A stretch of 64,000 bases of DNA from Gammaproteobacteria bacterium (GTDB lineage: Bacteria > Pseudomonadota > Gammaproteobacteria > Pseudomonadales > Azotimanducaceae). Made by a program: the position numbers and the translations under genes. The notes below the pieces were generated by a model that saw only the letters and a program-made list of their open reading frames with translations, was not told the origin of the DNA and made no database searches. The stretch's first letter is position 1; every line of letters begins with the position of its first letter. Shown here piece after piece: positions 1-64,000 of this stretch. Where the stretch lies: the NCBI GenBank assembly GCA_009840545.1, contig VXNM01000014.1, positions 59,197-123,196 on the forward strand, in the 5' to 3' direction.

Positions 1-93
1 AATGCCCGTCGCCACCAAGACATCCCACATCACCCCATAGAACATCCATCCAAACATCGTCGAATACAGTTCTAAATAGCTGTCTACGCTCAA
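1..93 (-). CDS. traG: TraG-like mating-pair stabilisation protein, N-terminal fragment cut by window edge
   Basis: Only the first 31 codons are present; the gene runs off the left edge. The translation has the look of the TraG N-terminus of MPF_G systems: a short polar start (SVDSYLELY) leading into an aromatic-rich membrane segment (FGWMFYGVMWDVLVATG). TraG is a large inner-membrane protein of the mating-pair apparatus and normally closes the transfer operon directly after TIGR03755, which is its position here. The inferred start is TTG, sharing a TTGA overlap with the stop of the preceding small membrane gene, which implies translational coupling. An ATG exists 12 codons further in, but using it would remove the conserved polar start. 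The identification rests on short sequence plus position. Confidence 0.62.
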   Translation of the reverse strand, partial: MSVDSYLELYSTMFGWMFYGVMWDVLVATGI

Positions 94-437
94 TGTGATG
101 CTAGTTCAATAATTCGACTCACAAGTCCTTGACCTAAAAGCAATTCCACGACTAGAAGCCACATTCCGATACGGAAAAGCTGTGCCTTGGTATCTGCCTT
201 TGATTTGGTAGGTTCAGAGTCCGGACTTCTAGTAGAGTTCCAGCGACGAAATCTATACATTCCACCTAGGAGCGTCATGAAAGCAATTATTCGCAAACAT
301 GTGAATTTCCAATGGTTTTCGGAAATAACATCCTTAAAATGAACGACGTTTTCAGAGTCCAGGAACGATACAAAGATTAACGCTGCCACTACTGTTAGTG
401 CTACGAACATAAGCAACAACCGTTTCAGTGAACGCAT
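90..437 (-). CDS. Small membrane protein between TIGR03755 and TraG in ICE transfer operon
   Basis: A 115-residue protein with an N-terminal hydrophobic segment (about residues 7-25), a second around 48-62, a charged cytoplasm-like stretch (RFRRWNSTRS to KSKADTK), and a third near 92-110, so probably three membrane spans. I do not recognise a named family. Small membrane genes of this size often sit between the TIGR03755 gene and traG in related elements, so an accessory role in the secretion channel is likely but inferred from position. It starts one base after the stop of the TIGR03755 gene and overlaps the inferred TTG start of traG by four bases, so it is part of the same operon. Confidence 0.6.
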   Translation of the reverse strand: MRSLKRLLLMFVALTVVAALIFVSFLDSENVVHFKDVISENHWKFTCLRIIAFMTLLGGMYRFRRWNSTRSPDSEPTKSKADTKAQLFRIGMWLLVVELLLGQGLVSRIIELASH

Positions 438-438
438 A

Positions 439-1785
439 CTAGGGTGAAGACTTCACGCGTCCATCGAGCAGAGGATTCGGATCCCTCCGTCCAGATTCTG
501 GAACACTGAGCCATTCATTGTTGCGATTTTTGTTTTTAATCAGTAACTTCTGGACAGTATCTGAGACTAATTCCTTGCGTATACGATTCTCAAAGACCAA
601 GCGTTCAATTTCACTATCTAGGTCTTTAATAATCTGTTCAACATGTTCTTTCGCGACCAAATTTGCATGTACTTCAGGTAGTTGTCCGCCCGACTTGAGA
701 GTTCTACGAGCTAGAAACGCCTTTTCAACTGTTCGAGCCACGGCTATCTCCGTAGCCAAACGCTCGACGACTATGTGACGCTCTGTCCGTGGAAGCGACT
801 GAATGCTCTCGACTACCTGTCTAGTGATGGCGATTCCAGGTGCAGACACCTTCGCGAGATTCATGAGACTCGGAGGCGACGAACTGTTAACAATGGTGTT
901 TAACTCACTGGAAACATTAGTTTCTTCAGTTTCGAGCACTGGACCAAGCCCATGACCGGGAGTGCTCGATTTCGAACAGTCCTCGCAAGTGGTTACCTCG
1001 TGGTCCCCCACAACTTTAACTGTCCAATTCGCAACATCGTCCGGAGAGTTCCATACTTGTGTGATCCGTCTGGATGCGTCATAAGACACTGGACCCTGAG
1101 AGCTTGGTGATCGATTCAATTCGATGTTGAATCCTGCTTTGACTATGTCGCCGGTCAACGCGATGGGATTTTGATCATTGCCGCCTGCTTGCCCTCCAAT
1201 CCAAGGCAGGCCATTCGACCCGTTTGAACTCTCCACAGCTTCCTGAGCCGTTACAGGATCGTTTCCGCTGATTCCCATCTGAACCTTCCAATCGTTGCCT
1301 TTGGATAACACGATGAGGTCTTCGTAGGGGTTCTTGTTGTTCCCGATTGCAGCTTCGATTTGCTCACACGACTTGGTAGCCAGGTCAACCTTGTACTCTG
1401 CGCGGACAAGGGCGTTTTGGAATAAGTCATAGAGACCCGGATTTGCTCTTTGCAGAATGATTGCAGGCAGCGATGCGATAGCGCCTGTCGCGGCTTGAGT
1501 CATAGCATTGAGCATGTTTTCGACTCCGTCTTTGACTTCGTTCAGCGTATTCTCAACTGCGGTTACGGGATCAAGCTTCATGCAGCTGTATCCTAAGCCC
1601 AATCGTGCGTTTCCTCCCACCGATACTGAAGTTACAGAGGGGTTTGCCGGTGCGGATACTGGTTGTGCACCTCCAATTTCGTAATACCACAGTCCGTCTT
1701 CCGGCGGACTGCTAGGCGCATGTGCCGATGCGTGTATTGCACCGAAAACTGACAGTAGAGCTAATACAAGAAATTCTTTTTTCAT
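439..1785 (-). CDS. ICE conjugation protein, TIGR03755 (PFL_4711) family
   Basis: A 448-residue exported protein with a clear signal peptide (residues 1-20, ending ASAHA). The mature N-terminus carries the family hallmark WYYEIGGAQPV followed by a segment on a Cys-containing strand (GLGYSCMKLDP) and a helix rich in alanine. The middle has KLDPVTAVENTLNEVKDG and a Cys-x-x-Cys pair (TTCEDCSKS). The family is a periplasmic component encoded just before TraG in PFGI-1-type ICEs, functionally comparable to the TraN/TraH part of the F-type transfer apparatus. Its start overlaps the stop of the TIGR03756 gene by four bases (ATGA), a sign of translational coupling. No sign of decay. Confidence 0.85.
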   Translation of the reverse strand: MKKEFLVLALLSVFGAIHASAHAPSSPPEDGLWYYEIGGAQPVSAPANPSVTSVSVGGNARLGLGYSCMKLDPVTAVENTLNEVKDGVENMLNAMTQAATGAIASLPAIILQRANPGLYDLFQNALVRAEYKVDLATKSCEQIEAAIGNNKNPYEDLIVLSKGNDWKVQMGISGNDPVTAQEAVESSNGSNGLPWIGGQAGGNDQNPIALTGDIVKAGFNIELNRSPSSQGPVSYDASRRITQVWNSPDDVANWTVKVVGDHEVTTCEDCSKSSTPGHGLGPVLETEETNVSSELNTIVNSSSPPSLMNLAKVSAPGIAITRQVVESIQSLPRTERHIVVERLATEIAVARTVEKAFLARRTLKSGGQLPEVHANLVAKEHVEQIIKDLDSEIERLVFENRIRKELVSDTVQKLLIKNKNRNNEWLSVPESGRRDPNPLLDGRVKSSP

Positions 1786-2804
1786 GGATATCCGTGAATG
1801 TCGTCAGAACCTAGGAAAACCTGACCTCGCCGAGGACAGCACTTGTATGGACGCCAGAGCGACCACATGTACGTGTTCTTTGAATCTACTTTTCCGCCTC
1901 CCCAATCCGCGATTCCGGCTAGATCGTTCTTTCCAAAGACTGTGCAATCCTTTTGCTTGACCGGATGCAACATCTGCCACTTGGCTGTCGAAGCATTGTT
2001 CTCACGAATTCGATAAGGTGGCCAAAGGTTCACCCTGCCCCCACGAAGTTGCTTTCTCACGCGCAACTGACCACCGTTAATGACGATATCCGCAGTACGC
2101 TGAGCAATTACGGCTGCCGCCTTTGGCGGACTTGATTGCTGAACCCATCCGGACCGCGGATAGACTGAACCCCAAGTGTTTACTGGCCAATTCCCTACTT
2201 CTCGTAGCCCTGGAACCAAGCTAGCTCGATTTAGGTTCTCAGTAATTGGATTCCTCCACGCCAAGAGATCAAGAAGCGATAGGTAATAAGGGACTAACGG
2301 ACGCGTCACAGAGTCGCAGATGTAGTTTGCACCGGGAAATACAAGATCTGTAAGAGGATGACCCAATAGATCACTCTCGAAATAGCGAAGGTTTCTTGTA
2401 CTAGACTGAAGTTCCGGTGCCGGCTCAGTTCCGTTTCCTTTAATCCAGTGCCTAACCGATTCATCTAGATTTGGTAATGCAGTCTCAACAGCTTGTTTTA
2501 AAAGGACTTTCACCTCCTTCCACGGATGATTGGACATGTTGGAATAGACTGAAACCACACTATCCGGTCGATAGTGGGCAACCTTAAGGGAGACTTTGAC
2601 CGAGCATCCTTCAAGGCCGCATTTCAGCCAATAGCAGTTGCCGACGACTTTCCACTTACAGCACTTGGCCATCGCCCCGGTCGTTGTGGTGATGACTTCG
2701 GCTGTATCAACGTCTTTTGCACTCAAGGGGGTAACAAGTGTAAGTACGCCCATCGCAACGAGTAAACAAATGTTTGAGCCAATGTTCTGTGTGAAAAAAT
2801 CCAA
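1782..2804 (-). CDS. ICE conjugation protein, TIGR03756 (PFL_4710, TraU-like) family
   Basis: A 340-residue exported protein. The N-terminus has a hydrophobic export segment (about 8-28), then TAEVITTTTGAMAKCCKWKVVG and the cysteine-rich stretch NCYWLKCGLEGC, typical of the TraU-like PFL_4710 family, with further conserved WRNP, DWGGGKVDSK and MLHPVKQKDC motifs. TraU-type proteins are periplasmic and disulfide-rich and act in mating-pair formation. It is first in the visible four-gene operon TIGR03756-TIGR03755-small membrane protein-traG. In related elements this gene lies a few genes after traC, with TIGR03757 and a DsbC-type gene between; here about 30 kb of other genes intervene and neither of those is seen, so the operon must have its own promoter in the gap upstream. 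Confidence 0.85.
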   Translation of the reverse strand: MDFFTQNIGSNICLLVAMGVLTLVTPLSAKDVDTAEVITTTTGAMAKCCKWKVVGNCYWLKCGLEGCSVKVSLKVAHYRPDSVVSVYSNMSNHPWKEVKVLLKQAVETALPNLDESVRHWIKGNGTEPAPELQSSTRNLRYFESDLLGHPLTDLVFPGANYICDSVTRPLVPYYLSLLDLLAWRNPITENLNRASLVPGLREVGNWPVNTWGSVYPRSGWVQQSSPPKAAAVIAQRTADIVINGGQLRVRKQLRGGRVNLWPPYRIRENNASTAKWQMLHPVKQKDCTVFGKNDLAGIADWGGGKVDSKNTYMWSLWRPYKCCPRRGQVFLGSDDIHGYP

Positions 2805-3621
2805 TCTCTACCGATGCGTTTTGAACGAGAAGCGGATTCTGTAAATCTCCACCTGCATTTGAATACTTATTTCCTCCTCAGGTTGTGGAGAATTCGAGGT
2901 AGCGACGGCTTAATCTGTCACGCAGCCAATGAGATTGACTTCAATTGTTTCCACCAGATCACACCTAACATACTGTTTTGAGTCGATTCAAACGGTGGTC
3001 ATTGCTCTTGACACAAGCTAAGAAAATTTGGGTACTTGATAGTTTGAGTCGGACTAGGATTAGGTAGAAAATTAACTCAATACGACTTGTTAGCCATCCA
3101 TTTTTTTACATAAACTGGATGTTTGCTTGACTATCTCCTCGAAGATGCTGCCAAATCGTCAGATTGAGACGTCCTAAATTCAGTCCCGAATTATTTGATC
3201 AATCTGTTTTCAAATTTGGATGAATCACCGGTACCAGAATTGTTCCACCTCATCAAGGCTAGCTAATCGGAGCTAAAGTGGATTCTCCAGTGATTCCTTG
3301 TGTAGTTCTGAGATGCCCTAACCAACATGACTGACGGGGTTGATATTGCCACGTTCGTATCAAACCACATGGATTACAATTTAAGCTGCCATGTCATGAA
3401 CCGTCAAAACTGCTAGGAAAAGAGCAAGAGCATCACTTTCTGCCATTGCCAATCACCGACCCTACTACGATCCTAGACGACGGGATCACGAGTCATCTGA
3501 ACTCATGAGTATTCAAGACCCTAATGGATCCGGTAATTCTTGAATTGGACAACATCTCCAAAGTATTTCCGAACAAACAGTAATTGCACATCGTCAAAGA
3601 GCTTCGGGTTACAAGAGAGAC
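2805..3621. other. Intergenic region, left edge of large non-backbone block
   Basis: This 817-base stretch separates the divergently oriented TIGR03756 operon and the broken ATPase. I see no convincing reading frame in it. It must hold the promoter for the TIGR03756-traG operon, and it carries one copy of a 28-bp sequence repeated at 6025-6052. The ICE operator core found before other transfer operons is not present here, suggesting this operon is differently controlled. Confidence 0.5.
3104..3131 (+). repeat. 28-bp dispersed repeat, copy 1
   Basis: TTTTACATAA, a variable hexamer, then TGTTTGCTTGAC. It matches 6025-6052 at 22 of 28 positions, and 21 of 22 outside the hexamer. The two blocks separated by a variable spacer resemble a recombinase core site or a shared promoter element ending in a TTGAC -35 box. 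Function unknown. Confidence 0.4.
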
Positions 3622-4774
3622 ATGAAACGTGAAAATCCGTACACACCGGGAGTTGCGGGGCCTCCACCAGTCCTTGCCGGTCGCGACGAAGAGTTACAAC
3701 AGTTTGACGAGCTGAGCAACCGCCTCGCCGAAGGCCGCCACATCCATCAGGAAACCATTCTGTACGGTCCGCGTGGAAACGGAAAGACCACTCTGCTCCA
3801 CAAAGTCACCGAGAAATTGGAAACGAGTCCTCAGATTAAACCTGTCTTCGTTCAGGCCCCAATCATAGGAACTCCCGATCGGTTACACCGGAAGCTTCTC
3901 GGCGAGAGCCCCCCATCGCAACAGATGGAAACTACTCGGGTGAGAGGAAATCTTGGACCACTCGGAACCAGCGTCGGCGGTGCGCTTGAGACGTCAGAAA
4001 TGACCGAAACAACCCCGGAAGACCGAGAGGAAAGATGCATTGCAGCAATGAACGATAAGCCCGTTCTGCTGATGATTGACGAAGCCCAGCGCATCACGGG
4101 AGAGACATTGGCAGCCATCCTCTCATTGACTGACGCCGCCCGACGAGGAAAAACAAAATTTGCAGTTATCTTTTCTGGGACTCCCGGACTCCCGGAGCAC
4201 CTCAAGCGGCAAGATGCCACCTATCTGGAAAGAGCACAAAGCATACGAATGGAACGCCTCGACGAGGAATCGACCCGCACCGCTTTATTCCAGCCCTTTG
4301 AAGAGGCCGGGTACAAAAATCGACTAAACGCATCGGACGAATCACGTCTAATTGAACAGACTCAACGCTACCCACATTTCATACAGTGCTTGTTATGCGA
4401 TTTGGGATGCAGCTGAAGAAAGGGATAGTCACGAAATTGATGCTCACACTCTGACCACAGCGGAACCTGCTTGGGGGCAAGAAGTGACCAGAATGTACGC
4501 TGCACGATATCAAGAACTTTCCAGAAACTTACTTGAGCCCTATGCCGAAGCCATAGCACTGGCGTTCCAAGAAGAGACAGTTCTCGACGTGGCTATTATT
4601 CGAAAAATTTTTGCAAGCGTTGATCCTGATATCAATCCACAACAACCGATCATTCGGTTAGAGGATCTTGGGTACATATGGTGGGCTGAGGGGAAGGGAA
4701 ACCTATATGAGCCGGGAATTCCATCGCTGATGGACCATGTCCTGGGAATTGCCCGAGACCGAGAAGTAGCCTAA
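3622..4774 (+). pseudogene. AAA-type ATPase (Orc1/Cdc6-like P-loop protein), frameshifted
   Basis: The first frame (3622-4416, 264 residues) encodes a P-loop ATPase: AGRDEEL at 19-25, Walker A GPRGNGKT at 49-56, Walker B PVLLMIDEAQRI near 147-158, and a sensor-like segment FSGTPGLPEHL. Homology-like sequence then continues in the next frame (open from about 4380, ending 4774): the first frame ends ...YPHFIQ then runs to a stop, while the second reads YAIWDAAEERDSHEIDAHT, which is the natural continuation of the helical lid domain. One extra base or the loss of two bases around 4385-4400 explains this. Such proteins resemble mobile-element or signalling ATPases of the AAA_16 type; the substrate is unknown. 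It could be a pseudogene, a sequencing error or, less likely, programmed frameshifting. Confidence 0.72.
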
Positions 4775-4891
4775 CATTAGTGTTCTAGCGACTTCGAGAT
4801 TGTCCTCGACAGTAGATCAAGCGATACTCGAGCTTTCGATACCTCGATATCTATATATTCGAGCTTAGAGCAGACAGTAGTAGCAATCGTA

Positions 4892-5758
4892 TTAGCTCAA
4901 ACCGGAAACTACGTCATCCCCATAGCGTTTGACCGCATTGACTTGCTCCCCCACTGACTTGAACCCGTGCCCCATGGTCACGGCCGAAACGTGGGTTACG
5001 CCTATATCCGAGCACAGCTTGATTCGATCTCTTTCGTTGCTACCCATTTCTCCAACAGGAAGAATGCACTCAATTCCAATCTCATCAGGATTGCGGCCCA
5101 CCTCCGCTGCTCGCTCCCTAACTAGCTCAATTTGAGACTGGAGATTGGGATTGAAGAACGGGAACCAACCATCACCCATGCGAGCTACTCGATCAATGAC
5201 CTGAGGAGCAGTTCCTCCTAGCCATAGGGGAATGCTTTTGTTGATCGGGAGAGGATTCAAGCCTGCATCTGTGACTTTGTGCCACTTTCCTTGATATGTG
5301 ATGGAATCTTCTGACCACAGCTTACGCATTAGGTCAATTTGTTCTTCGCTGCGCTTTCCTCTATTGTGGAAGTTCTCTCCTAGAGCTTCATATTCAACAT
5401 CGTTCCATCCCGTACCAATTCCAAGTCGAAATCTTCCTCGACTGATGACATCCAGACACGCAGATTGTTTTGCAACCAGTGCCGTCTGTCGCTGCGGAAG
5501 AATGACGATCCCAGTTACAAATTCCAGATGAGACACGATTGCGGAAAGAAATCCAAACAACACAAAGGGCTCATGGAACATGCTTTCAGATGTATAGGGT
5601 CCGCTCCAGTTTGGACGGCTTGCTGTATTAGCTCCCAAAACATGCTCGTACGCAAGTAGATGGTCGAATCCGGCTTCTTCCACTGCATGCGCGAAACGGG
5701 CGATGTCGTCGGGATCCGCACCGATCTCTGTTTGGGGAAACACAATACCGAATTTCAT
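4892..5758 (-). CDS. LLM-class flavin-dependent oxidoreductase (TIGR03619, F420-type)
   Basis: A 288-residue luciferase-like (bacterial luciferase fold, TIM barrel) oxidoreductase. It begins KFGIVFPQTEIGADP, has FDHLLAYEHVLGA, the substrate/cofactor loop LEFVTGIVILPQRQTALVAKQSACLDVISRGRFRLGIG (split over residues about 78-115) and IPLWLGGTAP, all typical of the TIGR03619 subfamily, whose characterised relatives use F420 or FMN. The substrate cannot be read from sequence. It stands alone, between two plus-strand genes, on the minus strand with its own upstream region. Length is normal for the family and it is intact. Whether the host makes F420 is not shown, so FMN use is also possible. Confidence 0.85.
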   Translation of the reverse strand: MKFGIVFPQTEIGADPDDIARFAHAVEEAGFDHLLAYEHVLGANTASRPNWSGPYTSESMFHEPFVLFGFLSAIVSHLEFVTGIVILPQRQTALVAKQSACLDVISRGRFRLGIGTGWNDVEYEALGENFHNRGKRSEEQIDLMRKLWSEDSITYQGKWHKVTDAGLNPLPINKSIPLWLGGTAPQVIDRVARMGDGWFPFFNPNLQSQIELVRERAAEVGRNPDEIGIECILPVGEMGSNERDRIKLCSDIGVTHVSAVTMGHGFKSVGEQVNAVKRYGDDVVSGLS

Positions 5759-6252
5759 ACTTGATTCCTAGTTTGAAGGTGAAGTGGGAAAGAACCGAAA
5801 ACTGAAGTGGCCAATGTGGTTTGAACGCTAATTGGTGACTCTTTGGCAGGTACTTGGTAGTACAACACGGTACATGAATCTCCCAGTCACATTGGTATTC
5901 TTCAACTAGTTAGCCAGAGGTTTAAATGACTTGACAGAGAAAATAAAACATGGACTATTGCAATCCTGAAAAATTGTCTAACTTGTCAGAGAAATATCCA
6001 AACTAGCAGATTTTGGACGCATTATTTTACATAAGCCTTGTTTTTGCTTGACAGTGCGTGTCCATAACATGTCGAATCGCACCCAATCCAGCGCTTATGA
6101 AACACGAGTGTCACAGCGACCCAGCATCGGTGGTTCTCAGCCATTAGTCAATGGAATTCCATGTAGAAAATGGAGGTTCCAGCCCAAGCCCGCAACGAAT
6201 GGATTGAGTCAAAGCTCGGCTGGTCGCAACTTCAGCACTTGCAAAAGATGAT
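5759..6252. other. Intergenic region with second copy of the 28-bp repeat
   Basis: A 494-base region between the LLM oxidoreductase promoter and a weak downstream frame. An open frame from a TTG at 6048 (67 codons) has no recognisable content. The 28-bp repeat copy lies at 6025-6052, just before a short run (ATGTCGAATCGC) that loosely resembles the sequence after copy 1 (ATGCTGCCAAATCGT). This could be a decayed duplicate of one ancestral gene start. Confidence 0.35.
6025..6052 (+). repeat. 28-bp dispersed repeat, copy 2
   Basis: TTTTACATAA, hexamer GCCTTG, then TTTTTGCTTGAC; partner of 3104-3131 (22 of 28 identical). Both copies are in the same orientation, 2.9 kb apart, and bracket the broken ATPase and LLM oxidoreductase genes. 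Confidence 0.4.
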
Positions 6253-6555
6253 GTGCTTGCGGCCTATCCCTTTGAAATTGAGCGTAGATATGTGATTTTT
6301 GCTCAGTTCAAGAAAACAGAAGAGGTTGCCAGCGAATCTGATTTACATCTTCGCACCAGTTGGTGTTCTGGATATATCTGCCTTGGAGATGGTGAGAGCG
6401 ATGTGGATCTGGACAAACTCGCAAACAACATACTCCATCAGGAATTTTCTGAACTCGAGACTGAAACCGCTCTAGTTGGACGGCTCGAAGGTCTCAGGCT
6501 GAAATTGGATGAATCAGACGGTTCCGATAAAGCGAAAAACAATACCGAAAACTAG
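6253..6555 (+). CDS. Hypothetical protein, possibly a gene fragment
   Basis: A 100-residue frame with a GTG start and no clear ribosome binding site; the same frame is open a further 45 bases upstream. It contains EIERRYVIFAQFKKTEEVA and an acidic C-terminal half (GDGESDVDLDKLANNILHQEF), which looks protein-like, but I recognise no family. The frame just upstream (IESKLGWSQLQHLQKMM in another phase) hints that a longer gene has lost its start through a frameshift. Treated as a doubtful gene or remnant. Confidence 0.3.
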   Translation: MLAAYPFEIERRYVIFAQFKKTEEVASESDLHLRTSWCSGYICLGDGESDVDLDKLANNILHQEFSELETETALVGRLEGLRLKLDESDGSDKAKNNTEN

Positions 6556-6739
6556 CTAGCAAGGATCGCGCGGAAGAGACCAGTGGCACTTTCCCCGGCT
6601 TATCTTTTCCACCACAACCCGCTAAGCTAGTGATGTCAGACTTCAAAAGCATCAGGAGTCTCGTATTGGCCAGCACGACTCTCGTTGTGACTCATACAGA
6701 TGAAGCTGTCTCTTCAAGTTGTTCGTCCGACTTCCCCTC

Positions 6740-8050
6740 TCACCGCATACTTACAGCTATCAGGAGCAAGACAATCAGTGCAGGCGCGACCGCAACGCTT
6801 GTAAGAACGAAGAACAATGCCCAGTCTCCACCTAGTTGATCGACTAATAACCCGCTAAAACCAGCCAACAGCGTCCTCCCTGCATTACCAAGTGATGCCA
6901 ATGCACCGTATTGACCCGCCGCATGCAAATGACTGACGTAGTAAGTAATAAACGCTACAAATGCAACCGTTGATACCGACGAGGTAATGCCGTCTGTAAC
7001 GACTGCTGCTAGGAACAGCGTGAGATCCGGTCCGGTCATCGCGATCCAAGCAAACATTAGATTCGTGATTGCCATGGCAATCCCGGCAATGAAGAGCATC
7101 TTGAACACTCCCAAACGAGGCATGAGAGCACCGGCACAAAAGGCAAACACAATCGTTATGGTCGTACTGATCAGCTTTGAGAAAGTGGCGATTTCAGTCT
7201 TCGTATAGCCTACTTCGGTATAGAAAACACCTACCATCCTACCGAGAAATGCCTCTCCTATCTTGAACAAAAATATGAAGAGGAGAAGACTTAGTGCAAT
7301 TAGAGCTCCATGTCGACCGAAGAAATCCTTGATCGTCTCTACGTATTCGACAACGACCGTCGTGTACCACTCTCTGGAAACGGATCCTGGAGGTACATCT
7401 GGTTCTTCAAACCAATAGAGAACCAAAATGGCTACTGGCACTATCATCAGTGCCGCGACACCGTACACATAGTTCCATGCCATCATGTCGGAAAGATACA
7501 GCAGGAACGCTGCGGGAATTCCAAAGCCAAGCCACCAACCACTTGTCGCCATAGCAGCCCCAAAAGGTATAAGTTCCTTTTCGTCAGGGCGAATGATCGT
7601 GATGCGATACGCATCAATTGCCAAGTCCTGCGTTGCAGAGAAAAAACCAACTCCAACTGCCATGAGTGCAAATGCAATGATGTTGAGAGACGGACCGCAA
7701 ACCGCCATTGACAGTGTTAGCAGAACCAAGGCTATTTGGCAGACCAGAATCCAAGACCTTCTTTGACCAATTCCGCTGAGCCACTTGAACTTGACGGCAT
7801 CAAGCATCGGAGCCCAGAGAAAATTGATAGTGTAGGCGGTGAAGACAATGCCCAAGAGGCCGATATTGGTGCGGGAAAAGCCCTCTTCTCGGAGCCAAAT
7901 TGACAATGTGGATCCACCGATGATTATCCAAGGATACCCGCTGGCGAATCCCAACACCAAAATTCGCCAAAGCCTAATGTCCTTTAGCAATTTGATTGAT
8001 TCAATGAGACTCAAGCGTGATTCCTGTGTGGGGTCGGTAGAAGCACTCAT
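6740..8050 (-). CDS. AmpG-like MFS permease, copy 1
   Basis: A 436-residue major facilitator of the AmpG type, with about 12 membrane spans. AmpG proteins import anhydromuropeptides released from peptidoglycan across the inner membrane. Diagnostic parts are ILVLGFASGYPWIIIGG (about 31-47) in the first span, WLREEGFSRTNIGLLG, then FLWAPMLDAVKF, and SATQDLAIDAYR (about 141-152), all conserved in AmpG. The central loop carries a conserved FFGRHGALIALSLLLFI segment. The start ATG is preceded by a short charged tail. A second copy at 24329-25738 shares this layout throughout, so the pair arose by duplication. Since true AmpG is usually single, one or both may carry other substrates. Confidence 0.82.
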   Translation of the reverse strand: MSASTDPTQESRLSLIESIKLLKDIRLWRILVLGFASGYPWIIIGGSTLSIWLREEGFSRTNIGLLGIVFTAYTINFLWAPMLDAVKFKWLSGIGQRRSWILVCQIALVLLTLSMAVCGPSLNIIAFALMAVGVGFFSATQDLAIDAYRITIIRPDEKELIPFGAAMATSGWWLGFGIPAAFLLYLSDMMAWNYVYGVAALMIVPVAILVLYWFEEPDVPPGSVSREWYTTVVVEYVETIKDFFGRHGALIALSLLLFIFLFKIGEAFLGRMVGVFYTEVGYTKTEIATFSKLISTTITIVFAFCAGALMPRLGVFKMLFIAGIAMAITNLMFAWIAMTGPDLTLFLAAVVTDGITSSVSTVAFVAFITYYVSHLHAAGQYGALASLGNAGRTLLAGFSGLLVDQLGGDWALFFVLTSVAVAPALIVLLLIAVSMR

Positions 8051-8230
8051 GCATTGGTCTCCAAGAGTCTTGAACTAGCTATGTGTTAGAAATCGAGCTG
8101 CCGAACTAGCAGCATCGCACATCGATCCTACATGTTAGACCAGTTTGACGACGAAATACGAAAGTAGTCGTCGGTCTTCGGATTTACTCGACGAATTAGT
8201 GAATCAGGTGAATACCAAAGTCGAATAGGA

Positions 8231-8806
8231 CTAGTCCGCGGTGGCCTCGGTACTCTCGGGTTTTTCCGGTTCGAGAAATATTTCGTCTGCCGTGCAGTTC
8301 TCAAGTACTTCCTGCATGGCATCTCGTTCATCGCCATCCACTGACATCTTGTACTTCTTCTTGACCTGGATCACAGTGAATACATACCAGCACTTGTTGT
8401 ACTGAGGAAGCCAATCCGCAGCATCCTTATCGCTCTTTTCATTACGATTGACACTGGGTGTAGAAAGTGTGAGATTCAACAAATCGTTCGCGAACTCGTA
8501 CCTGACCTCGGCGGTAGCTTTGCACAGGCCGCTTTCATGTGCTTCCTTGCGTGCCACCATGTGATCAATGTCGACATCTGTGGCTTCGTCATACCATATG
8601 TCGTCGTAGGGGGAATAGAATCCGCCCAAGGTCTGTTCGATTACAAGATCGGTATTTGAGCTGTATTGGTAGTCTTTGGTTACAGACTTGTAGGAGGGAC
8701 AATCGTCGTCGTCGAACTCCTCGCGAACTTCAAGCCCTTTCCAAGTCTCGGGCAACACCGGGTTCACGAGAAGTAGACTGAGCAATGCAGAGAGAGCGAA
8801 TCTCAA
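8231..8806 (-). CDS. Exported HNH-family endonuclease (GmrSD C-terminal / DUF1524-like)
   Basis: A 191-residue protein with a signal peptide (1-19, cleavage after VLP or VLPE). The C-terminal two thirds match secreted HNH nucleases: DVDIDHMVARKEAHESG with the D81-H82 pair that forms the catalytic DH motif, then FANDLLNLTLSTPSVNRNEKSDKDAADWLP, where N120-R121 and D131-W132 are the conserved downstream parts of the zinc/HNH core, then a C-terminal helix ending in Cys (VLENC). Two Cys pairs suggest disulfides in the periplasm or outside. Start is TTG with a strong AAGGAGG site seven bases away. Likely a non-specific nuclease for DNA degradation or uptake; role inferred. Single gene, minus strand. 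Confidence 0.8.
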   Translation of the reverse strand: MRFALSALLSLLLVNPVLPETWKGLEVREEFDDDDCPSYKSVTKDYQYSSNTDLVIEQTLGGFYSPYDDIWYDEATDVDIDHMVARKEAHESGLCKATAEVRYEFANDLLNLTLSTPSVNRNEKSDKDAADWLPQYNKCWYVFTVIQVKKKYKMSVDGDERDAMQEVLENCTADEIFLEPEKPESTEATAD

Positions 8807-8926
8807 GCACCGCCTCCTTGACTAAGAACCAGTTATTGTGGGTATTATGCCCTACTCGTCTCGGAATCCGTTGGTGTATTTGGCGCACATAGTGACCATC
8901 CGATAAAGACGAGAGCATTCTCGATA

Positions 8927-9994
8927 GTGACAACCATGCAACCAAGTCCGCGACTGCAATCCTTAATCGAACATTCGATCAGTTCTTTGAACTTCCTGAC
9001 TCCAGAACAGGCCCATAGTTTCCTGGAAAACGGCTTTGTGGTTGTCAAGAACGCCTTTCCGCAGGATATGGCGGACCAGATCTGTGGTAACGCCTGGGCA
9101 GAACTTCACGATGAATTTGGCATTGTCGCGGAAGACCGAAATTCATGGCGCAGACATCCCCATGGTTACATCCGAACGAACGGTCGTCAACTTCACTTCA
9201 AACTAGACGACGAAGCTCCCAATGCGGCGTTAGCTCAGTGCGATGTCCTTGGTGGACGCGAAAGACTGCCTCACAACGGATCTCATCTCATGTTCGCTGG
9301 GGGAGTGATTGCCAATTTCGGCGTGGAGAGCCAGAAAGAGTGGGAACCTCCGAGTCCGAGGCAAGGCGGCTGGCACAAAGACGGTTGGCACTTTCGCCAT
9401 TTCTTGGATTCGCCTGAACAAGGTCTCCTCACTGTGCCTATCTACACTGAGGTTCTTCCCCAAAGCGGAGGCACGTTTCTTGCCCGAGACTCAATATCGC
9501 ACGTAGCACGTCTACTTCTCGAATATCCCGCAGGATTTCATGCCGATAGCGTACAAGGCGCAGGCTACTTGATTCCCTACTTGATCGAGCAGTGCAACGA
9601 CTTCGTCGAACTCACAGGAGAACCCGGAGACTTGGCACTGCTGCATCCGTACATGTTGCATCGAAGAGCTGTCAATCCCACAGACCGACCTCGATTTATC
9701 GCCAATCTAGCAATCGTGCTCGAAGAACCAATGTGCTTTCAGCGCGATCAGGAAGACCCTTATTCTTTGGTAGAGCTTGCTGTTCTTACCGCACTGGATA
9801 AGTCTTCCTTAGACCACGAACCCGCCAATCCTAGAGAAGCGTTTGTACCCGCACCGTTTCGTAAGGAACCGGATGCCACGACACGAAGGGCCGAACTCAA
9901 AGAAGAAATGAGAATCATGCTCGAATCGGGCGTGGAAACCCCATCTTGGGGGTCTAGTTTCGGCTACATGACAAACAACCCCGATAACCACTAA
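8927..9994 (+). CDS. Phytanoyl-CoA dioxygenase (PhyH) family Fe(II)/2-oxoglutarate oxygenase
   Basis: A 355-residue double-stranded beta-helix oxygenase. After the helical start (LTPEQAHSFLENGFVVVKNAF, split near residue 35) it has the iron-binding HxD motif in GGWHKDGWH, H150 and D152, and a distal histidine in ALLHPYMLHRR (H240 or H245), followed by RPRFIANLAIVL. The family hydroxylates small molecules with Fe(II), O2 and 2-oxoglutarate; the substrate cannot be told. The annotated start is GTG at 8927; ATG at 8936 is as good. Divergent from the HNH nuclease gene with about 120 bases between, so they may share a control region. Intact, normal length. Confidence 0.82.
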   Translation: MTTMQPSPRLQSLIEHSISSLNFLTPEQAHSFLENGFVVVKNAFPQDMADQICGNAWAELHDEFGIVAEDRNSWRRHPHGYIRTNGRQLHFKLDDEAPNAALAQCDVLGGRERLPHNGSHLMFAGGVIANFGVESQKEWEPPSPRQGGWHKDGWHFRHFLDSPEQGLLTVPIYTEVLPQSGGTFLARDSISHVARLLLEYPAGFHADSVQGAGYLIPYLIEQCNDFVELTGEPGDLALLHPYMLHRRAVNPTDRPRFIANLAIVLEEPMCFQRDQEDPYSLVELAVLTALDKSSLDHEPANPREAFVPAPFRKEPDATTRRAELKEEMRIMLESGVETPSWGSSFGYMTNNPDNH

Positions 9995-10153
9995 GTACCT
10001 ACCAGATTGATGACTCGAGCCGGAATAGGCTTACCCACGATTCATGATTGATCAAAAACTAGAGATTGGGAACGCGTTTTGTGTAACCAGTTTGTGCTGT
10101 AATTGATCTAAAGATTATGCATATGTCCATATTCAGAGGGGAAGAATAAGTAC

Positions 10154-11869
10154 ATGAAACGTCTCATTGCTTCTGCAACAATCGTGTTCCTGGCAACAAA
10201 CGGATATGTCGATGAGCTAGAACCGTTCACGATAACCGGAGAATTGATCAATATAGGTTCGGACCTAAAGGTAATTGACCGATCGGAAGCGGACCAAACC
10301 ACGGAAGAGAAGAGTGCTGTAGTCTTTCAAACTCCTTCCGTAGTGATTTCGCACACGGATGCAAAAAATGATGGAACTCTAAAGAATGTGGAAATTGCTT
10401 CGGGCTCCTTCGAGAACGGCCGAATTACACTCGAAGCTTTAATCGACCAACCGATTGATGTGTTGGTTTCTGTGGTCGGACTTGGCGACAGACCTCTGAC
10501 ATTAAAAACGAATCCGACTCCGGGTGAAAGCCTTTCTTTTGTAGTGTTGGACTATGCGTCCGAACGCTACAACGACGAATTGCTCCTAGTTGGTAACTCA
10601 GAATTGTCAGTGGAATCCAAGGCGAAATTCACAATATCTGGAGATCTTAGCTCAATTACTGACAAAGACTTGTCAGTTGCAATAGTAGAAGTCAGGTCGA
10701 AATCAGGCAAGGCCCTCGAGGGAAGCACCGTGGCTACTTCTAACTCTATTTTTCTCGACAATGGAACATTTCTGTTCGAAGGAATAGTCAAAGAGCCCGT
10801 CGTCGTCTACGTGAGCGTGCGTACGCCCGACTACACCTATTGGGGAGTGGTCGATGCCGTGGTCGAACCTGGCGCACGTATCAAGATTTCGCCAAGCACG
10901 ACCTCAAGTTCGTTTCACCAAAACAGAGCATCTGACTTAATGGCAATCTCGGAAACGAACGGAAGCATGCATACAAAGGTAATCGAGAGTTGGCAGAACA
11001 GCGACAAGTACCTTGCGAAGCTGGACGAATACGCAACTACCATCAAGAGTGAACAACAGAAGGCTGCGACAGAATCAGAGGAAGAGACAGCTGAAGGTCA
11101 AGAAGAAACATCAGACACGACAGAAGATACGATTCCGGACTCCTACGACATCTTCCAAGAAATGGAGACAATCAAGAACTCAGTTCTGTCTCCGACTGTA
11201 ATGAGCATGAAAGATCCCATGGTCGCATTACTTGCCATGGAAATTGGCGTGCCCGAATCTCGCCAGTTGGAAATGTGGGACAAACTTGCCAACGTACTTG
11301 ACGAGGACATAGTCGCACGACGTGTGTTGCCTCGGCGAAATGCTCGAGCGAAGCAAATCGAGCTAGCGGGCAATGCTTCGAGTATTGTGGAAGGTCAGAT
11401 CGCTCCCGAGTTTACTCTCGCTAACCTGGAAGGTGAGGAAGTCGCACTGTCTGATGTTCTCGCCGAGAATGAGTTTGTACTTGTAGATTTCTGGGCATCT
11501 TGGTGCGGTCCTTGCATCGTAACGATTCCCAAACTAAAGGAACTACATTCAGAGTACAAAGACGATGGCTTCGAGATCGTGTTCGTCTCCATAGACGAAG
11601 AGTTCGACGACTGGAAGGGTGAATCGGAAAGACAGGAGCTGCCGTGGGTAAATGTCGGAGACTTGAATGGCTGGCTAGCACAGACAGCCGTCGATTACGG
11701 CGTTCAGTGGATTCCGACGGAGTTTGCGTTGGATTCCGAAGGAAAGATCTTTGATAGAGAAGTTTCGCCAGAAGAACTCGAGAGTCTGCTCGCGGATCGT
11801 TTCAGAAGTGAGGAACAAACAGAGGAAACTGACAAGTCATCGACCGATGGCGATGTGAATTCACAATAA
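10154..11869 (+). CDS. Exported TlpA-type thioredoxin-domain protein, copy 1
   Basis: A 571-residue exported protein with a signal peptide (1-19). Two related beta-rich segments (FTITGELINIG near 25 and KFTISGDLSSI near 155) precede a helical, acidic linker (about 295-330, EEETAEGQEETSD), and a C-terminal TlpA/ResA thioredoxin fold (about 415-545) carries the redox pair in WASWCGPC, W450-C451-G452-P453-C454. TlpA-like domains reduce or exchange disulfides in the periplasm, for example in cytochrome maturation. The same architecture is found at 31190-33136, so this is a duplicated pair. GGGGAAG upstream acts as the ribosome site for the ATG. It has no lipobox, unlike the other copy. Confidence 0.8.
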   Translation: MKRLIASATIVFLATNGYVDELEPFTITGELINIGSDLKVIDRSEADQTTEEKSAVVFQTPSVVISHTDAKNDGTLKNVEIASGSFENGRITLEALIDQPIDVLVSVVGLGDRPLTLKTNPTPGESLSFVVLDYASERYNDELLLVGNSELSVESKAKFTISGDLSSITDKDLSVAIVEVRSKSGKALEGSTVATSNSIFLDNGTFLFEGIVKEPVVVYVSVRTPDYTYWGVVDAVVEPGARIKISPSTTSSSFHQNRASDLMAISETNGSMHTKVIESWQNSDKYLAKLDEYATTIKSEQQKAATESEEETAEGQEETSDTTEDTIPDSYDIFQEMETIKNSVLSPTVMSMKDPMVALLAMEIGVPESRQLEMWDKLANVLDEDIVARRVLPRRNARAKQIELAGNASSIVEGQIAPEFTLANLEGEEVALSDVLAENEFVLVDFWASWCGPCIVTIPKLKELHSEYKDDGFEIVFVSIDEEFDDWKGESERQELPWVNVGDLNGWLAQTAVDYGVQWIPTEFALDSEGKIFDREVSPEELESLLADRFRSEEQTEETDKSSTDGDVNSQ

Positions 11870-12069
11870 CAGCCTAATTGCTCGTAGAGTTTTGATAGCT
11901 GTCGACTAGAAAACCCACAGGAGAACGAGCTGCAGAGGCTTCGCACTGAAGTCCATTGGTCGATAAACAAGATCGATCATGGATTTGTGAAGGACCGTAG
12001 GCTTCATTCAAATCCGGACCGGCGAAATTAGGAACAAGAACGTTGTTAGAGTTTCCTAAAACTGGGGGC

Positions 12070-12098
12070 TTGTCTTGTCCCGCAATTGGGCAAGACAA
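12070..12098. terminator. Bidirectional hairpin between converging genes
   Basis: TTGTCTTG pairs perfectly with CAAGACAA, extended by CCC/GGG around a GCAATT loop. It lies between the 3' ends of the TlpA gene (plus) and the HEAT-like gene (minus), where a shared terminator is expected. No long T-run. Confidence 0.55.
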
Positions 12099-12140
12099 CC
12101 CGTTTATGTGAGGGCGATGTCCTGATTCCTATCCAAGCTG

Positions 12141-13169
12141 TTAGGGCTCAGAATCGGTCCCCGTTAGCCACTCGGACCAAGCCTTTACATTTCTTCCAAA
12201 ATCCTCTCCACTTATAGCTGCAAGAAAGTCCTGGGCTGGCTTACCAAACTTTTCGTATTCCGCCCCAGCGTGCGCGAGTATCAAGTCAGGCATTGCTAGT
12301 ACCAATTCGCGACCAAATTCCGGATCTATCTCGGTCGCAACTAACGTACTCAATATTTCGTTGAAAGCAAAAGGATTCGTCCCAGCGAAGAGAGACAGAA
12401 GAGTTTCACGACCTCCAGACCATTGGACAGGCGAGGCCTTGCCGGACCTTATCAGTCCTTGGATCACTCTACCTGCCATGTTCGTGACTTGTGGGGCAGA
12501 ATCTATCAATGAATCTGCTAGACCATGCCAGGAAGCGTCGTTTTCGGGTGTTAGTCCAAGTACTACTAGCGCGACGAAGCGCGATGACCAGGATGCATCC
12601 TTGGCTAACACCTCCAGAGCTAGGTCGGTATCGGTTTCTTCCTCGATACTGCCCACAAGTTTCCACACTTCATCCGACGTCTCGGGGTTCGCACCGAGTT
12701 GTACGGCAAGTTCTTCTATGTTGTTGCTTCCTGCTTCGTCTGCTAGATATCGTGCGTAGACCAAGGTGGATACCGTATTGAAATCCTCCTCCGCAGCACT
12801 CTTCAGCTTCTGCCATGACTCAGGTAACTCGATTGTCTGACTCCCTGGCGTTCGGTATTGAACTCCCGAGCTGTCTTCCACACCGACTACAACTGTATAG
12901 CCCTGCCACGATCCATCCTCGAAGCTGTCAAAGTACACAAAGACTGCCGCATCCGAGAAATCCAGGTCACTCTTCATCACTGCCGCACAGGCGTGAAATC
13001 CCCTATCCTCTGCCGTTTCCTTGATGGCCTCAAACAACTTAGGAGCAGTCCAATCCTGCAACCCAACAAATTCAACTGGCCCGTTGGGACCTTCAAGGAC
13101 ATCTGCGAAACTCTGCGACCCTGTCGTGAACCAGAACATCAAAGCACAAAACAACAAACATTTCTTCAT
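12141..13169 (-). CDS. Exported helical-repeat (HEAT-like) protein, function unknown
   Basis: A 342-residue protein with a signal peptide (about 1-22, ending SFA). The first part (23-115) looks like an alpha/beta domain (FEAIKETAEDRGFHACAAV, DGSWQGYTVVVGVED). From about 120 on it is helical with repeat-like units (VGSIEEETDTDLALEVLAKDASWSSR; WHGLADSLIDSAPQVTN), resembling HEAT or TPR solenoids. I recognise no family. Its gene follows the same orientation as the two tandem helical-repeat genes upstream, but is separated from them by about 260 bases, so it likely has its own promoter. A periplasmic scaffold role is plausible only. Confidence 0.6.
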   Translation of the reverse strand: MKKCLLFCALMFWFTTGSQSFADVLEGPNGPVEFVGLQDWTAPKLFEAIKETAEDRGFHACAAVMKSDLDFSDAAVFVYFDSFEDGSWQGYTVVVGVEDSSGVQYRTPGSQTIELPESWQKLKSAAEEDFNTVSTLVYARYLADEAGSNNIEELAVQLGANPETSDEVWKLVGSIEEETDTDLALEVLAKDASWSSRFVALVVLGLTPENDASWHGLADSLIDSAPQVTNMAGRVIQGLIRSGKASPVQWSGGRETLLSLFAGTNPFAFNEILSTLVATEIDPEFGRELVLAMPDLILAHAGAEYEKFGKPAQDFLAAISGEDFGRNVKAWSEWLTGTDSEP

Positions 13170-13433
13170 AAGGGATTCCTAGTTTTTTGGCGGGAACAGC
13201 GGACTTTACGCACCGACTTGACTGCGTTGTATTCTATGCGATCGCAAACAAGATCAATGACGCATCTGGCCTATTCGAAAGGGGTTCGTGTGAGATTGCA
13301 TGAAAGTTTGAAAGTACGCTTCATATCACGATAACGGTTCTACTTTGCGAGGAAAAACCTAGTCACATCCGTTGTCGAAGGCCTCGTGCATTCCGTGCCC
13401 TAGGTTTTCCATGCTACTCGAACGAAAAAGTCA

Positions 13434-15274
13434 CTAAAGACGATTTAGAAGTCCTTCTAACGCATCTCGCGTCCGCGATCGCTCAATCCCTCCGTCATTC
13501 AAGTGTGACTTTGCGTGGTCCAATTGCTCCTTTGTCAACACTGGGGTATCTCCAATTTCTGATATGAGGTGGTACGCTGCCAACGACTTGAGCTCTTCAC
13601 TTGGAAGATTCTCAATCTCTTGAAACAAACCTTCTTCGTCAAACCTAGCCCAGTGCCTAAACACGCTTTCCAAGTAGTGTTCTTGCTCAGATTCCGGCAG
13701 GTCACGCGCCAATTCGAACGCACGTTTTGACTGCCCTTGCAGGCAAAGGGTGAAGCTCATATTGCGATATACACTCTGCCGAGTCTCGTCCCTGACTTGT
13801 GGCAGCAAGTCTATGGCAGTGTTCAAGTCCGTGCGCGAAAGTTCTTGAATCAGTGTGATTTCAATCCCATCTCCTCTCCGTGATGCGGGATGACTCTGTG
13901 CTATGGACAAAGCTTCCTGTGGATTGGACTGAACCAGTACTAGTAGAACATCGGACAACATGTCTCGAAACTTTGATCCAAGTTCGTTAGAGTTAGAAGT
14001 TACCCACTCCAACGCTCCATGGGGATCCGTTTCAGCCCATCCATTAACCAACGAATCTAACAAAATTGATATGTCGACCCATTCGGTTTCCAAACTTTCC
14101 AAATGTCGCAAGGCTTGCTGTGGATCTGACTTAGCAATCTCTGCTAGGGCATATCCAAGACTTTCTAATTGCACATACCGTGGCAACAACGAACGTTTGT
14201 TGAAGATATCCTGCGGACTGGCGATTGCCCATTGACGCAGAATCGCTCGGAGACTAGCGCTTCTGTAGTAGGCATTCCGCTTCGAAGCAATCACGGCTTG
14301 TACTGCTGCAAACGGATCCATTTGACCCCATGCATAAGAAATGCGACTTAACACATCCTCTCGGATGCTTTCGTCTAATTCAAGCGCAAAATCAAAGAGT
14401 CCTTGAGGATTGGACAGTGTTGCCTTATGTATGAATCCCGCCAGAAAAATGTCGTAACCCGGGTTGCCTGCTATAGACTCCATGATTCGGGGCAACACTT
14501 CGAATCCACTCTGCTCCATCCATTGCTCCGCAATGCTAGTGGCTAACTCAATCTGAGACAACAGGTCAAACCCATCACTAGTTAGCGAATTCCAAGCTGC
14601 ATCTGGATTGTCGGGAAGCTTTAGTGTTTGGTACTCGTTCAACAACATAGCGGCTAATTCTTCAGTCTCAAGGCTACGAACGAGATTGTGCCGATTCGAG
14701 ACCGACAGGTCGTACCTAGTCTGAAGTACTGATTTCAAGGCAACCATTTGTTGCTTGTTATCTAGGGTGTCCGCGGAAGCTGTCGCTGCATCCAGATTGG
14801 AGATGGACCACTCCGCGAACACGCGCGCCAATATCGCATCACGATGTTGCCAATCCACTTCCTCAACATGGCCAAGAGCTTCCTGAGGATCTAGGAATGC
14901 AAATCGTTGAAAGATCGCATCCTGAACATTGAGTCGAAGAGTGGGTGAGGGAATTTTCTTAGATTGCTCCAGTAGTTTCGTCAGTCCTCTTGGTCGACAC
15001 GAGATAGAGCCTGATACAGAGCGATGGTTCCTTCGAAGTCCCACGCTTCACTTACCAGCTTAGAGTAGTCACCGTTCCGAATGGTATCGCCGTTTCCAAA
15101 TTGGTCAGCATGCCCTAATTGTTCGATCCGACCCGTATTTGATGTGATTTGCTTAGTTGTAACGGTTTTGTCTCCCGGGAAAAGCCACTGGACAGAAAAC
15201 AATACAGTTGCAACCAAAATCCCGCCAACTAGCGCTCCAAGTATCAAGAGACCAAAATTTCGAGGCAATCGCAC
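13434..15274 (-). pseudogene. Membrane-anchored helical-repeat protein, tandem copy A, one-base frameshift
   Basis: Two frames form one gene. The first (15274 down to 14981, 97 codons) encodes the N-terminal anchor (RNFGLLILGALVGGILVATV) and linker, ending ALSRVDQED then stop. The second (to 13434) continues with GLTKLLEQSKKIPSPTLRL. The neighbouring intact paralogue reads ALARIDQAGLTELIERSKKI, so a single base is missing in copy A near 14988-14991 (GACCAAGAGGACTG for an expected GACCAAG-N-AGGACTG). The rest is about 570 residues of repeated helical units such as DPQEALGHVEEVDWQHRDAI, SNPQEALSIAQ and TDPHGALEWV, a solenoid of unknown family. Otherwise well preserved, so the lesion is recent or a sequencing error. 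Confidence 0.75.
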
Positions 15275-15296
15275 GAACTAAGTTCTCCAATCGATG

Positions 15297-15357
15297 AACA
15301 AGAACTCGGTGCATGTATTAAACAACACTCCTTTGAACATGTGATCGTTGAATTTCA
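15297..15357 (-). repeat. Duplicated promoter-region segment, copy upstream of gene A
   Basis: AACAAGAACT, then GTATTAAACAACACTC and GATCGTTGAATTTCAC recur, with few changes and one small insertion, at 17460-17530. Both lie directly upstream of the paralogous repeat-protein genes on the minus strand. The tandem duplication therefore included the 5' control region, and its conservation suggests shared regulation. The rest of the 348-base gap up to 15622 shows no gene. Confidence 0.65.
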
Positions 15358-15622
15358 CTACTTGATCAAGCAGACCTGGCTTGAACAACATGGCCATACA
15401 CCAACCGCGAAGCAACAAAGGTACAGAATTGGATAAGTACTGAGGAATGTACGAACTAGTTCCATGCCTCGGGCGAGATTCTGGCAGAATGCTGCCTATA
15501 AACAGACGTGGCCACTATTCATTAGGGAAGAACCGTGTTCGGTTGGCTAAGACCCGAATCGTCCAATTCAGGCACAAGGCTCCCACTGTCGTGTAATTCG
15601 AAAAATATCTAGCCAACGACAT

Positions 15623-17437
15623 CTAGTCTTGCCATTGTTTGAGACGTTCAAGTTCCCTTTCTTTCATGAATGTTTTGGCGTGGTCCAATTGTTCCTTGGT
15701 CAGCACTGGAGTACTTCCATGAAACCGTGCGAGGTGGTAGGCTGCCAACGACTTGAGGACTTCACTTGAAAGATTCTCGATTTCTTGAAACAGGTCCTCC
15801 GTGCCATATCTAGCCCACGAAGATAGGACACGGTCGTAGTAAAGTTCTTGCTCAGATTCAGGTAAGTTATCCACAAGCTCTAACGCGCGTCTCGACTGGC
15901 CCTTCTCTGCAAACGTGTAGCTCATGTGGTAGTAGACACTCTGTCTGAATTCTTCTCTCACCTGCGGCAGAAGATCGATAGCTGTTTCCAAGTCGAATCG
16001 AGTGAGTTCTCGAATCAGCCTCACTTCGATCCCCTCTCCATAGGGAAGTGGAGGTTGACTCACTGCTATGGAGAACGCTTCTTGTGGATTGGATTGAACT
16101 AGTTTGGCCAAGACATCAGACATCAGGTACAAAAAACCTGAACCGAGTTCCGAGGAGTTGGAAGTTACCCACTCCAGTGCTGCACTCGGATCTTCTTCAG
16201 CCCACCCGTTCACCAAAGACTTTGACAACGTCGAGGTGTCGTCAAATTCGCCTTTCAAGTTTGTCAATTGTTGCAATGCTTGATCTGGGTCTGTCTTGGC
16301 AATCTCCGTTAGTGCATAGCCAAGTCCCTCTAATTGCACGGGCCGCGGCAAGTAAGAGCGCTTTTCAAACATTTCCTGTGGATTGGACAGTGCCCATAGA
16401 CGCAGAACCATCTGCAGATTAACTCTCATTTGGACATCTTGCTTCGATGCAATTACAGCTTGTACTGCAGCGAAAGGGTCCCTGCGTCCCCATGCGTACG
16501 TAATACGACCGAGCACAGTTACTCGGTGGCTGTCATACAATCCAAGAGCAAAATCAAGAAGTCCCTGCGGATTGGATTCCGTTGCACTGTCAATGAGCTT
16601 CTCTAGGAGGATGTTGTAACCAGATTTGCCAGCTATTGATTCCAATACTAGAGGCAACACCTCAAATCCACTTTGTTCCATCCACTGCGTCGCAATACCA
16701 GTAGCTAAATCGAGCTGAGACACTAAGTCGAATCCATCGCCAGTCAGCGCATTCCATGCCGCTTCCGGATCTTCGAGAAAACCAAAAGTCCGAGACTCAT
16801 TGATCAACCTATCTGCCAGATCTTCCGCCTCAAAGCTGCGAGCGAGATCTTGCCAATGCGAATCCGATAGATCATCTCTAGTCGAAAGAAGCGACTCCAA
16901 AGCTACTTTCTGTAGCTTGTTGTCAAGTTTGCCAATGGAAGCAACCGCTGCATCCAGATCGGAAATGGACCACTCAGCGAAGACGCGTGCCAAAATCTCA
17001 TCTCGATGTTGCCAATCGATGTCCTCCACGAGACGAAGAGCTTCTTGAGGACTTATGGATGCAAGCCTTTGGAATATTGCTCTTTGAACATGCAGACGAT
17101 GGTTGGGCGAAGAAATTTTTTTGGAGCGCTCTATTAGCTCTGTAAGACCTGCTTGGTCAATTCGTGCTAGCGCTTGGTAGAGTGCACTGGTTCCCTCGAA
17201 GTCACGCGTCACACTCAATAGCTTTGTATAGTCCCCAATCCCAACGGCGTCTCCTATGCCATTTTGATCATCCTCACTTGATTGTGGAACCCGATACGTA
17301 CCCGATATACTTTGCTCAATCCCGACTGGCTTGTCTTTTGGCCAGAGCACATTGAGTGCAACCGCGGCAGCTGCAACCAAAATCCCTCCGACTAGTGCTC
17401 CGACAAGCAAGGAACCAAAATTTCGCGGACGTCGCAT
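15623..17437 (-). CDS. Membrane-anchored helical-repeat protein, tandem copy B
   Basis: A 604-residue protein with a short basic start and a single signal-anchor (RNFGSLLVGALVGGILVAAA, about 5-24), so most of it is periplasmic. A low-complexity linker (30-70) leads into many degenerate helical units carrying a DP/NP-x-x-A signature: ISPQEALRLVEDIDWQHRDE, RDPFAAVQAV, SNPQEMFEK, TDPDQALQQL, EDPSAALEWV, SNPQEAFSIA. These read as a TPR- or HEAT-like solenoid likely to bind proteins. No named family is recognised. It is the intact partner of the frameshifted copy just downstream and shares its upstream sequence. A more divergent third copy lies at 20052-21953 on the other strand. Confidence 0.75.
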   Translation of the reverse strand: MRRPRNFGSLLVGALVGGILVAAAAVALNVLWPKDKPVGIEQSISGTYRVPQSSEDDQNGIGDAVGIGDYTKLLSVTRDFEGTSALYQALARIDQAGLTELIERSKKISSPNHRLHVQRAIFQRLASISPQEALRLVEDIDWQHRDEILARVFAEWSISDLDAAVASIGKLDNKLQKVALESLLSTRDDLSDSHWQDLARSFEAEDLADRLINESRTFGFLEDPEAAWNALTGDGFDLVSQLDLATGIATQWMEQSGFEVLPLVLESIAGKSGYNILLEKLIDSATESNPQGLLDFALGLYDSHRVTVLGRITYAWGRRDPFAAVQAVIASKQDVQMRVNLQMVLRLWALSNPQEMFEKRSYLPRPVQLEGLGYALTEIAKTDPDQALQQLTNLKGEFDDTSTLSKSLVNGWAEEDPSAALEWVTSNSSELGSGFLYLMSDVLAKLVQSNPQEAFSIAVSQPPLPYGEGIEVRLIRELTRFDLETAIDLLPQVREEFRQSVYYHMSYTFAEKGQSRRALELVDNLPESEQELYYDRVLSSWARYGTEDLFQEIENLSSEVLKSLAAYHLARFHGSTPVLTKEQLDHAKTFMKERELERLKQWQD

Positions 17438-17819
17438 GAGTTAAGCTCTCCCAAAATTCAACAAGAACTTGGTACCTGTATTTAACAACACTCTTATTAC
17501 TCCTTTGCAGGTATGATCGTTGAATCTCACAATGTGACTGGGAAAACTTGGCTTGTACGGTGTGGCCACTTAGTCGCTTGGGGTCGCGAAGCAATGTTCC
17601 CGAACTGACTCAGAGAGTTCTCGCACACTTGTGGATACACTACACCACAACCTGATGCAATTGGACACATCCAACCAAACTATGTTCACTTGCCCCTTCT
17701 ATAGATGTCTAAAATCGATCCAATGATTTAGGATCCTTGAATCCCAACTGTGGTATAGGTCAAATAACTTGCGGGGATCTCATTGGACGAAACCAACTGT
17801 GACCTGAAGGAGGTCCAGA
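17438..17819. other. Divergent control region between repeat-protein gene B and a small exported protein
   Basis: 382 bases with no reading frame. It contains the duplicated promoter-region segment for gene B near its left end and a strong GAAGGAGGT ribosome site at about 17807-17815 for the rightward gene. Confidence 0.5.
17460..17530 (-). repeat. Duplicated promoter-region segment, copy upstream of gene B
   Basis: Partner of 15297-15357: AACAAGAACTTGGTAC, TTTAACAACACTC and TATGATCGTTGAATCTCAC are shared with few changes. It has about ten extra bases between the two conserved blocks. Confidence 0.65.
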
Positions 17820-18251
17820 GTGCATAAATTAAAGTTATTGTTGGCGTCGGTTGTGCTTGTCACGTCCACAACAGTCTTCGGGGATATTGCCGGTACTTAC
17901 GTACTCGATCAAGACGAAGACGGTTCAAATGAAGATGCTAGGTGGAGCATGACACTCGCCGTCGATGACGATGGCAACTACTCCGCAACGGTGACCACTC
18001 TCAAGGACGAATTGAAAGCAGAATCAGTGGAGGTAGACGGGAAAGAGTTCTCCTTTTCAATCACGAGAGAAGATGCTAATAGCGAATACAAGGTGTTGTA
18101 CTCAGGAACCGTTGAGAACGGAAAGATGTCCGGATCCTTCGCTATAGGTGAAGGCAAGATGTTCTTTTCTGCCACGCTGAAAGAGGAAGAGCCAGACGAA
18201 GCCCCAGAGGAAGACGCGAACGAGACGGACGAGGACGATGCGGAGATCTGA
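17820..18251 (+). CDS. Small acidic exported protein, lipocalin-like beta-rich
   Basis: A 143-residue protein with a signal peptide (1-20, ending VFG), followed by alternating strand-like segments: GTYVLDQDEDG, RWSMTLAVDDDGNYSATVT, LKAESVEVDGKEFSFSITR, YKVLYSGTVENGKMSGSFAIGEG, MFFSATLK. This pattern is like small barrel proteins that describe a conserved G-x-W/Y start, but no family is assigned. The C-terminus is strongly acidic (EEEPDEAPEEDANETDEDDAEI, shortened). Start is GTG, fixed by the near-perfect AAGGAGGT site six bases upstream. A hairpin (AACTCTGACAGAGTT, 18262-18276) follows the stop. Confidence 0.7.
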   Translation: MHKLKLLLASVVLVTSTTVFGDIAGTYVLDQDEDGSNEDARWSMTLAVDDDGNYSATVTTLKDELKAESVEVDGKEFSFSITREDANSEYKVLYSGTVENGKMSGSFAIGEGKMFFSATLKEEEPDEAPEEDANETDEDDAEI

Positions 18252-18551
18252 TTGTCAACTCTGACAGAGTTTGACTGTCACCGTTTGGCGTATCGCCACT
18301 GTTACCGCTAATGGTTTAACGACTGCCTCTTCTAAAGTAGTTTGTTGCCTATCCATTAGTCTTGCAGTCACCCAAAGCTTTCGTACTTCCTACTCAATTG
18401 CGTTCCTAAGATCGCACCGAGGAAAAATCACATTTTTTCTCTGAACTTCTGAACGAAACTAGAAACTCGCTGTCCTAACAGACCTATTGACGCCAGCTCG
18501 CCTAGGTGTCATTGCTCGTTTTGAACGGAAACACTCAATTGGAACTTCGCT
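18252..18551. other. Intergenic region before ATP-grasp gene
   Basis: 300 bases. It starts with a hairpin near 18257-18278 (GTCAACTCT pairs with AGAGTTTGAC with one bulge), which may end the upstream transcript. No gene is seen in the remainder. Confidence 0.4.
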
Positions 18552-19967
18552 GTGAAGCGCACGAAAGAAGCAATAGACTACTACCGCAATCTATTGCGGC
18601 CCATCTACAAAAATCGCAAGTTGTTGCACGTTGCTGACGTGGATGTAGGTATGGTAGGTGTAGCACGTGTACTGGAATCTCTCGGTGCGGCCCCTCCCCT
18701 TTTGATCGCAGGTAATCAGGGAACTAGCGCAACGGAATTCCCTAGCGACCTGAACCTCATTACCCTAGGTATCGTTGCCAGTAGCAATATGGTCGAAACA
18801 ACTCGTACCTTTGAGCGTTCACTCACTGATTTGCCGATAGGAATCCGCGAACAAATTCAGCAATGGGACCCGCAATGCGAAGCAAATTGGGTTTGCGCTG
18901 CAACTTTAGGAGAAATTTCGTCGATTTCTGGACGAGAAAAGTACGGGAAGCGCTTACCTGAGTGGACTGCGGTTGAAGACAAGACGACCATCGACAGTTT
19001 TTGGGACTCAATCGGAGTTCAGCGTGCACGATCTCGAATCGTAAGCGTGTCGCAACATGACATTCTCGAAATCGCAGCCGATTTGGACGAAGGACGGGGT
19101 ACGGTTTGGGCGGCCGACAATCGAGAAGGCGTCCATGGCGGTGCTATCGGTATCAGGTGGGCAAAGAACAACGGCGAAATAACTGGTGTCGTTGATGAAC
19201 TACGAGAGTTCGCCGATCAAGTCCGGATTGCTCCCTTCTTGGAGGGGGTACCCATGAGTATTCACGGGGTTGTGTTCCCGACTACTACCGCTGTGTTTCG
19301 ACCTGTGGAGCTCATCACGCTCCGCTATCGCGACCAGTCAAGATTCTTGTGGGGCGGCTGTTCCACTTCCTATGACCCTAACGTTCAAGATAGAGTCGAA
19401 ATGAGAGAAGTGGCACGACGGGCTGGAAACGCTCTTCGGGAAAACGTGAATTTCAGAGGACCATTTTCTATAGACGGTGTGATTACTGAGCTAGGCTTTA
19501 TGCCAACGGAACTCAATCCTCGAATGTCCGGTGGATTTGGCCCTCTGACTAAGGGGCTCCCTGACCTGCCGTTCGCTCCCTTGTGTTGGGCCGCGATGGA
19601 AAATGAAGACCTAGACTACAAACCAGATCTGCTGGAACAGATGATCGTCGAACACGCTGATTCTGAACGTCTTCTCAGAGGTCATGTTGTGACCTCGCGT
19701 TCCTTCAAAGAAACTTCCCAGATAAATTTGGCGCGCGATGGACAGGAGTATAAGGAGCTGTGTAACGATGATGTTGTGGACGCAACTCTAACTTGTGGTC
19801 CCAGCCCAACCGGCGGGATCATTTTCTTGGAGCTCAATAAGGAAACGAGTACTTCAGGAGCTCTTGTTGCACCGGAAGTGGTGAGAGCGCTACGCTTTTG
19901 CGATCAGAGACATGGCACCGACTTCGGACCGTTGGATTGTGCCAAAGAAGTGCGCGGCAAGTCTTAA
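18552..19967 (+). CDS. ATP-grasp family carboxylate ligase-like protein
   Basis: A 471-residue protein. The N-terminal part (AYYRNLLRPIYKN-like start, then LLHVADVDVGMVGVARVLESLG) is a pre-ATP-grasp alpha/beta domain. The central and C-terminal parts have ATP-grasp features: a lysine-containing strand region around VEDKTTIDSFWDSIGV, EGVPMSIHGVVF, and the catalytic/Mg-binding segment FRGPFSIDGVITELG followed by PTELNPRMSGGFG, in which E and N are the usual metal ligands. ATP-grasp enzymes join a carboxylate to an amine or thiol through an acyl phosphate; the substrate is unknown. Start is GTG. Monocistronic, 85 bases before a helical-repeat gene on the same strand, so they may be cotranscribed. 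Confidence 0.72.
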   Translation: MKRTKEAIDYYRNLLRPIYKNRKLLHVADVDVGMVGVARVLESLGAAPPLLIAGNQGTSATEFPSDLNLITLGIVASSNMVETTRTFERSLTDLPIGIREQIQQWDPQCEANWVCAATLGEISSISGREKYGKRLPEWTAVEDKTTIDSFWDSIGVQRARSRIVSVSQHDILEIAADLDEGRGTVWAADNREGVHGGAIGIRWAKNNGEITGVVDELREFADQVRIAPFLEGVPMSIHGVVFPTTTAVFRPVELITLRYRDQSRFLWGGCSTSYDPNVQDRVEMREVARRAGNALRENVNFRGPFSIDGVITELGFMPTELNPRMSGGFGPLTKGLPDLPFAPLCWAAMENEDLDYKPDLLEQMIVEHADSERLLRGHVVTSRSFKETSQINLARDGQEYKELCNDDVVDATLTCGPSPTGGIIFLELNKETSTSGALVAPEVVRALRFCDQRHGTDFGPLDCAKEVRGKS

Positions 19968-20051
19968 CGGGACGAAGCTCCGGCAAAAATCCACCTTAGA
20001 CACTTTGCTTTGTCTTGTTGACGGAACACGCAGTAACACATAGCATTTCGA

Positions 20052-21953
20052 ATGGCTCGCCACCCAATCCTACAGCGAATGAAGTCCTCAAGTTCTCGAC
20101 TTGCCTTTACTGCCACAGCTGTTGTTGCATTTCTTTTTGGTATTGGGATTACCTATGCTGTGTTCTTTCTAGTCCTTGATTCCGATAGGAAGCTCCAATC
20201 AGGAGACTCAGTCGGCTCATTGCCCACCATTGAGAATGTCGGTACTACAGATGTCCAAGACGGAACTAGCAATGAATCCAGCCCAATCGGTGCACCCAAT
20301 GAAACTCTAGGGAGCATTCATGACATCGTCGACATTAAAAGCCCATTTGAAAGAGGTTTGGCGCTACGAAATGTACTAGCGCGATCCAATGAGCGTCGTG
20401 TTATTGATCTCTTGGCTGAATCTCTAGAACTTCCGAATCACTCAAATAGCCTCGAACTACAGTCAGACATCATCCATCGACTTGCACAAATCAATCCATC
20501 GAGAGCGCTATCGCAGGCTATTGAAATCGACAAACGCGAACCGCGCTACTCAGGGAAACTGGTCAAAGTTGTCTTTCAAGAATGGGCACGGTCCGATTTA
20601 GAAGAAGCCGTTGCAAATGCACGATTACTCAGTGAGAGTGTCAGAGGTTCGGCTACTGAGGCGATCCTTCTTGAAAGGATGGATCTTTCCGAAGATCAGG
20701 CACTTTCAATAGCCCGCGACCTCGAAAATGAGCGAGTAGCCACTTCGCTATTCACCCAGATGGAGGTTGAAGAAGCGGTCGAGAACCCAGATGAACTGTG
20801 GAGCGATTTAGTCAGTAAACTGCAGGGAGACATTCAGAACTGGACGAGTATTTCACGCGTAGCAAACGCTTGGGTCGAAAAACGGGGTCTGAGTGTATTG
20901 GATCAGATTTTTCAGTCGCTCACAAATTCCCAGATAGAAGTTCACGTAACTCGTGACGTTCTCCGAGCCGCCGTCCAAATAGACCCGAAGGGTGCACTCG
21001 AATATGCACTGAATCTAGAAGAAGACCTTTACAACATAGCCCGATGGGGCGTTATCGAAGCCTGGGCGACCTCAGATCCGAAGGCTGCTCTAGCCGCACT
21101 CTCGGAGATTGAAGAAGAATCGCTTCGGACCGAGTTGGAAGGTACCGCTATCAGAGCGTGGGCTTCATATTCCGATCCATACGAACTGTTGGATAGCGTT
21201 TCAACACTACCCTCCCATCTGCAAGGAAGTGCTACAACGAACGCACTGTATTCCATATCCTGGAGATCCCCCAGAGAAGCTGCTCAGTTGATAGAAAAGC
21301 TCGAATCTGGACCAACTAAAACCAAAGCTGCAAGTGACCTTGTTGACAATTGGTCGAGAGGAGACTCCAAGGCAGCATTGGATTGGATTCTGAATGAACC
21401 CTCCAACAAGGACATGCAGTCTCTACTTCTGGTCAGAGTCATAGGCAGGCTTGCAGCAGTTGATCCGGAACGTGCGTGGACAGTCGCTATCGGACAGCCG
21501 ATTCCTGATGGCGAGGTGGGAATGGAGTTGAGAGTCATTACATCGCTTGTGCAAGAAAACATCGATAGGGCGTTGGAGTTTCTCCCGCAGGTACGGGAAG
21601 GTCAAACCCGCTTAGGGGCATACCGGAATGTTGCAAGAGCATTGGTACAAGACAAGGACGTAGATCGAGCACTCAACTTGCTTCCAAGCGTCTCTGTAAA
21701 GGAGAAGAGTGCAGTTTTTGAAACAATAGCTGCGACTTGGGCAAGATCCAATGCCGAAGAATTGCTCAATTCCATGGACCGTTTTGATACCCGGGAGCTC
21801 AAGTCGAAAGCGGCAATGGCACTTGTTCTGTCCAATCGCTATTGGAATCCAGCTTTGTCCGATAAACAGATCGAGGAGGCGAAAAGCTTCCTTACAGACG
21901 AGGACAAGCTTCAACTTGAGGTAGACAACGCATCTTCGTTTAGCCGTTGGTGA
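20052..21953 (+). CDS. Membrane-anchored helical-repeat protein, third paralogue
   Basis: A 633-residue protein of the same architecture as the tandem pair: basic N-terminus, one signal-anchor (about residues 18-42, LAFTATAVVAFLFGIGITYAV), a polar linker (45-95), and a long helical solenoid with repeated units such as INPSRALSQAIEIDKREPRY, SDLEEAVANARLLSE, SDPKAALAALSEIEEE, GDSKAALDWILNEPSN, VDPERAWTVAIGQ. The anchoring and unit order match but sequence is more diverged than between the tandem copies, so it is an older paralogue. Function unknown; likely a periplasmic protein-binding scaffold. An intrinsic terminator follows 130 bases after the stop. Confidence 0.72.
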   Translation: MARHPILQRMKSSSSRLAFTATAVVAFLFGIGITYAVFFLVLDSDRKLQSGDSVGSLPTIENVGTTDVQDGTSNESSPIGAPNETLGSIHDIVDIKSPFERGLALRNVLARSNERRVIDLLAESLELPNHSNSLELQSDIIHRLAQINPSRALSQAIEIDKREPRYSGKLVKVVFQEWARSDLEEAVANARLLSESVRGSATEAILLERMDLSEDQALSIARDLENERVATSLFTQMEVEEAVENPDELWSDLVSKLQGDIQNWTSISRVANAWVEKRGLSVLDQIFQSLTNSQIEVHVTRDVLRAAVQIDPKGALEYALNLEEDLYNIARWGVIEAWATSDPKAALAALSEIEEESLRTELEGTAIRAWASYSDPYELLDSVSTLPSHLQGSATTNALYSISWRSPREAAQLIEKLESGPTKTKAASDLVDNWSRGDSKAALDWILNEPSNKDMQSLLLVRVIGRLAAVDPERAWTVAIGQPIPDGEVGMELRVITSLVQENIDRALEFLPQVREGQTRLGAYRNVARALVQDKDVDRALNLLPSVSVKEKSAVFETIAATWARSNAEELLNSMDRFDTRELKSKAAMALVLSNRYWNPALSDKQIEEAKSFLTDEDKLQLEVDNASSFSRW

Positions 21954-22081
21954 TTCGGCTGATTGGGTCGACTAATCTCGGTACAAGACATTGCTGACAA
22001 CCTGCCGGACCTCAATCTGTTAAAGCAAGAAATTCAGTAGAGTTTAGATCGGTCATCAATTACACCTGACGTCGATTTAAC

Positions 22082-22125
22082 ATGCGGCGGTAACGAGCGT
22101 GAATCGTGCCGCCGCACGTTTTCTT
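22082..22125 (+). terminator. Intrinsic terminator after third helical-repeat gene
   Basis: TGCGGCGG pairs with CCGCCGCA, with inner ACGA/TCGT pairing, followed by CGTTTTCTT. Strong GC stem plus T-rich tail on the plus strand. The rest of the gap from 21954 to 22331 shows no gene. Confidence 0.75.
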
Positions 22126-22331
22126 CCAGTAGCGTAACCACACTTGCACTAAATCTCTAATTAGGTGCTACTATCCTCAGTGCAAACGACTTTACATGTG
22201 GGTCGCCTGGTCGGGTTTCCCACTGAATAGAACAGCTTTCAGCGAATAGGTGGGGACTACCATTACTCACATGTGTCGTTTGCAAGGCCCGGCACCTTTT
22301 GTCGGATCTTGCAGACACAGAGACACAATTT

Positions 22332-23087
22332 ATGAAGAAAGCAGTCCTGACTGTGCTTGCGCTTGCGTGTGCCAGTCTGCTAGCAGAACACTCCGAAGAG
22401 CCTGTATTCGACTACTACCGAGCCGAAGGGGGTGGCATCCTAAAATTCTATAGTGGCAACCATGTGCTTGGATACTTGTCCCCGTTGGCCACGTCCACTT
22501 TCAAGTTGCCCGAGGTCAATGATCAGGACAACATGGATCTGAGAGTCATCATCAGTTGCTTCGTTTGGCCCGAATCTAATGAAGTGCTGCAGACCAACAT
22601 CTCATTCCTCATTGACCCGTACCGCTACGAAAGAAGATCTCTTGACGATCGTGTTACATTTCGATTTCGCAATCGAGTTGCCCGAAGAACTCTTAGAGAC
22701 TACGAAGACGACTATAACTTCTTCACTCTCACGAACTACGATGACTATTCAGGCATCAACTATGTCCGAGACAGTTCTCTCATGGAGGATGTACTTCAAG
22801 AGCTGTTGGAAGAAGGTCGAATCACCGTGGAAGTCGAGGATGATGGCGACGATGTTGACATCATTGTCGTCTCCCGCCCTGCGGGACACGAGACGCAAAA
22901 CATCTTCGATACTGTATCTCGTTGCTATCATGGCTCCAAGCACACAGGTGTAGAGATAGAGGCAAGCTCCAACGCTCTCCCAACGCCAACTGAATCTTCC
23001 GCACAACCGTTGGCTGTCACAAGACTGCTTAGGGAATATTCGCTATCCCACCAAAGCAGAGCAGGACTCTCAGCCAGTGAGCATTGA
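22332..23087 (+). CDS. Exported protein of unknown function
   Basis: About 251 residues from the ATG at 22332, chosen because it gives a clean signal peptide (KKAVLTVLALACASLLA); the frame extends 11 codons further upstream but those do not look like an export signal. The mature part has FDYYRAEGGGILKFYSG, a strand-rich centre with many acidic and aromatic residues (RDYEDDYNFFTLTNYDDYSG) and a run of Asp/Glu around VEVEDDGDDVDIIV. No family is recognised. The last 25 residues have a different character and lie right before the IS1-type remnant, so the C-terminus may have been altered by the insertion. Confidence 0.6.
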   Translation: MKKAVLTVLALACASLLAEHSEEPVFDYYRAEGGGILKFYSGNHVLGYLSPLATSTFKLPEVNDQDNMDLRVIISCFVWPESNEVLQTNISFLIDPYRYERRSLDDRVTFRFRNRVARRTLRDYEDDYNFFTLTNYDDYSGINYVRDSSLMEDVLQELLEEGRITVEVEDDGDDVDIIVVSRPAGHETQNIFDTVSRCYHGSKHTGVEIEASSNALPTPTESSAQPLAVTRLLREYSLSHQSRAGLSASEH

Positions 23088-23088
23088 G

Positions 23089-23923
23089 TTGTAGTGCTTG
23101 GTGAAGTCTTCGATGAGATCCATCAGCAAGATTTCAGATGTGTCCATCAACACAATTACGAAGCTCCTAGTTGATGCCGGCTCGGTGTGTGCCGAGTTCC
23201 ATGACCGCATGACCTGAAATATGGAATGCAAGAAGGTGCAGTGCGATGAGATTTGGTCGTTCTGCTATGCGAAGCAGAAGAATGTTGCGAAGGCCAGCAG
23301 AGTTCCAGAAGGTGCGGGAGACGTTCGGACATGGACGGCATTGGATTCGGATTCAGAGCTCATAGTCTCGTACGTGATCGGTGGAAGGGACAGCGAGTAT
23401 GCCATTGAGTTTCTAACGGATGCCCCCAGTCACATAGCCAACAGAGTCAAGGTGACCACTGATGGTCATGGAGCTTGTTGGAGAGACGAATGAATGGAAT
23501 GTTGACTATGTACAGCCAATCAAGCTGTACGGTCCGGCTCCCGAGAATGCGCCCACCAGATACAGTCCTAGTGTGTGCATCGGCATTAAGACGCGAAAAA
23601 TCTTCGGCATGCGCGATCCCGATCACATATCGACAAGCCATGTGTAAAGACAGAATCTAACAGTGCGAGAATAGATGCGTAGATTCACCCGATTGACCAA
23701 TGCGTTGAGCAAGAAAATCGAGAATCACATCCATATGCTCTCCATATATTTCGTTCTCTACAATTTCTGTCGGATTCACAGCAGCCTGAGGATGCCACCG
23801 GCAATGTATGCGGGGCTCACCGATACGTTGCACGATGTGGATTTGATTGTGGACTTGCTTGAGAAAAGTGAGAATGCGAAGCCTAGAAAACGTGGTCCCC
23901 ACAAGAAACGCATTTCAAACTGA
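23089..23923 (+). mobile_element. Decayed IS1-family transposase gene
   Basis: Three stretches of one transposase are readable. 23113-23212 gives MRSISKISDVSINTITKLLVDAG, the helix-turn-helix of the IS1 group (shown here in part). After an in-frame TGA at 23213, 23221-23490 gives CDEIWSFCYAKQKNV, WTWTALDSDSELIVSYVIGGRDSEYA and VKVTTDGHG, covering the first two acidic residues of the DDE site. A frameshift near 23480-23490 leads to 23462-23923 with QPIKLYGPAPENAP, DPDHISTSHV, two further stop codons (about 23644 and 23671) and RRFTRLTNALSKKIENH. At least one frameshift and three stops make it inactive. Terminal inverted repeats are not evident. Confidence 0.85.
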
Positions 23924-23925
23924 GA

Positions 23926-24225
23926 CACTTCCTGATATTTGGTGAAATTTTCTCCGCCTACTTTGTTGAGGGAATCGGGCTGATTCTCGTGGGATCAGCC
24001 GCAATGGCGATCGTGGGGGCATTCAGGAGCGAAATCCCTGGAGCATTGGTAGGAACACCGATGGCAGTGTGGACTGTACTTGTGGCTACTAGCCAGACAC
24101 TTTCTCTTGATGGTCGATCCCTCGTTGTGACGTTCGTGGTCTTCGTGCTTTGCTCTGCCCTACTCGGTGGCGTTCTCCATTCCGCGTTAGGACGTTTCAA
24201 AGTCGCTGGACTCTCAGGTTTGTGA
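23926..24225 (+). pseudogene. C-terminal fragment of a membrane protein, truncated next to IS1 remnant
   Basis: The frame is open leftwards into the IS remnant and encodes two or three hydrophobic spans (AYFVEGIGLILVGSAAMAIVGAF; VTFVVFVLCSALLGGVLH) with a polar loop (GRSL). The first in-frame ATG is at 23989, inside the first span. This suggests a membrane gene whose 5' end was removed or replaced when the IS element entered. Family not recognised; overlap with the converging AmpG-like gene is avoided. Confidence 0.4.
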
Positions 24226-24328
24226 CCTATGAAGTAGCAGCAGGATCTCTTTGGAATCGGCATTCTAGTCGTGCTGTTGGGGTTGCGCATGTGCGGACTG
24301 GATCTAAGAAGCCCCAAATTCACCCGCT

Positions 24329-25738
24329 TCACGGCTTTCGAGATCTACCTGAATTGGTGATCGGCCCTGCTTTACGGATTTCTGTTGGTGTGGGTGACGA
24401 AGGTGTGCCGGACCCAACCTTGCTTCCCAACAAACCTCCTCTTGACTTGAACCTGATTGCCATGAGAGCAAGTACGAATAGGGATGGAACAACCGCTACG
24501 GAAGTGAGTACGAAGAAAAGCGACCAATTCCCGCCCAGACCATCAATCAAGAGTCCACTGAAACCTCCCAAAAAAGTTCTGCTTGCGGTACCTAGAGAGG
24601 CTAGCGCACCGTATTGCCCTGCAGCATGAAGGTGACTCACGTAGAACGTAAGGAATGCCACAAACGCCACCGATGAAACGGAGGTTGTAATCCCGTCGAC
24701 GATGATGGTCCAGTAGAAAAGACTCACCGACGGACCGGTCGCGGCAATCCACGCAAACATGAGATTGGTGGCAGCCATGGCGATTCCAGCTATGAGCAAC
24801 ATCTTAAAGATGCCTAAACGAGGAACAACGATACCAGCCAGAATGGAGAAAACTATGACAATTGCAGTGTCGATCAGATCTGCCGTCCCCATATGAGTAT
24901 TCGTAAACCCCATATCTGTATAGAACGTTTTCGCCATTCTTCCTAGAAACGCCTCTCCAATCTTGAACAAGACTATGAACAGCAGTAGGCTTAGTGCTAT
25001 CTCAACACCATGACGACGAAAGAAGTCTTTAATAGTGTCGACATAGGCGAGGAGAACCTTCAAGAACCAGTTCCGTCCCACATGAACCTGCTCCAATTTG
25101 GGTTCTTCAAAGAACCAGGCGACTACAACGGTAATGGGGACAATAGCCACTGCAGCCACAAGATAGACACTATTCCATGTAAACGCGTCCAAATCGGTTA
25201 GGTACAAGAGAATGCCACTAGGTAATCCGGAACCCACCCACCAGCCGCCGGTTGCCATTGCCGCACCCAGACCCACCATTTCTTTCTCCTCTTCACGAAT
25301 TACAGTAATGCGATACGCATCTATGGCAAGGTCTTGAGTTGCAGAAGCAGCACCGACGCCTACCACGGCGACAACGAACAAAGCTAGATTCCAATTTGGC
25401 CCCATCAAGGCCAAGAGAACCGTGAACGCAACAATTGCGCACTGGCAGAGTAGGATCCATGACTTACGTTGTCCGATTCCGAAGAAATTTAGCTTGACGG
25501 AATCAAGGATTGGAGCCCAGAGAAAGTTGATCGTGTACACGGTAAACACGAAGCCCATAAAGCCAATGGACTTTCTCTCAAATCCCTCTTGTCTCAACCA
25601 GAGAGTTAGGTTTCCACCAATAAGTACCCATGGATAGCCACTTGCGCAACCGATGAGGAAGATACGCCAAAGTCTCTTGTCCTTGAGATTGCGGACAATC
25701 TGACCAAAGGACGCGGATTGGGTGGTTGAAGGTTCCAT
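24329..25738 (-). CDS. AmpG-like MFS permease, copy 2
   Basis: A 469-residue twelve-span permease closely parallel to the gene at 6740-8050: FLIGCASGYPWVLIGGNLTL near residue 31, WLRQEGFERKSIGFMG, FLWAPILDSVKL, SATQDLAIDAYRITVI near 148, a loop WFFEEPKLEQV, then FFRRHGVEIALSLLLFI and the late motif YVSHLHAAGQYGALASLG. Predicted to import muropeptides or related glycans, as AmpG does. The C-terminal tail after the last span is longer than in copy 1 (KSRGGLLGSKVGSGTPSSP) and cytoplasmic. Start ATG; own upstream region of 249 bases. Keeping two such permeases about 17 kb apart is unusual. Confidence 0.82.
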   Translation of the reverse strand: MEPSTTQSASFGQIVRNLKDKRLWRIFLIGCASGYPWVLIGGNLTLWLRQEGFERKSIGFMGFVFTVYTINFLWAPILDSVKLNFFGIGQRKSWILLCQCAIVAFTVLLALMGPNWNLALFVVAVVGVGAASATQDLAIDAYRITVIREEEKEMVGLGAAMATGGWWVGSGLPSGILLYLTDLDAFTWNSVYLVAAVAIVPITVVVAWFFEEPKLEQVHVGRNWFLKVLLAYVDTIKDFFRRHGVEIALSLLLFIVLFKIGEAFLGRMAKTFYTDMGFTNTHMGTADLIDTAIVIVFSILAGIVVPRLGIFKMLLIAGIAMAATNLMFAWIAATGPSVSLFYWTIIVDGITTSVSSVAFVAFLTFYVSHLHAAGQYGALASLGTASRTFLGGFSGLLIDGLGGNWSLFFVLTSVAVVPSLFVLALMAIRFKSRGGLLGSKVGSGTPSSPTPTEIRKAGPITNSGRSRKP

Positions 25739-25987
25739 CTTCGATCTACCTAGGAGGTTCCAGGAAATCTACCCCCGATCGAGAGTGAAGCTGTTTGCGC
25801 ACATTGCTACTTGAGCGGAGGATTGGGTTTAAGATTATTATATCAGTATTGAGCTAGGTTGAGTTCAGCGAACCGAATCATCCCAAAAATCGCGAATTCT
25901 CTTGTGAGCCCATCGGCAATCTAACGTCCTTTGCGTAACACAAGCCCTGATTCGTACGAACAACGGGGTTAGCTTGGCCGTTGTGGA

Positions 25988-27532
25988 CTAGTTACTGGAG
26001 TCCTGCTGTGGTCTGAACGCTAATTGACCATCAAGGTCTACGAGTCCCCTTCTAGGAGAATTCGCAGGCATGCAATTCGACTCTTCAAAAACTTCTGTGA
26101 TGTAGGCAGGAGGACCATCAATCTGTGTATTACTCATGTCAAAGACATCATAGTAAGTCCTGTACCTGTCCTGCAATCGAAGTTCTCGAATACACTCTCT
26201 CCATTTCCTGTTATCGTATTTTTCGCCTTTCTTGGTGCTACATGGTGAGGCATCTCCAACCATACGATACGACACAAGAGAGTTTCCTTTGAACCGAATA
26301 TTTCCTATCCTACCTACGTCTGCCAGCGTCGCTCCCTCCGGTAGAACTGGAGCTAACCGAGCAAAGACAGCTTTTCGATCCGGTGCCCGTGGGAAGTCGA
26401 ATACAGTCTCCCCGGTGTTTGTATCCAAAACCTTGTAGTTCCATCCCGATAATCCCAACCATCTGCCATTTTGCGAAAGGGAAAGCATCCCATAATGGTT
26501 CTTGACATACACCCTGCTGCTCCAAAGCACTTCTGTTCCACCTATTGAAAGGTCGAATCGCTTGCGAGTTACTTGCCAAACGTCACCTCGCTCTTCCAGT
26601 GCTAGCCCATCAGGCCGGTCAACAACATAGCCGTTCTCGCTTGAAGTCAGCCAAGCTCCCTGACTGTCCTGGACGGTTATTCTTCGTGCACGACCTTCTC
26701 CGACGGGATAGATCCAATAGGTGCCTATTCCCATAGCGTCTGCGTGGGCTGGTGTGAACATGATCTCCGAGGAGTCCGCTGAATAAACCGGCACATGTTC
26801 GCCAGGCGAAAAGGCGTTGGAAGAAGAGAATCTGGTTCCCAGTTCAATCTCTTTCTGAGTGCCGTCGCCCATGTTTCTAATCACCAAACGAGACTCGCCT
26901 CCCGGCGAAGGTTCAAGCACGAAGAACGATGAGCCGTCCACTGCGATATCGAAGTCGGACGCCTTGTTAGTCTCGTAGACTACGTGATCACCATGGTAAA
27001 TTCGAAGCGGTTCGTCAGAGTCCGGAGGTCGAAATACTCCGGAGTTCAACCGAAGATTTGCAAACCCCACCAGCACCGATCCATCTGGCCGACGACCAAT
27101 GCGGAAGTGGTGAGGTCTAAAATCCAGTCTGTCACTGGTTAGAGTTCCATTTTTGTCCAGGACTGCAAATTCGGCACCCTCCTCGGAAAGTATTGTGACA
27201 ACAGCCACATCTTCGGCGGCTCCCTTTCCAGACAGCATTCTGCAGTCAACATTGAGGATTGTCCGTTCTGGCGTTAGAACTACAGCAACGTCTTCCATCT
27301 CCAACTCTGGACCTTGGTCTGACAAGGGTTCGAGAGGATTCTTAGTTAAGTCCTCGGTGCTTGTCGCCACCATTAGTTCTTCATCGATTTTCGCGTCGGA
27401 TTGACTTGCACCAAGTTGTTGTACAAACAACCAAACTACGCAAATAGTGACTACGACTAGAGCTACTCTTGCCAGTGTAAGCTTGCCGGTAGTAGACCAT
27501 CGGGTTTGGCTATTGTTAGACGATGAAGTCAT
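25988..27532 (-). CDS. Membrane-anchored beta-propeller-like (WD40-type) protein
   Basis: A 514-residue protein with one signal-anchor (about 18-40, LTLARVALVVVTICVVWLFV) and an acidic linker. From about 80 to 460 it shows repeated four-strand patterns typical of propellers: SFFVLEPSPGGESRLVIRN, HVPVYSADSSEIMFTPAHA, YGMLSLSQNGRWLGLSGWNYKVLDTNTGETVFDFP, in which the last is a WD40-like blade. Several cysteines lie near the C-terminus (SPCSTKKGE, WRECIREL, SNCMPAN). I recognise no specific family. Likely a periplasmic scaffold or sensor. It is bordered upstream by the IS3-type remnant, which begins only about 10 bases from its start codon, so its native promoter may have been displaced. Confidence 0.62.
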   Translation of the reverse strand: MTSSSNNSQTRWSTTGKLTLARVALVVVTICVVWLFVQQLGASQSDAKIDEELMVATSTEDLTKNPLEPLSDQGPELEMEDVAVVLTPERTILNVDCRMLSGKGAAEDVAVVTILSEEGAEFAVLDKNGTLTSDRLDFRPHHFRIGRRPDGSVLVGFANLRLNSGVFRPPDSDEPLRIYHGDHVVYETNKASDFDIAVDGSSFFVLEPSPGGESRLVIRNMGDGTQKEIELGTRFSSSNAFSPGEHVPVYSADSSEIMFTPAHADAMGIGTYWIYPVGEGRARRITVQDSQGAWLTSSENGYVVDRPDGLALEERGDVWQVTRKRFDLSIGGTEVLWSSRVYVKNHYGMLSLSQNGRWLGLSGWNYKVLDTNTGETVFDFPRAPDRKAVFARLAPVLPEGATLADVGRIGNIRFKGNSLVSYRMVGDASPCSTKKGEKYDNRKWRECIRELRLQDRYRTYYDVFDMSNTQIDGPPAYITEVFEESNCMPANSPRRGLVDLDGQLAFRPQQDSSN

Positions 27533-27542
27533 GGTCGGGTTT

Positions 27543-28059
27543 GTGGCACTTTTTTGTGGACGCCAGTATGTTAACGGTCTTCCTGAAGTAATACATTGGT
27601 TGTTCGACCCTCGGTATCCAAGACGACTTCTCGGACAGCGGCTTCGGCGTTGGCCCGGCGTCGTATCACGTTGTAGAGCCCGACGTTGTGGTCGTTGATG
27701 CGGACGGCGCTTCCGAGATCACTTGATCCTTGGGTTGGACGCGTGTGCAAAGTAGTCCGCAGCCTTTCTCAAAAACGCGCACTCCCGCTTCAAACGGGCG
27801 TTCTCACGCCACAACCGGACCAACTCCTCCGAGTCGCTTCCCCGCTCGTAACGCGCACGGTGCTCTCTCACCCAACGCGACAGCAGGCTCTGGGAAATCC
27901 CAAGCTCCTCGCTGATCTGCGTCTGCGACAACTGCGAATTCAACGCAAGCGAAACGGCCTGCTCCTTGAACTCGGGTTCGCACTTGCTACGCTTGTACAT
28001 GACCGTAGATTCCTCCTCCACAGCAGGTTATGCTAACGAACTGTCTCAGAAAGTGCCAC
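27543..28059 (-). mobile_element. Truncated IS3-family element
   Basis: Matching ends GTGGCACTTT (27543-27552) and AAAGTGCCAC-type (28050-28059, inverted) enclose about 517 bases. Inside is an intact orfA but no orfB; an IS3-group element should be about 1.2-1.5 kb. The space between orfA and the left end (27553-27718) is GC-rich and on the minus strand encodes RINDHNVGLYNVIRRRANAE and a short C-terminal tail ending LLQEDR, which does not look like transposase. Internal deletion or capture of foreign DNA is likely. Target-site duplication not evident. Confidence 0.6.
27719..28021 (-). CDS. IS3-family transposase OrfA
   Basis: A 100-residue protein of the OrfA type: MYKRSKCEPEFKEQAVSLAL at the start of the helix-turn-helix, SQTQISEELGISQSLLSRWVREH as the recognition region (about 33-55), and a leucine-zipper-like C-terminus ENARLKRECAFLRKAADYF (about 73-91). 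OrfA normally fuses with OrfB by a -1 frameshift to give the active transposase; here OrfB is absent, so it can at most act as a repressor. The better start may be ATG at residue 8 (MYKRSK), as in relatives. Its base composition is richer in G and C than flanking genes. Confidence 0.85.
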   Translation of the reverse strand: MEEESTVMYKRSKCEPEFKEQAVSLALNSQLSQTQISEELGISQSLLSRWVREHRARYERGSDSEELVRLWRENARLKRECAFLRKAADYFAHASNPRIK

Positions 28060-28180
28060 GAATTCCGGGACTAAGTCTAGCGATTTAAGCCGACGTAAAG
28101 ATTAAGGTTAGATGTATTGACTCTCGGTCGGCTAGATAACGACCAGATGCATACTGACGCAAACAGTCAAAATGCAATGG

Positions 28181-28459
28181 TCAGCTCGAGGTGCTCCAAA
28201 TTGCGTAGGCGATGTACAGACAAGCGAATGCGAGCCATGTCAACACAACCACCCAGAACGCAATGGGATGAACATTGCGATTCAGTGTTTGTACGAAAGA
28301 ACTCTCGCCGGTCACCATGTCGTAGATTGCCCATGCCAGAAACAAGAGCCCGAATATCCAAGGCTGGTTCACTAGAACTGCAATCCAAACAACTACTAGC
28401 GCAATCCATGTGGGTGCTAGATTGACTGGTGGCGCATTTAGAGGTCGCATTTGTTTCAT
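28181..28459 (-). CDS. Small membrane protein coupled to Rieske oxygenase
   Basis: A 92-residue protein from the ATG at 28459, chosen because it overlaps the stop of the Rieske gene as ATGA; a longer frame reaches 28510 but would overlap much more. Three hydrophobic segments: WIALVVVWIAVLV, IFGLLFLAWAIYDMV, and FWVVVLTWLAFACLYIAYAIW. Family unknown; close coupling suggests a role with the oxygenase, perhaps electron transfer partner docking or substrate transport, but that is inference. It ends near a 160-base gap before the IS3 remnant. Confidence 0.6.
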   Translation of the reverse strand: MKQMRPLNAPPVNLAPTWIALVVVWIAVLVNQPWIFGLLFLAWAIYDMVTGESSFVQTLNRNVHPIAFWVVVLTWLAFACLYIAYAIWSTSS

Positions 28460-29544
28460 GAATTCTGCTCCAAATGCACTGTAGGTGGTTCGACGTTGTT
28501 GATGCGCCAATTCAGGTAGTGGCCGAAATCCATAACAACTCGCTCAATCGGAAGTAGTTGACCCGGTCGGAAATCCCCAGCGATTCCTCGTTGTACTCGT
28601 TCACAAATTGCTTTGTCCTCGGAAAGAAACGCGGTCAGCTCCGAGGAACCGATCGAATCTGTGAGGAAGGAGGTCAGCTGTCGGAATACGTCTGCATCTT
28701 GTTCCGATCCATACGCTCCTGCAACCCGTAAAGTACATCGGTGAGTATCGATAGGGTACACGGCCAACCAGAAAAAGCTCTCGTCGGTGAATACTCCGAC
28801 GAACGCGGGCGGTAGGCTAATGAGAAGGTAGTCCGCACCTCCTGTAACAGTACCTCCTGTCGCGGTAGCTCGAGCTGAGCCGGTTATGTAGTACGCAGTA
28901 CGTGAAGGTGTGATCGGCTCGAGCGTGGACGGGTGAACCTTGAACAGATGGTAGCTCTCCATAGCGTTGGTGGTAGCGATCTTCCAGTTGCATTCCCACA
29001 CCTCGTTGATCTCACGTGCGGATCCCTGATGTAATGTACCGAAGCCTCGTTCAACAACAAAAGGCTCGACAGCCGAAAAGCGCTGTTTGAGCGTTTCGAC
29101 TTCTCTATTGAGACTAACGAACACGAGGCCGTGCCAAGATTCAACTCGATAGACCGGAAGGCAGTGAGAGTCCCTATCAATCGAACCGGGTGTCTCGAAT
29201 GGACACGCTATTAGCTTTCCCGCGTCATCGTAGGTCCACGCATGGTAGGGGCACTGAATCCGTTTATCATTCGTTGGTTCTTCGACGAGCAATGTGCCTC
29301 TATGAGCGCACAGATTTGATAGAGCTGTCAAGTCTCCCGACTGGTTTCGTAGCACGAGCACAGGCTGATTGCCAATGACAACAGGTAGCTGGTCACCTGG
29401 ATTGGAAAGTGCATCTTCTGTTGTCACGAAAACCCAGTCGCCGTGCCAAATGCGGTCCATCTCGACAGATAACCACGCTGGATCGCGATAAGAAGCTGCG
29501 GGCAATGCACGAGTTGGATCAAAATCAAAGTGCTGTGATGTCAC
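28456..29544 (-). CDS. Rieske-type ring-hydroxylating oxygenase, alpha subunit-like
   Basis: A 362-residue oxygenase. The N-terminal Rieske [2Fe-2S] domain has C79-x-H81 and C98-P-Y-H101 (LCAHRGT and CPYHAWTYDD). The catalytic domain has the mononuclear iron motif N193-x-x-E196-x-Y198-H199 and H204 (NAMESYHLFKVH), with EDKAICERVQRG near the C-terminus, as in oxygenases that act on quaternary amines or aromatic acids. The electron donor reductase is not encoded nearby. Divergent from a TetR-type gene with a palindrome between them, so probably repressed by that regulator and induced by its substrate. Length is normal for single-component alpha subunits. Substrate cannot be assigned. Confidence 0.83.
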   Translation of the reverse strand: MTSQHFDFDPTRALPAASYRDPAWLSVEMDRIWHGDWVFVTTEDALSNPGDQLPVVIGNQPVLVLRNQSGDLTALSNLCAHRGTLLVEEPTNDKRIQCPYHAWTYDDAGKLIACPFETPGSIDRDSHCLPVYRVESWHGLVFVSLNREVETLKQRFSAVEPFVVERGFGTLHQGSAREINEVWECNWKIATTNAMESYHLFKVHPSTLEPITPSRTAYYITGSARATATGGTVTGGADYLLISLPPAFVGVFTDESFFWLAVYPIDTHRCTLRVAGAYGSEQDADVFRQLTSFLTDSIGSSELTAFLSEDKAICERVQRGIAGDFRPGQLLPIERVVMDFGHYLNWRINNVEPPTVHLEQNS

Positions 29545-29574
29545 GATTTAGGGCTCCTTTTAGCAGCAAATTCT

Positions 29575-29600
29575 AATATGATACATAGTTGTCTCATATT
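29575..29600. promoter_or_regulatory. Probable TetR operator between Rieske and tetR genes
   Basis: AATATGA and TCATATT form a perfect inverted repeat with a 12-base spacer in the 95-base divergent region. Size and position fit a site for the adjacent TetR-type repressor controlling both genes. Confidence 0.55.
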
Positions 29601-29639
29601 CTGTCACAATAATCATTCAAAAAACAGTTGGTCCTGTAG

Positions 29640-30203
29640 TTGGAAATGAGTAAAGAGTCTCGACACGCAATTCGGCCACGGACGCTTGAGGCAATTCTCG
29701 ATGCTGCCATTCGACTGTTCAATGCAGATTCTGGCGTCACAATGACTGACATAGCGAAAGCTGCTGGAGTCGGAAGAGCGACTCTACATCGTCACTTCCA
29801 GGACAAGGACGATCTTATCCAGACTTTGAGTGCTCGATGCATGGAGGAAATGAACGCCGCTGTCCGCGCCACAGATATACCCGATGAACCTGCGGTGAAA
29901 AGGCTACACGCCATGCTCAAAAGCGCGATCCCTCTCGGTGATCGCTTTGCGTTCTTGTCGTTCGAAAGGATGGAAGGCGAAGACTTGCAGTCGGACTACG
30001 AAGAGCAGCTGGACTGGACTACAGCACTGATCGAGCAACTTAAGACTGAGCAAGCAATTGCAACGGACGTACCGACCTCATGGGCAGTCGCACAAGTCGA
30101 TCAGGTCATTTGGACCGCATGGACTGCTGTCTGGAATTCGGAACTGACACCTGACGAAGCAGCCAATTTGGCTCTACGAACGCTATTGAACGGTCTTTCG
30201 TAG
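29640..30203 (+). CDS. TetR/AcrR-family transcriptional regulator
   Basis: A 187-residue regulator. The N-terminal DNA-binding domain is typical: ILDAAIRLFNADSGVTMTDIAKAAGVGRATLHRHFQDKDDL spans about residues 18-58, with the recognition helix GRATLHRHF. The C-terminal ligand domain (about 80-187) is helical, with many acidic and tryptophan residues (DQVIWTAWTAVWN). It is divergent from the Rieske oxygenase gene and faces a 7-bp inverted repeat, so it most likely represses that gene and itself. The ligand may be the oxygenase substrate. Start is at 29640 or the ATG five bases on; both keep the domain. Confidence 0.87.
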   Translation: MEMSKESRHAIRPRTLEAILDAAIRLFNADSGVTMTDIAKAAGVGRATLHRHFQDKDDLIQTLSARCMEEMNAAVRATDIPDEPAVKRLHAMLKSAIPLGDRFAFLSFERMEGEDLQSDYEEQLDWTTALIEQLKTEQAIATDVPTSWAVAQVDQVIWTAWTAVWNSELTPDEAANLALRTLLNGLS

Positions 30204-30320
30204 CGTCTCTTATCAAGAGCTACTTCTCCCAAAACACGACCCCAATACTCTGAACCGCGTTTAGAGCAAGAATTTACCTCGCTAAGTCATCAAGAATCTA
30301 AGTGATCCTTGTAGGCTCTT

Positions 30321-30683
30321 CTAGTTTGCCGAATGACACTCGAATTCGACCCGATTGCTATCGGGATCTGCAACCAATACGTGAATCTCGTCGCCCTCTT
30401 TCCACTCTCTGATCGGGTCGGTTCCAAATGCTGAGAGTCGGCTCTTGAGTTCGCTTAGATCATCGACGATCACATTGATAAATAGTCCACGACCTGATGC
30501 ATCCATTTCAGAATCGTTTCCAGCTCGATAGATGGCTAAAGGCGCACTACCTGTCGTAAGAAAAGCCGCATTCTCTTGAACAACATACTCTTGAAACTGC
30601 ACTACATCTCGATAGAACTCGAGAGATTTTTCTAGATTCTTGGAAGGCAGAGTGATGCCGGCAAGTCTTGTTTCTGTAGTCAT
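30321..30683 (-). CDS. VOC-superfamily (glyoxalase/bleomycin resistance-like) protein
   Basis: A 120-residue protein with the paired beta-alpha-beta-beta-beta modules of the VOC fold: RLAGITLPSKNLEKSLEFYRDVVQFQEY opens the first, and FINVIVDDLSELKSRLSAFGTDP the second, ending VLVADPDSNRVEFE. The conserved metal-binding glutamate of the last strand (E in RVEFECH) is present, but the first-strand histidine usual in glyoxalase I is replaced (AGITLP), so metal binding and activity are uncertain. Possibly a small-molecule binding or isomerising enzyme. It stands alone, convergent with the TetR gene. Confidence 0.8.
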   Translation of the reverse strand: MTTETRLAGITLPSKNLEKSLEFYRDVVQFQEYVVQENAAFLTTGSAPLAIYRAGNDSEMDASGRGLFINVIVDDLSELKSRLSAFGTDPIREWKEGDEIHVLVADPDSNRVEFECHSAN

Positions 30684-31120
30684 GACAGTGAGGAAGAGTT
30701 GCTTATCTTCCGCCTACCCCCCTAAACTGAGTTTCTTCAGGCGCATGATAGCGACACTGCCAAGCAGCGTGCCATAAGTTCGTACGTTTGATCAATTCAA
30801 AGTACTAATAAACGCTCCGAACACAGAAACACGGTACGATCAAGTTCCAACCTAGATCTTTCCACGAGTTTGCTTCAGATTCCCAGACGAATGAAGAACT
30901 GTTGCTCAACCTCGTGTGAATCTGGAGAACTCTCCGGAGTAGATCTCATTTCCTTAGGAATTTTCTTGGAAGTTTGACTTTCTGGATTCGATCACGGCGT
31001 CCTCGGACGGCGTGTTCCCAAGGTTCAAAAGCAACGTATTCCAAAGGTAAGAGGACTAGATCGACAGCATGGCGACGTGGCGCATGAAGAACGGCACGTG
31101 TAGGTGTGCTAGTAAGTGAG
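30684..31120. other. Intergenic region without clear gene
   Basis: About 440 bases before the terminator of the TlpA-type gene. A 76-codon minus frame (30946-31176) overlaps that terminator hairpin and has no recognisable content, so it is not called. The glyoxalase-like gene's promoter must be in the left part. Confidence 0.45.
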
Positions 31121-31174
31121 AAAAAAAGGGCATGCCCGACCTCATCGCAAGAAGCGCGGAGTCCGAACATGCCC
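31121..31174 (-). terminator. Intrinsic terminator of second TlpA-type gene
   Basis: On the minus strand GGGCATG (31174-31168) pairs with CATGCCC (31134-31128) around a partly paired loop, followed by seven T residues (31127-31121). It lies just after the stop of the TlpA-type gene. Confidence 0.65.
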
Positions 31175-31189
31175 AAGCAAAATTGTGTT

Positions 31190-33136
31190 TTAGATCGACT
31201 TTTCTCCGCCTACATCATCATCACTATCAGGATCGGTAGGACTTGATTCCGCTCCATCTTCTGACTCGTGAAGCAACGGATCATCGCCGTAACGTGCTAC
31301 TAGGACCTCTTGCAGATTCTCATATTGCAGGTCCTTTTGAATGACACACCCCTTGGTGTCGAGCAAGTACCCCTTGGGTATGAACTGAACTCCATAGGCA
31401 TTGGCGATTTCGCCGTTCGATTCGACGATTTCTCCAAGATTCATCCATGGAAGCTCGTGCTCTTCTGACGCATCGGCCCACGCTTCGTGTGTGCTGTCAA
31501 TGGAAATGGCAATGATTTCGAAACCGTCGTCGTTGAACGCGGAGTAGAACTTCTTTAGATGCGGGAAAGTCGCAATGCAAGGTCCACACCAGGACGCCCA
31601 AAAATCTACGAGTACCAAGTCTCGATCTGCAACTACATCATAGAGTGCAACATCAGCTCCGCTCAAATCGGGAAGTGTGAACTCGGGAGCTTTCTGACCG
31701 GGAACTAACCCCTTGTCGTTGTCTTCGATCTCAATGGCTGCAACGAGCCGTTCTCGTTCAGGAGTGAGCCGTCTCGCAACAATATCCTCATCAAGCTTCG
31801 GCGCTAACTGGTCGTAGATACGAATTGCCTGATCTCGATTGTCGGAAAAGTAGCCGAACGCGCCCAATTCCAATGCTATGAGGGCAACGAATGGATCAGT
31901 TGCACTCTCTGCAATACCTTCCAGAGCGCTGTCTCGAATTTTGGACATCGTCTCCCAACGATCGTCCAGTTCCTTTCTAGCAGGAGATGGCTCGATCGCG
32001 GGACCATCCATAATCCCCGGCTTTACGTCGCTAAGATCTACGTGCTCGCACTCTTCGACCTGTGGAATGCCATCAGCAAGAGCTAAGATCGTAGCCTCCT
32101 CAGCCTCAGCTTCGTCTGTTGATGTCTCTACAGCTTCTTCTGCGTCGTTGGCTTCATCGCTCTCACCCGACTGAGCGGCTTCTCGTGCAGCATCCATTTC
32201 TGCTCGATAGGCGGCACTTGCCAATGAGTAGGCTTCCATAGCTTCCAAGTAGTCTGCACTTTGCCAACTCTCGATTAGCTCTGCGTGAAGCCCGGTCCCA
32301 GAAGTCACCAGCAACGTTGTGCTGGAACCATAGGGAGATACGGTAAATTCGGTTTTTGGTTCAACTACGGCTTGACCCGAATAGTAGGTAGAACCAGCAT
32401 TCAAGCTAATTCCGACAACTACTGGTTCGTCGACATCTGCTTCAATTGAGAATTTGCCGTCTCTAAGCATCGTGGAACCAAAGGTCGTGTATACCTCTTT
32501 GCCTTCCTCGTCCCAAGTCGGCCCGCTTACTGAGACAACTGCCGTGCTCAAGTCTGCGTCGATCGCACTGAGATCACCAGAAATCGAATATTTTTTGCCG
32601 GGATCCATTGCTCTCCGTGACTCGCCATAAAGGCTCAGTCGCGGCGAGCGCGCGTCCTGGTATTCAATTAATGCGAATGAAACTTCGGCACCCGGTCCTA
32701 ACATGGCCTTCGTTGTCAACGGATCATCTTCTCCAATCTCAACCGAGAGCTCTACTTCCGTTGGTTCTTCAATTTCACCATTCAAGACGAATTGACCGTC
32801 CGAAAAACTGCCTGAGGCAATCTCTTTCGCTTCGGATTCTCCATCGTCAGTGGTGATCTCTTGTGTGACCACAACCTTTGCCATGGAAAGGTCCATAGCC
32901 AGTTCTTCATCGGCTTGTTCAGCATCTCCTTCAGTCGCGACGCTTTCTTGATCGTCTGAAGAAGATTCGTCGTCGGCTTCTTCTGCCGGTTCCGGTTCCG
33001 GGGCTACGAATGCAGGATCTGGTTCAACGGAAATGTACTCTCCAGTGATCGTGTATTGCTTCGAGGGTCCCGTGCTGCATCCCGCAAACAGTGCGGCAAC
33101 CAGCAAAAATCCCACAAAGCCCATTAGCTTTTTCAA
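31190..33136 (-). CDS. TlpA-type thioredoxin lipoprotein, copy 2
   Basis: A 648-residue lipoprotein: signal peptide ending in the lipobox LFAGC with C20 as the lipidated residue. Two related beta segments (YTITGEYISVEPD and KYSISGDLSAID) mirror those of the copy at 10154-11869; acidic, low-complexity stretches interrupt them (about 42-80 and 310-345). The C-terminal TlpA/ResA fold has WASWCGPC (W516 to C520) and IAISIDSTHEAW, so it is probably an active disulfide reductase facing the periplasm. Start is TTG, fixed by GGAGG nine bases upstream. It ends with an intrinsic terminator. Last gene of the large non-backbone block before traC; it could supply the thiol chemistry that a DsbC-type gene provides in related ICEs, but that is speculation. 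Confidence 0.82.
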   Translation of the reverse strand: MKKLMGFVGFLLVAALFAGCSTGPSKQYTITGEYISVEPDPAFVAPEPEPAEEADDESSSDDQESVATEGDAEQADEELAMDLSMAKVVVTQEITTDDGESEAKEIASGSFSDGQFVLNGEIEEPTEVELSVEIGEDDPLTTKAMLGPGAEVSFALIEYQDARSPRLSLYGESRRAMDPGKKYSISGDLSAIDADLSTAVVSVSGPTWDEEGKEVYTTFGSTMLRDGKFSIEADVDEPVVVGISLNAGSTYYSGQAVVEPKTEFTVSPYGSSTTLLVTSGTGLHAELIESWQSADYLEAMEAYSLASAAYRAEMDAAREAAQSGESDEANDAEEAVETSTDEAEAEEATILALADGIPQVEECEHVDLSDVKPGIMDGPAIEPSPARKELDDRWETMSKIRDSALEGIAESATDPFVALIALELGAFGYFSDNRDQAIRIYDQLAPKLDEDIVARRLTPERERLVAAIEIEDNDKGLVPGQKAPEFTLPDLSGADVALYDVVADRDLVLVDFWASWCGPCIATFPHLKKFYSAFNDDGFEIIAISIDSTHEAWADASEEHELPWMNLGEIVESNGEIANAYGVQFIPKGYLLDTKGCVIQKDLQYENLQEVLVARYGDDPLLHESEDGAESSPTDPDSDDDVGGEKSI

Positions 33137-33380
33137 TTAGGCAACCTCCATGATTTGTGCTCCTCAAGCCTACAGCCGACTGTCGGTTCCATACTAGAGA
33201 GACACAACGTACCTTTAACCTCATAGTGTAATGCATGAGTGACAATAGTCTTAAGTAGACCGAGTGCGCTTTGGCGAACTAGAGTATCCGGTTGAGCTCA
33301 ATCCGGAACCAGCATAGATTTCTCGCTAGGCGGGCGTCTAAACTCTTAATTGCCAAATCCATTGGAACTGAGATTCACCG

Positions 33381-35969
33381 CTAGGAGGATCCCTGGGTGA
33401 TCTGTTTGGCTACTTCATATGCCGCTTCTACTTCAGAACATCCCAATTCGTCCATGATCTTTCGGCGTTGAGCTTTCTCGTGCTTTTCGCTCATCGCTAA
33501 GGCTAAAGACAATGCTGGCGGGACGTTTCTAAAGAGAGTTTCGATCTTGTCGGAGAGAACCACGCCCTCAACGTACTTACCGGGTTCCTTTCTGGCAGAC
33601 AACAAGAGCAGTCGCTGGTCGTCAGAGAGGTCCCGAAATCTCGCGATCTGGTCGATTTCTTCCTTGGGCATGACAAGACACAACCACCACTCCATCATAT
33701 TGAGCATGCGTCGGCTGGCATCCGGAAAGTCACCGAGATTCTGTGTCGCTATCCAGAACCATGCACCAAGTTTGCGCCACATCTTGGTTATCTTTACAAC
33801 GTAGTTGGCCAACAGCGGATGCGTAGTTATTAGGTGCCCTTCGTCTGTGACGACCAGCGTGGGACGGTCCGAGTGCTGGTTTTTCTCAACCAAGTCGTTG
33901 ATGTGACTCATCATGGACAGGTAAGCGACGGTTAGCTGGTCTTCGTATCCCTCCCGCGCAAGCAGTCCCATTTCCAAGATAGTCACGTCCACATCCGGCC
34001 ATGGAGTTCCTGGACGATTGAACAATCGCCCAGCGACTCCCGAACAAAACAAGGCCATTGAGTCAGCCATTTCCCCGGCTCTAACACGTCGGGTCTCCGC
34101 AACGTCGCTTGATCGTGCATAGACCCGTAATGCCTCTACGACGTCGTCGATCAATACATCGCCCGTGTTCTTGTCTCTTACCTTTCTGGCTGCTTCGAGA
34201 ATGCTGTTTCGGATGAGCAATCGGTCGGACCGGGAAACCCGATCATCTTCGTTCGAGTCTCCACCCGTAATCATGACTCGCGCCACAATCTCCATCTCTC
34301 CCAATCGATCCCGTGCGGTGTCCTCGGAACCATCCTCATTTGTTGTTACAGCTCCGTTTTCTTCGAGCAGACTTACCGCATCCGAGAAAGGCGGGAGCGA
34401 TACATCGGAATCAGCACTGAGCGTAACTTGATTCACATTCAGACCATGTGCAGCAAAGTGCTGACCCAGCAAGGTAAAAGAACCTCCTGCTTCGATAACA
34501 AAAACGCGCGGTCTGTGTCGAGCAACCATTTGTTGAAGTAGATAAACCAATAAAGCAGATTTTCCTGCGCCTGTAGGACCAAGAATCAGCATGTGGGCGT
34601 TTTTCTTTCGATCATCGGGATGCAATGGGTCGAAATCGATAGGTTCCGCTCCACGATTGAAGAAAACCAAGCCACTGTGACCAGTTCCTCTGTTGCGACC
34701 ATAAACTGGAAGCAAGTTTGCCGCGTGTTTGGAGAAAACCAGTCTTGACCGTCTTCGAATAGTGTCCAAATGCGGGTCGTAAGCCATCGGAAGATTGCGT
34801 ATATAGCTGTCCAGTGGAAAGAGATCGCTCTCTCGAGCGATTGATTGAATTCCGTTTGACAAGAGCACAGCGTGAATGGCTGTCACATTCTTGTTCAGGT
34901 CAGCGAGGTCCTCACCTCTCACGTAGAAACCCAGTGACATTGGGTACAGTTTGTTTCCACGAGCAATCTGTCTTTCAACGGCATCGGCATCCTCGCGAGT
35001 GAGTTCCGCATTAGCGGTATCCCCCACTGCAGCTCGACGAATTCGACCAACATGATTGCGTACGGAAGTCTGTGACTTGACCGTTATGGTCATGGACATG
35101 ATCGTGTGTTCGGGGAATTGGTCAAACAATGCGAACGTGTTGTTGCCGCTGGTGCGTTCGGCCGTCAATCCGCCAATTGGAGGAATTTGCCTGAGTGTCT
35201 GCATGGACACAAACGTGTGCGGCAATCCGTCGAACCACCACACTCCTACCTTTGCGACGGAATTGGGAACAGAGAGCACTAAGCTCTCAGAAAAGTCATG
35301 GCCAAACGGCAATTCCTCCGGATTGCCCGTGATCCCTAGTTTCTCGAGTGTGCCTAGTGAATCCAATCCTGTGTCAGGCTTTGGATTGAACCAAGGAAAA
35401 AGCCATCGATAGAACTCCTCGTGAGTGCCACGACGATAAGTGACTCCAGTAACCGCAAGTGCGGCTGAGAATCTAGATAGGGTGTCTTCGAGAGTTTGCT
35501 CCGCGTCGTCGAGCTTTCCTTTCTTGTGATCCTGAGGACTCCACCTTTGATAGAGAATTGCCCTCACGCTTCGAATCTGCCCCCGCCATCGAGCTCCTGT
35601 GACGGCCTTGTCTTCGTACATTCCTCCAGGAGCGGTAATTCGCTTGATGTGCTGGGAAAACTCGTTCTGAAAGAATCGGTTGTAAGCGCTGTCGAGTGCT
35701 TTCGGAGTACCGTACTCTCCCAGTTTTCGATCCAACTCACTTAGATCATGCTGGTCCTGCACAAAGAGTTGAAGCACCCACGGAGAGGTCTCATGCTCCG
35801 GTATTGAGTCTGTCAAAGCGACTTGGATCGCATCCCGCAAGTTCGCCATGAACTTTTCATCGCGTGCTTCGGTCCCTACCGGCTGAAGTTCGAGAACAGC
35901 ACCTAAACTCTGTCCGTCTTCCAGCAGGAAACTCTTCGAGTCCGGAAGGTACTCCACCCACGGCAGCAA
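33381..35969 (-). CDS. traC: Conjugative transfer ATPase TraC (TIGR03744, PFL_4706 family)
   Basis: An 862-residue VirB4/TraC-type ATPase that powers assembly of the type IV secretion channel at the inner membrane. N-terminal LPWVEYLPDSKSFLLEDGQSL is the conserved start of the PFL_4706 family; Walker A GPTGAGKS lies near 463-470 and Walker B TLVVTDEGHL near 705. The listed start is TTG at 35969, but the frame is open upstream and the family usually has 40-60 further residues; an in-frame extension (NLLKLFTVGGG ... RSPSFTD) reaches a CTG at 36116 that overlaps the stop of the TIGR03751 gene (CTGA). No ATG, GTG or TTG exists in that extension, so a CTG start or a shorter protein must be used. 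It is the last gene of the RAQPRD operon. Confidence 0.9.
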   Translation of the reverse strand: MLPWVEYLPDSKSFLLEDGQSLGAVLELQPVGTEARDEKFMANLRDAIQVALTDSIPEHETSPWVLQLFVQDQHDLSELDRKLGEYGTPKALDSAYNRFFQNEFSQHIKRITAPGGMYEDKAVTGARWRGQIRSVRAILYQRWSPQDHKKGKLDDAEQTLEDTLSRFSAALAVTGVTYRRGTHEEFYRWLFPWFNPKPDTGLDSLGTLEKLGITGNPEELPFGHDFSESLVLSVPNSVAKVGVWWFDGLPHTFVSMQTLRQIPPIGGLTAERTSGNNTFALFDQFPEHTIMSMTITVKSQTSVRNHVGRIRRAAVGDTANAELTREDADAVERQIARGNKLYPMSLGFYVRGEDLADLNKNVTAIHAVLLSNGIQSIARESDLFPLDSYIRNLPMAYDPHLDTIRRRSRLVFSKHAANLLPVYGRNRGTGHSGLVFFNRGAEPIDFDPLHPDDRKKNAHMLILGPTGAGKSALLVYLLQQMVARHRPRVFVIEAGGSFTLLGQHFAAHGLNVNQVTLSADSDVSLPPFSDAVSLLEENGAVTTNEDGSEDTARDRLGEMEIVARVMITGGDSNEDDRVSRSDRLLIRNSILEAARKVRDKNTGDVLIDDVVEALRVYARSSDVAETRRVRAGEMADSMALFCSGVAGRLFNRPGTPWPDVDVTILEMGLLAREGYEDQLTVAYLSMMSHINDLVEKNQHSDRPTLVVTDEGHLITTHPLLANYVVKITKMWRKLGAWFWIATQNLGDFPDASRRMLNMMEWWLCLVMPKEEIDQIARFRDLSDDQRLLLLSARKEPGKYVEGVVLSDKIETLFRNVPPALSLALAMSEKHEKAQRRKIMDELGCSEVEAAYEVAKQITQGSS

Positions 35970-36112
35970 GTCGGTGAAAGAAGGAGATCTCTCGTATTGC
36001 CGTCTTACATCAGATTGTCGTATTGCGGGTTCAGGAGGTGGTTTGCTCTTCTTGTCAGACTGAGCTTTAGCGCTGTTCGATCCGCCGCCGACAGTGAACA
36101 GCTTGAGAAGGT

Positions 36113-36505
36113 TCAGTGCCCTGCACTCTTCTTGGAGTCTTGTTCTCCGGGTTCCGCAAACTCGTTTCGCTCATACATTGGGATTGCTGTCCAATAGCCT
36201 GGTACTGGAATTCGACTCTCAGTGGCTACGTGTGGAAAGACATACATGATGAGCATAGGATTGTCGAGGACGGGAAAGGTAGTTTCGATCTCGGAAATTA
36301 GTTCAGCGGAAAATTCCGACTCGTCGTCAAAATCCTCCAAATTACTCTTGTCGCCACGAGATGTAGTATCACTTTCAAAGTGGCTCTCGTAGATCTCTTG
36401 CACGGTTCGAGACCCCTTGGGAGATTCGACGCTGCGGGTCGTCATACAACCCGAAAGGCTGCTAATCAAGATCAGGCACAACAAATGAACCAATAGTCTG
36501 TTCAT
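36113..36505 (-). CDS. ICE transfer-region lipoprotein, TIGR03751 family
   Basis: A 130-residue lipoprotein. The ATG at 36505 is preferred over the longer frame (to 36556) because AAAGGAGG lies just upstream and it gives a perfect lipoprotein signal: NRLLVHLLCLILISSLSGC with C20 lipidated. The family hallmark is the C-terminal VPGYWTAIPMYERNEFAEPGE. It works like the F-type TraV outer-membrane-associated lipoprotein in the secretion core. Its start lies within the end of the TIGR03752 gene (44-base overlap), and its stop meets the traC extension, so the operon is tightly packed. Confidence 0.87.
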   Translation of the reverse strand: MNRLLVHLLCLILISSLSGCMTTRSVESPKGSRTVQEIYESHFESDTTSRGDKSNLEDFDDESEFSAELISEIETTFPVLDNPMLIMYVFPHVATESRIPVPGYWTAIPMYERNEFAEPGEQDSKKSAGH

Positions 36506-37760
36506 GATTGAGTTTTCTTCCTCCTTTCTCGTAGTCAATGCGAATTTCACTATCAATGTGTATAGCTACTCGTTTTCCTGCTTCTACATAGATTGCGTCG
36601 ATGTCTTGGCTGGCTCGCTGAGCAAGCCAGGAAGCTGTCGATTGTGCCCCTCCTGCCGCGGTTTGTCCCAGTATGTACTTGCCTGTGTCGCCAGAGATTA
36701 GCGAGGAAATATTTCCGAGGGCGTTCATCACTTGAGTAGTCTCCAGTGAAGCCGCTGCATCCGCAGCAGCTTGAGTGGCCGTGAGCGCAGCTTGCTGAGC
36801 AAGAAAGGTCATGGCATTGCTTTTGCGGTGTCCTGCAATGCATGGAACACCGTGTTCGTCGGAAATCCAGCCAATTGAAGAGCCGGAGGACGAGCCTCCG
36901 TCCCCACTGCTCCCTACCGTTCGAATGGTCCCGTCGTCAAACACAAACGTGACTGATTCGAGCTTTCCGGATATGCAACCCAAAGTCCAGTCGCCGACTG
37001 CGTATCCGCTCCAAACCATTCCTTCCAAACCGTCGATGGACAGTCCGTTCGCCGCGAGATTGTCAAAGCCGGTCAAGACCTTGAAGGGCATGGGATCACG
37101 TACTTGACCTTGAAACGGAACCCGGCCAATGAGTGCCGTCATGGCCGTAGAACCGACCAGTGTTGCATTCCGAGGTATCGTGTAGACGGGTCGCACCACA
37201 GCCGCTCTATCCACCTCTCCAAACTCTCCGACTTGTCGTACCGAGTCAATCGGATCGATCCATACAAAAGGAGTCGAAGCCATACCAATCACATCCTGAG
37301 ATTGTCCACCAAACCCCGATCCAATCGGAACGCGGAACTGGCCTCCATCGCTTCGAAGGTCCTCAATCTGATCCGTCAAAGCGTCAATCTCGTCAAATAA
37401 TTCTCGGAGTTCGGTTTCGGCTCGCTGCCCTGCTCCACTTTGGCTTTGGTGATACTCCGAGATCTTTGATGCGATTCGGTTCGAAAGAACAGTTTCCATC
37501 TCTCCTCTGGCTTCATGCAAGTCGGCGTTGTCCCTACGCAAAGCGTCCACTTCGGAAATCAACTCGCTTACATTGGCCGTGAGCGTTTTGATGGTGTCCG
37601 CAGGCGAGTCAGCATCAGGATTTGGAGATGTAGGTACTGCTTCCAGTAGTGCGGGAGCTCTATCACCAGATCCACACGAATTCATGAAGACTAAGAAGAG
37701 CACGAGCAGCGTGACCACAGCAACAATTGGCAAGAGCTTGTTGTTGATATTCCAAGGCAT
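36462..37760 (-). CDS. TraB/VirB10-like core protein, TIGR03752 (PFL_4705) family
   Basis: A 432-residue inner-membrane-anchored core component. Layout: short cytoplasmic start, one membrane span (about 9-27, LLPIVAVVTLLVLFLVFMNS), a coiled coil rich in Asp/Leu/Arg (about 50-125), then the C-terminal TraB domain with VDRAAVVRPVYTIPRNATLVGSTAMTALIGRVPFQ and DPMPFKVLTGFDNLAANGLSI, ending in an alanine-rich helix (QQAALTATQAAADAAASLE) before VEAGKRVAIHIDSEIRIDYE. TraB-type proteins bridge the inner and outer membranes. It follows the TIGR03749 gene by two bases. Confidence 0.88.
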   Translation of the reverse strand: MPWNINNKLLPIVAVVTLLVLFLVFMNSCGSGDRAPALLEAVPTSPNPDADSPADTIKTLTANVSELISEVDALRRDNADLHEARGEMETVLSNRIASKISEYHQSQSGAGQRAETELRELFDEIDALTDQIEDLRSDGGQFRVPIGSGFGGQSQDVIGMASTPFVWIDPIDSVRQVGEFGEVDRAAVVRPVYTIPRNATLVGSTAMTALIGRVPFQGQVRDPMPFKVLTGFDNLAANGLSIDGLEGMVWSGYAVGDWTLGCISGKLESVTFVFDDGTIRTVGSSGDGGSSSGSSIGWISDEHGVPCIAGHRKSNAMTFLAQQAALTATQAAADAAASLETTQVMNALGNISSLISGDTGKYILGQTAAGGAQSTASWLAQRASQDIDAIYVEAGKRVAIHIDSEIRIDYEKGGRKLNHEQTIGSFVVPDLD

Positions 37761-37762
37761 TT

Positions 37763-38548
37763 CTACTGCTCTAGCGCTTGCTTGAAGGGGTACCTAGAAA
37801 TGAGGTACACCAAGGTTTGATCCGCTCCAGAGTCCTTGGGCAAGAGTCGATAGTGATGAAAGGTCGCGGTCAGCCATCTTCCTCGAAGTACACGCGGATG
37901 GAATTCCACAGGTTCATTACTGGTATTCGTAAGTTTGATTGCGGTGAGATACAGCCCCGAGTTCGTCTTCCAGGCTGCGTAAGGTTCCGTTCTTACATTC
38001 AGACCACGCACAAGTCCTCTTGAAGACTTTGGAATGGGCACGGGAAGCACACCTTTAGGTGCCCGAACGAGCCGTGGGGGTGAGTAGGCAAACTGAGCCG
38101 CAAAGCGTGTAAGAACCGCATAGTTGAGATCTCTAATCGCCGCTCGAGTATCCGATGAACTCTGAGCCGAGCGGACGTAGACGTTCTTGGATACGGCCGG
38201 TTCAGTGCCGGCCGCAAGATCAAACACGACGATCGATCCATCGGTCGTGGACCGCATGAGAACTCGTTGGCGTTCAAACGTCTCGGTTGCCAAGAAATAG
38301 ACCGAGTTCCCAATCGACTGAACTCGAACGATGGAACGCAGATTAGCGGGAAGACCCACGGACATCGGCTCCGCAAAGTGGACGATGCGTTCCTCTCCAA
38401 CCTCGAGATCGAGAGGGATTGGAGTCTTGTCCCAGACAAGATCCGTAGTGGAGGCCGTGACGGACGATGTTAGAAGTAGGAAAAGAGCAACGAGTTTACA
38501 CCTCCGTCGCGGCCTCACTTTTGTGTTTCTTTTCAACGATTTATTCAT
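37763..38548 (-). CDS. TraK/VirB9-like core protein, TIGR03749 (PFL_4704) family
   Basis: About 261 residues from the ATG at 38548. That start overlaps the end of the TIGR03746 gene and has GAAGGTG upstream; a longer frame to 38638 would run far into that gene. The signal peptide is RRRCKLVALFLLLTSSVTAS. The body has the family marks LEVGEERIVHFAEPMSVGLP, SIGNSVYFLATETFERQRVL and, at the C-terminus, VEFHPRVLRGRWLTATFHHYRL. It corresponds to the secretin-like TraK part of the core complex in the periplasm and outer membrane. Intact. Confidence 0.87.
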   Translation of the reverse strand: MNKSLKRNTKVRPRRRCKLVALFLLLTSSVTASTTDLVWDKTPIPLDLEVGEERIVHFAEPMSVGLPANLRSIVRVQSIGNSVYFLATETFERQRVLMRSTTDGSIVVFDLAAGTEPAVSKNVYVRSAQSSSDTRAAIRDLNYAVLTRFAAQFAYSPPRLVRAPKGVLPVPIPKSSRGLVRGLNVRTEPYAAWKTNSGLYLTAIKLTNTSNEPVEFHPRVLRGRWLTATFHHYRLLPKDSGADQTLVYLISRYPFKQALEQ

Positions 38549-39215
38549 TAACTGCATCACCTTCTTCGTCTTGATTGATGGATCCTTCGATTTCCTCTGG
38601 CAACAGTCGTCTCGGCCCTTCGCTACTAAAGCCATCAAGTGCCAGTCTCCAGGGATTCGACTCCGGATCGACCGCGTAGCGCACCACCCTAAGCGGATAT
38701 CGGATCAGGGTTCGTTTGATGGACATTCCCTTTACGGACTCTTGAAGTTCCATGTCCAACCAGACGACCCACACACTTTCACTCAGGACATCGACTCGCA
38801 TTTCACTGTAGCCGTGTCCAACTCGTTCTTGCATACCTCTGACGCGATTGATCAACTCGCCTCTTCTTCCCTTTAGCTCAACTTCTTTTTCCAATTCAGT
38901 TTGGAACTTGGGAGTGAGGTACGGTGCAAGGCTGAAAATGGCTTTGCCATAGTCCTCTGCGCCGTTCTCTGGCCAGCGATTAAGTTGCTGAAAAATATAG
39001 AAAGCAAAGGAGTAGATGTTGGCGGGTTCAGGAGAGTCCGGTTTGATCGCGGCTCCGGAACGGAGATCCGGAGGGATGTGGACGACGATGTCGTTGGGTG
39101 CTCGTAGTAGACAGAACTCGAGTGCCAGAATGACGACAACCTGGATACCAATCACTGCCCACAGCGTCCTCAAGTGAGATCGAACGTTGTCAATTTCGTG
39201 CCTATATCGACGCAT
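38541..39215 (-). CDS. VirB8/TraE-like protein, TIGR03746 (PFL_4703) family
   Basis: A 224-residue inner-membrane protein with an N-terminal span (about 17-36, LWAVIGIQVVVILALEFCLL) and a periplasmic domain of the TraE/VirB8 type: VHIPPDLRSGAAIKPDSPEPANIYSFAFYIFQQLNRWPENG is the conserved entry (shown in pieces across residues 45-86), followed by YLTPKFQTELEKEV and MSIKRTLIRYPLRVVRY. It links the inner-membrane platform to the core. It overlaps the preceding TIGR03750 gene by 14 bases and the following gene by eight. Confidence 0.87.
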   Translation of the reverse strand: MRRYRHEIDNVRSHLRTLWAVIGIQVVVILALEFCLLRAPNDIVVHIPPDLRSGAAIKPDSPEPANIYSFAFYIFQQLNRWPENGAEDYGKAIFSLAPYLTPKFQTELEKEVELKGRRGELINRVRGMQERVGHGYSEMRVDVLSESVWVVWLDMELQESVKGMSIKRTLIRYPLRVVRYAVDPESNPWRLALDGFSSEGPRRLLPEEIEGSINQDEEGDAVNE

Positions 39216-39570
39216 GTTCGTTTCTACCGAGACCCCAGGCCCCTGACCGCAACACGAATGGCGACCTCATAATCTTCTTTTCAGCCAGCACTATCCTCAA
39301 TCTCTGTTGGTAATACCCATCAGGGCGTCCAGCCTTCATTTTTTGGAAGAATCCTGCTCCAAGAACGACAGATCCTATAACGCAGACACCCGTCGCTCCG
39401 AGACCCATCGTGACTGCGCCAAACAGCAGTCCTACAATCAGGCAGACAGGTAACCAAAACACAGTAGCTACGACAACGATGACTAGAAGCTCTGTCGTAG
39501 AACAACCCTTGAAGATTGAAGGTTCCTCGTTCATGCGATCCGCTACGCGTTCTTCCAGTGCTTCGCTCAC
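39202..39570 (-). CDS. TraL-like membrane protein, TIGR03750 family
   Basis: A 122-residue protein with two membrane spans (about 29-50 and 54-74: LLVIVVVATVFWLPVCLIVG and MGLGATGVCVIGSVVLGAGF) between RMNEEPSIFKGCSTTELL and RPDGYYQQRLRI. The end, RSGAWGLGRNEHAS, is a hallmark of TIGR03750. It is the counterpart of TraL in F-type systems, a small inner-membrane element of the channel. It follows the TIGR03745 gene by three bases. Confidence 0.86.
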   Translation of the reverse strand: MSEALEERVADRMNEEPSIFKGCSTTELLVIVVVATVFWLPVCLIVGLLFGAVTMGLGATGVCVIGSVVLGAGFFQKMKAGRPDGYYQQRLRIVLAEKKIMRSPFVLRSGAWGLGRNEHASI

Positions 39571-39573
39571 GGA

Positions 39574-39909
39574 CTAAAAGATTCCTGCTGCTTCCGTCAG
39601 TAGATAGCTCGCAAAAATGAGTACTACTGCACCAACGACGGCCAGCACACCCACTTCAGCCCACTCGGCTTTGCCTTGCCTCGCTTCGTTGAATTTCGCG
39701 AATCCTACGTATGCCACCCAGAGAAATCCCACTGCGGCAATCGCGAGACCTAGTACGAGGCTTCCGTCCTTGATATAGCCAGAAATCAGAGCAATCCAAT
39801 CGCCGTCAGTCGGAGCTGTACTTGGAGCAACCGCCGTGGGTAAATCAGCGCGTAACAGATCCGAGATTGCGATGTAAATTCTCAAATAGAGTTTTTGAAT
39901 CAATAACAT
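39574..39909 (-). CDS. ICE membrane protein, TIGR03745 (PFL_4702) family
   Basis: A 111-residue protein with an N-terminal region that may be cleaved or exposed (LYLRIYIAISDLLRADLPTAV), two hydrophobic segments (GSLVLGLAIAAVGFLWVAYVGF and VGVLAVVGAVVLIFASYLLT) separated by a charged loop (NEARQGKAEWAE). The paired helices with a charged turn are like pilin-type subunits, and this family, with TIGR03758, is thought to provide the conjugative pilus or channel subunit. Intact, in operon. Confidence 0.85.
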   Translation of the reverse strand: MLLIQKLYLRIYIAISDLLRADLPTAVAPSTAPTDGDWIALISGYIKDGSLVLGLAIAAVGFLWVAYVGFAKFNEARQGKAEWAEVGVLAVVGAVVLIFASYLLTEAAGIF

Positions 39910-39954
39910 ATGAGTTATTCCTCAAGTGAAGTTGAAAACTGTTTAATGGAGCTA

Positions 39955-40185
39955 CTAACGGATGTAGTACCCAAGAATCATGAGCACAATTGCTGCTCGA
40001 ACTACTTGCCAGAGCAAGTCGTAGATTTCAATATCGCCGGTACGCCAAGCACGAAAGGATCCAAGGGCAACCCAAGCAACCCAGAGGGTTGCGAGTACAG
40101 CCACTGAACCAGCAATGGCGAAAAGCAGCGCATCGGCCGATAGACCCGATCCTGCTTGAAATGCAGCTTCTTGCAGACTAGTCAC
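39955..40185 (-). CDS. ICE membrane protein, TIGR03758 (PFL_4701) family
   Basis: A 76-residue protein: QEAAFQAGSGLSADAL, span 1 (LLFAIAGSVAVLATLWVAWVA), charged turn SFRAWRTGDIEIYDL, span 2 (VRAAIVLMILGYYI). This matches the PFL_4701 family, a small pilin-like inner-membrane protein. It starts within the end of the RAQPRD gene with a four-base ATGA overlap. The 45-base gap after it is the largest between this group of transfer genes. Confidence 0.85.
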   Translation of the reverse strand: MTSLQEAAFQAGSGLSADALLFAIAGSVAVLATLWVAWVALGSFRAWRTGDIEIYDLLWQVVRAAIVLMILGYYIR

Positions 40186-40481
40186 TGCCGGTAGTCTCCC
40201 TGTAGGGGTTCAAAAGTTTTAGGTTCGGTGGATGGAGCGTCGAGATGATCTTGAATCCCGTTCTTTACGAGTTTCAGATCACGACGCAGCCAGTCATATC
40301 GGAATCGAATGCGCTCTGTGGAGTCAGATTCGCGCTCAGCCTTGTCGATCAGTTCGTTGAGTTGTTCCAATTCTTCGATGATTTTCTCGAGTGCATCTTG
40401 CTCCCGGTCGGTCGTAGCTAAGGGTGTTCCCACGCAAAGGACACATGCGATTACTATTCCTAGAAGACTTGCTTTTCTCAA
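40182..40481 (-). CDS. ICE RAQPRD-family periplasmic protein
   Basis: A 99-residue exported protein: signal peptide (KASLLGIVIACVLCVGTPLA, 3-22) then a helical domain. The name-giving motif region reads ESDSTERIRFRYDWLRRDL here, so the RAQPRD signature itself is modified, but length, export signal, position directly before TIGR03758 and the downstream helix fit the family. Its role is unknown. It heads the nine-gene operon down to traC; the operator-like dyad at 40571-40590 lies 89 bases upstream. Confidence 0.83.
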   Translation of the reverse strand: MRKASLLGIVIACVLCVGTPLATTDREQDALEKIIEELEQLNELIDKAERESDSTERIRFRYDWLRRDLKLVKNGIQDHLDAPSTEPKTFEPLQGDYRQ

Positions 40482-40570
40482 TTGATCCCCCTATAGGTCA
40501 ACAGATGGGGGAATGATGTGGATGGGAATGAAGGATTGAAGTGAATTTCAATCCTTGAAGTGTACAGATT

Positions 40571-40590
40571 TACTGTTTATTTATACAGTA
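40571..40590 (-). promoter_or_regulatory. ICE operator element, copy S1 (LexA-box-like), upstream of RAQPRD-traC operon
   Basis: On the minus strand TACTGTATAAATAAACAGTA: a near-perfect dyad with CTGT-N8-ACAG, as in LexA boxes. The 11-base core ACTGTAYAAAT is shared exactly with S2, S3a, S3b and S4. It is 89 bases before the first codon of the transfer operon. Confidence 0.7.
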
Positions 40591-41751
40591 TCCCTGTTTG
40601 GACTCAACGCTTGCAGGTTTAGACATCAAATGCATCCAAAGCTAATGATCCGGATTGCATGATTCAGTTCAATGGATCCATATTGTCAGGGACTCATGCG
40701 TCGTTGTAAGCGTGATTTACCGACATATTCAAGCAAAATGCCGATGAGATCGACATGAACCATAAGCAATTCGATAGATATAGGACTATATTGAGGCGGA
40801 ACGTTGGTCGCAAGCCGTCGCGACTGCGAGGAGGTCATCGTGTTCACGGCGGAAGCACTATGGGTCGAATTGGCAGTCGTCGTCAGGATACTAGTAACCG
40901 GGGCCATCTGAGCCGCCTGCGCTCGTTGCATCCTTGAGATTCGCCCCACTCCCTACGTTCGCGTGCTAGTGATGGCAGCTACTGCCCACGACAAACCCCG
41001 CTAAAAAATTATCGAGACTTTAAACCTATATGTCAATATGGGTGCCTATAAATCTACTTTAAAACGATCAACTGACTAAACAGAGCACTCCAATAGGACT
41101 CCTCACACATGTAGGTGTCGTACGCAAAGACCAGCTGCATAGGAGCATATCGGGTTTCGCAACATGGGTCCGATACTTGCCTTGGCTAAAGCACACTTGA
41201 CGCAACTAGATCGTGTTCATAGTGGTGCGGTTTCGTTGTTCCATCCATCTATCCATTGACAAAGAGGATTATTCTGTCTACGCTCAAAATCCCGCACTTC
41301 CGCTTTCTTAACAGTATCTTTACGGGATTTTTGCTGAACACCCGTATATTTCGCGTCCGTTGTTGACTCACACCAGTCTTAGACTGTCCTTCAAGAAAAT
41401 AGCGACTTTCACAGCCCCCAAGAAATCAACAATCGAAGATCGCTTTGGGTTGTTCACCCATCGATTTTGAGTTCATTCATGGACGCGTTTGAGCCAAGCA
41501 TTCAGCCCCAATGATGCCAACGAAACCCAATAGCTATAGACACCAATCAAAGCAAGTGGCATCCTGAGCAAGAGCGGCTCTCTATACGTCTTCAGACCAT
41601 AGTTTTCAAATTCGAAATATTCATGCTTTTTTGAGAGCAACACAAGCTAATTTGCACGAATAAATCTTAAAATTTTGACAAACACTAGCGCAGGAAGCGA
41701 CACGCTAAGTGGCCTGTCGATGTGCATATCCAAAACCGAATTGAGTGACAA
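40591..41751. other. Long divergent intergenic region before giant protease
   Basis: About 1.16 kb with no convincing gene; a minus frame at 40686-40949 has no recognisable content. It is more A+T rich than its surroundings towards the protease start. A TTGACA is present at 41257 but no good partner -10 is near. It must hold the promoter of the plus-strand protease and perhaps remnants of the insertion that brought the block. Confidence 0.45.
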
Positions 41752-44700
41752 ATGAAAAATCGCAGACTGCTAATTCTGTCCCTTTCGTTTGCAGCCGCAT
41801 CGCTTGTAGCAATCGCGATCGTCTGTTTGAACATCGGGAACCCCACTCTTGCCGAACGAGACCACATTGAACACATTCGTTTGGAATTGACGAATCAAAT
41901 TCGAAATTATGAGGACGAAGCCGGTGCACCCCAACACATCGACAATTCTCTGGTCTCGTCCAAAGAGGAAAAATCTCGTTCCACGAGCGTTCAGCCCTCA
42001 CAATTAGCCACAACAGATCCCAATTACTCGACCGTGTCTACCACTCACGAAATCACGATCGAGAAATCGGCAGATCGCGCCCAAACCGACTCTCCCCATC
42101 TCACTAGCGAACCTCGAAAGATCGATTGGTTGGAAGATCCTTCAGCTCTTGATCGACTCATTGAAGCGGCACATGTTGCAGGTCGTGATTGGAGCTTTGC
42201 GTGGTTACAACTAACTAGTCCTCAAGATCACGAATTCGTGACACAGACCCTCGCCAATTTGGATGTGCAAGCGATAGGTTTCTCCGGTGATCTGGTCAGG
42301 GTCAAAGCGTCTACTGATCGCGAGAGCTTAAATTCGATCATCGAACTTCCATGGGTCAACGGACTTGGGGCATTGCCCTTTGAAAGAAAATTCGACGCCC
42401 ATCTTGAGCAACAACTGAATGACTCCTCGCCAAACCCCCTACCCGTATTCATAACCGTAATGGATTCGAACATGCAACAGGCGTTCCGACAGGAACTCAA
42501 GCAAATTGGAGTTGCAACTGGTTACTTTGATTCATCAATTCGTGCGATGGCTGCGCTTGTCGATCAGAAGCAGCTGGAGTTAGTGTCTAGACTAGATTTC
42601 GTCCAGGGGATTGAACCAATTGGAATTGTGGAGATTGCGCATGACTCCGCAATCCCTCAACTAGGTGCAGACGGACTGCGAACAATCGGCAACACAAACG
42701 GTGCATATGAGGGAATCAGTGGGGTATCAACACCGATAGCGGTCATGGACACAGGCTTGAACACCAATCACGTCGCGATTTCAGAACTGCGCAAGAGTAT
42801 TTGCGGCGAGAACTTTGTGGGTTTTGAAGATGACGATCTCTGGTTCGATGATCATGGACACGGAACCCACGTTACGGGAACCGTGGCCGGCAGTGGATAC
42901 TTTCTCCCAAGTCTAGCAGGAGTAGCTCCAAGTGTAGAACACATTCGATTTGCAAAAGTGCTGTCGTCTTTCGGGTTTGGGGATGCATTGGGAATCATCC
43001 GAGGGATGGACTATTTAGGAGAAGAGACGACATGCAATTTCAATGGGAACACACCAGACCCCGTCAAACCTCTTGTCGTCAATATGAGCCTCGCCTTAAC
43101 AAGCTTGACTAACGACAGCAGAGGATTGGGAGCTAGAAAGCTTGATTCAATGGTCTGGAGCAAAAAGCAGGTCTACGTGGTGGCCAACGCAAACTCCAAC
43201 ATATATGGTTACTCAAACTATAGCGCAGCAAAGAACTCCCTGGCCGTCGCTATGGCGTGGGATAGTGGCGACATAGCCTTTCTCAGTAGCCGGGGTCCGT
43301 CAATAGATGGACGACTTCTACCTTTGATCACAGGAACCGGTGTCAGTGTTGTCTCCGCGGAAGGCGGTGGAGCCTGGGATACGTACAGGTCTGCAAGCGG
43401 AACCAGCATGGCGTCTCCTGCGGTTGCTGGTGTGGTAGCACTTTTGATGGATGCATCACACGACCACCGGGAGCAACCCGCTCTGGTTCGCGCTCAACTG
43501 ATGGCGAGTGCAATCAAGCCTGATTCTTGGTTTGAGTCCGACTCAATGTTTCCTCGAAACAACACGAACGGCCCCGGTTCCATTCAGGCGGAATTTGGCA
43601 TGGGCTTGGCGTCCGCAAGAACTAGCATTCTCAACAACGAATCCGAGAACGGGTGGACGAGTTCAGGGGTCGCAGTAGAAGTAGAGCATGGCGATACCGC
43701 CTACACCGACATCGAAGTACCCGAAGGAACAAGTCGAATCGACGTTGTAATGACATGGGACGAACAGGCGACCGATACCATCGCGAATGCGGTGCTAAAC
43801 GACATGAACCTTTGGCTCGACTACGAGGCTGATTGTGGCGTAGGTCCCTGTGGCGAATACTCGTCTCGTTCAACGATCGACAACGTCGAGTGGATTATCT
43901 TGAATAATCCGGAACCGGGCGTCTATCGCCTGAAAGTCGAAGCAGCCCGCGTATATACCGAGGCTCCACGCGTAGGCGTTGCATGGACAGTTATCCAAGG
44001 GGATTCCTCTCCCAAACTCTCAATCGAACCAAGTCAGGAAATCTTCGAGACTCCAAACGGACAATCTCATGACCACGATGTGGAACTGACGATTACATCG
44101 GACTCCTATGTTTCCTCGGGCACTAGATTGCATGTTGATTGCAGAACTTTGGATGGCGATGCGTGCGGAACGATTGGCTTCAAGCGGAGAAACGATAGCA
44201 CGGTTTCGAGACGGTATGGAGGCCAAGTTCAACGTGAAGATGGAGTTGAGCTCGTGCTAGAGGAGCAAACTTTCCTAACCATTGGGGAAGTCGCATTGGG
44301 TGAGACACAAGACGTCGTCGTGCACTTGAGTACGGAATTTGACGAACCCGTATGGATTTACTTTACCGTGTCTTCTTGGAACGGAGATGGAGACAGTACA
44401 GCAGTACTATTTCGTCCTGCGGGGGACGACAGCATGAGTCCCGCAATTGAGAGTCCCGAGAACGCTGCGTTCCTTGGAGCAGTGCCCATCGTCGGCGATC
44501 GAGGTTCATTCGATTTCGACCCGCTACGCTCATGGACTGAAGGTGGAGAACCTACGGTTCTCACAACTGGGTTGCGTCCTGCTCGTTCTGTCTGGTTTAA
44601 GTGGCAACCTGACGAAACAGGACTGGTCACATTCCAAGTGTCACCGCGATTTAGGGACGATGAACTACTCAACTCGCATGCACCTTCGATTGATGTATTC

Positions 44701-47700
44701 CAACTGTCTGAGGGGTGCTGTGGTCCTGCAGCGTCTCCCAGAGTCGCGTCATCGGTTTGGTCCGCTCAGTTGTTCGCTCTCGAGGGCTACGAATACGGCG
44801 TTCGTGTAAGCCACAACAACGCATCGATACCACTCACGTTGAACTGGATGAGTGGAGAACGTCCAAGAAACGACAACTTTGCTAACGCCGTTGTCTTGGC
44901 AGGGGCAAGTGGAGAGACATCGGGTAGCAATCTAGGAGCAACGCTGGAGCCTGGTGAACTATATGGCCAACTTGCTTCTACAGTTTGGTACGAGTGGACT
45001 GCCCCCGAAGACGGAAGTTGGCGGTTCCAAATTGAAGATACGCTCATAGTGCAGGTACTGGCTTTTGTTGGAGACACCGTCGGAGACCTGAGACTAGTGT
45101 CCGATGTGCGTAGACCAGGCGAGCCGATACAGTTTTCCGCGAAGGAAGGCGGCACTTATCACATCATGGTTGCATCTCCTAGCTCCGACTCCGGGGGATG
45201 GGAGTTCGACAAACTTTCGTGGGAAAAAGTCGAAGGGTCCGCTAGCAGCAACGACATGTTCGAATTCGCCAACGTACTAACCGACGACCAAAACGGCAGT
45301 CAGTTTGTATCGACGGGTGGCGGCGCGAGCGTGGAACCCGATGAACCGATGGAGAGCGGCATTCAAACTCGATGGTGGAAATGGAGAGCACCAGCAGCAG
45401 GAACTTTTACCTGGTATTGGAACGAAGCAACCCTAGATGTTGCAGTCTTTTCAGGCAGTTCGTTTTCGCAACTAGAACCTTCGATGAGAACAGACGACAC
45501 AACAAGCCGACTGGAATTTGCAATAGACGCTAACCAGGATGAAGAGTATTGGTTTTCGATAGGCCGCAAACAGCACGAGTTTTTGGCCTACATTCCGAGT
45601 GTCAGCTCAAGCACCACACTTAGTTGGGGCGCTACACCCGAAAACAACACGCTCGACGGAGCGATCAGTCTCAGTGGTCCACGAGGATCGGAAGACGGCA
45701 GTGTTCAGTACGCGACTACTGAATCCGATGGGCTCTCTGGTCTAGGACACTCTTCCCTGTGGTACACCTACGAAGTTGAAGAGTCGGGCTGGTATCGCTT
45801 TTATGTTGGTGGGTCTTCATTCCAACCTACCCGCCTCGCGGCGTTTAATCGATCGGGAGAGAATCAAGATCTTGAACTCATTATGGTTTCACGTCCTGGG
45901 GGATTCTTCAGCGAATATCCAATCGAAGTCTACGTCTACGGAGAAGCAGGCACTTCAATTGTTCTCCGTGTAGGAAGTACTGTTAGCCATAGTTCAAGTT
46001 CATTCACTCTTCGATGGGAACCTAGCTCCGCTCCTCAGTGGTTGCGCTATCTCGGACGGATTGCGCACGGACGTCGCGACGGATCCGGAAACATTGCAAA
46101 GCTTCCCACACCCGGGGAATCGGTATTCAATGAAGACGGTACTGCTCTCTATATCGCCACGCAGTCCGGTTTGAACACTTTCAGTCGAGACCCTGAGTCA
46201 GGCGAGTTGACTTACGAGAACCGATCCCATGATATTCACCCACAAAGTTTCTTGCTGTGGGATGCCCATAGATCTAGACTCTACGCGAATCACGCCGATA
46301 TGTGGTGGGTGTACGAACCGGATGAAGATGACTCTCTGAAACTGGCCCTGATCGATGTTCACTACGGATTGGGAACAACGACCACTAGCAATACATACGG
46401 TACTCCCTCGTTGTATATGGAACCGGAAGGGAACTTTCTATACCGAACCTTGGCGAACGAACAAACCGTCTATACATTCGATTCAGAAGGCAAGCTCGTT
46501 TATTGGGGTGGCTTCGCAGTGCCGCGGCGCGCGATATTTCCTTCCCAACGAGCGAACGATTGGTACAGCACCACCAACAGTACGATCTTCTTGGACAGTC
46601 GAATCGTGGGAAGTGCTTTCTTTGAGAGAAACGGATCTCACGCTATGTCGGGCAGAAACACCCGAGTGATTGGATCCAATCATGCTGGCGAGTATGTCTT
46701 TGTAGCTGACACCTATGTTGCTTCTGTTCTTCGTAAGGACTTTGAAACTGGCGAGCTATCCAGGGAAGCAAGTGAGAACTTCTTTAGCCTTGGGGTAACC
46801 GATTGCGGAGGTGTTTTCGTACGTAATGACAAACTTGCAGCCGATGTAATTTGCGGACGCGGGGGTTATGTTTTCGAGTTCGACTCCGATTCCGAAGAGA
46901 TAGACCTCTCCGACAACTTCGTGAACGCAGGGTCCTTCTTCCGAGTTCAAGACAGATTTGGGCGAATCGTACCTCGGTACGCTTTAACCGAGTCCAAGTC
47001 AGTCACCGCGAGCCCTGACGGTAGACACCTCTATGCGTCAACGAGAGATCACGGTGTTCTCATCTTTGAACGATTTGGCAATCTCGTCATTGAAGAGAAC
47101 GAAGAGGTAGAAGATGCGACTATCGAACCCAGGCGACTCGATCTTCTGCGAGCCTCGCCGAACCGAGTTCAATTTGGCGACGAGTCTGCAATCGATGGTT
47201 GCTTGTCCGCGAGCGGTTGGACGATTGACGGCGTTAGTTACCAGGTTGCAAGTTCTAAGTGGCAAGAACGTAGTTTGGGCGATGAATGGCAAGATATTGA
47301 TGACACCTTGACCTATTTGCAACTCTGTTCCTACAACCCAGGTGAAGAGAACGAGTACCGCATGGTGGCACAGTTTGCTATTGATGGAGTCCTTGTCGAC
47401 TACACAAGCAATTTCTTCGCCAACCTGCCATACGATTTCTTGGCTAGCCTTGTGGTCGAACCAGGCTCGGTGACCTTAAACAATCAAACCTACACCGAAT
47501 GCGCGACAGTCTTTGATACCACCATCAATGAAGTGGTTTATTCCGTCGCAAACTCGAAGTGGCAATCGCGAGAGAATGCGGATTCGCCTTGGTTGGACGT
47601 GGATGGTACGGAGACGGCTGGAGAACTCTGTCCCTACGAACCAAGTGACGATCAGGAATATCGCCTAGTCGGAGTTATGACGGTCGCAGGAGAACGTGGC

Positions 47701-47730
47701 TTTCATCACAGCAATTCCATCACGAAATGA
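41752..47730 (+). CDS. Giant exported subtilisin-like serine protease, multidomain
   Basis: A 1992-residue exported protein. Residues 1-36 are a signal peptide; about 125-300 a propeptide-like domain. The S8 subtilase domain (about 320-600) has the full triad: D333 (AVMDTG), H370 (DHGHGTHVTG) and S552 (GTSMASPA). After it come a convertase-like beta domain (about 650-745), several repeats of a bacterial pre-peptidase-type beta module with NDNFANAVVLAG and SVWYEWTAPEDG-like signatures (about 900-1420), a propeller-like stretch with RFGNLVIEE-type blades (about 1430-1780) and two C-terminal Ig-like repeats sharing VASSKWQ/VANSKWQ. Probably secreted or cell-surface, degrading or binding external proteins. 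It is the only large plus-strand gene between ICE backbone modules, so a cargo gene. Confidence 0.87.
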   Translation: MKNRRLLILSLSFAAASLVAIAIVCLNIGNPTLAERDHIEHIRLELTNQIRNYEDEAGAPQHIDNSLVSSKEEKSRSTSVQPSQLATTDPNYSTVSTTHEITIEKSADRAQTDSPHLTSEPRKIDWLEDPSALDRLIEAAHVAGRDWSFAWLQLTSPQDHEFVTQTLANLDVQAIGFSGDLVRVKASTDRESLNSIIELPWVNGLGALPFERKFDAHLEQQLNDSSPNPLPVFITVMDSNMQQAFRQELKQIGVATGYFDSSIRAMAALVDQKQLELVSRLDFVQGIEPIGIVEIAHDSAIPQLGADGLRTIGNTNGAYEGISGVSTPIAVMDTGLNTNHVAISELRKSICGENFVGFEDDDLWFDDHGHGTHVTGTVAGSGYFLPSLAGVAPSVEHIRFAKVLSSFGFGDALGIIRGMDYLGEETTCNFNGNTPDPVKPLVVNMSLALTSLTNDSRGLGARKLDSMVWSKKQVYVVANANSNIYGYSNYSAAKNSLAVAMAWDSGDIAFLSSRGPSIDGRLLPLITGTGVSVVSAEGGGAWDTYRSASGTSMASPAVAGVVALLMDASHDHREQPALVRAQLMASAIKPDSWFESDSMFPRNNTNGPGSIQAEFGMGLASARTSILNNESENGWTSSGVAVEVEHGDTAYTDIEVPEGTSRIDVVMTWDEQATDTIANAVLNDMNLWLDYEADCGVGPCGEYSSRSTIDNVEWIILNNPEPGVYRLKVEAARVYTEAPRVGVAWTVIQGDSSPKLSIEPSQEIFETPNGQSHDHDVELTITSDSYVSSGTRLHVDCRTLDGDACGTIGFKRRNDSTVSRRYGGQVQREDGVELVLEEQTFLTIGEVALGETQDVVVHLSTEFDEPVWIYFTVSSWNGDGDSTAVLFRPAGDDSMSPAIESPENAAFLGAVPIVGDRGSFDFDPLRSWTEGGEPTVLTTGLRPARSVWFKWQPDETGLVTFQVSPRFRDDELLNSHAPSIDVFQLSEGCCGPAASPRVASSVWSAQLFALEGYEYGVRVSHNNASIPLTLNWMSGERPRNDNFANAVVLAGASGETSGSNLGATLEPGELYGQLASTVWYEWTAPEDGSWRFQIEDTLIVQVLAFVGDTVGDLRLVSDVRRPGEPIQFSAKEGGTYHIMVASPSSDSGGWEFDKLSWEKVEGSASSNDMFEFANVLTDDQNGSQFVSTGGGASVEPDEPMESGIQTRWWKWRAPAAGTFTWYWNEATLDVAVFSGSSFSQLEPSMRTDDTTSRLEFAIDANQDEEYWFSIGRKQHEFLAYIPSVSSSTTLSWGATPENNTLDGAISLSGPRGSEDGSVQYATTESDGLSGLGHSSLWYTYEVEESGWYRFYVGGSSFQPTRLAAFNRSGENQDLELIMVSRPGGFFSEYPIEVYVYGEAGTSIVLRVGSTVSHSSSSFTLRWEPSSAPQWLRYLGRIAHGRRDGSGNIAKLPTPGESVFNEDGTALYIATQSGLNTFSRDPESGELTYENRSHDIHPQSFLLWDAHRSRLYANHADMWWVYEPDEDDSLKLALIDVHYGLGTTTTSNTYGTPSLYMEPEGNFLYRTLANEQTVYTFDSEGKLVYWGGFAVPRRAIFPSQRANDWYSTTNSTIFLDSRIVGSAFFERNGSHAMSGRNTRVIGSNHAGEYVFVADTYVASVLRKDFETGELSREASENFFSLGVTDCGGVFVRNDKLAADVICGRGGYVFEFDSDSEEIDLSDNFVNAGSFFRVQDRFGRIVPRYALTESKSVTASPDGRHLYASTRDHGVLIFERFGNLVIEENEEVEDATIEPRRLDLLRASPNRVQFGDESAIDGCLSASGWTIDGVSYQVASSKWQERSLGDEWQDIDDTLTYLQLCSYNPGEENEYRMVAQFAIDGVLVDYTSNFFANLPYDFLASLVVEPGSVTLNNQTYTECATVFDTTINEVVYSVANSKWQSRENADSPWLDVDGTETAGELCPYEPSDDQEYRLVGVMTVAGERGFHHSNSITK

Positions 47731-47754
47731 CTTGATCTTCTAAAGATTCATGAC

Positions 47755-47787
47755 CAGCGAAGCGTCTTTGAAGAGGACGCTTCGCTG
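47755..47787 (+). terminator. Strong hairpin after protease gene
   Basis: A perfect 12-bp stem, CAGCGAAGCGTC with GACGCTTCGCTG, loop TTTGAAGAG, 24 bases after the protease stop. No T-run follows, so it is a terminator or mRNA-end stabiliser. A second GCGAAGCGT occurs at about 47850. Confidence 0.65.
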
Positions 47788-47956
47788 TGAGCTGTTGAGA
47801 AAACGCAGCATTGCGGAAGTTGCACGTTACAAACATGCTCTAGACCGCGAAGCGTGACGTCATGGGCCGCTGAAGTCGTGGTCCGTTCACAGCATCCTAG
47901 AGCTTGGACGAGCGGAGTCCGATACTCGAGACTTGCTTGCAATGCATCAAGGTGTG

Positions 47957-48799
47957 CTACCTAGCGATCCAATAGCGCAAGCGGACCGTTAAGGACCAAC
48001 GACTCATTTCGCTGATCTTGGTCGTGTTTTCTATGCCCGAAATAGGATGATTGATGTAGCCCGCCTGTTGCTTCAAGTTACCCGTCATGACGTAGGATAG
48101 TTTCAATCCTAGAGAAATGTCTTCTCGAACGTCCCAATCAACTCCTGCCGAAACATTGGCATTCAAGACCGTATCCATCAGATTGACGACCTGATGAGAG
48201 TTGTAGAAGGATGCTGGATACTCTGCATCGCACGGTTCACGAACACACTCGTACCTCGAACTGAAGTAAAGGCCTGACAGCTTTGCTCGGGACAAGCCCG
48301 CACCGGCTCCAATATAAGGGTCGACGGGCAAGTCAGCGAGTGGCAGGTCCATGTAGATGTTAAGTGTCAGACTGCTGGCCGATATGCTGTCTATTCGGGT
48401 TTCGTCTGAGTACGAGTAATTGTCAGTGCTAGCTGACTCTAATGTTGATCCATCCAAATGGCTGATGCTATCGAACAATTGATTCAGGTCGCTCTTTCTG
48501 TTCGATGCAGCAATTTCTAATCGGTACTTGCCGAATGACCTCCCTACTGCAGCCTCAAGATTGCTACCAACATCTGCATCCAAGTCGTAGAACCACCTGT
48601 AACCCGTTGGTTGATTAGCACACGCATTGGTCGGATAGCAGATGTTGTCACCGTTGAATCCGGCTTGTCTCAGGGTATCGGACACCATGAATCCAGCACC
48701 AACCTCGAGATACCATTCAGCATCCTGTGCCGTGACGGGCATTCCAATGATCGAAATTAGGAAGGTGATCAACAAACGGTTCATTAGGGTCATTTCCAT
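47957..48799 (-). CDS. Outer-membrane beta-barrel protein
   Basis: A 280-residue exported protein: signal peptide (to about residue 24, MPVTAQ), then EWYLEVGAGFMVSD and alternating strands typical of small OmpA/OmpW-like barrels (YRLEIAASNRKSD, SLTLNIYMDLP, VDPYIGAGAGLSRAKLSG, VNLMDTVLNANVSAGVDWDVREDISLGLKLSY) and a C-terminal SLTVRLRYWIAR. Extracellular loops carry two Cys pairs. Start at 48799 or, five codons later, at the ATG before NRLL. It converges on the protease gene across the strong hairpin. Role unknown; perhaps surface exclusion or adhesion. Confidence 0.72.
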   Translation of the reverse strand: MEMTLMNRLLITFLISIIGMPVTAQDAEWYLEVGAGFMVSDTLRQAGFNGDNICYPTNACANQPTGYRWFYDLDADVGSNLEAAVGRSFGKYRLEIAASNRKSDLNQLFDSISHLDGSTLESASTDNYSYSDETRIDSISASSLTLNIYMDLPLADLPVDPYIGAGAGLSRAKLSGLYFSSRYECVREPCDAEYPASFYNSHQVVNLMDTVLNANVSAGVDWDVREDISLGLKLSYVMTGNLKQQAGYINHPISGIENTTKISEMSRWSLTVRLRYWIAR

Positions 48800-49330
48800 A
48801 GCGGACTTTCAGTCAATCTATTGGCGTGGCACTTAGGCCGAAGTGTAGTTGACACTCTGTGGTTTCTCCAATCACATTCAATTGAAGACTAAGAGCTCGG
48901 TGAAGCATATGTGGGCTTGCATCTGTTGCGCCTTAATTCTCAAGAATGATTGTAGAAACAGTCAACGGGATATGTCCCTTTCGTTAATGGCTCAAACTTA
49001 AGAGGATGCAGTCCACCATTGCGTTCCGGGGTACGAGGTTTGTTCCCGAATTCACGGGGAAAGCCCTTTCGTTTGCATCAAATTCACAGTTTTGTCAAGC
49101 GCAGCCATAGAAGGAGTTGGAAATATTCGAGCACATGCCATTGCGTTCGATGTGAGAGTACTGTGGACGTGATGTTGTATCTGGGTCGGTTGCGTAATCT
49201 CTTCATCGTCGTCGTATGATCATACAGAGACAAGCGACGGACGAGTCGCCTGCTGATCAAAATCACGTAGTCTAATAGCAAAAGGCAAACCCCGTTTTAC
49301 CCAATGGTTAAACTTTCTAGGTGACTCGGA
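48800..49330. other. Intergenic region between barrel protein and ankyrin operon
   Basis: About 530 bases with no supported gene. It includes the promoter of the barrel gene and some short imperfect palindromes (TTCCCGAATTCACGGGGAA near 49041). No ICE operator core is present. Confidence 0.4.
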
Positions 49331-49336
49331 GAATTA

Positions 49337-49358
49337 CGATCCGACGAGGTTCGGATCG
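49337..49358 (-). terminator. Hairpin downstream of DUF2857-ankyrin operon
   Basis: CGATCCGA pairs perfectly with TCGGATCG around CGAGGT, about 40 bases after the ankyrin stop on the minus strand. No strong T-run. Confidence 0.5.
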
Positions 49359-49396
49359 GAAGACCGCGAACTGCGTGCAGTCGATGTCACCAGGCG

Positions 49397-50359
49397 TTAG
49401 TGTGACATAGATTCCAGGAGATGGGTTGTTCGCTGGTAGTCACGTCGACGAGCCAAATCGAGAGATGTTTCGTTGTTGCCATTGACGACGGTTGGATCCA
49501 TTCCAGCTGAGAGAAGAAACTCAACAATTTTTACGTTTTCTTTCCACCAAGGATTTGCGGCAATGTGCAGTGCCGTGGATCCTAAACTATCTCGAAGCCG
49601 GATGTCGCACCCTCTCTTCAATAGCAGATCTACGGCTTTCTCTTGCCCTTCTCCGACCGCGATCATCAGGGGAGTCAATCCGTACGAGCGTGCCGACGCT
49701 TGAGACGGAGCGGACAAGCTCCAAACTAGGTCGCTCTCTGGTTGACTCTCCGAGTTTATGTTTGCCCCCAGGTCGAGCAGCGTTTCCATCACGTCGATCC
49801 ACGAATAGATTGAAGCAAGACTGAGTGCAGAACATCCTAGTGGAGACGGTTTCTCGATGTTCGCACCGGCTTCAGCGAGACTCTTAACCATCGCTGGAGC
49901 TGCTTCGTTGTAACCATGTACGCTAGCCATGTGCACAGGTGACCACTCGATGTGGTTCAACGCTTCGATCTCCCATACGAAGAATCCAGCACGCTTGAGC
50001 GGTCGATTGGGATCGTCGCCAACCGAGAGCAGTCCATCGACAGAACACTTTTGACCACGGATGATTGCCCAACCCATAGGCGTCAGGTGCTCTACCTCAA
50101 GGCCGAGTTGTTCGGGATTATTCTCACTCTTGATTAAGTCCTCACGACCTAAGGCACAAGCGCTATGTAGATCACAGGTAAATCCAGCAGTGAGCAGATC
50201 GTCTGCGTATTCCGATTCATAGAACGCAACCAGTTGAAAAGCACTCAGTTCGCTTGAATCATCAAGGCCTACGTGCTGGCGACTCTTTGCATGTTTTTGA
50301 AGTATGAGGGTTCGAAGTAATTCCCAGTCTCTGTCGGCTATGGCCTTTTCTATGGACAC
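49397..50359 (-). CDS. Ankyrin-repeat protein
   Basis: A 320-residue protein without export signal. The first 100 residues are helical and lack clear repeats. From about 105 on it has ankyrin units: LTPMGWAIIRGQKCSVDGLL, WSPVHMASVHGYNEAAPAMV, SALSLASIYSWIDVMETLLDLGANI, LTPLMIAVGEGQEKAVDLLLKRGCDI, STALHIAANPWWKENVKIVEFLLSAG and ETSLDLARRRDYQRTTHLL. Ankyrin repeats bind other proteins. It starts ten bases after the DUF2857 stop, so the two form an operon and the ankyrin protein may bind or modulate that regulator. Such a gene is not part of the usual ICE backbone. Confidence 0.8.
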   Translation of the reverse strand: MSIEKAIADRDWELLRTLILQKHAKSRQHVGLDDSSELSAFQLVAFYESEYADDLLTAGFTCDLHSACALGREDLIKSENNPEQLGLEVEHLTPMGWAIIRGQKCSVDGLLSVGDDPNRPLKRAGFFVWEIEALNHIEWSPVHMASVHGYNEAAPAMVKSLAEAGANIEKPSPLGCSALSLASIYSWIDVMETLLDLGANINSESQPESDLVWSLSAPSQASARSYGLTPLMIAVGEGQEKAVDLLLKRGCDIRLRDSLGSTALHIAANPWWKENVKIVEFLLSAGMDPTVVNGNNETSLDLARRRDYQRTTHLLESMSH

Positions 50360-50369
50360 TTAAGCTCTC

Positions 50370-50954
50370 TCAACTCGACTTTGAACGACTCAATTCCTGA
50401 TCGTTTGCGATCCAACGTTCGGTAAGTAACCAGACGGACCGCAGAGGAATGCGAAGTTCCTTGGAAAGTCTGATGTAGGAACCAACATCTGAAAGTCTCC
50501 CATTCGCGTCTCGGTCTGTCATCGACTTCCATTCATCCCACAATCGATCAGCTTCCTCGTCCGTAGGTTCGTGTGGTCGACCTGCATTGGTGAGATCATC
50601 CCGCTCGCGTCGTCGACGAGTATATTCCCTTGTACTCATTCCGTAGAACTCACGAAGCATTTCGAACGGTGCATCTCGCTCAATGAGTACCTGTACGTGG
50701 TCGTCGATTTCGCTTTGGTCCTTCATATAGCGAACCATGGACCAAAAGACCTCTCGGTTGAGTTCAATCGATACGCAATGCGAACGAAGAGAACCCGTGT
50801 GATAGAGATCACGAATTCCGATGCGCTTCATCGCCTCGATTTCTCGATTGCCAACTTGCATTTGCCTCAAAGCTGCAAAGTCTCCTTCAGCGATGCACCG
50901 AATCGCATACATCAAAACGGCCGAAGTAAGTTCGGCCTCCTTGGTTTTGATCAT
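50370..50954 (-). CDS. DUF2857-family ICE regulator (FlhC-like / BisC-type)
   Basis: A 194-residue protein matching DUF2857: VLMYAIRCIAEGDFAALRQMQVG, IRDLYHTGSLRSHCVSIELNREVFWSMV, LIERDAPFEMLREFYGMSTREYTRRRRE, and EADRLWDEWKSMT, ending in LSKELRIPLRSVWLL. As I recall, the DUF2857 protein of ICEclc (BisC) acts with a ParB-like partner (BisD) as the activator of transfer promoters and resembles FlhC. In related ICEs it lies next to parB; here it is about 8 kb away, coupled to an ankyrin gene and placed in the smaller cargo block. Operator copy S2 lies 71 bases upstream. A role as master activator of this ICE is a reasonable inference. Confidence 0.8.
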   Translation of the reverse strand: MIKTKEAELTSAVLMYAIRCIAEGDFAALRQMQVGNREIEAMKRIGIRDLYHTGSLRSHCVSIELNREVFWSMVRYMKDQSEIDDHVQVLIERDAPFEMLREFYGMSTREYTRRRRERDDLTNAGRPHEPTDEEADRLWDEWKSMTDRDANGRLSDVGSYIRLSKELRIPLRSVWLLTERWIANDQELSRSKSS

Positions 50955-51025
50955 GTGAACACCTGATGGTGATTAGAAAGTTCATGCTTGAATCAGTGAT
51001 CAATGAAATGTTTCCTAGCGATAGA

Positions 51026-51045
51026 TAGTGATTATTTGTACAGTA
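51026..51045 (-). promoter_or_regulatory. ICE operator element, copy S2, upstream of DUF2857-ankyrin
   Basis: Minus-strand TACTGTACAAATAATCACTA, with the 11-base core intact and one half of the dyad degenerate. It lies 71 bases before the DUF2857 start and just after the stop of the TIGR03747 gene, so it marks a new promoter in an otherwise co-directional cluster. Confidence 0.65.
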
Positions 51046-51109
51046 TTGTAGCGTACAGCCTTAGAAGGTTCCAATCTTCTCAAAACTCTTCAGACAAAAG
51101 TAGAGATTT

Positions 51110-51835
51110 CTAGAGATACTTCTTGAATCTTGAACTCGCAATTGACAAGGCCAGTCCATTGATCAGAGCGAAGATTGAAATCGTCCAAGCGATGTCTAAT
51201 GTCCACGGCCACGCGATCAGAGTAACGGTGTAGACTAGCGATATAGGTCCCAACAATCGGGTGGAAGTGTTGTATACCCAGGAGCTCTCGCGGCCACCTG
51301 ACCATCTACGTATTTCTCGTCTCACCAAACCGTCGGTCAAGCCGATTGCAAAGAAAAAGGCCATCACAGCCCAACCAACGGTCATGGCAGCAACACGAAA
51401 CGAAATCTCACGAAGCAAACTTGCAGTTGTATGGGAGTGCCGAGAAATGGCCCGATGCATGTCGTCGAGAAATCGCACCGGAAGAGACATCGACTCGGGG
51501 CTCCCGGCTGGACGCTTACTTCTCATTTCCCACTCGGCTCTTGAGCTTCCGAACACAAGATCCACGAGTCCAAGATAGAGCAATCGAACTTTATCGACAG
51601 TTTGAACGGCAAGTCCATTGCAAGAGCGAGCTGCTAGAAGTTCATATTCCTCCGCAGTTCTGTTTTGAAGCCGCGATCCGTCATGCGCTTCCCACAGTCG
51701 ACCCATGCCGCCGAACTCCACAATGATCGCAACGCAGAGGGCGAATACGATGCTGAGAAGCGTCTGAATTTTCCACGCTAGAAGTGCGCCGATGGGACTT
51801 ATGCCCACCGATCTCTTGGAAGGAGCTGTGCTCAA
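51110..51835 (-). CDS. ICE membrane protein, TIGR03747 (PFL_4697, DUF4400) family
   Basis: A 241-residue inner-membrane protein with about four spans: WKIQTLLSIVFALCVAIIVEF near 21-41, VAAMTVGWAVMAFFFAIGL near 150-168, and two near the C-terminus (GPISLVYTVTLIAWPWTL; IFALINGLALSIA). Between the first two is the family segment RLWEAHDGSRLQNRTAEEYELLAA, and the loop GLVRREIRRWSGGRESSWVYN is strongly conserved in this family. It is usually encoded next to traD, as here (16-base gap), and helps the coupling protein or channel. After it, the backbone is interrupted by the smaller cargo block. Confidence 0.87.
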   Translation of the reverse strand: MSTAPSKRSVGISPIGALLAWKIQTLLSIVFALCVAIIVEFGGMGRLWEAHDGSRLQNRTAEEYELLAARSCNGLAVQTVDKVRLLYLGLVDLVFGSSRAEWEMRSKRPAGSPESMSLPVRFLDDMHRAISRHSHTTASLLREISFRVAAMTVGWAVMAFFFAIGLTDGLVRREIRRWSGGRESSWVYNTSTRLLGPISLVYTVTLIAWPWTLDIAWTISIFALINGLALSIASSRFKKYL

Positions 51836-51851
51836 GTCCGACTATTGCATG

Positions 51852-53840
51852 CTACTGGTTTGTAGCTATTGATGAGATGTCCTTTCGGATGTTGGACTGT
51901 TTCAGTGCATTCAAAAGGTCAGTTAGATTTGTCGGCATGTGCGGATCGTTTGTATTGCGAGGCAGAGGAAATTTCACCTTCCACAATGATCCTCCTTCCA
52001 GAAGAGCAAACGCCTGTCCCCGAGGAAGGGCTACTATGTCCGATGGATTCAACGTAAGCTCTTCACTTACCGAGAGCCGATCCTCATTGCGTGCTGTAAA
52101 GGAGAACTTGCCATTGCTTTCCTGAGTGTCAGAGGCTCCTGTTGCGCTCGCTAGTCCCCTAACCTCCACTCTTGGAAGTTGCTTAGTTAGTATCTCAGCC
52201 GTCGCAAGTTCCTTGACCCTCAACATAATGAGTGTGTTGAAGTTCCCAGTTACCTGACCCGACTTAGCCTTGCTTCCAACTCGAGCTTCAACATCTGAAA
52301 TCGTTTGGGTATAGGCGGTCACCTGAAATCCAGTCCCGCCCGACTTATTCAAGAGCGGTACAAACTCGTCTCCAATGAGTTCATTGAATTCATCGGCGTG
52401 GATGCAAACTTGAGGCGGGCGTTCAAAGGGTTGGTTCTCCCCGTTTACTCCAAACTTGTACAAATAGCCAGCAACTGAGACAAGGTCTGCAAACATTGAG
52501 TTGCCGACTGCTCCTGCGACCGTAGTATCGGATAGTGCATCTAGTCCAACATAGACGATTCCTTGATTTCGAATTACGCTAAGCCATTCCATCAACGGAC
52601 GGGGATCTGTGTTGCCTTCAACGGGAGAAATCAACTCGGACACTGGGCCGGTTGTGAGTTTCTCCATCAAGGGTCCGACGGAGGATACGATCTTGTCAAA
52701 GTATGTTCGATCATACTTGAAGGCCGAGACTAGCCCTTCCAATACTGGATCTTCGATCTCAACTGATTGAACGTATTGATAGAGAGCGACGGCTTTGCGA
52801 TCTCTTCCTTTCAATGCGGAGGAGAGATTTCTCTGGTTTATTGAGCGCTCAAGCTGCTTTACCTCCGCAGCCCATCCTGCTGGTTGTGTCCGCATGAGGA
52901 AATTTCGAGTGTATTCGATAAATAACGGTTCAATATCATTGATATATTTCCTAATCTTAATGTAGTTAGGAACCTGTCCCAGAGCGACCAATGCGTGTGC
53001 GATGATGTTCACAAAACGCCACGCAAACTCACGAAACGCATTTGAATTGCCACTGCCCGGCAATTGATTGGCAATTCGCGTGGCTACTTCCGTAATACGC
53101 GAAAACCTTCCAATTGCGTTGTACCTACACGATGCCTCCGGATATCCTAAATGGAACATGAAGAATTCTTCGACGCGTCCCCATCTCTTGGCCTCTGCAT
53201 AGGTTCTCTGAAGCAATTCGGTATCCCCCTTGGGATCAAACACGAGAACCACGTGTCCGTCGCGAATGTCTTGGGAAATGAGTAGTTCTGCCAACCTCGT
53301 TTTGCCAACCCTAGTCGTTCCAAGCACAAGCGTATGACCTACCCTGTCCGCCGAATTGAGCCAAACCGATTTCTTTTTCGGTTCGACACCGTGCAATTCA
53401 GGACGCCCGCTCAATGGCATGGGCGAGGTAGCCGATCCTTGTTTACTCTGTTCAGAACAAATCGCTCGCAGCGCACTGCGAGGAGTCAGATAACTCTGGC
53501 ATTCTGGTCGTCTTGTGTCTGCTAGGCGCTGAGTGTGTTTTTGAGTCCATTGAAATCCTTCACCAAGAAAAACCATTCCGTTCTTTTGAGGAATTTTCGT
53601 TGGACTCATCGACCAGCTCCGACTTCGAATGAGATTCCTCTGATAGTGCAGAATCGAAAGCCCTTGGACTAATCTAGCCAACGCGAGAACTGCAAGTGCA
53701 ATGGAGACTACCCAACAGAATGATCGAGGCAGTAGCAGATGTCCAGGAATGACCATGAGAAAAGTGGATGCGGCGGTACAAATACCAGCTGACCAGAACT
53801 CAACGGGGGCGCGAAGAAGCGCTTCAACAGGGTATTTCAA
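51852..53840 (-). CDS. traD: Conjugative coupling protein TraD (SXT/TOL subfamily, TIGR03743)
   Basis: A 662-residue type IV coupling ATPase that brings the relaxosome to the secretion channel. Two membrane spans lie at about 16-37 and 40-60; Walker A is GTTRVGKT at 174-181 and a Walker B-like VLVFDPKGD follows at about 198-206. The second nucleotide-site motif, VCIHADEFNEL, and QVTAYTQTISD confirm the TraD/VirD4 class. The C-terminus is short, ending soon after the ATPase (FPLPRNTNDPHMP). The gene is intact and directly precedes TIGR03747. The relaxase it serves is not in this window. Confidence 0.92.
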   Translation of the reverse strand: MKYPVEALLRAPVEFWSAGICTAASTFLMVIPGHLLLPRSFCWVVSIALAVLALARLVQGLSILHYQRNLIRSRSWSMSPTKIPQKNGMVFLGEGFQWTQKHTQRLADTRRPECQSYLTPRSALRAICSEQSKQGSATSPMPLSGRPELHGVEPKKKSVWLNSADRVGHTLVLGTTRVGKTRLAELLISQDIRDGHVVLVFDPKGDTELLQRTYAEAKRWGRVEEFFMFHLGYPEASCRYNAIGRFSRITEVATRIANQLPGSGNSNAFREFAWRFVNIIAHALVALGQVPNYIKIRKYINDIEPLFIEYTRNFLMRTQPAGWAAEVKQLERSINQRNLSSALKGRDRKAVALYQYVQSVEIEDPVLEGLVSAFKYDRTYFDKIVSSVGPLMEKLTTGPVSELISPVEGNTDPRPLMEWLSVIRNQGIVYVGLDALSDTTVAGAVGNSMFADLVSVAGYLYKFGVNGENQPFERPPQVCIHADEFNELIGDEFVPLLNKSGGTGFQVTAYTQTISDVEARVGSKAKSGQVTGNFNTLIMLRVKELATAEILTKQLPRVEVRGLASATGASDTQESNGKFSFTARNEDRLSVSEELTLNPSDIVALPRGQAFALLEGGSLWKVKFPLPRNTNDPHMPTNLTDLLNALKQSNIRKDISSIATNQ

Positions 53841-53962
53841 GTATCTGATTTGTGGTTGAGGTTCTCTGGAACCAGGGCTTGGCTTATCGTGTGCAAGCGT
53901 CTAGCAGGATTTTCAATTCCCTAAGACTTGGACCTAATGGTTTCGAGATTGAGTATCTTCGA

Positions 53963-54730
53963 TCAAGGAACCAGTTCTAGTGGGAATTTTTGTGCCTTTC
54001 CTTTTCGAAATAGCATCAGGTAAGGCACAGTGAGAATATTCGGTGCAAGCTCGCTGAGCGTTCCGTTATCGAGATTTAGCGAAACCTTGCCTAATTGCAC
54101 CTCCGAGGGACTGATCTGCACTTCCTGAGCCCAGTTTCGAATCGCCTGTTGATCCGCTCCCTCTACATTTACAAAGTAGATGTCGATACTTTTTACTTCG
54201 TTCTGCAATTTTGAGATTTGTTCGTATACAACCGAACATGCAGGGCAATCTAAGGTCGCAAAGAATAGAATTCGATCATCCGAACTGAGCTTTAAACCAT
54301 TGTTTCTATTGATATTTTGCAACCTCTTGGGATCTATTAGCGGTATCCCTTTGGTCAATTCCGCTATTACTTGATCGTATGCTCGCTGAAACTTCAGCAC
54401 ACGTTCTGCATCTTCAAGCATGAGTTGCGCCCACATCTGCGCATACCGTTCCCTCTCCGCTTCGGACTGAGCATGAATTCCCAAAACTTCGATGGGAGAA
54501 ATCTTTTCTGAACTCAATCGACCTCTAATTCCCAGCATCAGCAAGTTGTGCCGCTCCCACTCCTGAGGGCTTAAACCCCATAGTTGAGCTTTATCGATCT
54601 CAGAGATTGGAAGTGGTACGGATGGAGTGTCCAACCTATCCACCTCGACGATTGCAGTTGATGTGACAGACTGAGAGTTTGCATTCAGTGAAAAGAGCGA
54701 AAGAACGGTACAGATTAAGAAAGTTTTCAT
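53963..54730 (-). CDS. ICE protein with thioredoxin-like domain, TIGR03759 (PFL_4693) family
   Basis: A 255-residue exported protein with a signal peptide (KTFLICTVLSLFSLNANS). The family mark LWGLSPQEWERHNLLMLGIRGRLS is at about 50-73. The C-terminal half is a thioredoxin-like fold with DCPACSVVYEQI, a Cys-x-x-Cys pair, and VPYLMLFRKG near the usual cis-proline. It probably acts in periplasmic disulfide chemistry or as a structural part of the transfer apparatus. In related ICEs it is followed by a lytic transglycosylase and TIGR03765; those are absent, and traD comes directly after a 122-base gap. Confidence 0.87.
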   Translation of the reverse strand: MKTFLICTVLSLFSLNANSQSVTSTAIVEVDRLDTPSVPLPISEIDKAQLWGLSPQEWERHNLLMLGIRGRLSSEKISPIEVLGIHAQSEAERERYAQMWAQLMLEDAERVLKFQRAYDQVIAELTKGIPLIDPKRLQNINRNNGLKLSSDDRILFFATLDCPACSVVYEQISKLQNEVKSIDIYFVNVEGADQQAIRNWAQEVQISPSEVQLGKVSLNLDNGTLSELAPNILTVPYLMLFRKGKAQKFPLELVP

Positions 54731-55080
54731 GTATCAGAGTCTTCAGGTGTTTCAAACTTCAGCTTGGATCGATCCAGGGGACCTTCATCGGTATCCATGA
54801 GTTTGTTGGAATCCTCGGTCTTGTCCGCAACCTCGTCACTTTGGTCAGGCGTGTTCGACGTGGTGTCTGTTCTCTCGCTTGGTGTAAAAGAGAGGTCACG
54901 ATAAGGTATTTTCTCGGAGCGAAATCGACAATTTGAAGCATAATGCGAATTGATAGGTACATTTCGTTCAGCTTTCAGTGCAATTTCTTCATCATTTGGA
55001 CTATCGACTTGATCCGAAATGAGAAGCTTGACGACCACTACGACTGCGCCAATTGCTAGTGCTACAGGGGGGATGATCAT
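54727..55080 (-). CDS. Small single-span membrane protein in ICE operon
   Basis: A 117-residue protein with an N-terminal membrane segment (IIPPVALAIGAVVVVVKLLI, 2-21), then a hydrophilic acidic tail with many Ser/Thr/Asp, probably disordered. Not recognised. It is locked in the operon: it starts with an ATGA overlap with the PilL gene and its stop overlaps the TIGR03759 start in the same way. An accessory role in transfer is inferred only from position. Confidence 0.6.
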   Translation of the reverse strand: MIIPPVALAIGAVVVVVKLLISDQVDSPNDEEIALKAERNVPINSHYASNCRFRSEKIPYRDLSFTPSERTDTTSNTPDQSDEVADKTEDSNKLMDTDEGPLDRSKLKFETPEDSDT

Positions 55081-55520
55081 TCTTGGGCTTCCTTCGACGA
55101 CTGGTCTTTACACTGTTCAAATGCCACCAGTCGATAAATGGGGTCTTGTACGAGGTACCACACAGGACCCGCGAGAGTCTCTAGGATGGACTTGAGAGTC
55201 ATGGGCCCTAACGAACGATGAGACTTCGGAAGTGGCAATGCAAGAAGAACCTCCATTTTCTTGTCCACTTTACTCCCGTGTGCAATTTGATAGCCCTGCT
55301 CTTCAAGCACGTAATCGACTGCATCACCTACAGTTTTCACTGAATCCGGAAATTCGACACTCGAGACTGTCAGGAAAATATCCTGTTGGGCAGAAGTTGG
55401 TATTGGTTGAACCGAGGAATACCGTCCCACTTGAATTTCTTCCTCGGCGACAAGCGTTAAACTCGAGAAATGCACTACAAACAGGCACGCGAGCCCTCGT
55501 TGGATTGTGAACGGTTTCAT
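55077..55520 (-). CDS. pilL: PilL-like ICE protein (TIGR03748, N-terminal region)
   Basis: A 147-residue exported protein: signal peptide (to about residue 24, TLVAEEE following), then VGRYSSVQPIPTSAQQDIFLTVSSVEFP, VKTVGDAVDYVLEEQGYQI and LALPLPKSHRSLGPMTLKSILETLAGPVWYLVQDPIYRLVAFE. This is the conserved region named PilL in ICE transfer clusters, thought to link to the element's type IV pilus or to peptidoglycan/outer membrane. Longer PilL proteins have further C-terminal parts that are missing here, and no other pil genes are seen. It heads the operon that continues through TIGR03759. Confidence 0.85.
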   Translation of the reverse strand: MKPFTIQRGLACLFVVHFSSLTLVAEEEIQVGRYSSVQPIPTSAQQDIFLTVSSVEFPDSVKTVGDAVDYVLEEQGYQIAHGSKVDKKMEVLLALPLPKSHRSLGPMTLKSILETLAGPVWYLVQDPIYRLVAFEQCKDQSSKEAQE

Positions 55521-55707
55521 AGAACATGGTCTAGTTGAGATGCGAGAAGTGTGCAGAAAGCCAAGAGAAATAGAACGAATTTCCCTAGCGCAAGTTGTCG
55601 AGATTTATCCACAGTCGTACTCTCAGGCGCAAAAAAGATCTCTAATTCTCAAGAATGTTCCCGAGTTTCTTCCAGAGATCAAGCTAGAAAGAGGAGTACA
55701 AATTGAA

Positions 55708-55739
55708 AAGCGGGTGCCGTGTTGATTCGACACCCGCTT
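55708..55739 (-). terminator. Hairpin upstream of PilL operon
   Basis: AAGCGGGTGTCG-type stem: AAGCGGGTGCCG (55708-55719) pairs with CGACACCCGCTT (55728-55739) with one mismatch pair, loop TGTTGATT. On the minus strand it is followed by TTCAATTTG. It may end a transcript from the replication operon or form part of the PilL leader. Confidence 0.6.
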
Positions 55740-56320
55740 CATCACTGAACTTGAGAATTTGATTAGCGAATTGAGGTTAGTGCTTTTGACCAGTTCAGGC
55801 AGTTTCGACCTGACAGCGCTTGCGCGATCTTGTCCCGAGGCTACTGCTCGTGTAATTCTCTACCAGAAACCACGATGGGAACTGTAGGTACCCTTTCGTA
55901 TGTCCAGTTTGCAAAAAATGCTTTCTCAACAACCGTTTACGGCAGTTAACTTACCATTTTTCAGAAAAGCGAATTGAGAAGATGGACCCATCGCCGTTCA
56001 ACGGTAACCTCTTCAAGGATCCTAGAGGTTCACGCCACGAATACCGCGCGGCACGGAAACATCATTCGGATGCAACTCTAGGGAATCTATCTCTAAGTGC
56101 GAGAGAAATTGTCTCCAAAACGTGGAGAGATTCTCAGAATAGTGCTTGATTTCCTGGCATTAAGTCTGCATGCTCAAAATCCACTAACAATCTGAATTTA
56201 ACAGCACTTTCTTATGTTAAGTAGGCACTAATACTTCTAACAGCACATGTACGCGTCGCCTCGCGCTCTGTTTTGGCCGAAGACTCGCTGATAGCTCGCT
56301 GTGATACAGAAGATCTACGA
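55740..56320. other. Gap between replication module and PilL operon
   Basis: About 580 bases in which I see no gene on either strand. It contains several short palindromic stretches but no long-range structure I can support. Backbone genes usually present here in related ICEs (topoisomerase, single-strand binding protein, pil genes) are missing, so this may be the scar of a deletion. Confidence 0.45.
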
Positions 56321-56367
56321 GAAATCTCGTTAGTCCAGGTGCGTATGCACCCAGACTAACGGATTTC
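56321..56367 (-). terminator. Large nested hairpin after DUF6573 gene
   Basis: Three stacked stems: GAAATC with GATTTC, GTTAGTC with GACTAAC, and GGTGC with GCACC around GTAT, separated by one- or two-base internal loops. It lies about 20 bases after the DUF6573 stop and probably ends the replication-module transcript or protects it from decay. Confidence 0.7.
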
Positions 56368-56387
56368 TTCCCTGATGGCCCAGTGCC

Positions 56388-56810
56388 CTACTGCGCGGGT
56401 AACCGAATGGTCAAGACCGGCTCACCATCGTCTCCACCGTGCGCTAGCACTTGCAGGACAACAGTTCGTGAGATCTTTGACTTGCCATCTCTTGGAACTC
56501 TCTCCAGACGGAATCGCATGCGATCCGCAGAAGGAGAACGTGTACGTACGAAGTCAGCGCATTTGCTGACGACAGCGTAGAGACGGGAATACTCGGTTTG
56601 TGGGATCTGACGCTTGGAATCTTCGTCAGACCACACAACGCAGTCGTCCCAGACGGCTTTGGTCAATGCGACCGGCCATCTGAAACCGACCTGTCGGGAC
56701 ATATCGCCAATGTCGAATATTTCGTCATTGGCAATGGCATCGGCACGAGATCCAGTGTAAGCCGGATCAAGAGCCTTCTGCTCAGGGTTGTCGTTAAAGA
56801 AGTCTGTCAT
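56388..56810 (-). CDS. DUF6573-family protein
   Basis: A 140-residue protein from ATG at 56810; a longer frame exists to 56903 but its extra part covers the structured leader and is not protein-like. Recognisable parts are AYTGSRADAIANDEIFDIGDMSRQVGFRWPVALTKAVWDDCVVW (residues about 14-57, given here in pieces), TEYSRLYAVVSKCADFV, and GEPVLTIRLPAQ. The DUF6573 family is common on plasmids and ICEs next to replication and anti-restriction genes; its function is not known. It is the third gene of the DUF3577/PFL_4669 cluster and has an attenuator-like leader. Confidence 0.8.
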   Translation of the reverse strand: MTDFFNDNPEQKALDPAYTGSRADAIANDEIFDIGDMSRQVGFRWPVALTKAVWDDCVVWSDEDSKRQIPQTEYSRLYAVVSKCADFVRTRSPSADRMRFRLERVPRDGKSKISRTVVLQVLAHGGDDGEPVLTIRLPAQ

Positions 56811-56828
56811 GACTTTCTCCGAGGGTTG

Positions 56829-56880
56829 AAAAAGCCGGGCAGACCCCTGCCCCGACGGGAAGTGGAACTCCCCGGCCGGG
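56829..56880 (-). promoter_or_regulatory. Attenuator-like structured leader of DUF6573 gene
   Basis: On the minus strand a long hairpin (CCCGGC with GUCGGG, then GGGGAGU with ACUUCCC, 56880-56851) is followed by a short one (GGGCAG with CUGCCC, loop GGGU) and UUUUU (56833-56829), ending 19 bases before the ATG. The GCCGGG in the first hairpin can instead pair with CCCGGC next to the U-run, giving two exclusive structures as in transcription attenuators. Confidence 0.62.
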
Positions 56881-56937
56881 TTGGAATATAGAGAGCGAAG
56901 CACTCAAGCTGCAAGCTAAAAGCCTGCTGCAATTGCG

Positions 56938-57339
56938 CTAAGCAACGTTTTCGATCTCTGATACCGATACGCCATTGACGCGAGCCCAGTCGATACCGAC
57001 TAGTCTCGCTTTCAAATTCACGCCAACTTGACCCTCTTTGGGACCCTGTCGGTAAGTAAATGTCGTGGCATAGAGGCCGTTCAATCGAAAGCGCACCAAT
57101 ACTTTGTCGCCTTGCTCTACATTGGGCGCCAGATGGCGAATGTAGGAATGCGTAGTACGTCCAGCGACTTGACAGTCGATGTACGTGTATCGAACGCTCT
57201 CGTCTACGCCCCGGAGGGCGGATATAGTCACCGCCAGAGTCGGTAGACCATCTGCAGGTTCGAATTCTCGAATTCTGCTGATGTAACCCACTCCGGTTGT
57301 TAGCAATGCGAAGTTCTTCGCACTCCCAATTGTGGCCAT
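56938..57339 (-). CDS. STY4534-family ICE replication protein (DUF3577)
   Basis: A 133-residue protein from ATG at 57339, fixed by GGAGGAAG just upstream; a longer frame (to 57486) covers the structured leader. It has FALLTTGVGYISRIREFEPADG, LAVTISALRGVDESVRYTYIDCQVAG, HLAPNVEQGDKVLVRFRLNGLYATTFTYRQG and GQVGVNLKARLVGIDWARVNG, the DUF3577 pattern. The family resembles single-strand DNA binding folds and is tied to ICE replication in databases. It lies between PFL_4669 and DUF6573, all co-directional. The 207 bases upstream form four perfect stem-loops. Confidence 0.87.
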   Translation of the reverse strand: MATIGSAKNFALLTTGVGYISRIREFEPADGLPTLAVTISALRGVDESVRYTYIDCQVAGRTTHSYIRHLAPNVEQGDKVLVRFRLNGLYATTFTYRQGPKEGQVGVNLKARLVGIDWARVNGVSVSEIENVA

Positions 57340-57370
57340 CGCACTTCCTCCTGGATGGTGAACAATACAT

Positions 57371-57521
57371 CTTCGACATCCTGTCGAAGTTGTGACAGAA
57401 ACATGGTTTCGTCTGAGACAAACCCATGCACGCTTGTAGGGTCGGACGAGTTTCCCGTGGAAAACTCGTCTGGGCGTCGATTTCACGACCCGACGACGCC
57501 TCTACCACTGAAACGCAGTGG
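57371..57521 (-). ncRNA. Structured 5' leader of DUF3577 gene: four stem-loops
   Basis: In the minus-strand transcript four perfect stems occur in order: CCACUG/CAGUGG (57521-57505), GGCGUCG/CGACGCC (57500-57473), GACGAGUUU/AAACUCGUC (57470-57445) and CUUCGACA/UGUCGAAG with a three-base loop (57389-57371). The ribosome site GGAGGAAG follows directly. Such density suggests a cis-regulatory RNA, a protein-binding leader or a single-strand DNA origin rather than chance. Confidence 0.6.
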
Positions 57522-57546
57522 CCACGCATGTCTATTTCAGAAATCG

Positions 57547-58314
57547 TCAAGTATCGTTTTCCTGAACAATTTCTTCGATTTCAATAAATGGAGGTAGCGC
57601 CTCGCCCGCTCCGGACAGAATCGGAGGTGCAAATGCAGCTCTTCGTTTGCCTTCCAATATGTCCTGTGGAATAACTCCCATGTATCTCTTTGCAATCTGT
57701 CCGTCTGCTTGCCAGGAGTGTGAATTTGCTCTATCAATCCCCAAGTGTCTGAATCGCAAGGGAATGTTGAACACTCCGCGAATTTTTGACGCCACTGAAT
57801 GAGTTATCGAGGTCGTGTCCCGCCTTGCCAATCGACCGATGTGACGAGCAGTTAACAGTTCGCAGGCGAGAGAGTCAAACTCCGCCAGCATTTGTGCAGC
57901 TCGATAGGCGTAGGGAGATGCAAATCGCAACTTTATTCGGAATGGTTCGCGATTTTGCGCCGGAACGGCAATAAATGGCCTACCCGTGTCAAACAGCTCT
58001 TGTACTGACTCACGCTCCAAGCTGATTCGGGCGTCGACTGTCGAAATGGCGTCGTGAATCTTGACCAGCCACCAATCTGCAAACGGATCATTGGCCTGTG
58101 CAGCATGCCAAATCAGCCTCAATCGATCCGCGAAACCTATCAGACCTACGATTTGAGCTTTTCCCTTTGCGCGCCGACCTCTAATCAAGAGTTGCGCATA
58201 GGTAGTTTGAAGAGTCAACCAAACATCGCTTCGCAACGGTTCGAAACTCGCGTTTCGGGTTTCGCTGATTGAGGAACTGACACCCAAGGCTTCTGCAAGA
58301 CGCAGTGCAACCAC
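57547..58314 (-). CDS. ICE protein, TIGR03761 (PFL_4669) family
   Basis: A 255-residue cytoplasmic protein of the PFL_4669 family: DVWLTLQTTYAQLLIRGRRAKGKAQIVGLIGFADRLRLIW, DPFADWWLVKIHDAI, FASPYAYRAAQMLAEFDSLACELLTARHIGRLARRD and YMGVIPQDILEGKRRAAFAPP are the conserved blocks (given in short parts across the protein). Its role is unknown but it accompanies parB and DUF3577 in the maintenance/replication module. Start is GTG. Two overlapping operator copies (S3a, S3b) lie 30-65 bases upstream, so it heads an operon with DUF3577 and DUF6573. Confidence 0.85.
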   Translation of the reverse strand: MVALRLAEALGVSSSISETRNASFEPLRSDVWLTLQTTYAQLLIRGRRAKGKAQIVGLIGFADRLRLIWHAAQANDPFADWWLVKIHDAISTVDARISLERESVQELFDTGRPFIAVPAQNREPFRIKLRFASPYAYRAAQMLAEFDSLACELLTARHIGRLARRDTTSITHSVASKIRGVFNIPLRFRHLGIDRANSHSWQADGQIAKRYMGVIPQDILEGKRRAAFAPPILSGAGEALPPFIEIEEIVQENDT

Positions 58315-58344
58315 AATAGCCCCTTCCGATTTCCATTTGATAGT

Positions 58345-58379
58345 TACTGATTATTTATACAGTGTATATTTATACAGTA
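58345..58379 (-). promoter_or_regulatory. ICE operator elements, overlapping copies S3a and S3b, upstream of PFL_4669 operon
   Basis: Minus-strand S3b (58379-58360) TACTGTATAAATATACACTG and S3a (58364-58345) CACTGTATAAATAATCAGTA share the 11-base core and overlap by five bases. They lie 30-65 bases before the GTG start, close enough to act as promoter or operator. The same element could also affect the short rightward frame at 58397. The remainder of the gap to 58821 shows no other gene. Confidence 0.68.
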
Positions 58380-58396
58380 AATGAGGAAATAATTCA

Positions 58397-58555
58397 ATGG
58401 ATGAAGAGAATATCCATAGAAATCGAAGCAGGTCACTGACTGGGCATGTGTATCAACTCACACTGCTAGCGCCAAACATAGGCGATCAATTGCTGGCACA
58501 AGCTATGGTTAGATCGAGAGATTGGTCCAATTGCCTCTGTCAGCGTACGCTCTAA
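58397..58555 (+). CDS. Possible small protein divergent from PFL_4669
   Basis: A 52-codon frame (DEENIHRNRSRSLTG start, RDWSNCLCQRTL end) with GAGGA about ten bases before its ATG. It is divergent from PFL_4669 and begins 18 bases from operator S3b, an arrangement often seen for small regulators, but composition and sequence give no family. Low confidence. Confidence 0.22.
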   Translation: MDEENIHRNRSRSLTGHVYQLTLLAPNIGDQLLAQAMVRSRDWSNCLCQRTL

Positions 58556-58821
58556 GTCATTCAAAGGAAGATGAAGCTACACGTACCTCTTGAGATAATT
58601 TTCGATCTTGGGCTGCTAGAACAAGGTAGGATTCGTAAGAGCTGAGTGTTGGTTACCTCTAAGTTTCGGCATGATCTGAAATATTGGTACTACGGTGTAC
58701 GAGAGAATGAACACCAACAGCACAAACTGCTTTGATTAATCTGTAAAACGTACCTATACGGACATATTTTTTCTATTAGTCAAGCGAACGAGCCTCTGCT
58801 ATGTCCTATTCTCCAGTCAGT

Positions 58822-60183
58822 TTATCCTGTAGGGCCACGACTTGAGAGAGGTTCTGGTGGGTCTGTGCGTCTGTTTTTGCGAATCAACCGGACAGCATCC
58901 CATAGATCGATCAATGCCCTCCAATCTTCATCATTGAGTTCGGTCCACACAGTCACATCTAGCGGTCGGTCGTGAGATCCAGCGAAAACGTCTAAGTAGT
59001 TCCATAACTGGTACTGTGTCGTCGACGAGTCACAGTCTGGCTTCGCAACAATTTGGTACCCGAATTGCGTTGACACATTTATTATACATTTGTTCAGGTT
59101 ATAGCTATTGCACAGATGTGAAGCCGCAGTCCAAGCAGACTCTCGAAGCTCACCAATCGTGCGTTGAGCAATAACTTCCCGCTCTTTGCTTACAGTGTCG
59201 TTTGAAGAAAGCGTGGTGTTGCAATCAGGCTGATTGACTCCATCGCTTGAGGAAGTTTTCGTTATCTCATCACGATTAGACTCGGTCGTTTTTTCGACTA
59301 AGACAGGTCCTAGCGATCGGTTCACGGGATCGGTCGATGCAACGGGATTACCATCATCGTGCGAAACAAGCTCATCGAGTCCGTAATACGGCTCTAAGCC
59401 ACTAATCTCACCCAGGTAATTTGCCTTGTACCTGACTCTCTCGATTAAGTCTTCGACTTCAGTGCTTTGTGATGCTGCCTCCTTAAGCAGACGTGCGTAG
59501 AGTTCTTTGAAATTCGCACTCAGTTCAATCTGGTCTTGCCAGTGTTCGTTCGCTTTGGTTTCAATTTCACGCAGTTCGCGCACGTCGATCATGCTCAATT
59601 TATTGAGTACCTCAATGGAAACTCTTGGTTGAAGCCGATGCACGAGATATTCCATGTAGCTAAAAGCCGACTGGCTAATGGGGTACCCATTCGAAACCAG
59701 AAATAGAACAGCATCACGCTGAGGCATGGTCTTCGATGGTTTGCTGTTACGTTCAGAATCCACGATGTGTACGATGGCAATCGCTCTGGATGCAAAACTG
59801 TAGCGCTTGTGTACGTGATTTGTGATGACGTGCGCCAATTGTGCCCTTGCCAAGCCAGGCCATTCAGAGACAACGCATTGAACGGTGGCAAAGGATTCTT
59901 CTCCTGTCTCATCGTAGAGTCGAGACAGTACCTGAAGCCGAGAATTTCCACCCGCGATAGGGACGAAGACTTTTTCGTTCGGGACTTCTGCCACAACGAG
60001 AGGGTTCTGTAGGCCCACATGCTTTATGGATTCGTACAGTGACGAGTCGAGCACGTGATGTACTGAATTGGGCTGGTATTGAAGTGGCTCAATCTCATCC
60101 AGACTTAAGAGCCGCTCCTTCGCTGTCTCGAATGTAAAGTCTTCAGGCAATGTGGCTTCGCTGAGTTTGGTAGTGGGCACCAA
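58822..60183 (-). CDS. parB: ICE ParB-family protein (TIGR03764, PFGI-1 class; BisD-like)
   Basis: A 453-residue ParB-type protein. N-terminal ParB/Srx nuclease-like core: LLSLDEIEPLQYQPN, SIKHVGLQNPLVVAE, IAGGNSRLQVLSRLYDETGEESFATVQCVV, then VITNHVHKRYSFASRAIAIVHI and a helix-turn-helix region (about 160-200). The TIGR03764 mark LEPYYGLDELV is near 280. The C-terminus (about 360-440) is a further domain. In ICEclc the ParB-like BisD acts with BisC (DUF2857) as a transcription activator, so this protein may be both a partition and a regulatory factor. The start is TTG, or GTG one codon on. parA is not found beside it. Operator S4 lies 33 bases upstream. Confidence 0.87.
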   Translation of the reverse strand: MVPTTKLSEATLPEDFTFETAKERLLSLDEIEPLQYQPNSVHHVLDSSLYESIKHVGLQNPLVVAEVPNEKVFVPIAGGNSRLQVLSRLYDETGEESFATVQCVVSEWPGLARAQLAHVITNHVHKRYSFASRAIAIVHIVDSERNSKPSKTMPQRDAVLFLVSNGYPISQSAFSYMEYLVHRLQPRVSIEVLNKLSMIDVRELREIETKANEHWQDQIELSANFKELYARLLKEAASQSTEVEDLIERVRYKANYLGEISGLEPYYGLDELVSHDDGNPVASTDPVNRSLGPVLVEKTTESNRDEITKTSSSDGVNQPDCNTTLSSNDTVSKEREVIAQRTIGELRESAWTAASHLCNSYNLNKCIINVSTQFGYQIVAKPDCDSSTTQYQLWNYLDVFAGSHDRPLDVTVWTELNDEDWRALIDLWDAVRLIRKNRRTDPPEPLSSRGPTG

Positions 60184-60216
60184 TTGCTTCGAGTTAGTCT
60201 GTTCTTGTATTTGATT

Positions 60217-60236
60217 ATATAAACATTTGTACAGTA
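60217..60236 (-). promoter_or_regulatory. ICE operator element, copy S4, upstream of parB
   Basis: Minus-strand TACTGTACAAATGTTTATAT: the 11-base core is intact and the second half of the dyad is lost. It lies 33 bases before the parB start. If the core's TACAAA acts as a -10 box, the distance to the start codon fits a short leader. Confidence 0.6.
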
Positions 60237-60425
60237 TTAGTGTAGGGCACTGTCATGTCTCGAGTATCACAGGGCTCCACACAAGAGCAAACTTCTATCG
60301 CACAGATATTTCTGCGCTCACGCAGAACACGCTAAGTTCGGCGGATGAATTCTCCGAACCGGATCTCAATGGAATCAAACGAACCCAACTACACTTTGAG
60401 AATAATCAAGTGAAGAGCCGAGTCC

Positions 60426-61793
60426 CTAGACAACTCCGTATGCAATCATGGTATCGGCGACCTTCTTGAAGCCCGCTACGTTCGCACCGGTTACGTAGTC
60501 GACGTGTCCCCCGATTTGTGCACCATGTTGAATGCACTGCTGATGTATTTCGGACATGATGGTTCGAAGACGTCGATCCACTTCCTCTCGCGACCAACTG
60601 AAACGGATCGAGTTCTGACTCTGTTCCAATCCGCTTACAGCGACTCCACCGGCATTCGATGCCTTTCCCGGTGCGTGAAGAATCTTCTTGTCGGCGAACG
60701 TGTGAACTGCATCCACAGTGAGTGGCATATTTGCTCCTTCAGACACAGCAACGACGCCGTTTGAAATTAGTGACTTGGCATCTTTCGCATCAAGTTCATT
60801 CTGTGTAGCGCACGGCATCGCCACTTGGCAGTTCACGCCCCAAGGTCGCAAGTTGGCGTGAAAGTCCACTCCCCGGTATTTGTCTGCAAATTCAGAAATA
60901 CGGCCTCGCCTTCGTTCCTTGAGATCCTGAACGAACTTCAACTGATCCTCGTTGATCCCGTTTTTGATGTGCACGAAACCTCCAGAATCGCTGAGCGTAA
61001 TTACTTTGCCGCCCATCTGAAGTGCTTTTTCCGCCGCGTAAATCGCGACGTTTCCACTTCCGCTAACTGCAATGGACTTGTTTCGCAGAGAGTCTCCAAA
61101 GTGGTTGAGCATGTTCTCGCAAAAATAGACACATCCGTATCCCGTTGCTTCACGGCGAACTTCACTTCCCCCATAGTCAAGGGATTTTCCCGTTATCACA
61201 CCAGACCATCGATTCCGCATTCGCATGTACTGAGCGAACAAGTAGCTGATTTCTCGTGAGCCCACACCGATGTCCCCAGCAGGAATGTCGATGTCTTCGC
61301 CAATGTGTCGGTGTAGCTCGGACATAAAAGACTGACAGAACCGCATAACTTCTCGGTCACTCTTACCTTTGGGGTCAAAGTTTGATCCACCCTTAGCGCC
61401 ACCCATTGGTAGACCAGTCAAGCTGTTCTTGAAGATCTGTTCGAATCCCAGGAATTTGAGCACGCTTTGATTGACAGTTGGATGGAAACGAAGTCCACCT
61501 TTGTACGGCCCCAACACGTGGTTGAATTGAACGCGCCAACCGCGATTAACTTCGATAGCACCCGAGTCTGTCTCCCAAGTAACGCGGAAACTCACGATAC
61601 GATCGGGTTCCGTTACCCGCTCAAGTACTTGTTCTCTACCGTATTCGTCGTGTTGCAAGTACCACGGCATCACCGCTTCAACGACTTCCGCTACCGCTTG
61701 ATGAAATTCAGTTTCGTAAGGATTTCGTTTCCGAAGACCGACCAAGAATCGATCAACTTCCTTTTGGTGCGTGGTTTTGGCAACCAATTCCAT
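60426..61793 (-). CDS. gdhA: NADP-type glutamate dehydrogenase
   Basis: A 455-residue enzyme that interconverts glutamate with 2-oxoglutarate and ammonium. Motifs are those of hexameric NADP-dependent GDH: GWRVQFNHVLGPYKGGLRFHP (about residues 83-103, with the substrate lysine in PYKGG), LPMGGAKGGSNFDPKGKSD with the catalytic lysine region, PAGDIGVGSREI, GYGCVYFCENML and the nucleotide-binding VSGSGNVAIYAAEKAL, and near the end PGKASNAGGVAVSGLE. Length is typical. A single gene transcribed towards parB with about 240 bases between; it looks like a host metabolic gene rather than ICE backbone and so hints at the element's right edge. Confidence 0.93.
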   Translation of the reverse strand: MELVAKTTHQKEVDRFLVGLRKRNPYETEFHQAVAEVVEAVMPWYLQHDEYGREQVLERVTEPDRIVSFRVTWETDSGAIEVNRGWRVQFNHVLGPYKGGLRFHPTVNQSVLKFLGFEQIFKNSLTGLPMGGAKGGSNFDPKGKSDREVMRFCQSFMSELHRHIGEDIDIPAGDIGVGSREISYLFAQYMRMRNRWSGVITGKSLDYGGSEVRREATGYGCVYFCENMLNHFGDSLRNKSIAVSGSGNVAIYAAEKALQMGGKVITLSDSGGFVHIKNGINEDQLKFVQDLKERRRGRISEFADKYRGVDFHANLRPWGVNCQVAMPCATQNELDAKDAKSLISNGVVAVSEGANMPLTVDAVHTFADKKILHAPGKASNAGGVAVSGLEQSQNSIRFSWSREEVDRRLRTIMSEIHQQCIQHGAQIGGHVDYVTGANVAGFKKVADTMIAYGVV

Positions 61794-61947
61794 TTCTCCT
61801 TTTGTCTAGTTCGTAAAACGCGTAAATTCTCGACGCCAATTATCCTAGTTTTCGGTGACTTCGACATATCTGATCGCTGTGAGTTGCCCGAGCCGTTTGA
61901 CGAATACGATATGTACCTTGAACAAAACTTGACTGGAGAGAGATTCG

Positions 61948-63093
61948 ATGAAGGTAGGACTTTGCGGTTTGGGCGACAGAATTGGATACTTGGCTGAGAT
62001 CTTCCGCCTGAACATTCCTGACTTCGAACCTGTCGCATACGCGGACCCCGCTAACGTGCCCAGTGGATTTCGCCGCATGGATTCAGACTTCGCTCGAAAA
62101 CTTCGTGGCTACCAAGATCTTCAAACTATGTTGGATCAGGAACCAATTGACTTGGTAATGATCGGTTCTCCGAATGTCTTTCACTGCGATGACTTGTGCA
62201 TGTCTCTCGATGCCGGCTTGAAGATCTTCTGCGAGAAACCCGTAGTTGTTTCGGAAGAGCAAACCCTTCGGCTGTTGAAGAAGCTGAACGAATACGGAAC
62301 TGATCGCGTCATGGTCGGGCTGGTATTGAGATATGCGCCCCTCTATAAGGATTTGATTCGATCCTACGAATCAGATGCACTTGGAGAAGTCATGAGCATT
62401 GACGCTTCGGAACACATAAGACCCGCACACGGTGCCTTTTTCTTTCGGGACTGGAGACGAAAGAGCGAACTAAGTGGAGGCTTTCTTCTCGAGAAGTGCT
62501 GCCACGATCTTGATCTTTATGCAGGTCTTGTGAAATCTCGACCCTCTAGAGTCGCAAGTTTCGGAGGGTGCTCTTTCTTCACGGAACGCAATCAACATCT
62601 TGAAGAAGAACCTAGATACAAGCGGTGGCCTTCCAACTGGAACGATACGTCTAGTTCTTTTTGTGGCGATTCGGACATTGTGGATCATCAGACCGCGTTG
62701 ATTGAGTACAAAAACGGAGTGAGACTGTCTTTTCACACGAATCTTCACGCTCCGAACGCAATTCGACGCTTCTGTGTGATTGGAAGCAAAGGGATGGCAG
62801 AAGGTGATTTTGCAAAGGGCTCATTAGCCATCCACAGTTCTCATTCAGGTGAGATCGAATTCGACAAGCAATACAAACGAGACGGTATGTCGGTCCACTA
62901 TGGCGCCGAAGCGGAAATGGCTTCAGATCTGTCAAATCACCTACACGAAAATGCACCGTTACCAGTTTCGGTTATTGATGCGCTCGAAGCAGGATTAACC
63001 GCAATAAGAGTCGACGACGCTCGTCGAGCTGGACAAGTTTTGGAAATGAGCTCTACATGGAAGCGATTTGATGACGCGGCAAGGAATTGCTAG
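61948..63093 (+). CDS. Gfo/Idh/MocA-family NAD(P)-dependent oxidoreductase
   Basis: A 381-residue enzyme. The N-terminal Rossmann fold has GLCGLGDRIGYLAEIF (residues about 4-19), PVAYADP, then IDLVMIGSPNVFHCDD and the family hallmark KIFCEKPVVVSEE with the EKP motif. The C-terminal domain contains GEVMSIDASEHIRPAHG, LSGGFLLEKCCHDLDLYAGL, where the K...H-D pair is the usual catalytic centre, and VIGSKGMAEGD. These enzymes oxidise or reduce sugars and cyclitols; substrate unknown. Start ATG with GGAGAG six bases upstream. Divergent from gdhA. Confidence 0.88.
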   Translation: MKVGLCGLGDRIGYLAEIFRLNIPDFEPVAYADPANVPSGFRRMDSDFARKLRGYQDLQTMLDQEPIDLVMIGSPNVFHCDDLCMSLDAGLKIFCEKPVVVSEEQTLRLLKKLNEYGTDRVMVGLVLRYAPLYKDLIRSYESDALGEVMSIDASEHIRPAHGAFFFRDWRRKSELSGGFLLEKCCHDLDLYAGLVKSRPSRVASFGGCSFFTERNQHLEEEPRYKRWPSNWNDTSSSFCGDSDIVDHQTALIEYKNGVRLSFHTNLHAPNAIRRFCVIGSKGMAEGDFAKGSLAIHSSHSGEIEFDKQYKRDGMSVHYGAEAEMASDLSNHLHENAPLPVSVIDALEAGLTAIRVDDARRAGQVLEMSSTWKRFDDAARNC

Positions 63094-63310
63094 AAGGCAG
63101 ACGAACCGTGTAGTCGCAAGCCAAACCATCTTCGTAGATTCATCGTGCATACCTACGCCTCTCCCGCTAAGTGTCGCCTCTCACTCAAGAATCCACCCAA
63201 CAGGTTGGGGGCAATGAATCATGCGACATGTCGTTGCGAGTGATCTACAGTCTGTTCTATTGCACGCCAGATTGGTCAGCAGTGCCTAGAGATCGGCGAC
63301 AAACCATCCA

Positions 63311-63538
63311 TTAGTCGCTTGTTCTTGGACCCTTATTGATGAATTTCTTCGCTGTAGTCCAAAAGACACAAACTGTGACAAATGCACATGTTCCAAACAC
63401 GAACCGTACAAAGAGAGGCCAGGAGACACCGTACAACAGGGTGAAACAAATGCCTGTGACAATGGTCATTGCGCTGAAGAAAATACACTGGTAGATCCAA
63501 TACACCCTTACTTCAGCCATTTCTTCTTGATTGGCCAT
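63311..63538 (-). CDS. Small membrane protein
   Basis: A 75-residue protein with two membrane spans (about 16-35, CIFFSAMTIVTGICFTLLYG, and 39-60, PLFVRFVFGTCAFVTVCVFW) and charged ends (ANQEEMAEVRVY; KKFINKGPRTSD). No family recognised. Its ATG lies two bases after the stop of the upstream membrane gene, so they form an operon. Confidence 0.55.
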   Translation of the reverse strand: MANQEEMAEVRVYWIYQCIFFSAMTIVTGICFTLLYGVSWPLFVRFVFGTCAFVTVCVFWTTAKKFINKGPRTSD

Positions 63539-63540
63539 AA

Positions 63541-63900
63541 TTAATTAATGAAAGCGTCTCCCAACAAGAGCAAGTAGCAATCCACCCACCTCATAATTGA
63601 AGCTGTTCCGAAGACGATACCTAGCCCTGCCAGCACTGCAGCAGCAATTGTCACTACCATTCGAATCCGAGTGAGTCTAGCTCGAGTTACTCCTAAATTG
63701 AATAACCACATCGATGAAGCCACTAGGAACGCGGCAATTACACACGTGACACTGATCATTACCCAATCCAGTAGCGAACAGGTGTCGGCTCTGAAAAAGA
63801 GAGTCGCATCGCTAGGTCCTGCCTCTAGAGCGAGAGCGATGCTGATGTCTACTATTCTCACAATTGATCTAGTGACAGGCATGAGGACACGAAGTACCAA
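63541..63900 (-). CDS. Small membrane protein, upstream partner
   Basis: A 119-residue protein with a basic amphipathic start, a span at about 44-66 (LDWVMISVTCVIAAFLVASSMW) and another at about 79-103 (RMVVTIAAAVLAGLGIVFG), and a C-terminal hydrophobic end (CYLLLLGDAF). Not recognised. Translationally close to the next small membrane gene. Start uncertain because the upstream sequence is near the window edge. Confidence 0.5.
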   Translation of the reverse strand: MVLRVLMPVTRSIVRIVDISIALALEAGPSDATLFFRADTCSLLDWVMISVTCVIAAFLVASSMWLFNLGVTRARLTRIRMVVTIAAAVLAGLGIVFGTASIMRWVDCYLLLLGDAFIN

Positions 63901-64000
63901 CAGGAATGCACTGCTACTGACTCCTTAAGCACTCTCTAGGGTCGCTTGATCATTGTAAGTCGGCACCAACACCCCTAACCCCATTTGCTTGCTTGCCAGT

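Follow-up and report, generated by a model that had tools for sequence, protein, structure and literature searches.

In SGI1 the sgaDC genes, which code for a FlhDC-type master activator, are repressed by LexA, as evidenced by gel shift and induction experiments on the box TACTGTAAAAAAACACAGTA (PMC9927553); binding of LexA was shown for sgaDC and not for sgiAT (PMC9927553). In ICEclc, the regulators BisC and BisD contain DUF2857 and ParB domains, respectively (PMC7423338, PMC9286271), and DNA-damaging agents did not increase the excision of an ICEclc-like element of P. aeruginosa (PMC13393423). Three tra genes of the IncI1 plasmid pTF2 were judged by the authors unlikely to be under direct control of LexA (PMC12211044).

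The 64 kb of DNA analysed here as a whole, referred to as the window, originate from a gammaproteobacterium of the family Azotimanducaceae. T4SS genes of the PFGI-1/ICEclc class are present, with TIGR03748, 03752, 03755, 03756, 03759 and 03761 all over cut-off. A search for a TraI_2-type relaxase (PF07514) gave no match in the genome assembly of the window (completeness 96.47%), and the search for an integrase yielded a weak Phage_int_M match of 22.1 bits, below the cut-off of 27 bits. Regulators with a DUF2857 and a ParB domain are both encoded along with the transfer genes, at positions that are not adjacent (Table 1).

According to the original prediction, the core ACTGTAYAAAT occurs five times on the minus strand in front of the operons of this element. 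All five exact copies were indeed found at the coordinates given, with no other in the window, against an expectation of 0.04, and none of 100 shuffled sequences reached five. The distances from site to start codon also agreed, with 89 (S1), 71 (S2) and 33 bases (S4), and with 30 and 45 bases for S3a and S3b, where a range of 30-65 had been stated. Among the gene assignments, RAQPRD, DUF2857-ankyrin, PFL_4669 and DUF6573 hold, but the supposed DUF3577 gene at 56807-57550 matched no Pfam or NCBIfam family at 0.001. The identification of parB relies on a match to TIGR03764 that stays below its cut-off, and the gene is without a Pfam match.

Table 1. Candidate operators and associated genes, in window coordinates; bits of S1 to S4 refer to the strict recA-operator matrix
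Feature	Position	Strand	Context	Score or match
S1, predicted LexA-type operator TACTGTATAAATAAACAGTA	40571..40590	-	5' of RAQPRD-TraC operon	27.3 bits
S2, predicted LexA-like operator TACTGTACAAATAATCACTA	51026..51045	-	5' of DUF2857; right arm imperfect	18.1 bits
S3a, predicted LexA-type operator CACTGTATAAATAATCAGTA	58345..58364	-	5' of PFL_4669	24.6 bits
S3b, predicted LexA-like operator TACTGTATAAATATACACTG	58360..58379	-	over -10 of TTGAAT-N17-TATAAA	21.2 bits
S4, half-site TACTGTACAAAT	60217..60236	-	5' of parB, then a TATAAT	2.9 bits
RAQPRD gene	40182..40481	-	first gene of T4SS operon	PF09686 5.3e-25
DUF2976, DUF3487, DUF2895, DUF3438, TIGR03752, TraC	33381..39909	-	remaining T4SS operon
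DUF2857 (BisC-like) gene	50370..50954	-	followed by an ankyrin gene	PF11198 2.4e-37
PFL_4669 / AcaB family regulator	57547..58314	-		PF08900 1e-53; TIGR03761 170.9 bits
DUF6573, PilL, TIGR03759, TraD-like coupling protein, DUF4400	51110..56903	-	downstream of PFL_4669
DUF6573 gene	56388..56903
ParB-family gene	58822..60183	-	BisD-like by family and place	TIGR03764 120.6 bits, cut-off 143.75
Phage_int_M match	20052-21953			22.1 bits, cut-off 27

Likeness of the sites to SOS operators

The sites had been described as a 20-bp dyad of the form CTGT-N8-ACAG. This is true for S1 alone, whereas the ACAG arm carries one or two changes in S3a, S3b and S2 and the right arm is gone in S4. As a common feature the strict dyad was rejected, being confined to S1 and expected 1.04 times per window by chance. 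A scan of the window with the 20-bp consensus at up to three mismatches returned S1, S2 and S3a only (0.00 expected), and neither S3b nor S4 was among the matches.

A matrix based strictly on 11 recA operators from outside the genus, leaving out all operators from the genus of the window, was applied to all positions in the 64 kb. S1, S3a, S3b and S2 rank first to fourth, and a gap of 10 bits separates S2 from the next position, at 7.9 bits. When the columns were permuted, 39 of 40 matrices placed none of their top four matches on the sites and the remaining one placed a single match there. S1 agrees with TACTG(TA)5CAGTA at 18 of 20 positions and S3a at 16, equal to the SGI1 sgaDC box, and a sequence close to TACTG-N10-CAGTA near a promoter is found at S1, S3a, S3b and S2, but not at S4. 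The original idea of a direct LexA target is well supported for four sites (18.1-27.3 bits), which we consider likely operators for the LexA repressor of the host.

S4 was rejected as a LexA operator. It scores 2.9 bits and matches the consensus at 12 of 20 positions; with a second matrix of 14 SOS operators the best score in the 150 bp before parB of the window is 1.9, a value reached by 53 of 400 shuffles. Note that this matrix comprises two nrdA boxes and 12 distinct recA operators, drawn from 16 of the 18 recA promoters covered out of 21 (G137 and G157, with no clear box, were omitted) with the operator of G336 taken as equal to that of G182, and that it includes the recA operator common to G315 and the genome of the window. 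S4 is a related half-site from which good LexA binding has probably been lost. As its left half is intact although the LexA test failed, this half may be conserved on its own account.

The core might alternatively be a shared -10 promoter element read by no regulator. In S3b it forms the -10 of TTGAAT-N17-TATAAA, a promoter kept in two related elements, G412 and G315, as TTGAWT-N17-TATAAA, and S1 overlaps a possible promoter TTGAGT-N16-TATAAA. At S2 and S4, however, no good -35 was found at a matching spacing, and a mere -10 element leaves unexplained the conserved upstream CTG and the right arm of the dyad, with an SOS match of 18-27 bits. We therefore regard a promoter function by itself as highly improbable, yet the idea appears partly right, since a role of the core as a -10 hexamer is compatible with its being part of a LexA operator.

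The motif in the host genome and in related elements

The host has one LexA (237 bits), with the reading head SPNASEEHLKAL, which differs in a single residue from its counterpart in E. coli. Its recA box is TACTGATTTTATATACAGTA, and a dyad like that of the window precedes recA in both G000 and G315. The lexA promoter itself has a poor box only (8.5 bits in G000, with lower values in 13 further genomes of the genus), and imuA boxes are mixed. In G157 and G105 the single best match precedes a gene recognised on inspection as nrdA, which is commonly among the SOS genes.

The whole assembly contains eight matches to the core, three of them outside the window. One lies 5' of the imuA-imuB-dnaE2 SOS cassette, one within an ORF of L010 and one among short ORFs only. 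The claim that the core is absent before host genes is refuted by the imuA match, and the related recA box likewise led us to reject it. Equal-quality matches in the host genome are nevertheless few: with at most one mismatch the 20-bp pattern returned only S1, S2, S3a, recA and a second ICE-type parB (C2:188355), and the reversed pattern gave none. In 80 kb around this second parB, none of 17 other query proteins was found at 1e-5.

These host promoters bear on two further explanations. The first is that the core is the site of an activator encoded by the element, be it DUF2857-ParB like BisDC or AcaB-like, and that its resemblance to LexA boxes is in part fortuitous. In favour of this, the left half does not vary and faces downstream at every site, even at the dyad-less S4; S3a and S3b form direct repeats at a distance of 15 bp; and BisC-like and BisD-like genes are both present. 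In ICEclc, which relies on BisDC, a 27-bp motif recurs at 8 of 9 bimodal promoters (PMC9286271). Moreover, sequences resembling the left half, AACTATATAAATGTTCATTC in G406 and ACCTATATAAATGAATAGTA at RAQPRD in G315, were spotted by eye, and such look-alikes sit, again by eye, at PFL_4669, DUF2857 and RAQPRD of relatives without the dyad. An activator, however, does not account for the same motif before recA (G000, G315) and nrdA (G157, G105), which favours LexA over a BisC/BisD-type site, nor for the elements of other genera that have the same DUF2857, ParB and PFL_4669 genes without the motif (parB, 0/66). We judge this explanation unlikely, though an activator of the element might read the left half.

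The second is that another dimeric repressor of the element, of the CI/SetR or another HTH type, recognises a LexA-like dyad, as the CI-like SetR of SXT/R391 also answers to RecA (PMC4542580). The dyad at the recA and nrdA promoters argues against this, as does the failure to recognise a candidate among the ORFs scanned, a weaker point given that these were a part of all ORFs. Among the explanations considered it appears to us the least probable.

Conservation in related ICEs gave a mixed picture. A box before PFL_4669 is present in 2 of 14 other elements of the genus, G412 and G315, both from the sub-lineage near the window. The S3b 20-mer is identical in both, with the -35 hexamers TTGAAT and TTGATT at N17, and the counterpart of S3a is strong in G412 (CACTGTATAAATATTCAGTA, 26.1 bits) and weak in G315 (10.8 bits). 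Before DUF2857, 2 of 8 other elements of the genus, both from the near sub-lineage, have a box at the same place as S2 (TACTGTACATATATTCAATA in G315, TACTGTACATATCATCACTA in L212), with a right arm that is imperfect in all three elements having it; the remaining six have none. At RAQPRD no strong box was found in the three elements of the genus with data (G315 5.4, G411 1.3 and G157 -2.5 bits), and in other genera strong boxes are missing at all three genes. Together with the weaker parB boxes described below (12 of 13), these counts suggest that the four-operon wiring is at most a feature of the sub-lineage of the window.

In 176 kb around the G315 element, the 14-operator matrix has its three highest scores before DUF2857, PFL_4669 and parB; in G412 its two best sites form the PFL_4669 tandem. 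Off-promoter positions reach 10-17 bits: a site of 17.4 bits lies within the G403 gene for TIGR03759 (CACTGACAAAAAAGACAGTG), and scores of 12.5 occur in G412, 11.3 in G315 and as much as 13.7 in other genera's loci. A GATAACCNGGTTATC palindrome cluster found in five sister elements was considered as a competing regulon motif and rejected, as neither the window nor the G315 and G412 stretches analysed contain it. The sites, their positions, their likeness to independent SOS operators and their conservation in near relatives are directly observed.

Upstream of parB, a LexA-like box of at least 6 bits is found in 12 of 13 elements of the genus, two of which (the window and C2) come from the genome of the window, versus 0 of 66 others, which contain near-identical elements and represent fewer than 66 independent cases. 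The window is the sole miss within the genus. After leaving out 12 loci that duplicate genomes in use, 79 of the remaining 91 were counted; G405 has too little upstream DNA, and 11 lack a ParB alignment close to the start of the protein (G403, G406, L212, L233, L235, L239, L243, L251, L269, L274 and L291). The boxes are mostly imperfect and weaker than those before PFL_4669 and DUF2857, and in view of the off-promoter scores these parB boxes (6-13 bits) rest on their place and not on score alone. A small ORF precedes parB in 47 of the 66 other elements and in none of the 13. When the parB box was compared with the imuA promoter of the same genome, the agreement was equalled by no more than 5 of 300 random sequences in five of ten genomes, four were no better than chance and G412 was marginal (35/300). 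Host SOS control may have replaced a regulator of the element, and the contrast between elements of the genus (box, no small ORF) and others (no box, usually the small ORF) allows such a swap from element to host control to be tested.

A proposed SOS switch compared with known systems

From the operator-like sites we infer LexA binding, repression, induction and an effect on transfer. In the undamaged cell, LexA dimers would sit on or beside the -10 of the PFL_4669/AcaB, DUF2857 and RAQPRD-TraC promoters, an occupancy that would keep the regulators of the element and its transfer machinery off. DNA damage would trigger the RecA-driven self-cleavage of LexA, and these promoters would be freed together with recA, so that damage to the DNA of the host probably switches the element on. 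The invariant left half would be an operator arm with the -10 hexamer within it, and all sites would share one orientation for this reason. Such an arrangement over several operons of a GI-class conjugation system, covering the regulators (BisC-like and AcaB-like) as well as the structural operon of the T4SS, would mean that transfer genes of this element are freed directly under DNA-damaging conditions.

More tentatively, and with real reservations, we propose that the ICEclc-class family resident in this genus has passed control of its master switch over to the host by means of LexA operators. This would comprise the loss of the small regulator-like gene before parB, a parB with its own promoter and a LexA-type operator, operators on the AcaB-like and BisC-like genes in the sub-lineage and, in the window alone, the addition of the T4SS operon. 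If true, DNA damage would release regulators and machinery together.

As in SGI1, a LexA box, here a predicted one, lies 5' of activator genes of an integrative element. SGI1, however, is a mobilizable island dependent on IncC plasmids (PMC9927553), whereas the element in the window encodes its own T4SS, and its boxes precede a BisC-like gene, an AcaB-like gene and a structural T4SS operon. Like ICEclc (BisR, AlpA, BisDC), in which one motif lies before most bimodal core promoters (PMC7423338, PMC9286271), it has a recurrent motif along with DUF2857 and ParB regulators; the ICEclc motif is assigned to the BisDC regulon as a putative binding site, and the motif of the window points to LexA. For the ICEclc-like element of P. 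aeruginosa no rise in excision was seen with DNA-damaging agents (PMC13393423), whereas the present one is predicted to be inducible. In SXT/R391 (SetR, SetCD) transfer also answers to DNA damage via RecA, but the repressor cleaved is its own SetR (PMC4542580), where we propose host LexA to act directly. LexA boxes have been mapped on a conjugative element in pTF2 as well, the good ones before impCAB and dqlB and not before transfer genes (PMC12211044). Direct LexA control of an activator is already known from SGI1, and the arrangement suggested here would extend it to several operons of a conjugation system of the GI class.

SOS-like operators in the window

All five ACTGTAYAAAT cores of the window were located, every one on the minus strand, against a chance expectation of 0.04. 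The CTGT-N8-ACAG dyad is perfect in S1 but in none of the other four sites. Profile searches bore out the RAQPRD/T4SS operon to TraC, DUF2857 with its ankyrin gene, PFL_4669 (Pfam AcaB), DUF6573 and a ParB-family gene (TIGR03764, score under the cut-off), but gave no family match for the supposed DUF3577 gene. TIGR03755 and TIGR03756 (TraU) lie close to the window's left end.

Positions of core sites and other features (window coordinates unless a contig, C, or a fetched locus, L, is named)
Feature	Position	Strand	Remark
Core of S1	40579-40589	-	ACTGTAYAAAT; before RAQPRD-TraC operon
Core of S2	51034-51044	-	ACTGTAYAAAT; before DUF2857 (BisC-like)
Core of S3a	58353-58363	-	ACTGTAYAAAT; before PFL_4669/AcaB
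Core of S3b	58368-58378	-	ACTGTAYAAAT; before PFL_4669/AcaB
Core of S4	60225-60235	-	ACTGTAYAAAT; before parB (BisD-like)
Inverted repeat	40531-40556	-	leader between S1 and RAQPRD
Core outside window	C6:26082		before imuA-imuB-dnaE2
Core outside window	L010		within an ORF
Core outside window	C5:734014		short ORFs only around it
Weaker TACTGTAYAWATAWWCAGTA match	C5:567921		upstream of mnmG-looking gene
Weaker TACTGTAYAWATAWWCAGTA match	C2:236204		flanking ORFs are no known SOS genes
Weaker TACTGTAYAWATAWWCAGTA match	C12:593079
Weaker TACTGTAYAWATAWWCAGTA match	C5:950693
imuA-imuB-dnaE2 cassette	L014:11129-16480	+	contig C6
Box before second parB	C2:188355
Second ICE-type ParB gene	L019:1544-2827
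Short ORF	L011:15816-16307	-	HNH part alone of IscB/Cas9d models, under cut-off
Small pre-parB protein	L252:7147-7461	+	example outside genus
Small pre-parB protein	L261:7187-7492	+	example outside genus
GATAACCNGGTTATC copies	L106, L107, L174-L175, L177, L176
CACTGACAAAAAAGACAGTG in G403	L178-L179, joined position 34479		within TIGR03759 gene

With a symmetric matrix of 14 non-ICE operators (12 recA, 2 nrdA), S1, S3a, S3b and S2 scored 28.2, 25.7, 20.7 and 18.8 bits, the next site in the window reaching 8.5 bits. A stricter matrix of 11 recA operators, all from other genera, gave 27.3, 24.6, 21.2 and 18.1 bits, followed by 7.9. When the columns were permuted (40 matrices), none of the top four sites fell near an S site in 39 cases, and one did in the remaining case. 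The suggestion of a direct LexA target is backed by likeness to SOS operators for these four sites, but not for S4, which scores 1.4 bits (14-operator matrix) and 2.9 bits (strict matrix). Upstream of PFL_4669, a TTGAWT-N17-TATAAA promoter has its -10 within the S3b core, in the window as in the genus genomes G412 and G315.

Note that the leader between S1 and RAQPRD holds a perfect 10-bp inverted repeat, AAGGATTGAA and TTCAATCCTT around a 6-base loop and with no T-run after it; the leader folds better than its shuffles (z -2.52, 3/200).

Boxes and SOS genes of the host genome

The source assembly (3.39 Mb, 14 contigs) contains eight cores, three of them outside the window. That host genes lack the core proved incorrect, as one copy ends 35 bp upstream of an imuA-imuB-dnaE2 cassette, in which imuA and imuB were assigned by search and dnaE2 was recognised by eye from its translation. 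The operator arms of this mutagenesis cassette are 7 bp apart instead of 8.

Allowing at most one mismatch, TACTGTAYAWATAWWCAGTA occurs at five places in the assembly, namely S1, S2, S3a, C2:188355 and directly upstream of recA; up to three mismatches give ten places, and the reversed control pattern has no match in the assembly. The recA operator, TACTGATTTTATATACAGTA, is letter for letter the same in G315 and scores 23.6 bits with the strict matrix. In the genus genomes G157 and G105 the best match of each genome precedes a gene recognised by eye as nrdA (class Ia ribonucleotide reductase), which is commonly under SOS control. The LexA reading head of the genus is SPNA[SA]EEHL[KR]AL, which we take to be of the E. 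coli type. From translations only, ankyrin-like repeat genes adjoin nrdA in both genomes (L119 in G105, L118 in G157).

The box on contig C2, by sequence a strong LexA-type operator (22.4 bits), begins 44 bp upstream of a second ICE-type ParB gene, whose product is 28% identical to the window ParB (E 7e-30) and has no Pfam match. This parB stands alone: the 17 remaining query proteins of the ICE had no match in the 80 kb fetched around it.

Conservation within the genus

PFL_4669 was found in 15 of 18 genus genomes, the three without it being at most 87% complete. Conservation of the boxes in related ICEs is mixed: a box precedes PFL_4669 in 2 of 14 and DUF2857 in 2 of 8 other genus elements, but scores do not exceed 3.5 bits in the other 12 and 0.9 bits in the other six, where DUF2857 often sits closely after parB, and RAQPRD has a box in none of three (G315 5.4, G411 1.3, G157 -2.5 bits). 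G412 keeps the PFL_4669 tandem almost identically though its flanks differ; at locus L212 a 14.7-bit box is kept upstream of DUF2857 (88% identical). In G315, where the parB-to-TraC genes cover about 85 kb, the top three sites in 176 kb precede DUF2857, PFL_4669 and parB. In five genus genomes (G157, G105, G411, G413, G414), GATAACCNGGTTATC occurs two to four times between DUF2857 and PFL_4669 and is a candidate parS for the ParB proteins of those elements; neither the window nor the stretches fetched from G315 and G412 contain it.

Among elements for which 700 bp or more of DNA precedes parB, a parB box of at least 6 bits is present in 12/13 within the genus (at least 8 bits in 11/13) versus 0/66 outside it, where 47/66 have a small ORF immediately upstream, as against 0/13. 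Its product of about 100 residues, lacking a Pfam match, could from its sequence be a small helix-turn-helix protein and is a possible unnamed regulator. The boxes begin 44-71 bp upstream of the likely, though uncertain, start codons, with a second, higher-scoring box at 102 bp in G157. They vary by sub-lineage, being TACTATAC-N5-WACAGTA in 4/5 elements of one and ATATGTWYATWTWAWCAGTA in four elements of another.

Shuffles of the 150 bp before parB reached the observed score at most 4 times in 400 in 12 of the 13 genus elements, and 53 times in the window. In all nine more distant genus elements with parB upstream DNA, the parB box is the best site of the fetched stretch with the 14-operator matrix; with the strict matrix it ranks first in six and second in three. 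Scores of 8-13 bits are not rare alone: the TIGR03759 gene of G403 contains a 17.4-bit LexA-like site, CACTGACAAAAAAGACAGTG, which could be either chance or an internal operator, and loci of other genera score as high as 13.7 bits at positions other than parB. The boxes count as evidence because their place recurs, not because of their score.

Proposed regulation and known systems

The evidence best supports S1, S2, S3a and S3b as operators for the host's LexA, overlapping or adjoining the -10 elements of three transcription units. While the sites, where they stand and their resemblance to SOS operators come directly from the sequence, LexA binding, repression and an effect on transfer are inferred. 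In this reading the repressor would keep the AcaB-like regulator, the BisC-like regulator and the T4SS operon repressed, SOS induction would free them, and transfer may be affected in turn. The main weak point is S4: its right half is gone, leaving the left half and a TATAAT, so the window's parB may by now have left tight LexA control or depend on another factor. For this reason the alternative that an element-encoded activator reads the core is kept alive. As for transfer under LexA control, no TraI_2 relaxase (PF07514) was found in the assembly, where T4SS genes are present; present-day transfer is therefore not certain, and the element may be defective or served by another relaxase.

ICEclc encodes BisC with a DUF2857 domain and BisD with a ParB domain (PMC7423338), and one motif is common to 8/9 of its bimodal promoters; it is linked to BisDC, though not shown to be bound by it (PMC9286271). 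Excision of an ICEclc-like element of P. aeruginosa did not increase with DNA-damaging agents, whereas the LexA reading predicts induction here; LexA is not mentioned in the main text on that element (PMC13393423). The accessible portions of the open-licence literature gave no account of LexA operators at the transfer genes or the bisDC-like genes of GI-class ICEs. The closest precedent for those proposed here is SGI1, where LexA binds and represses the sgaDC activator promoter (PMC9927553).
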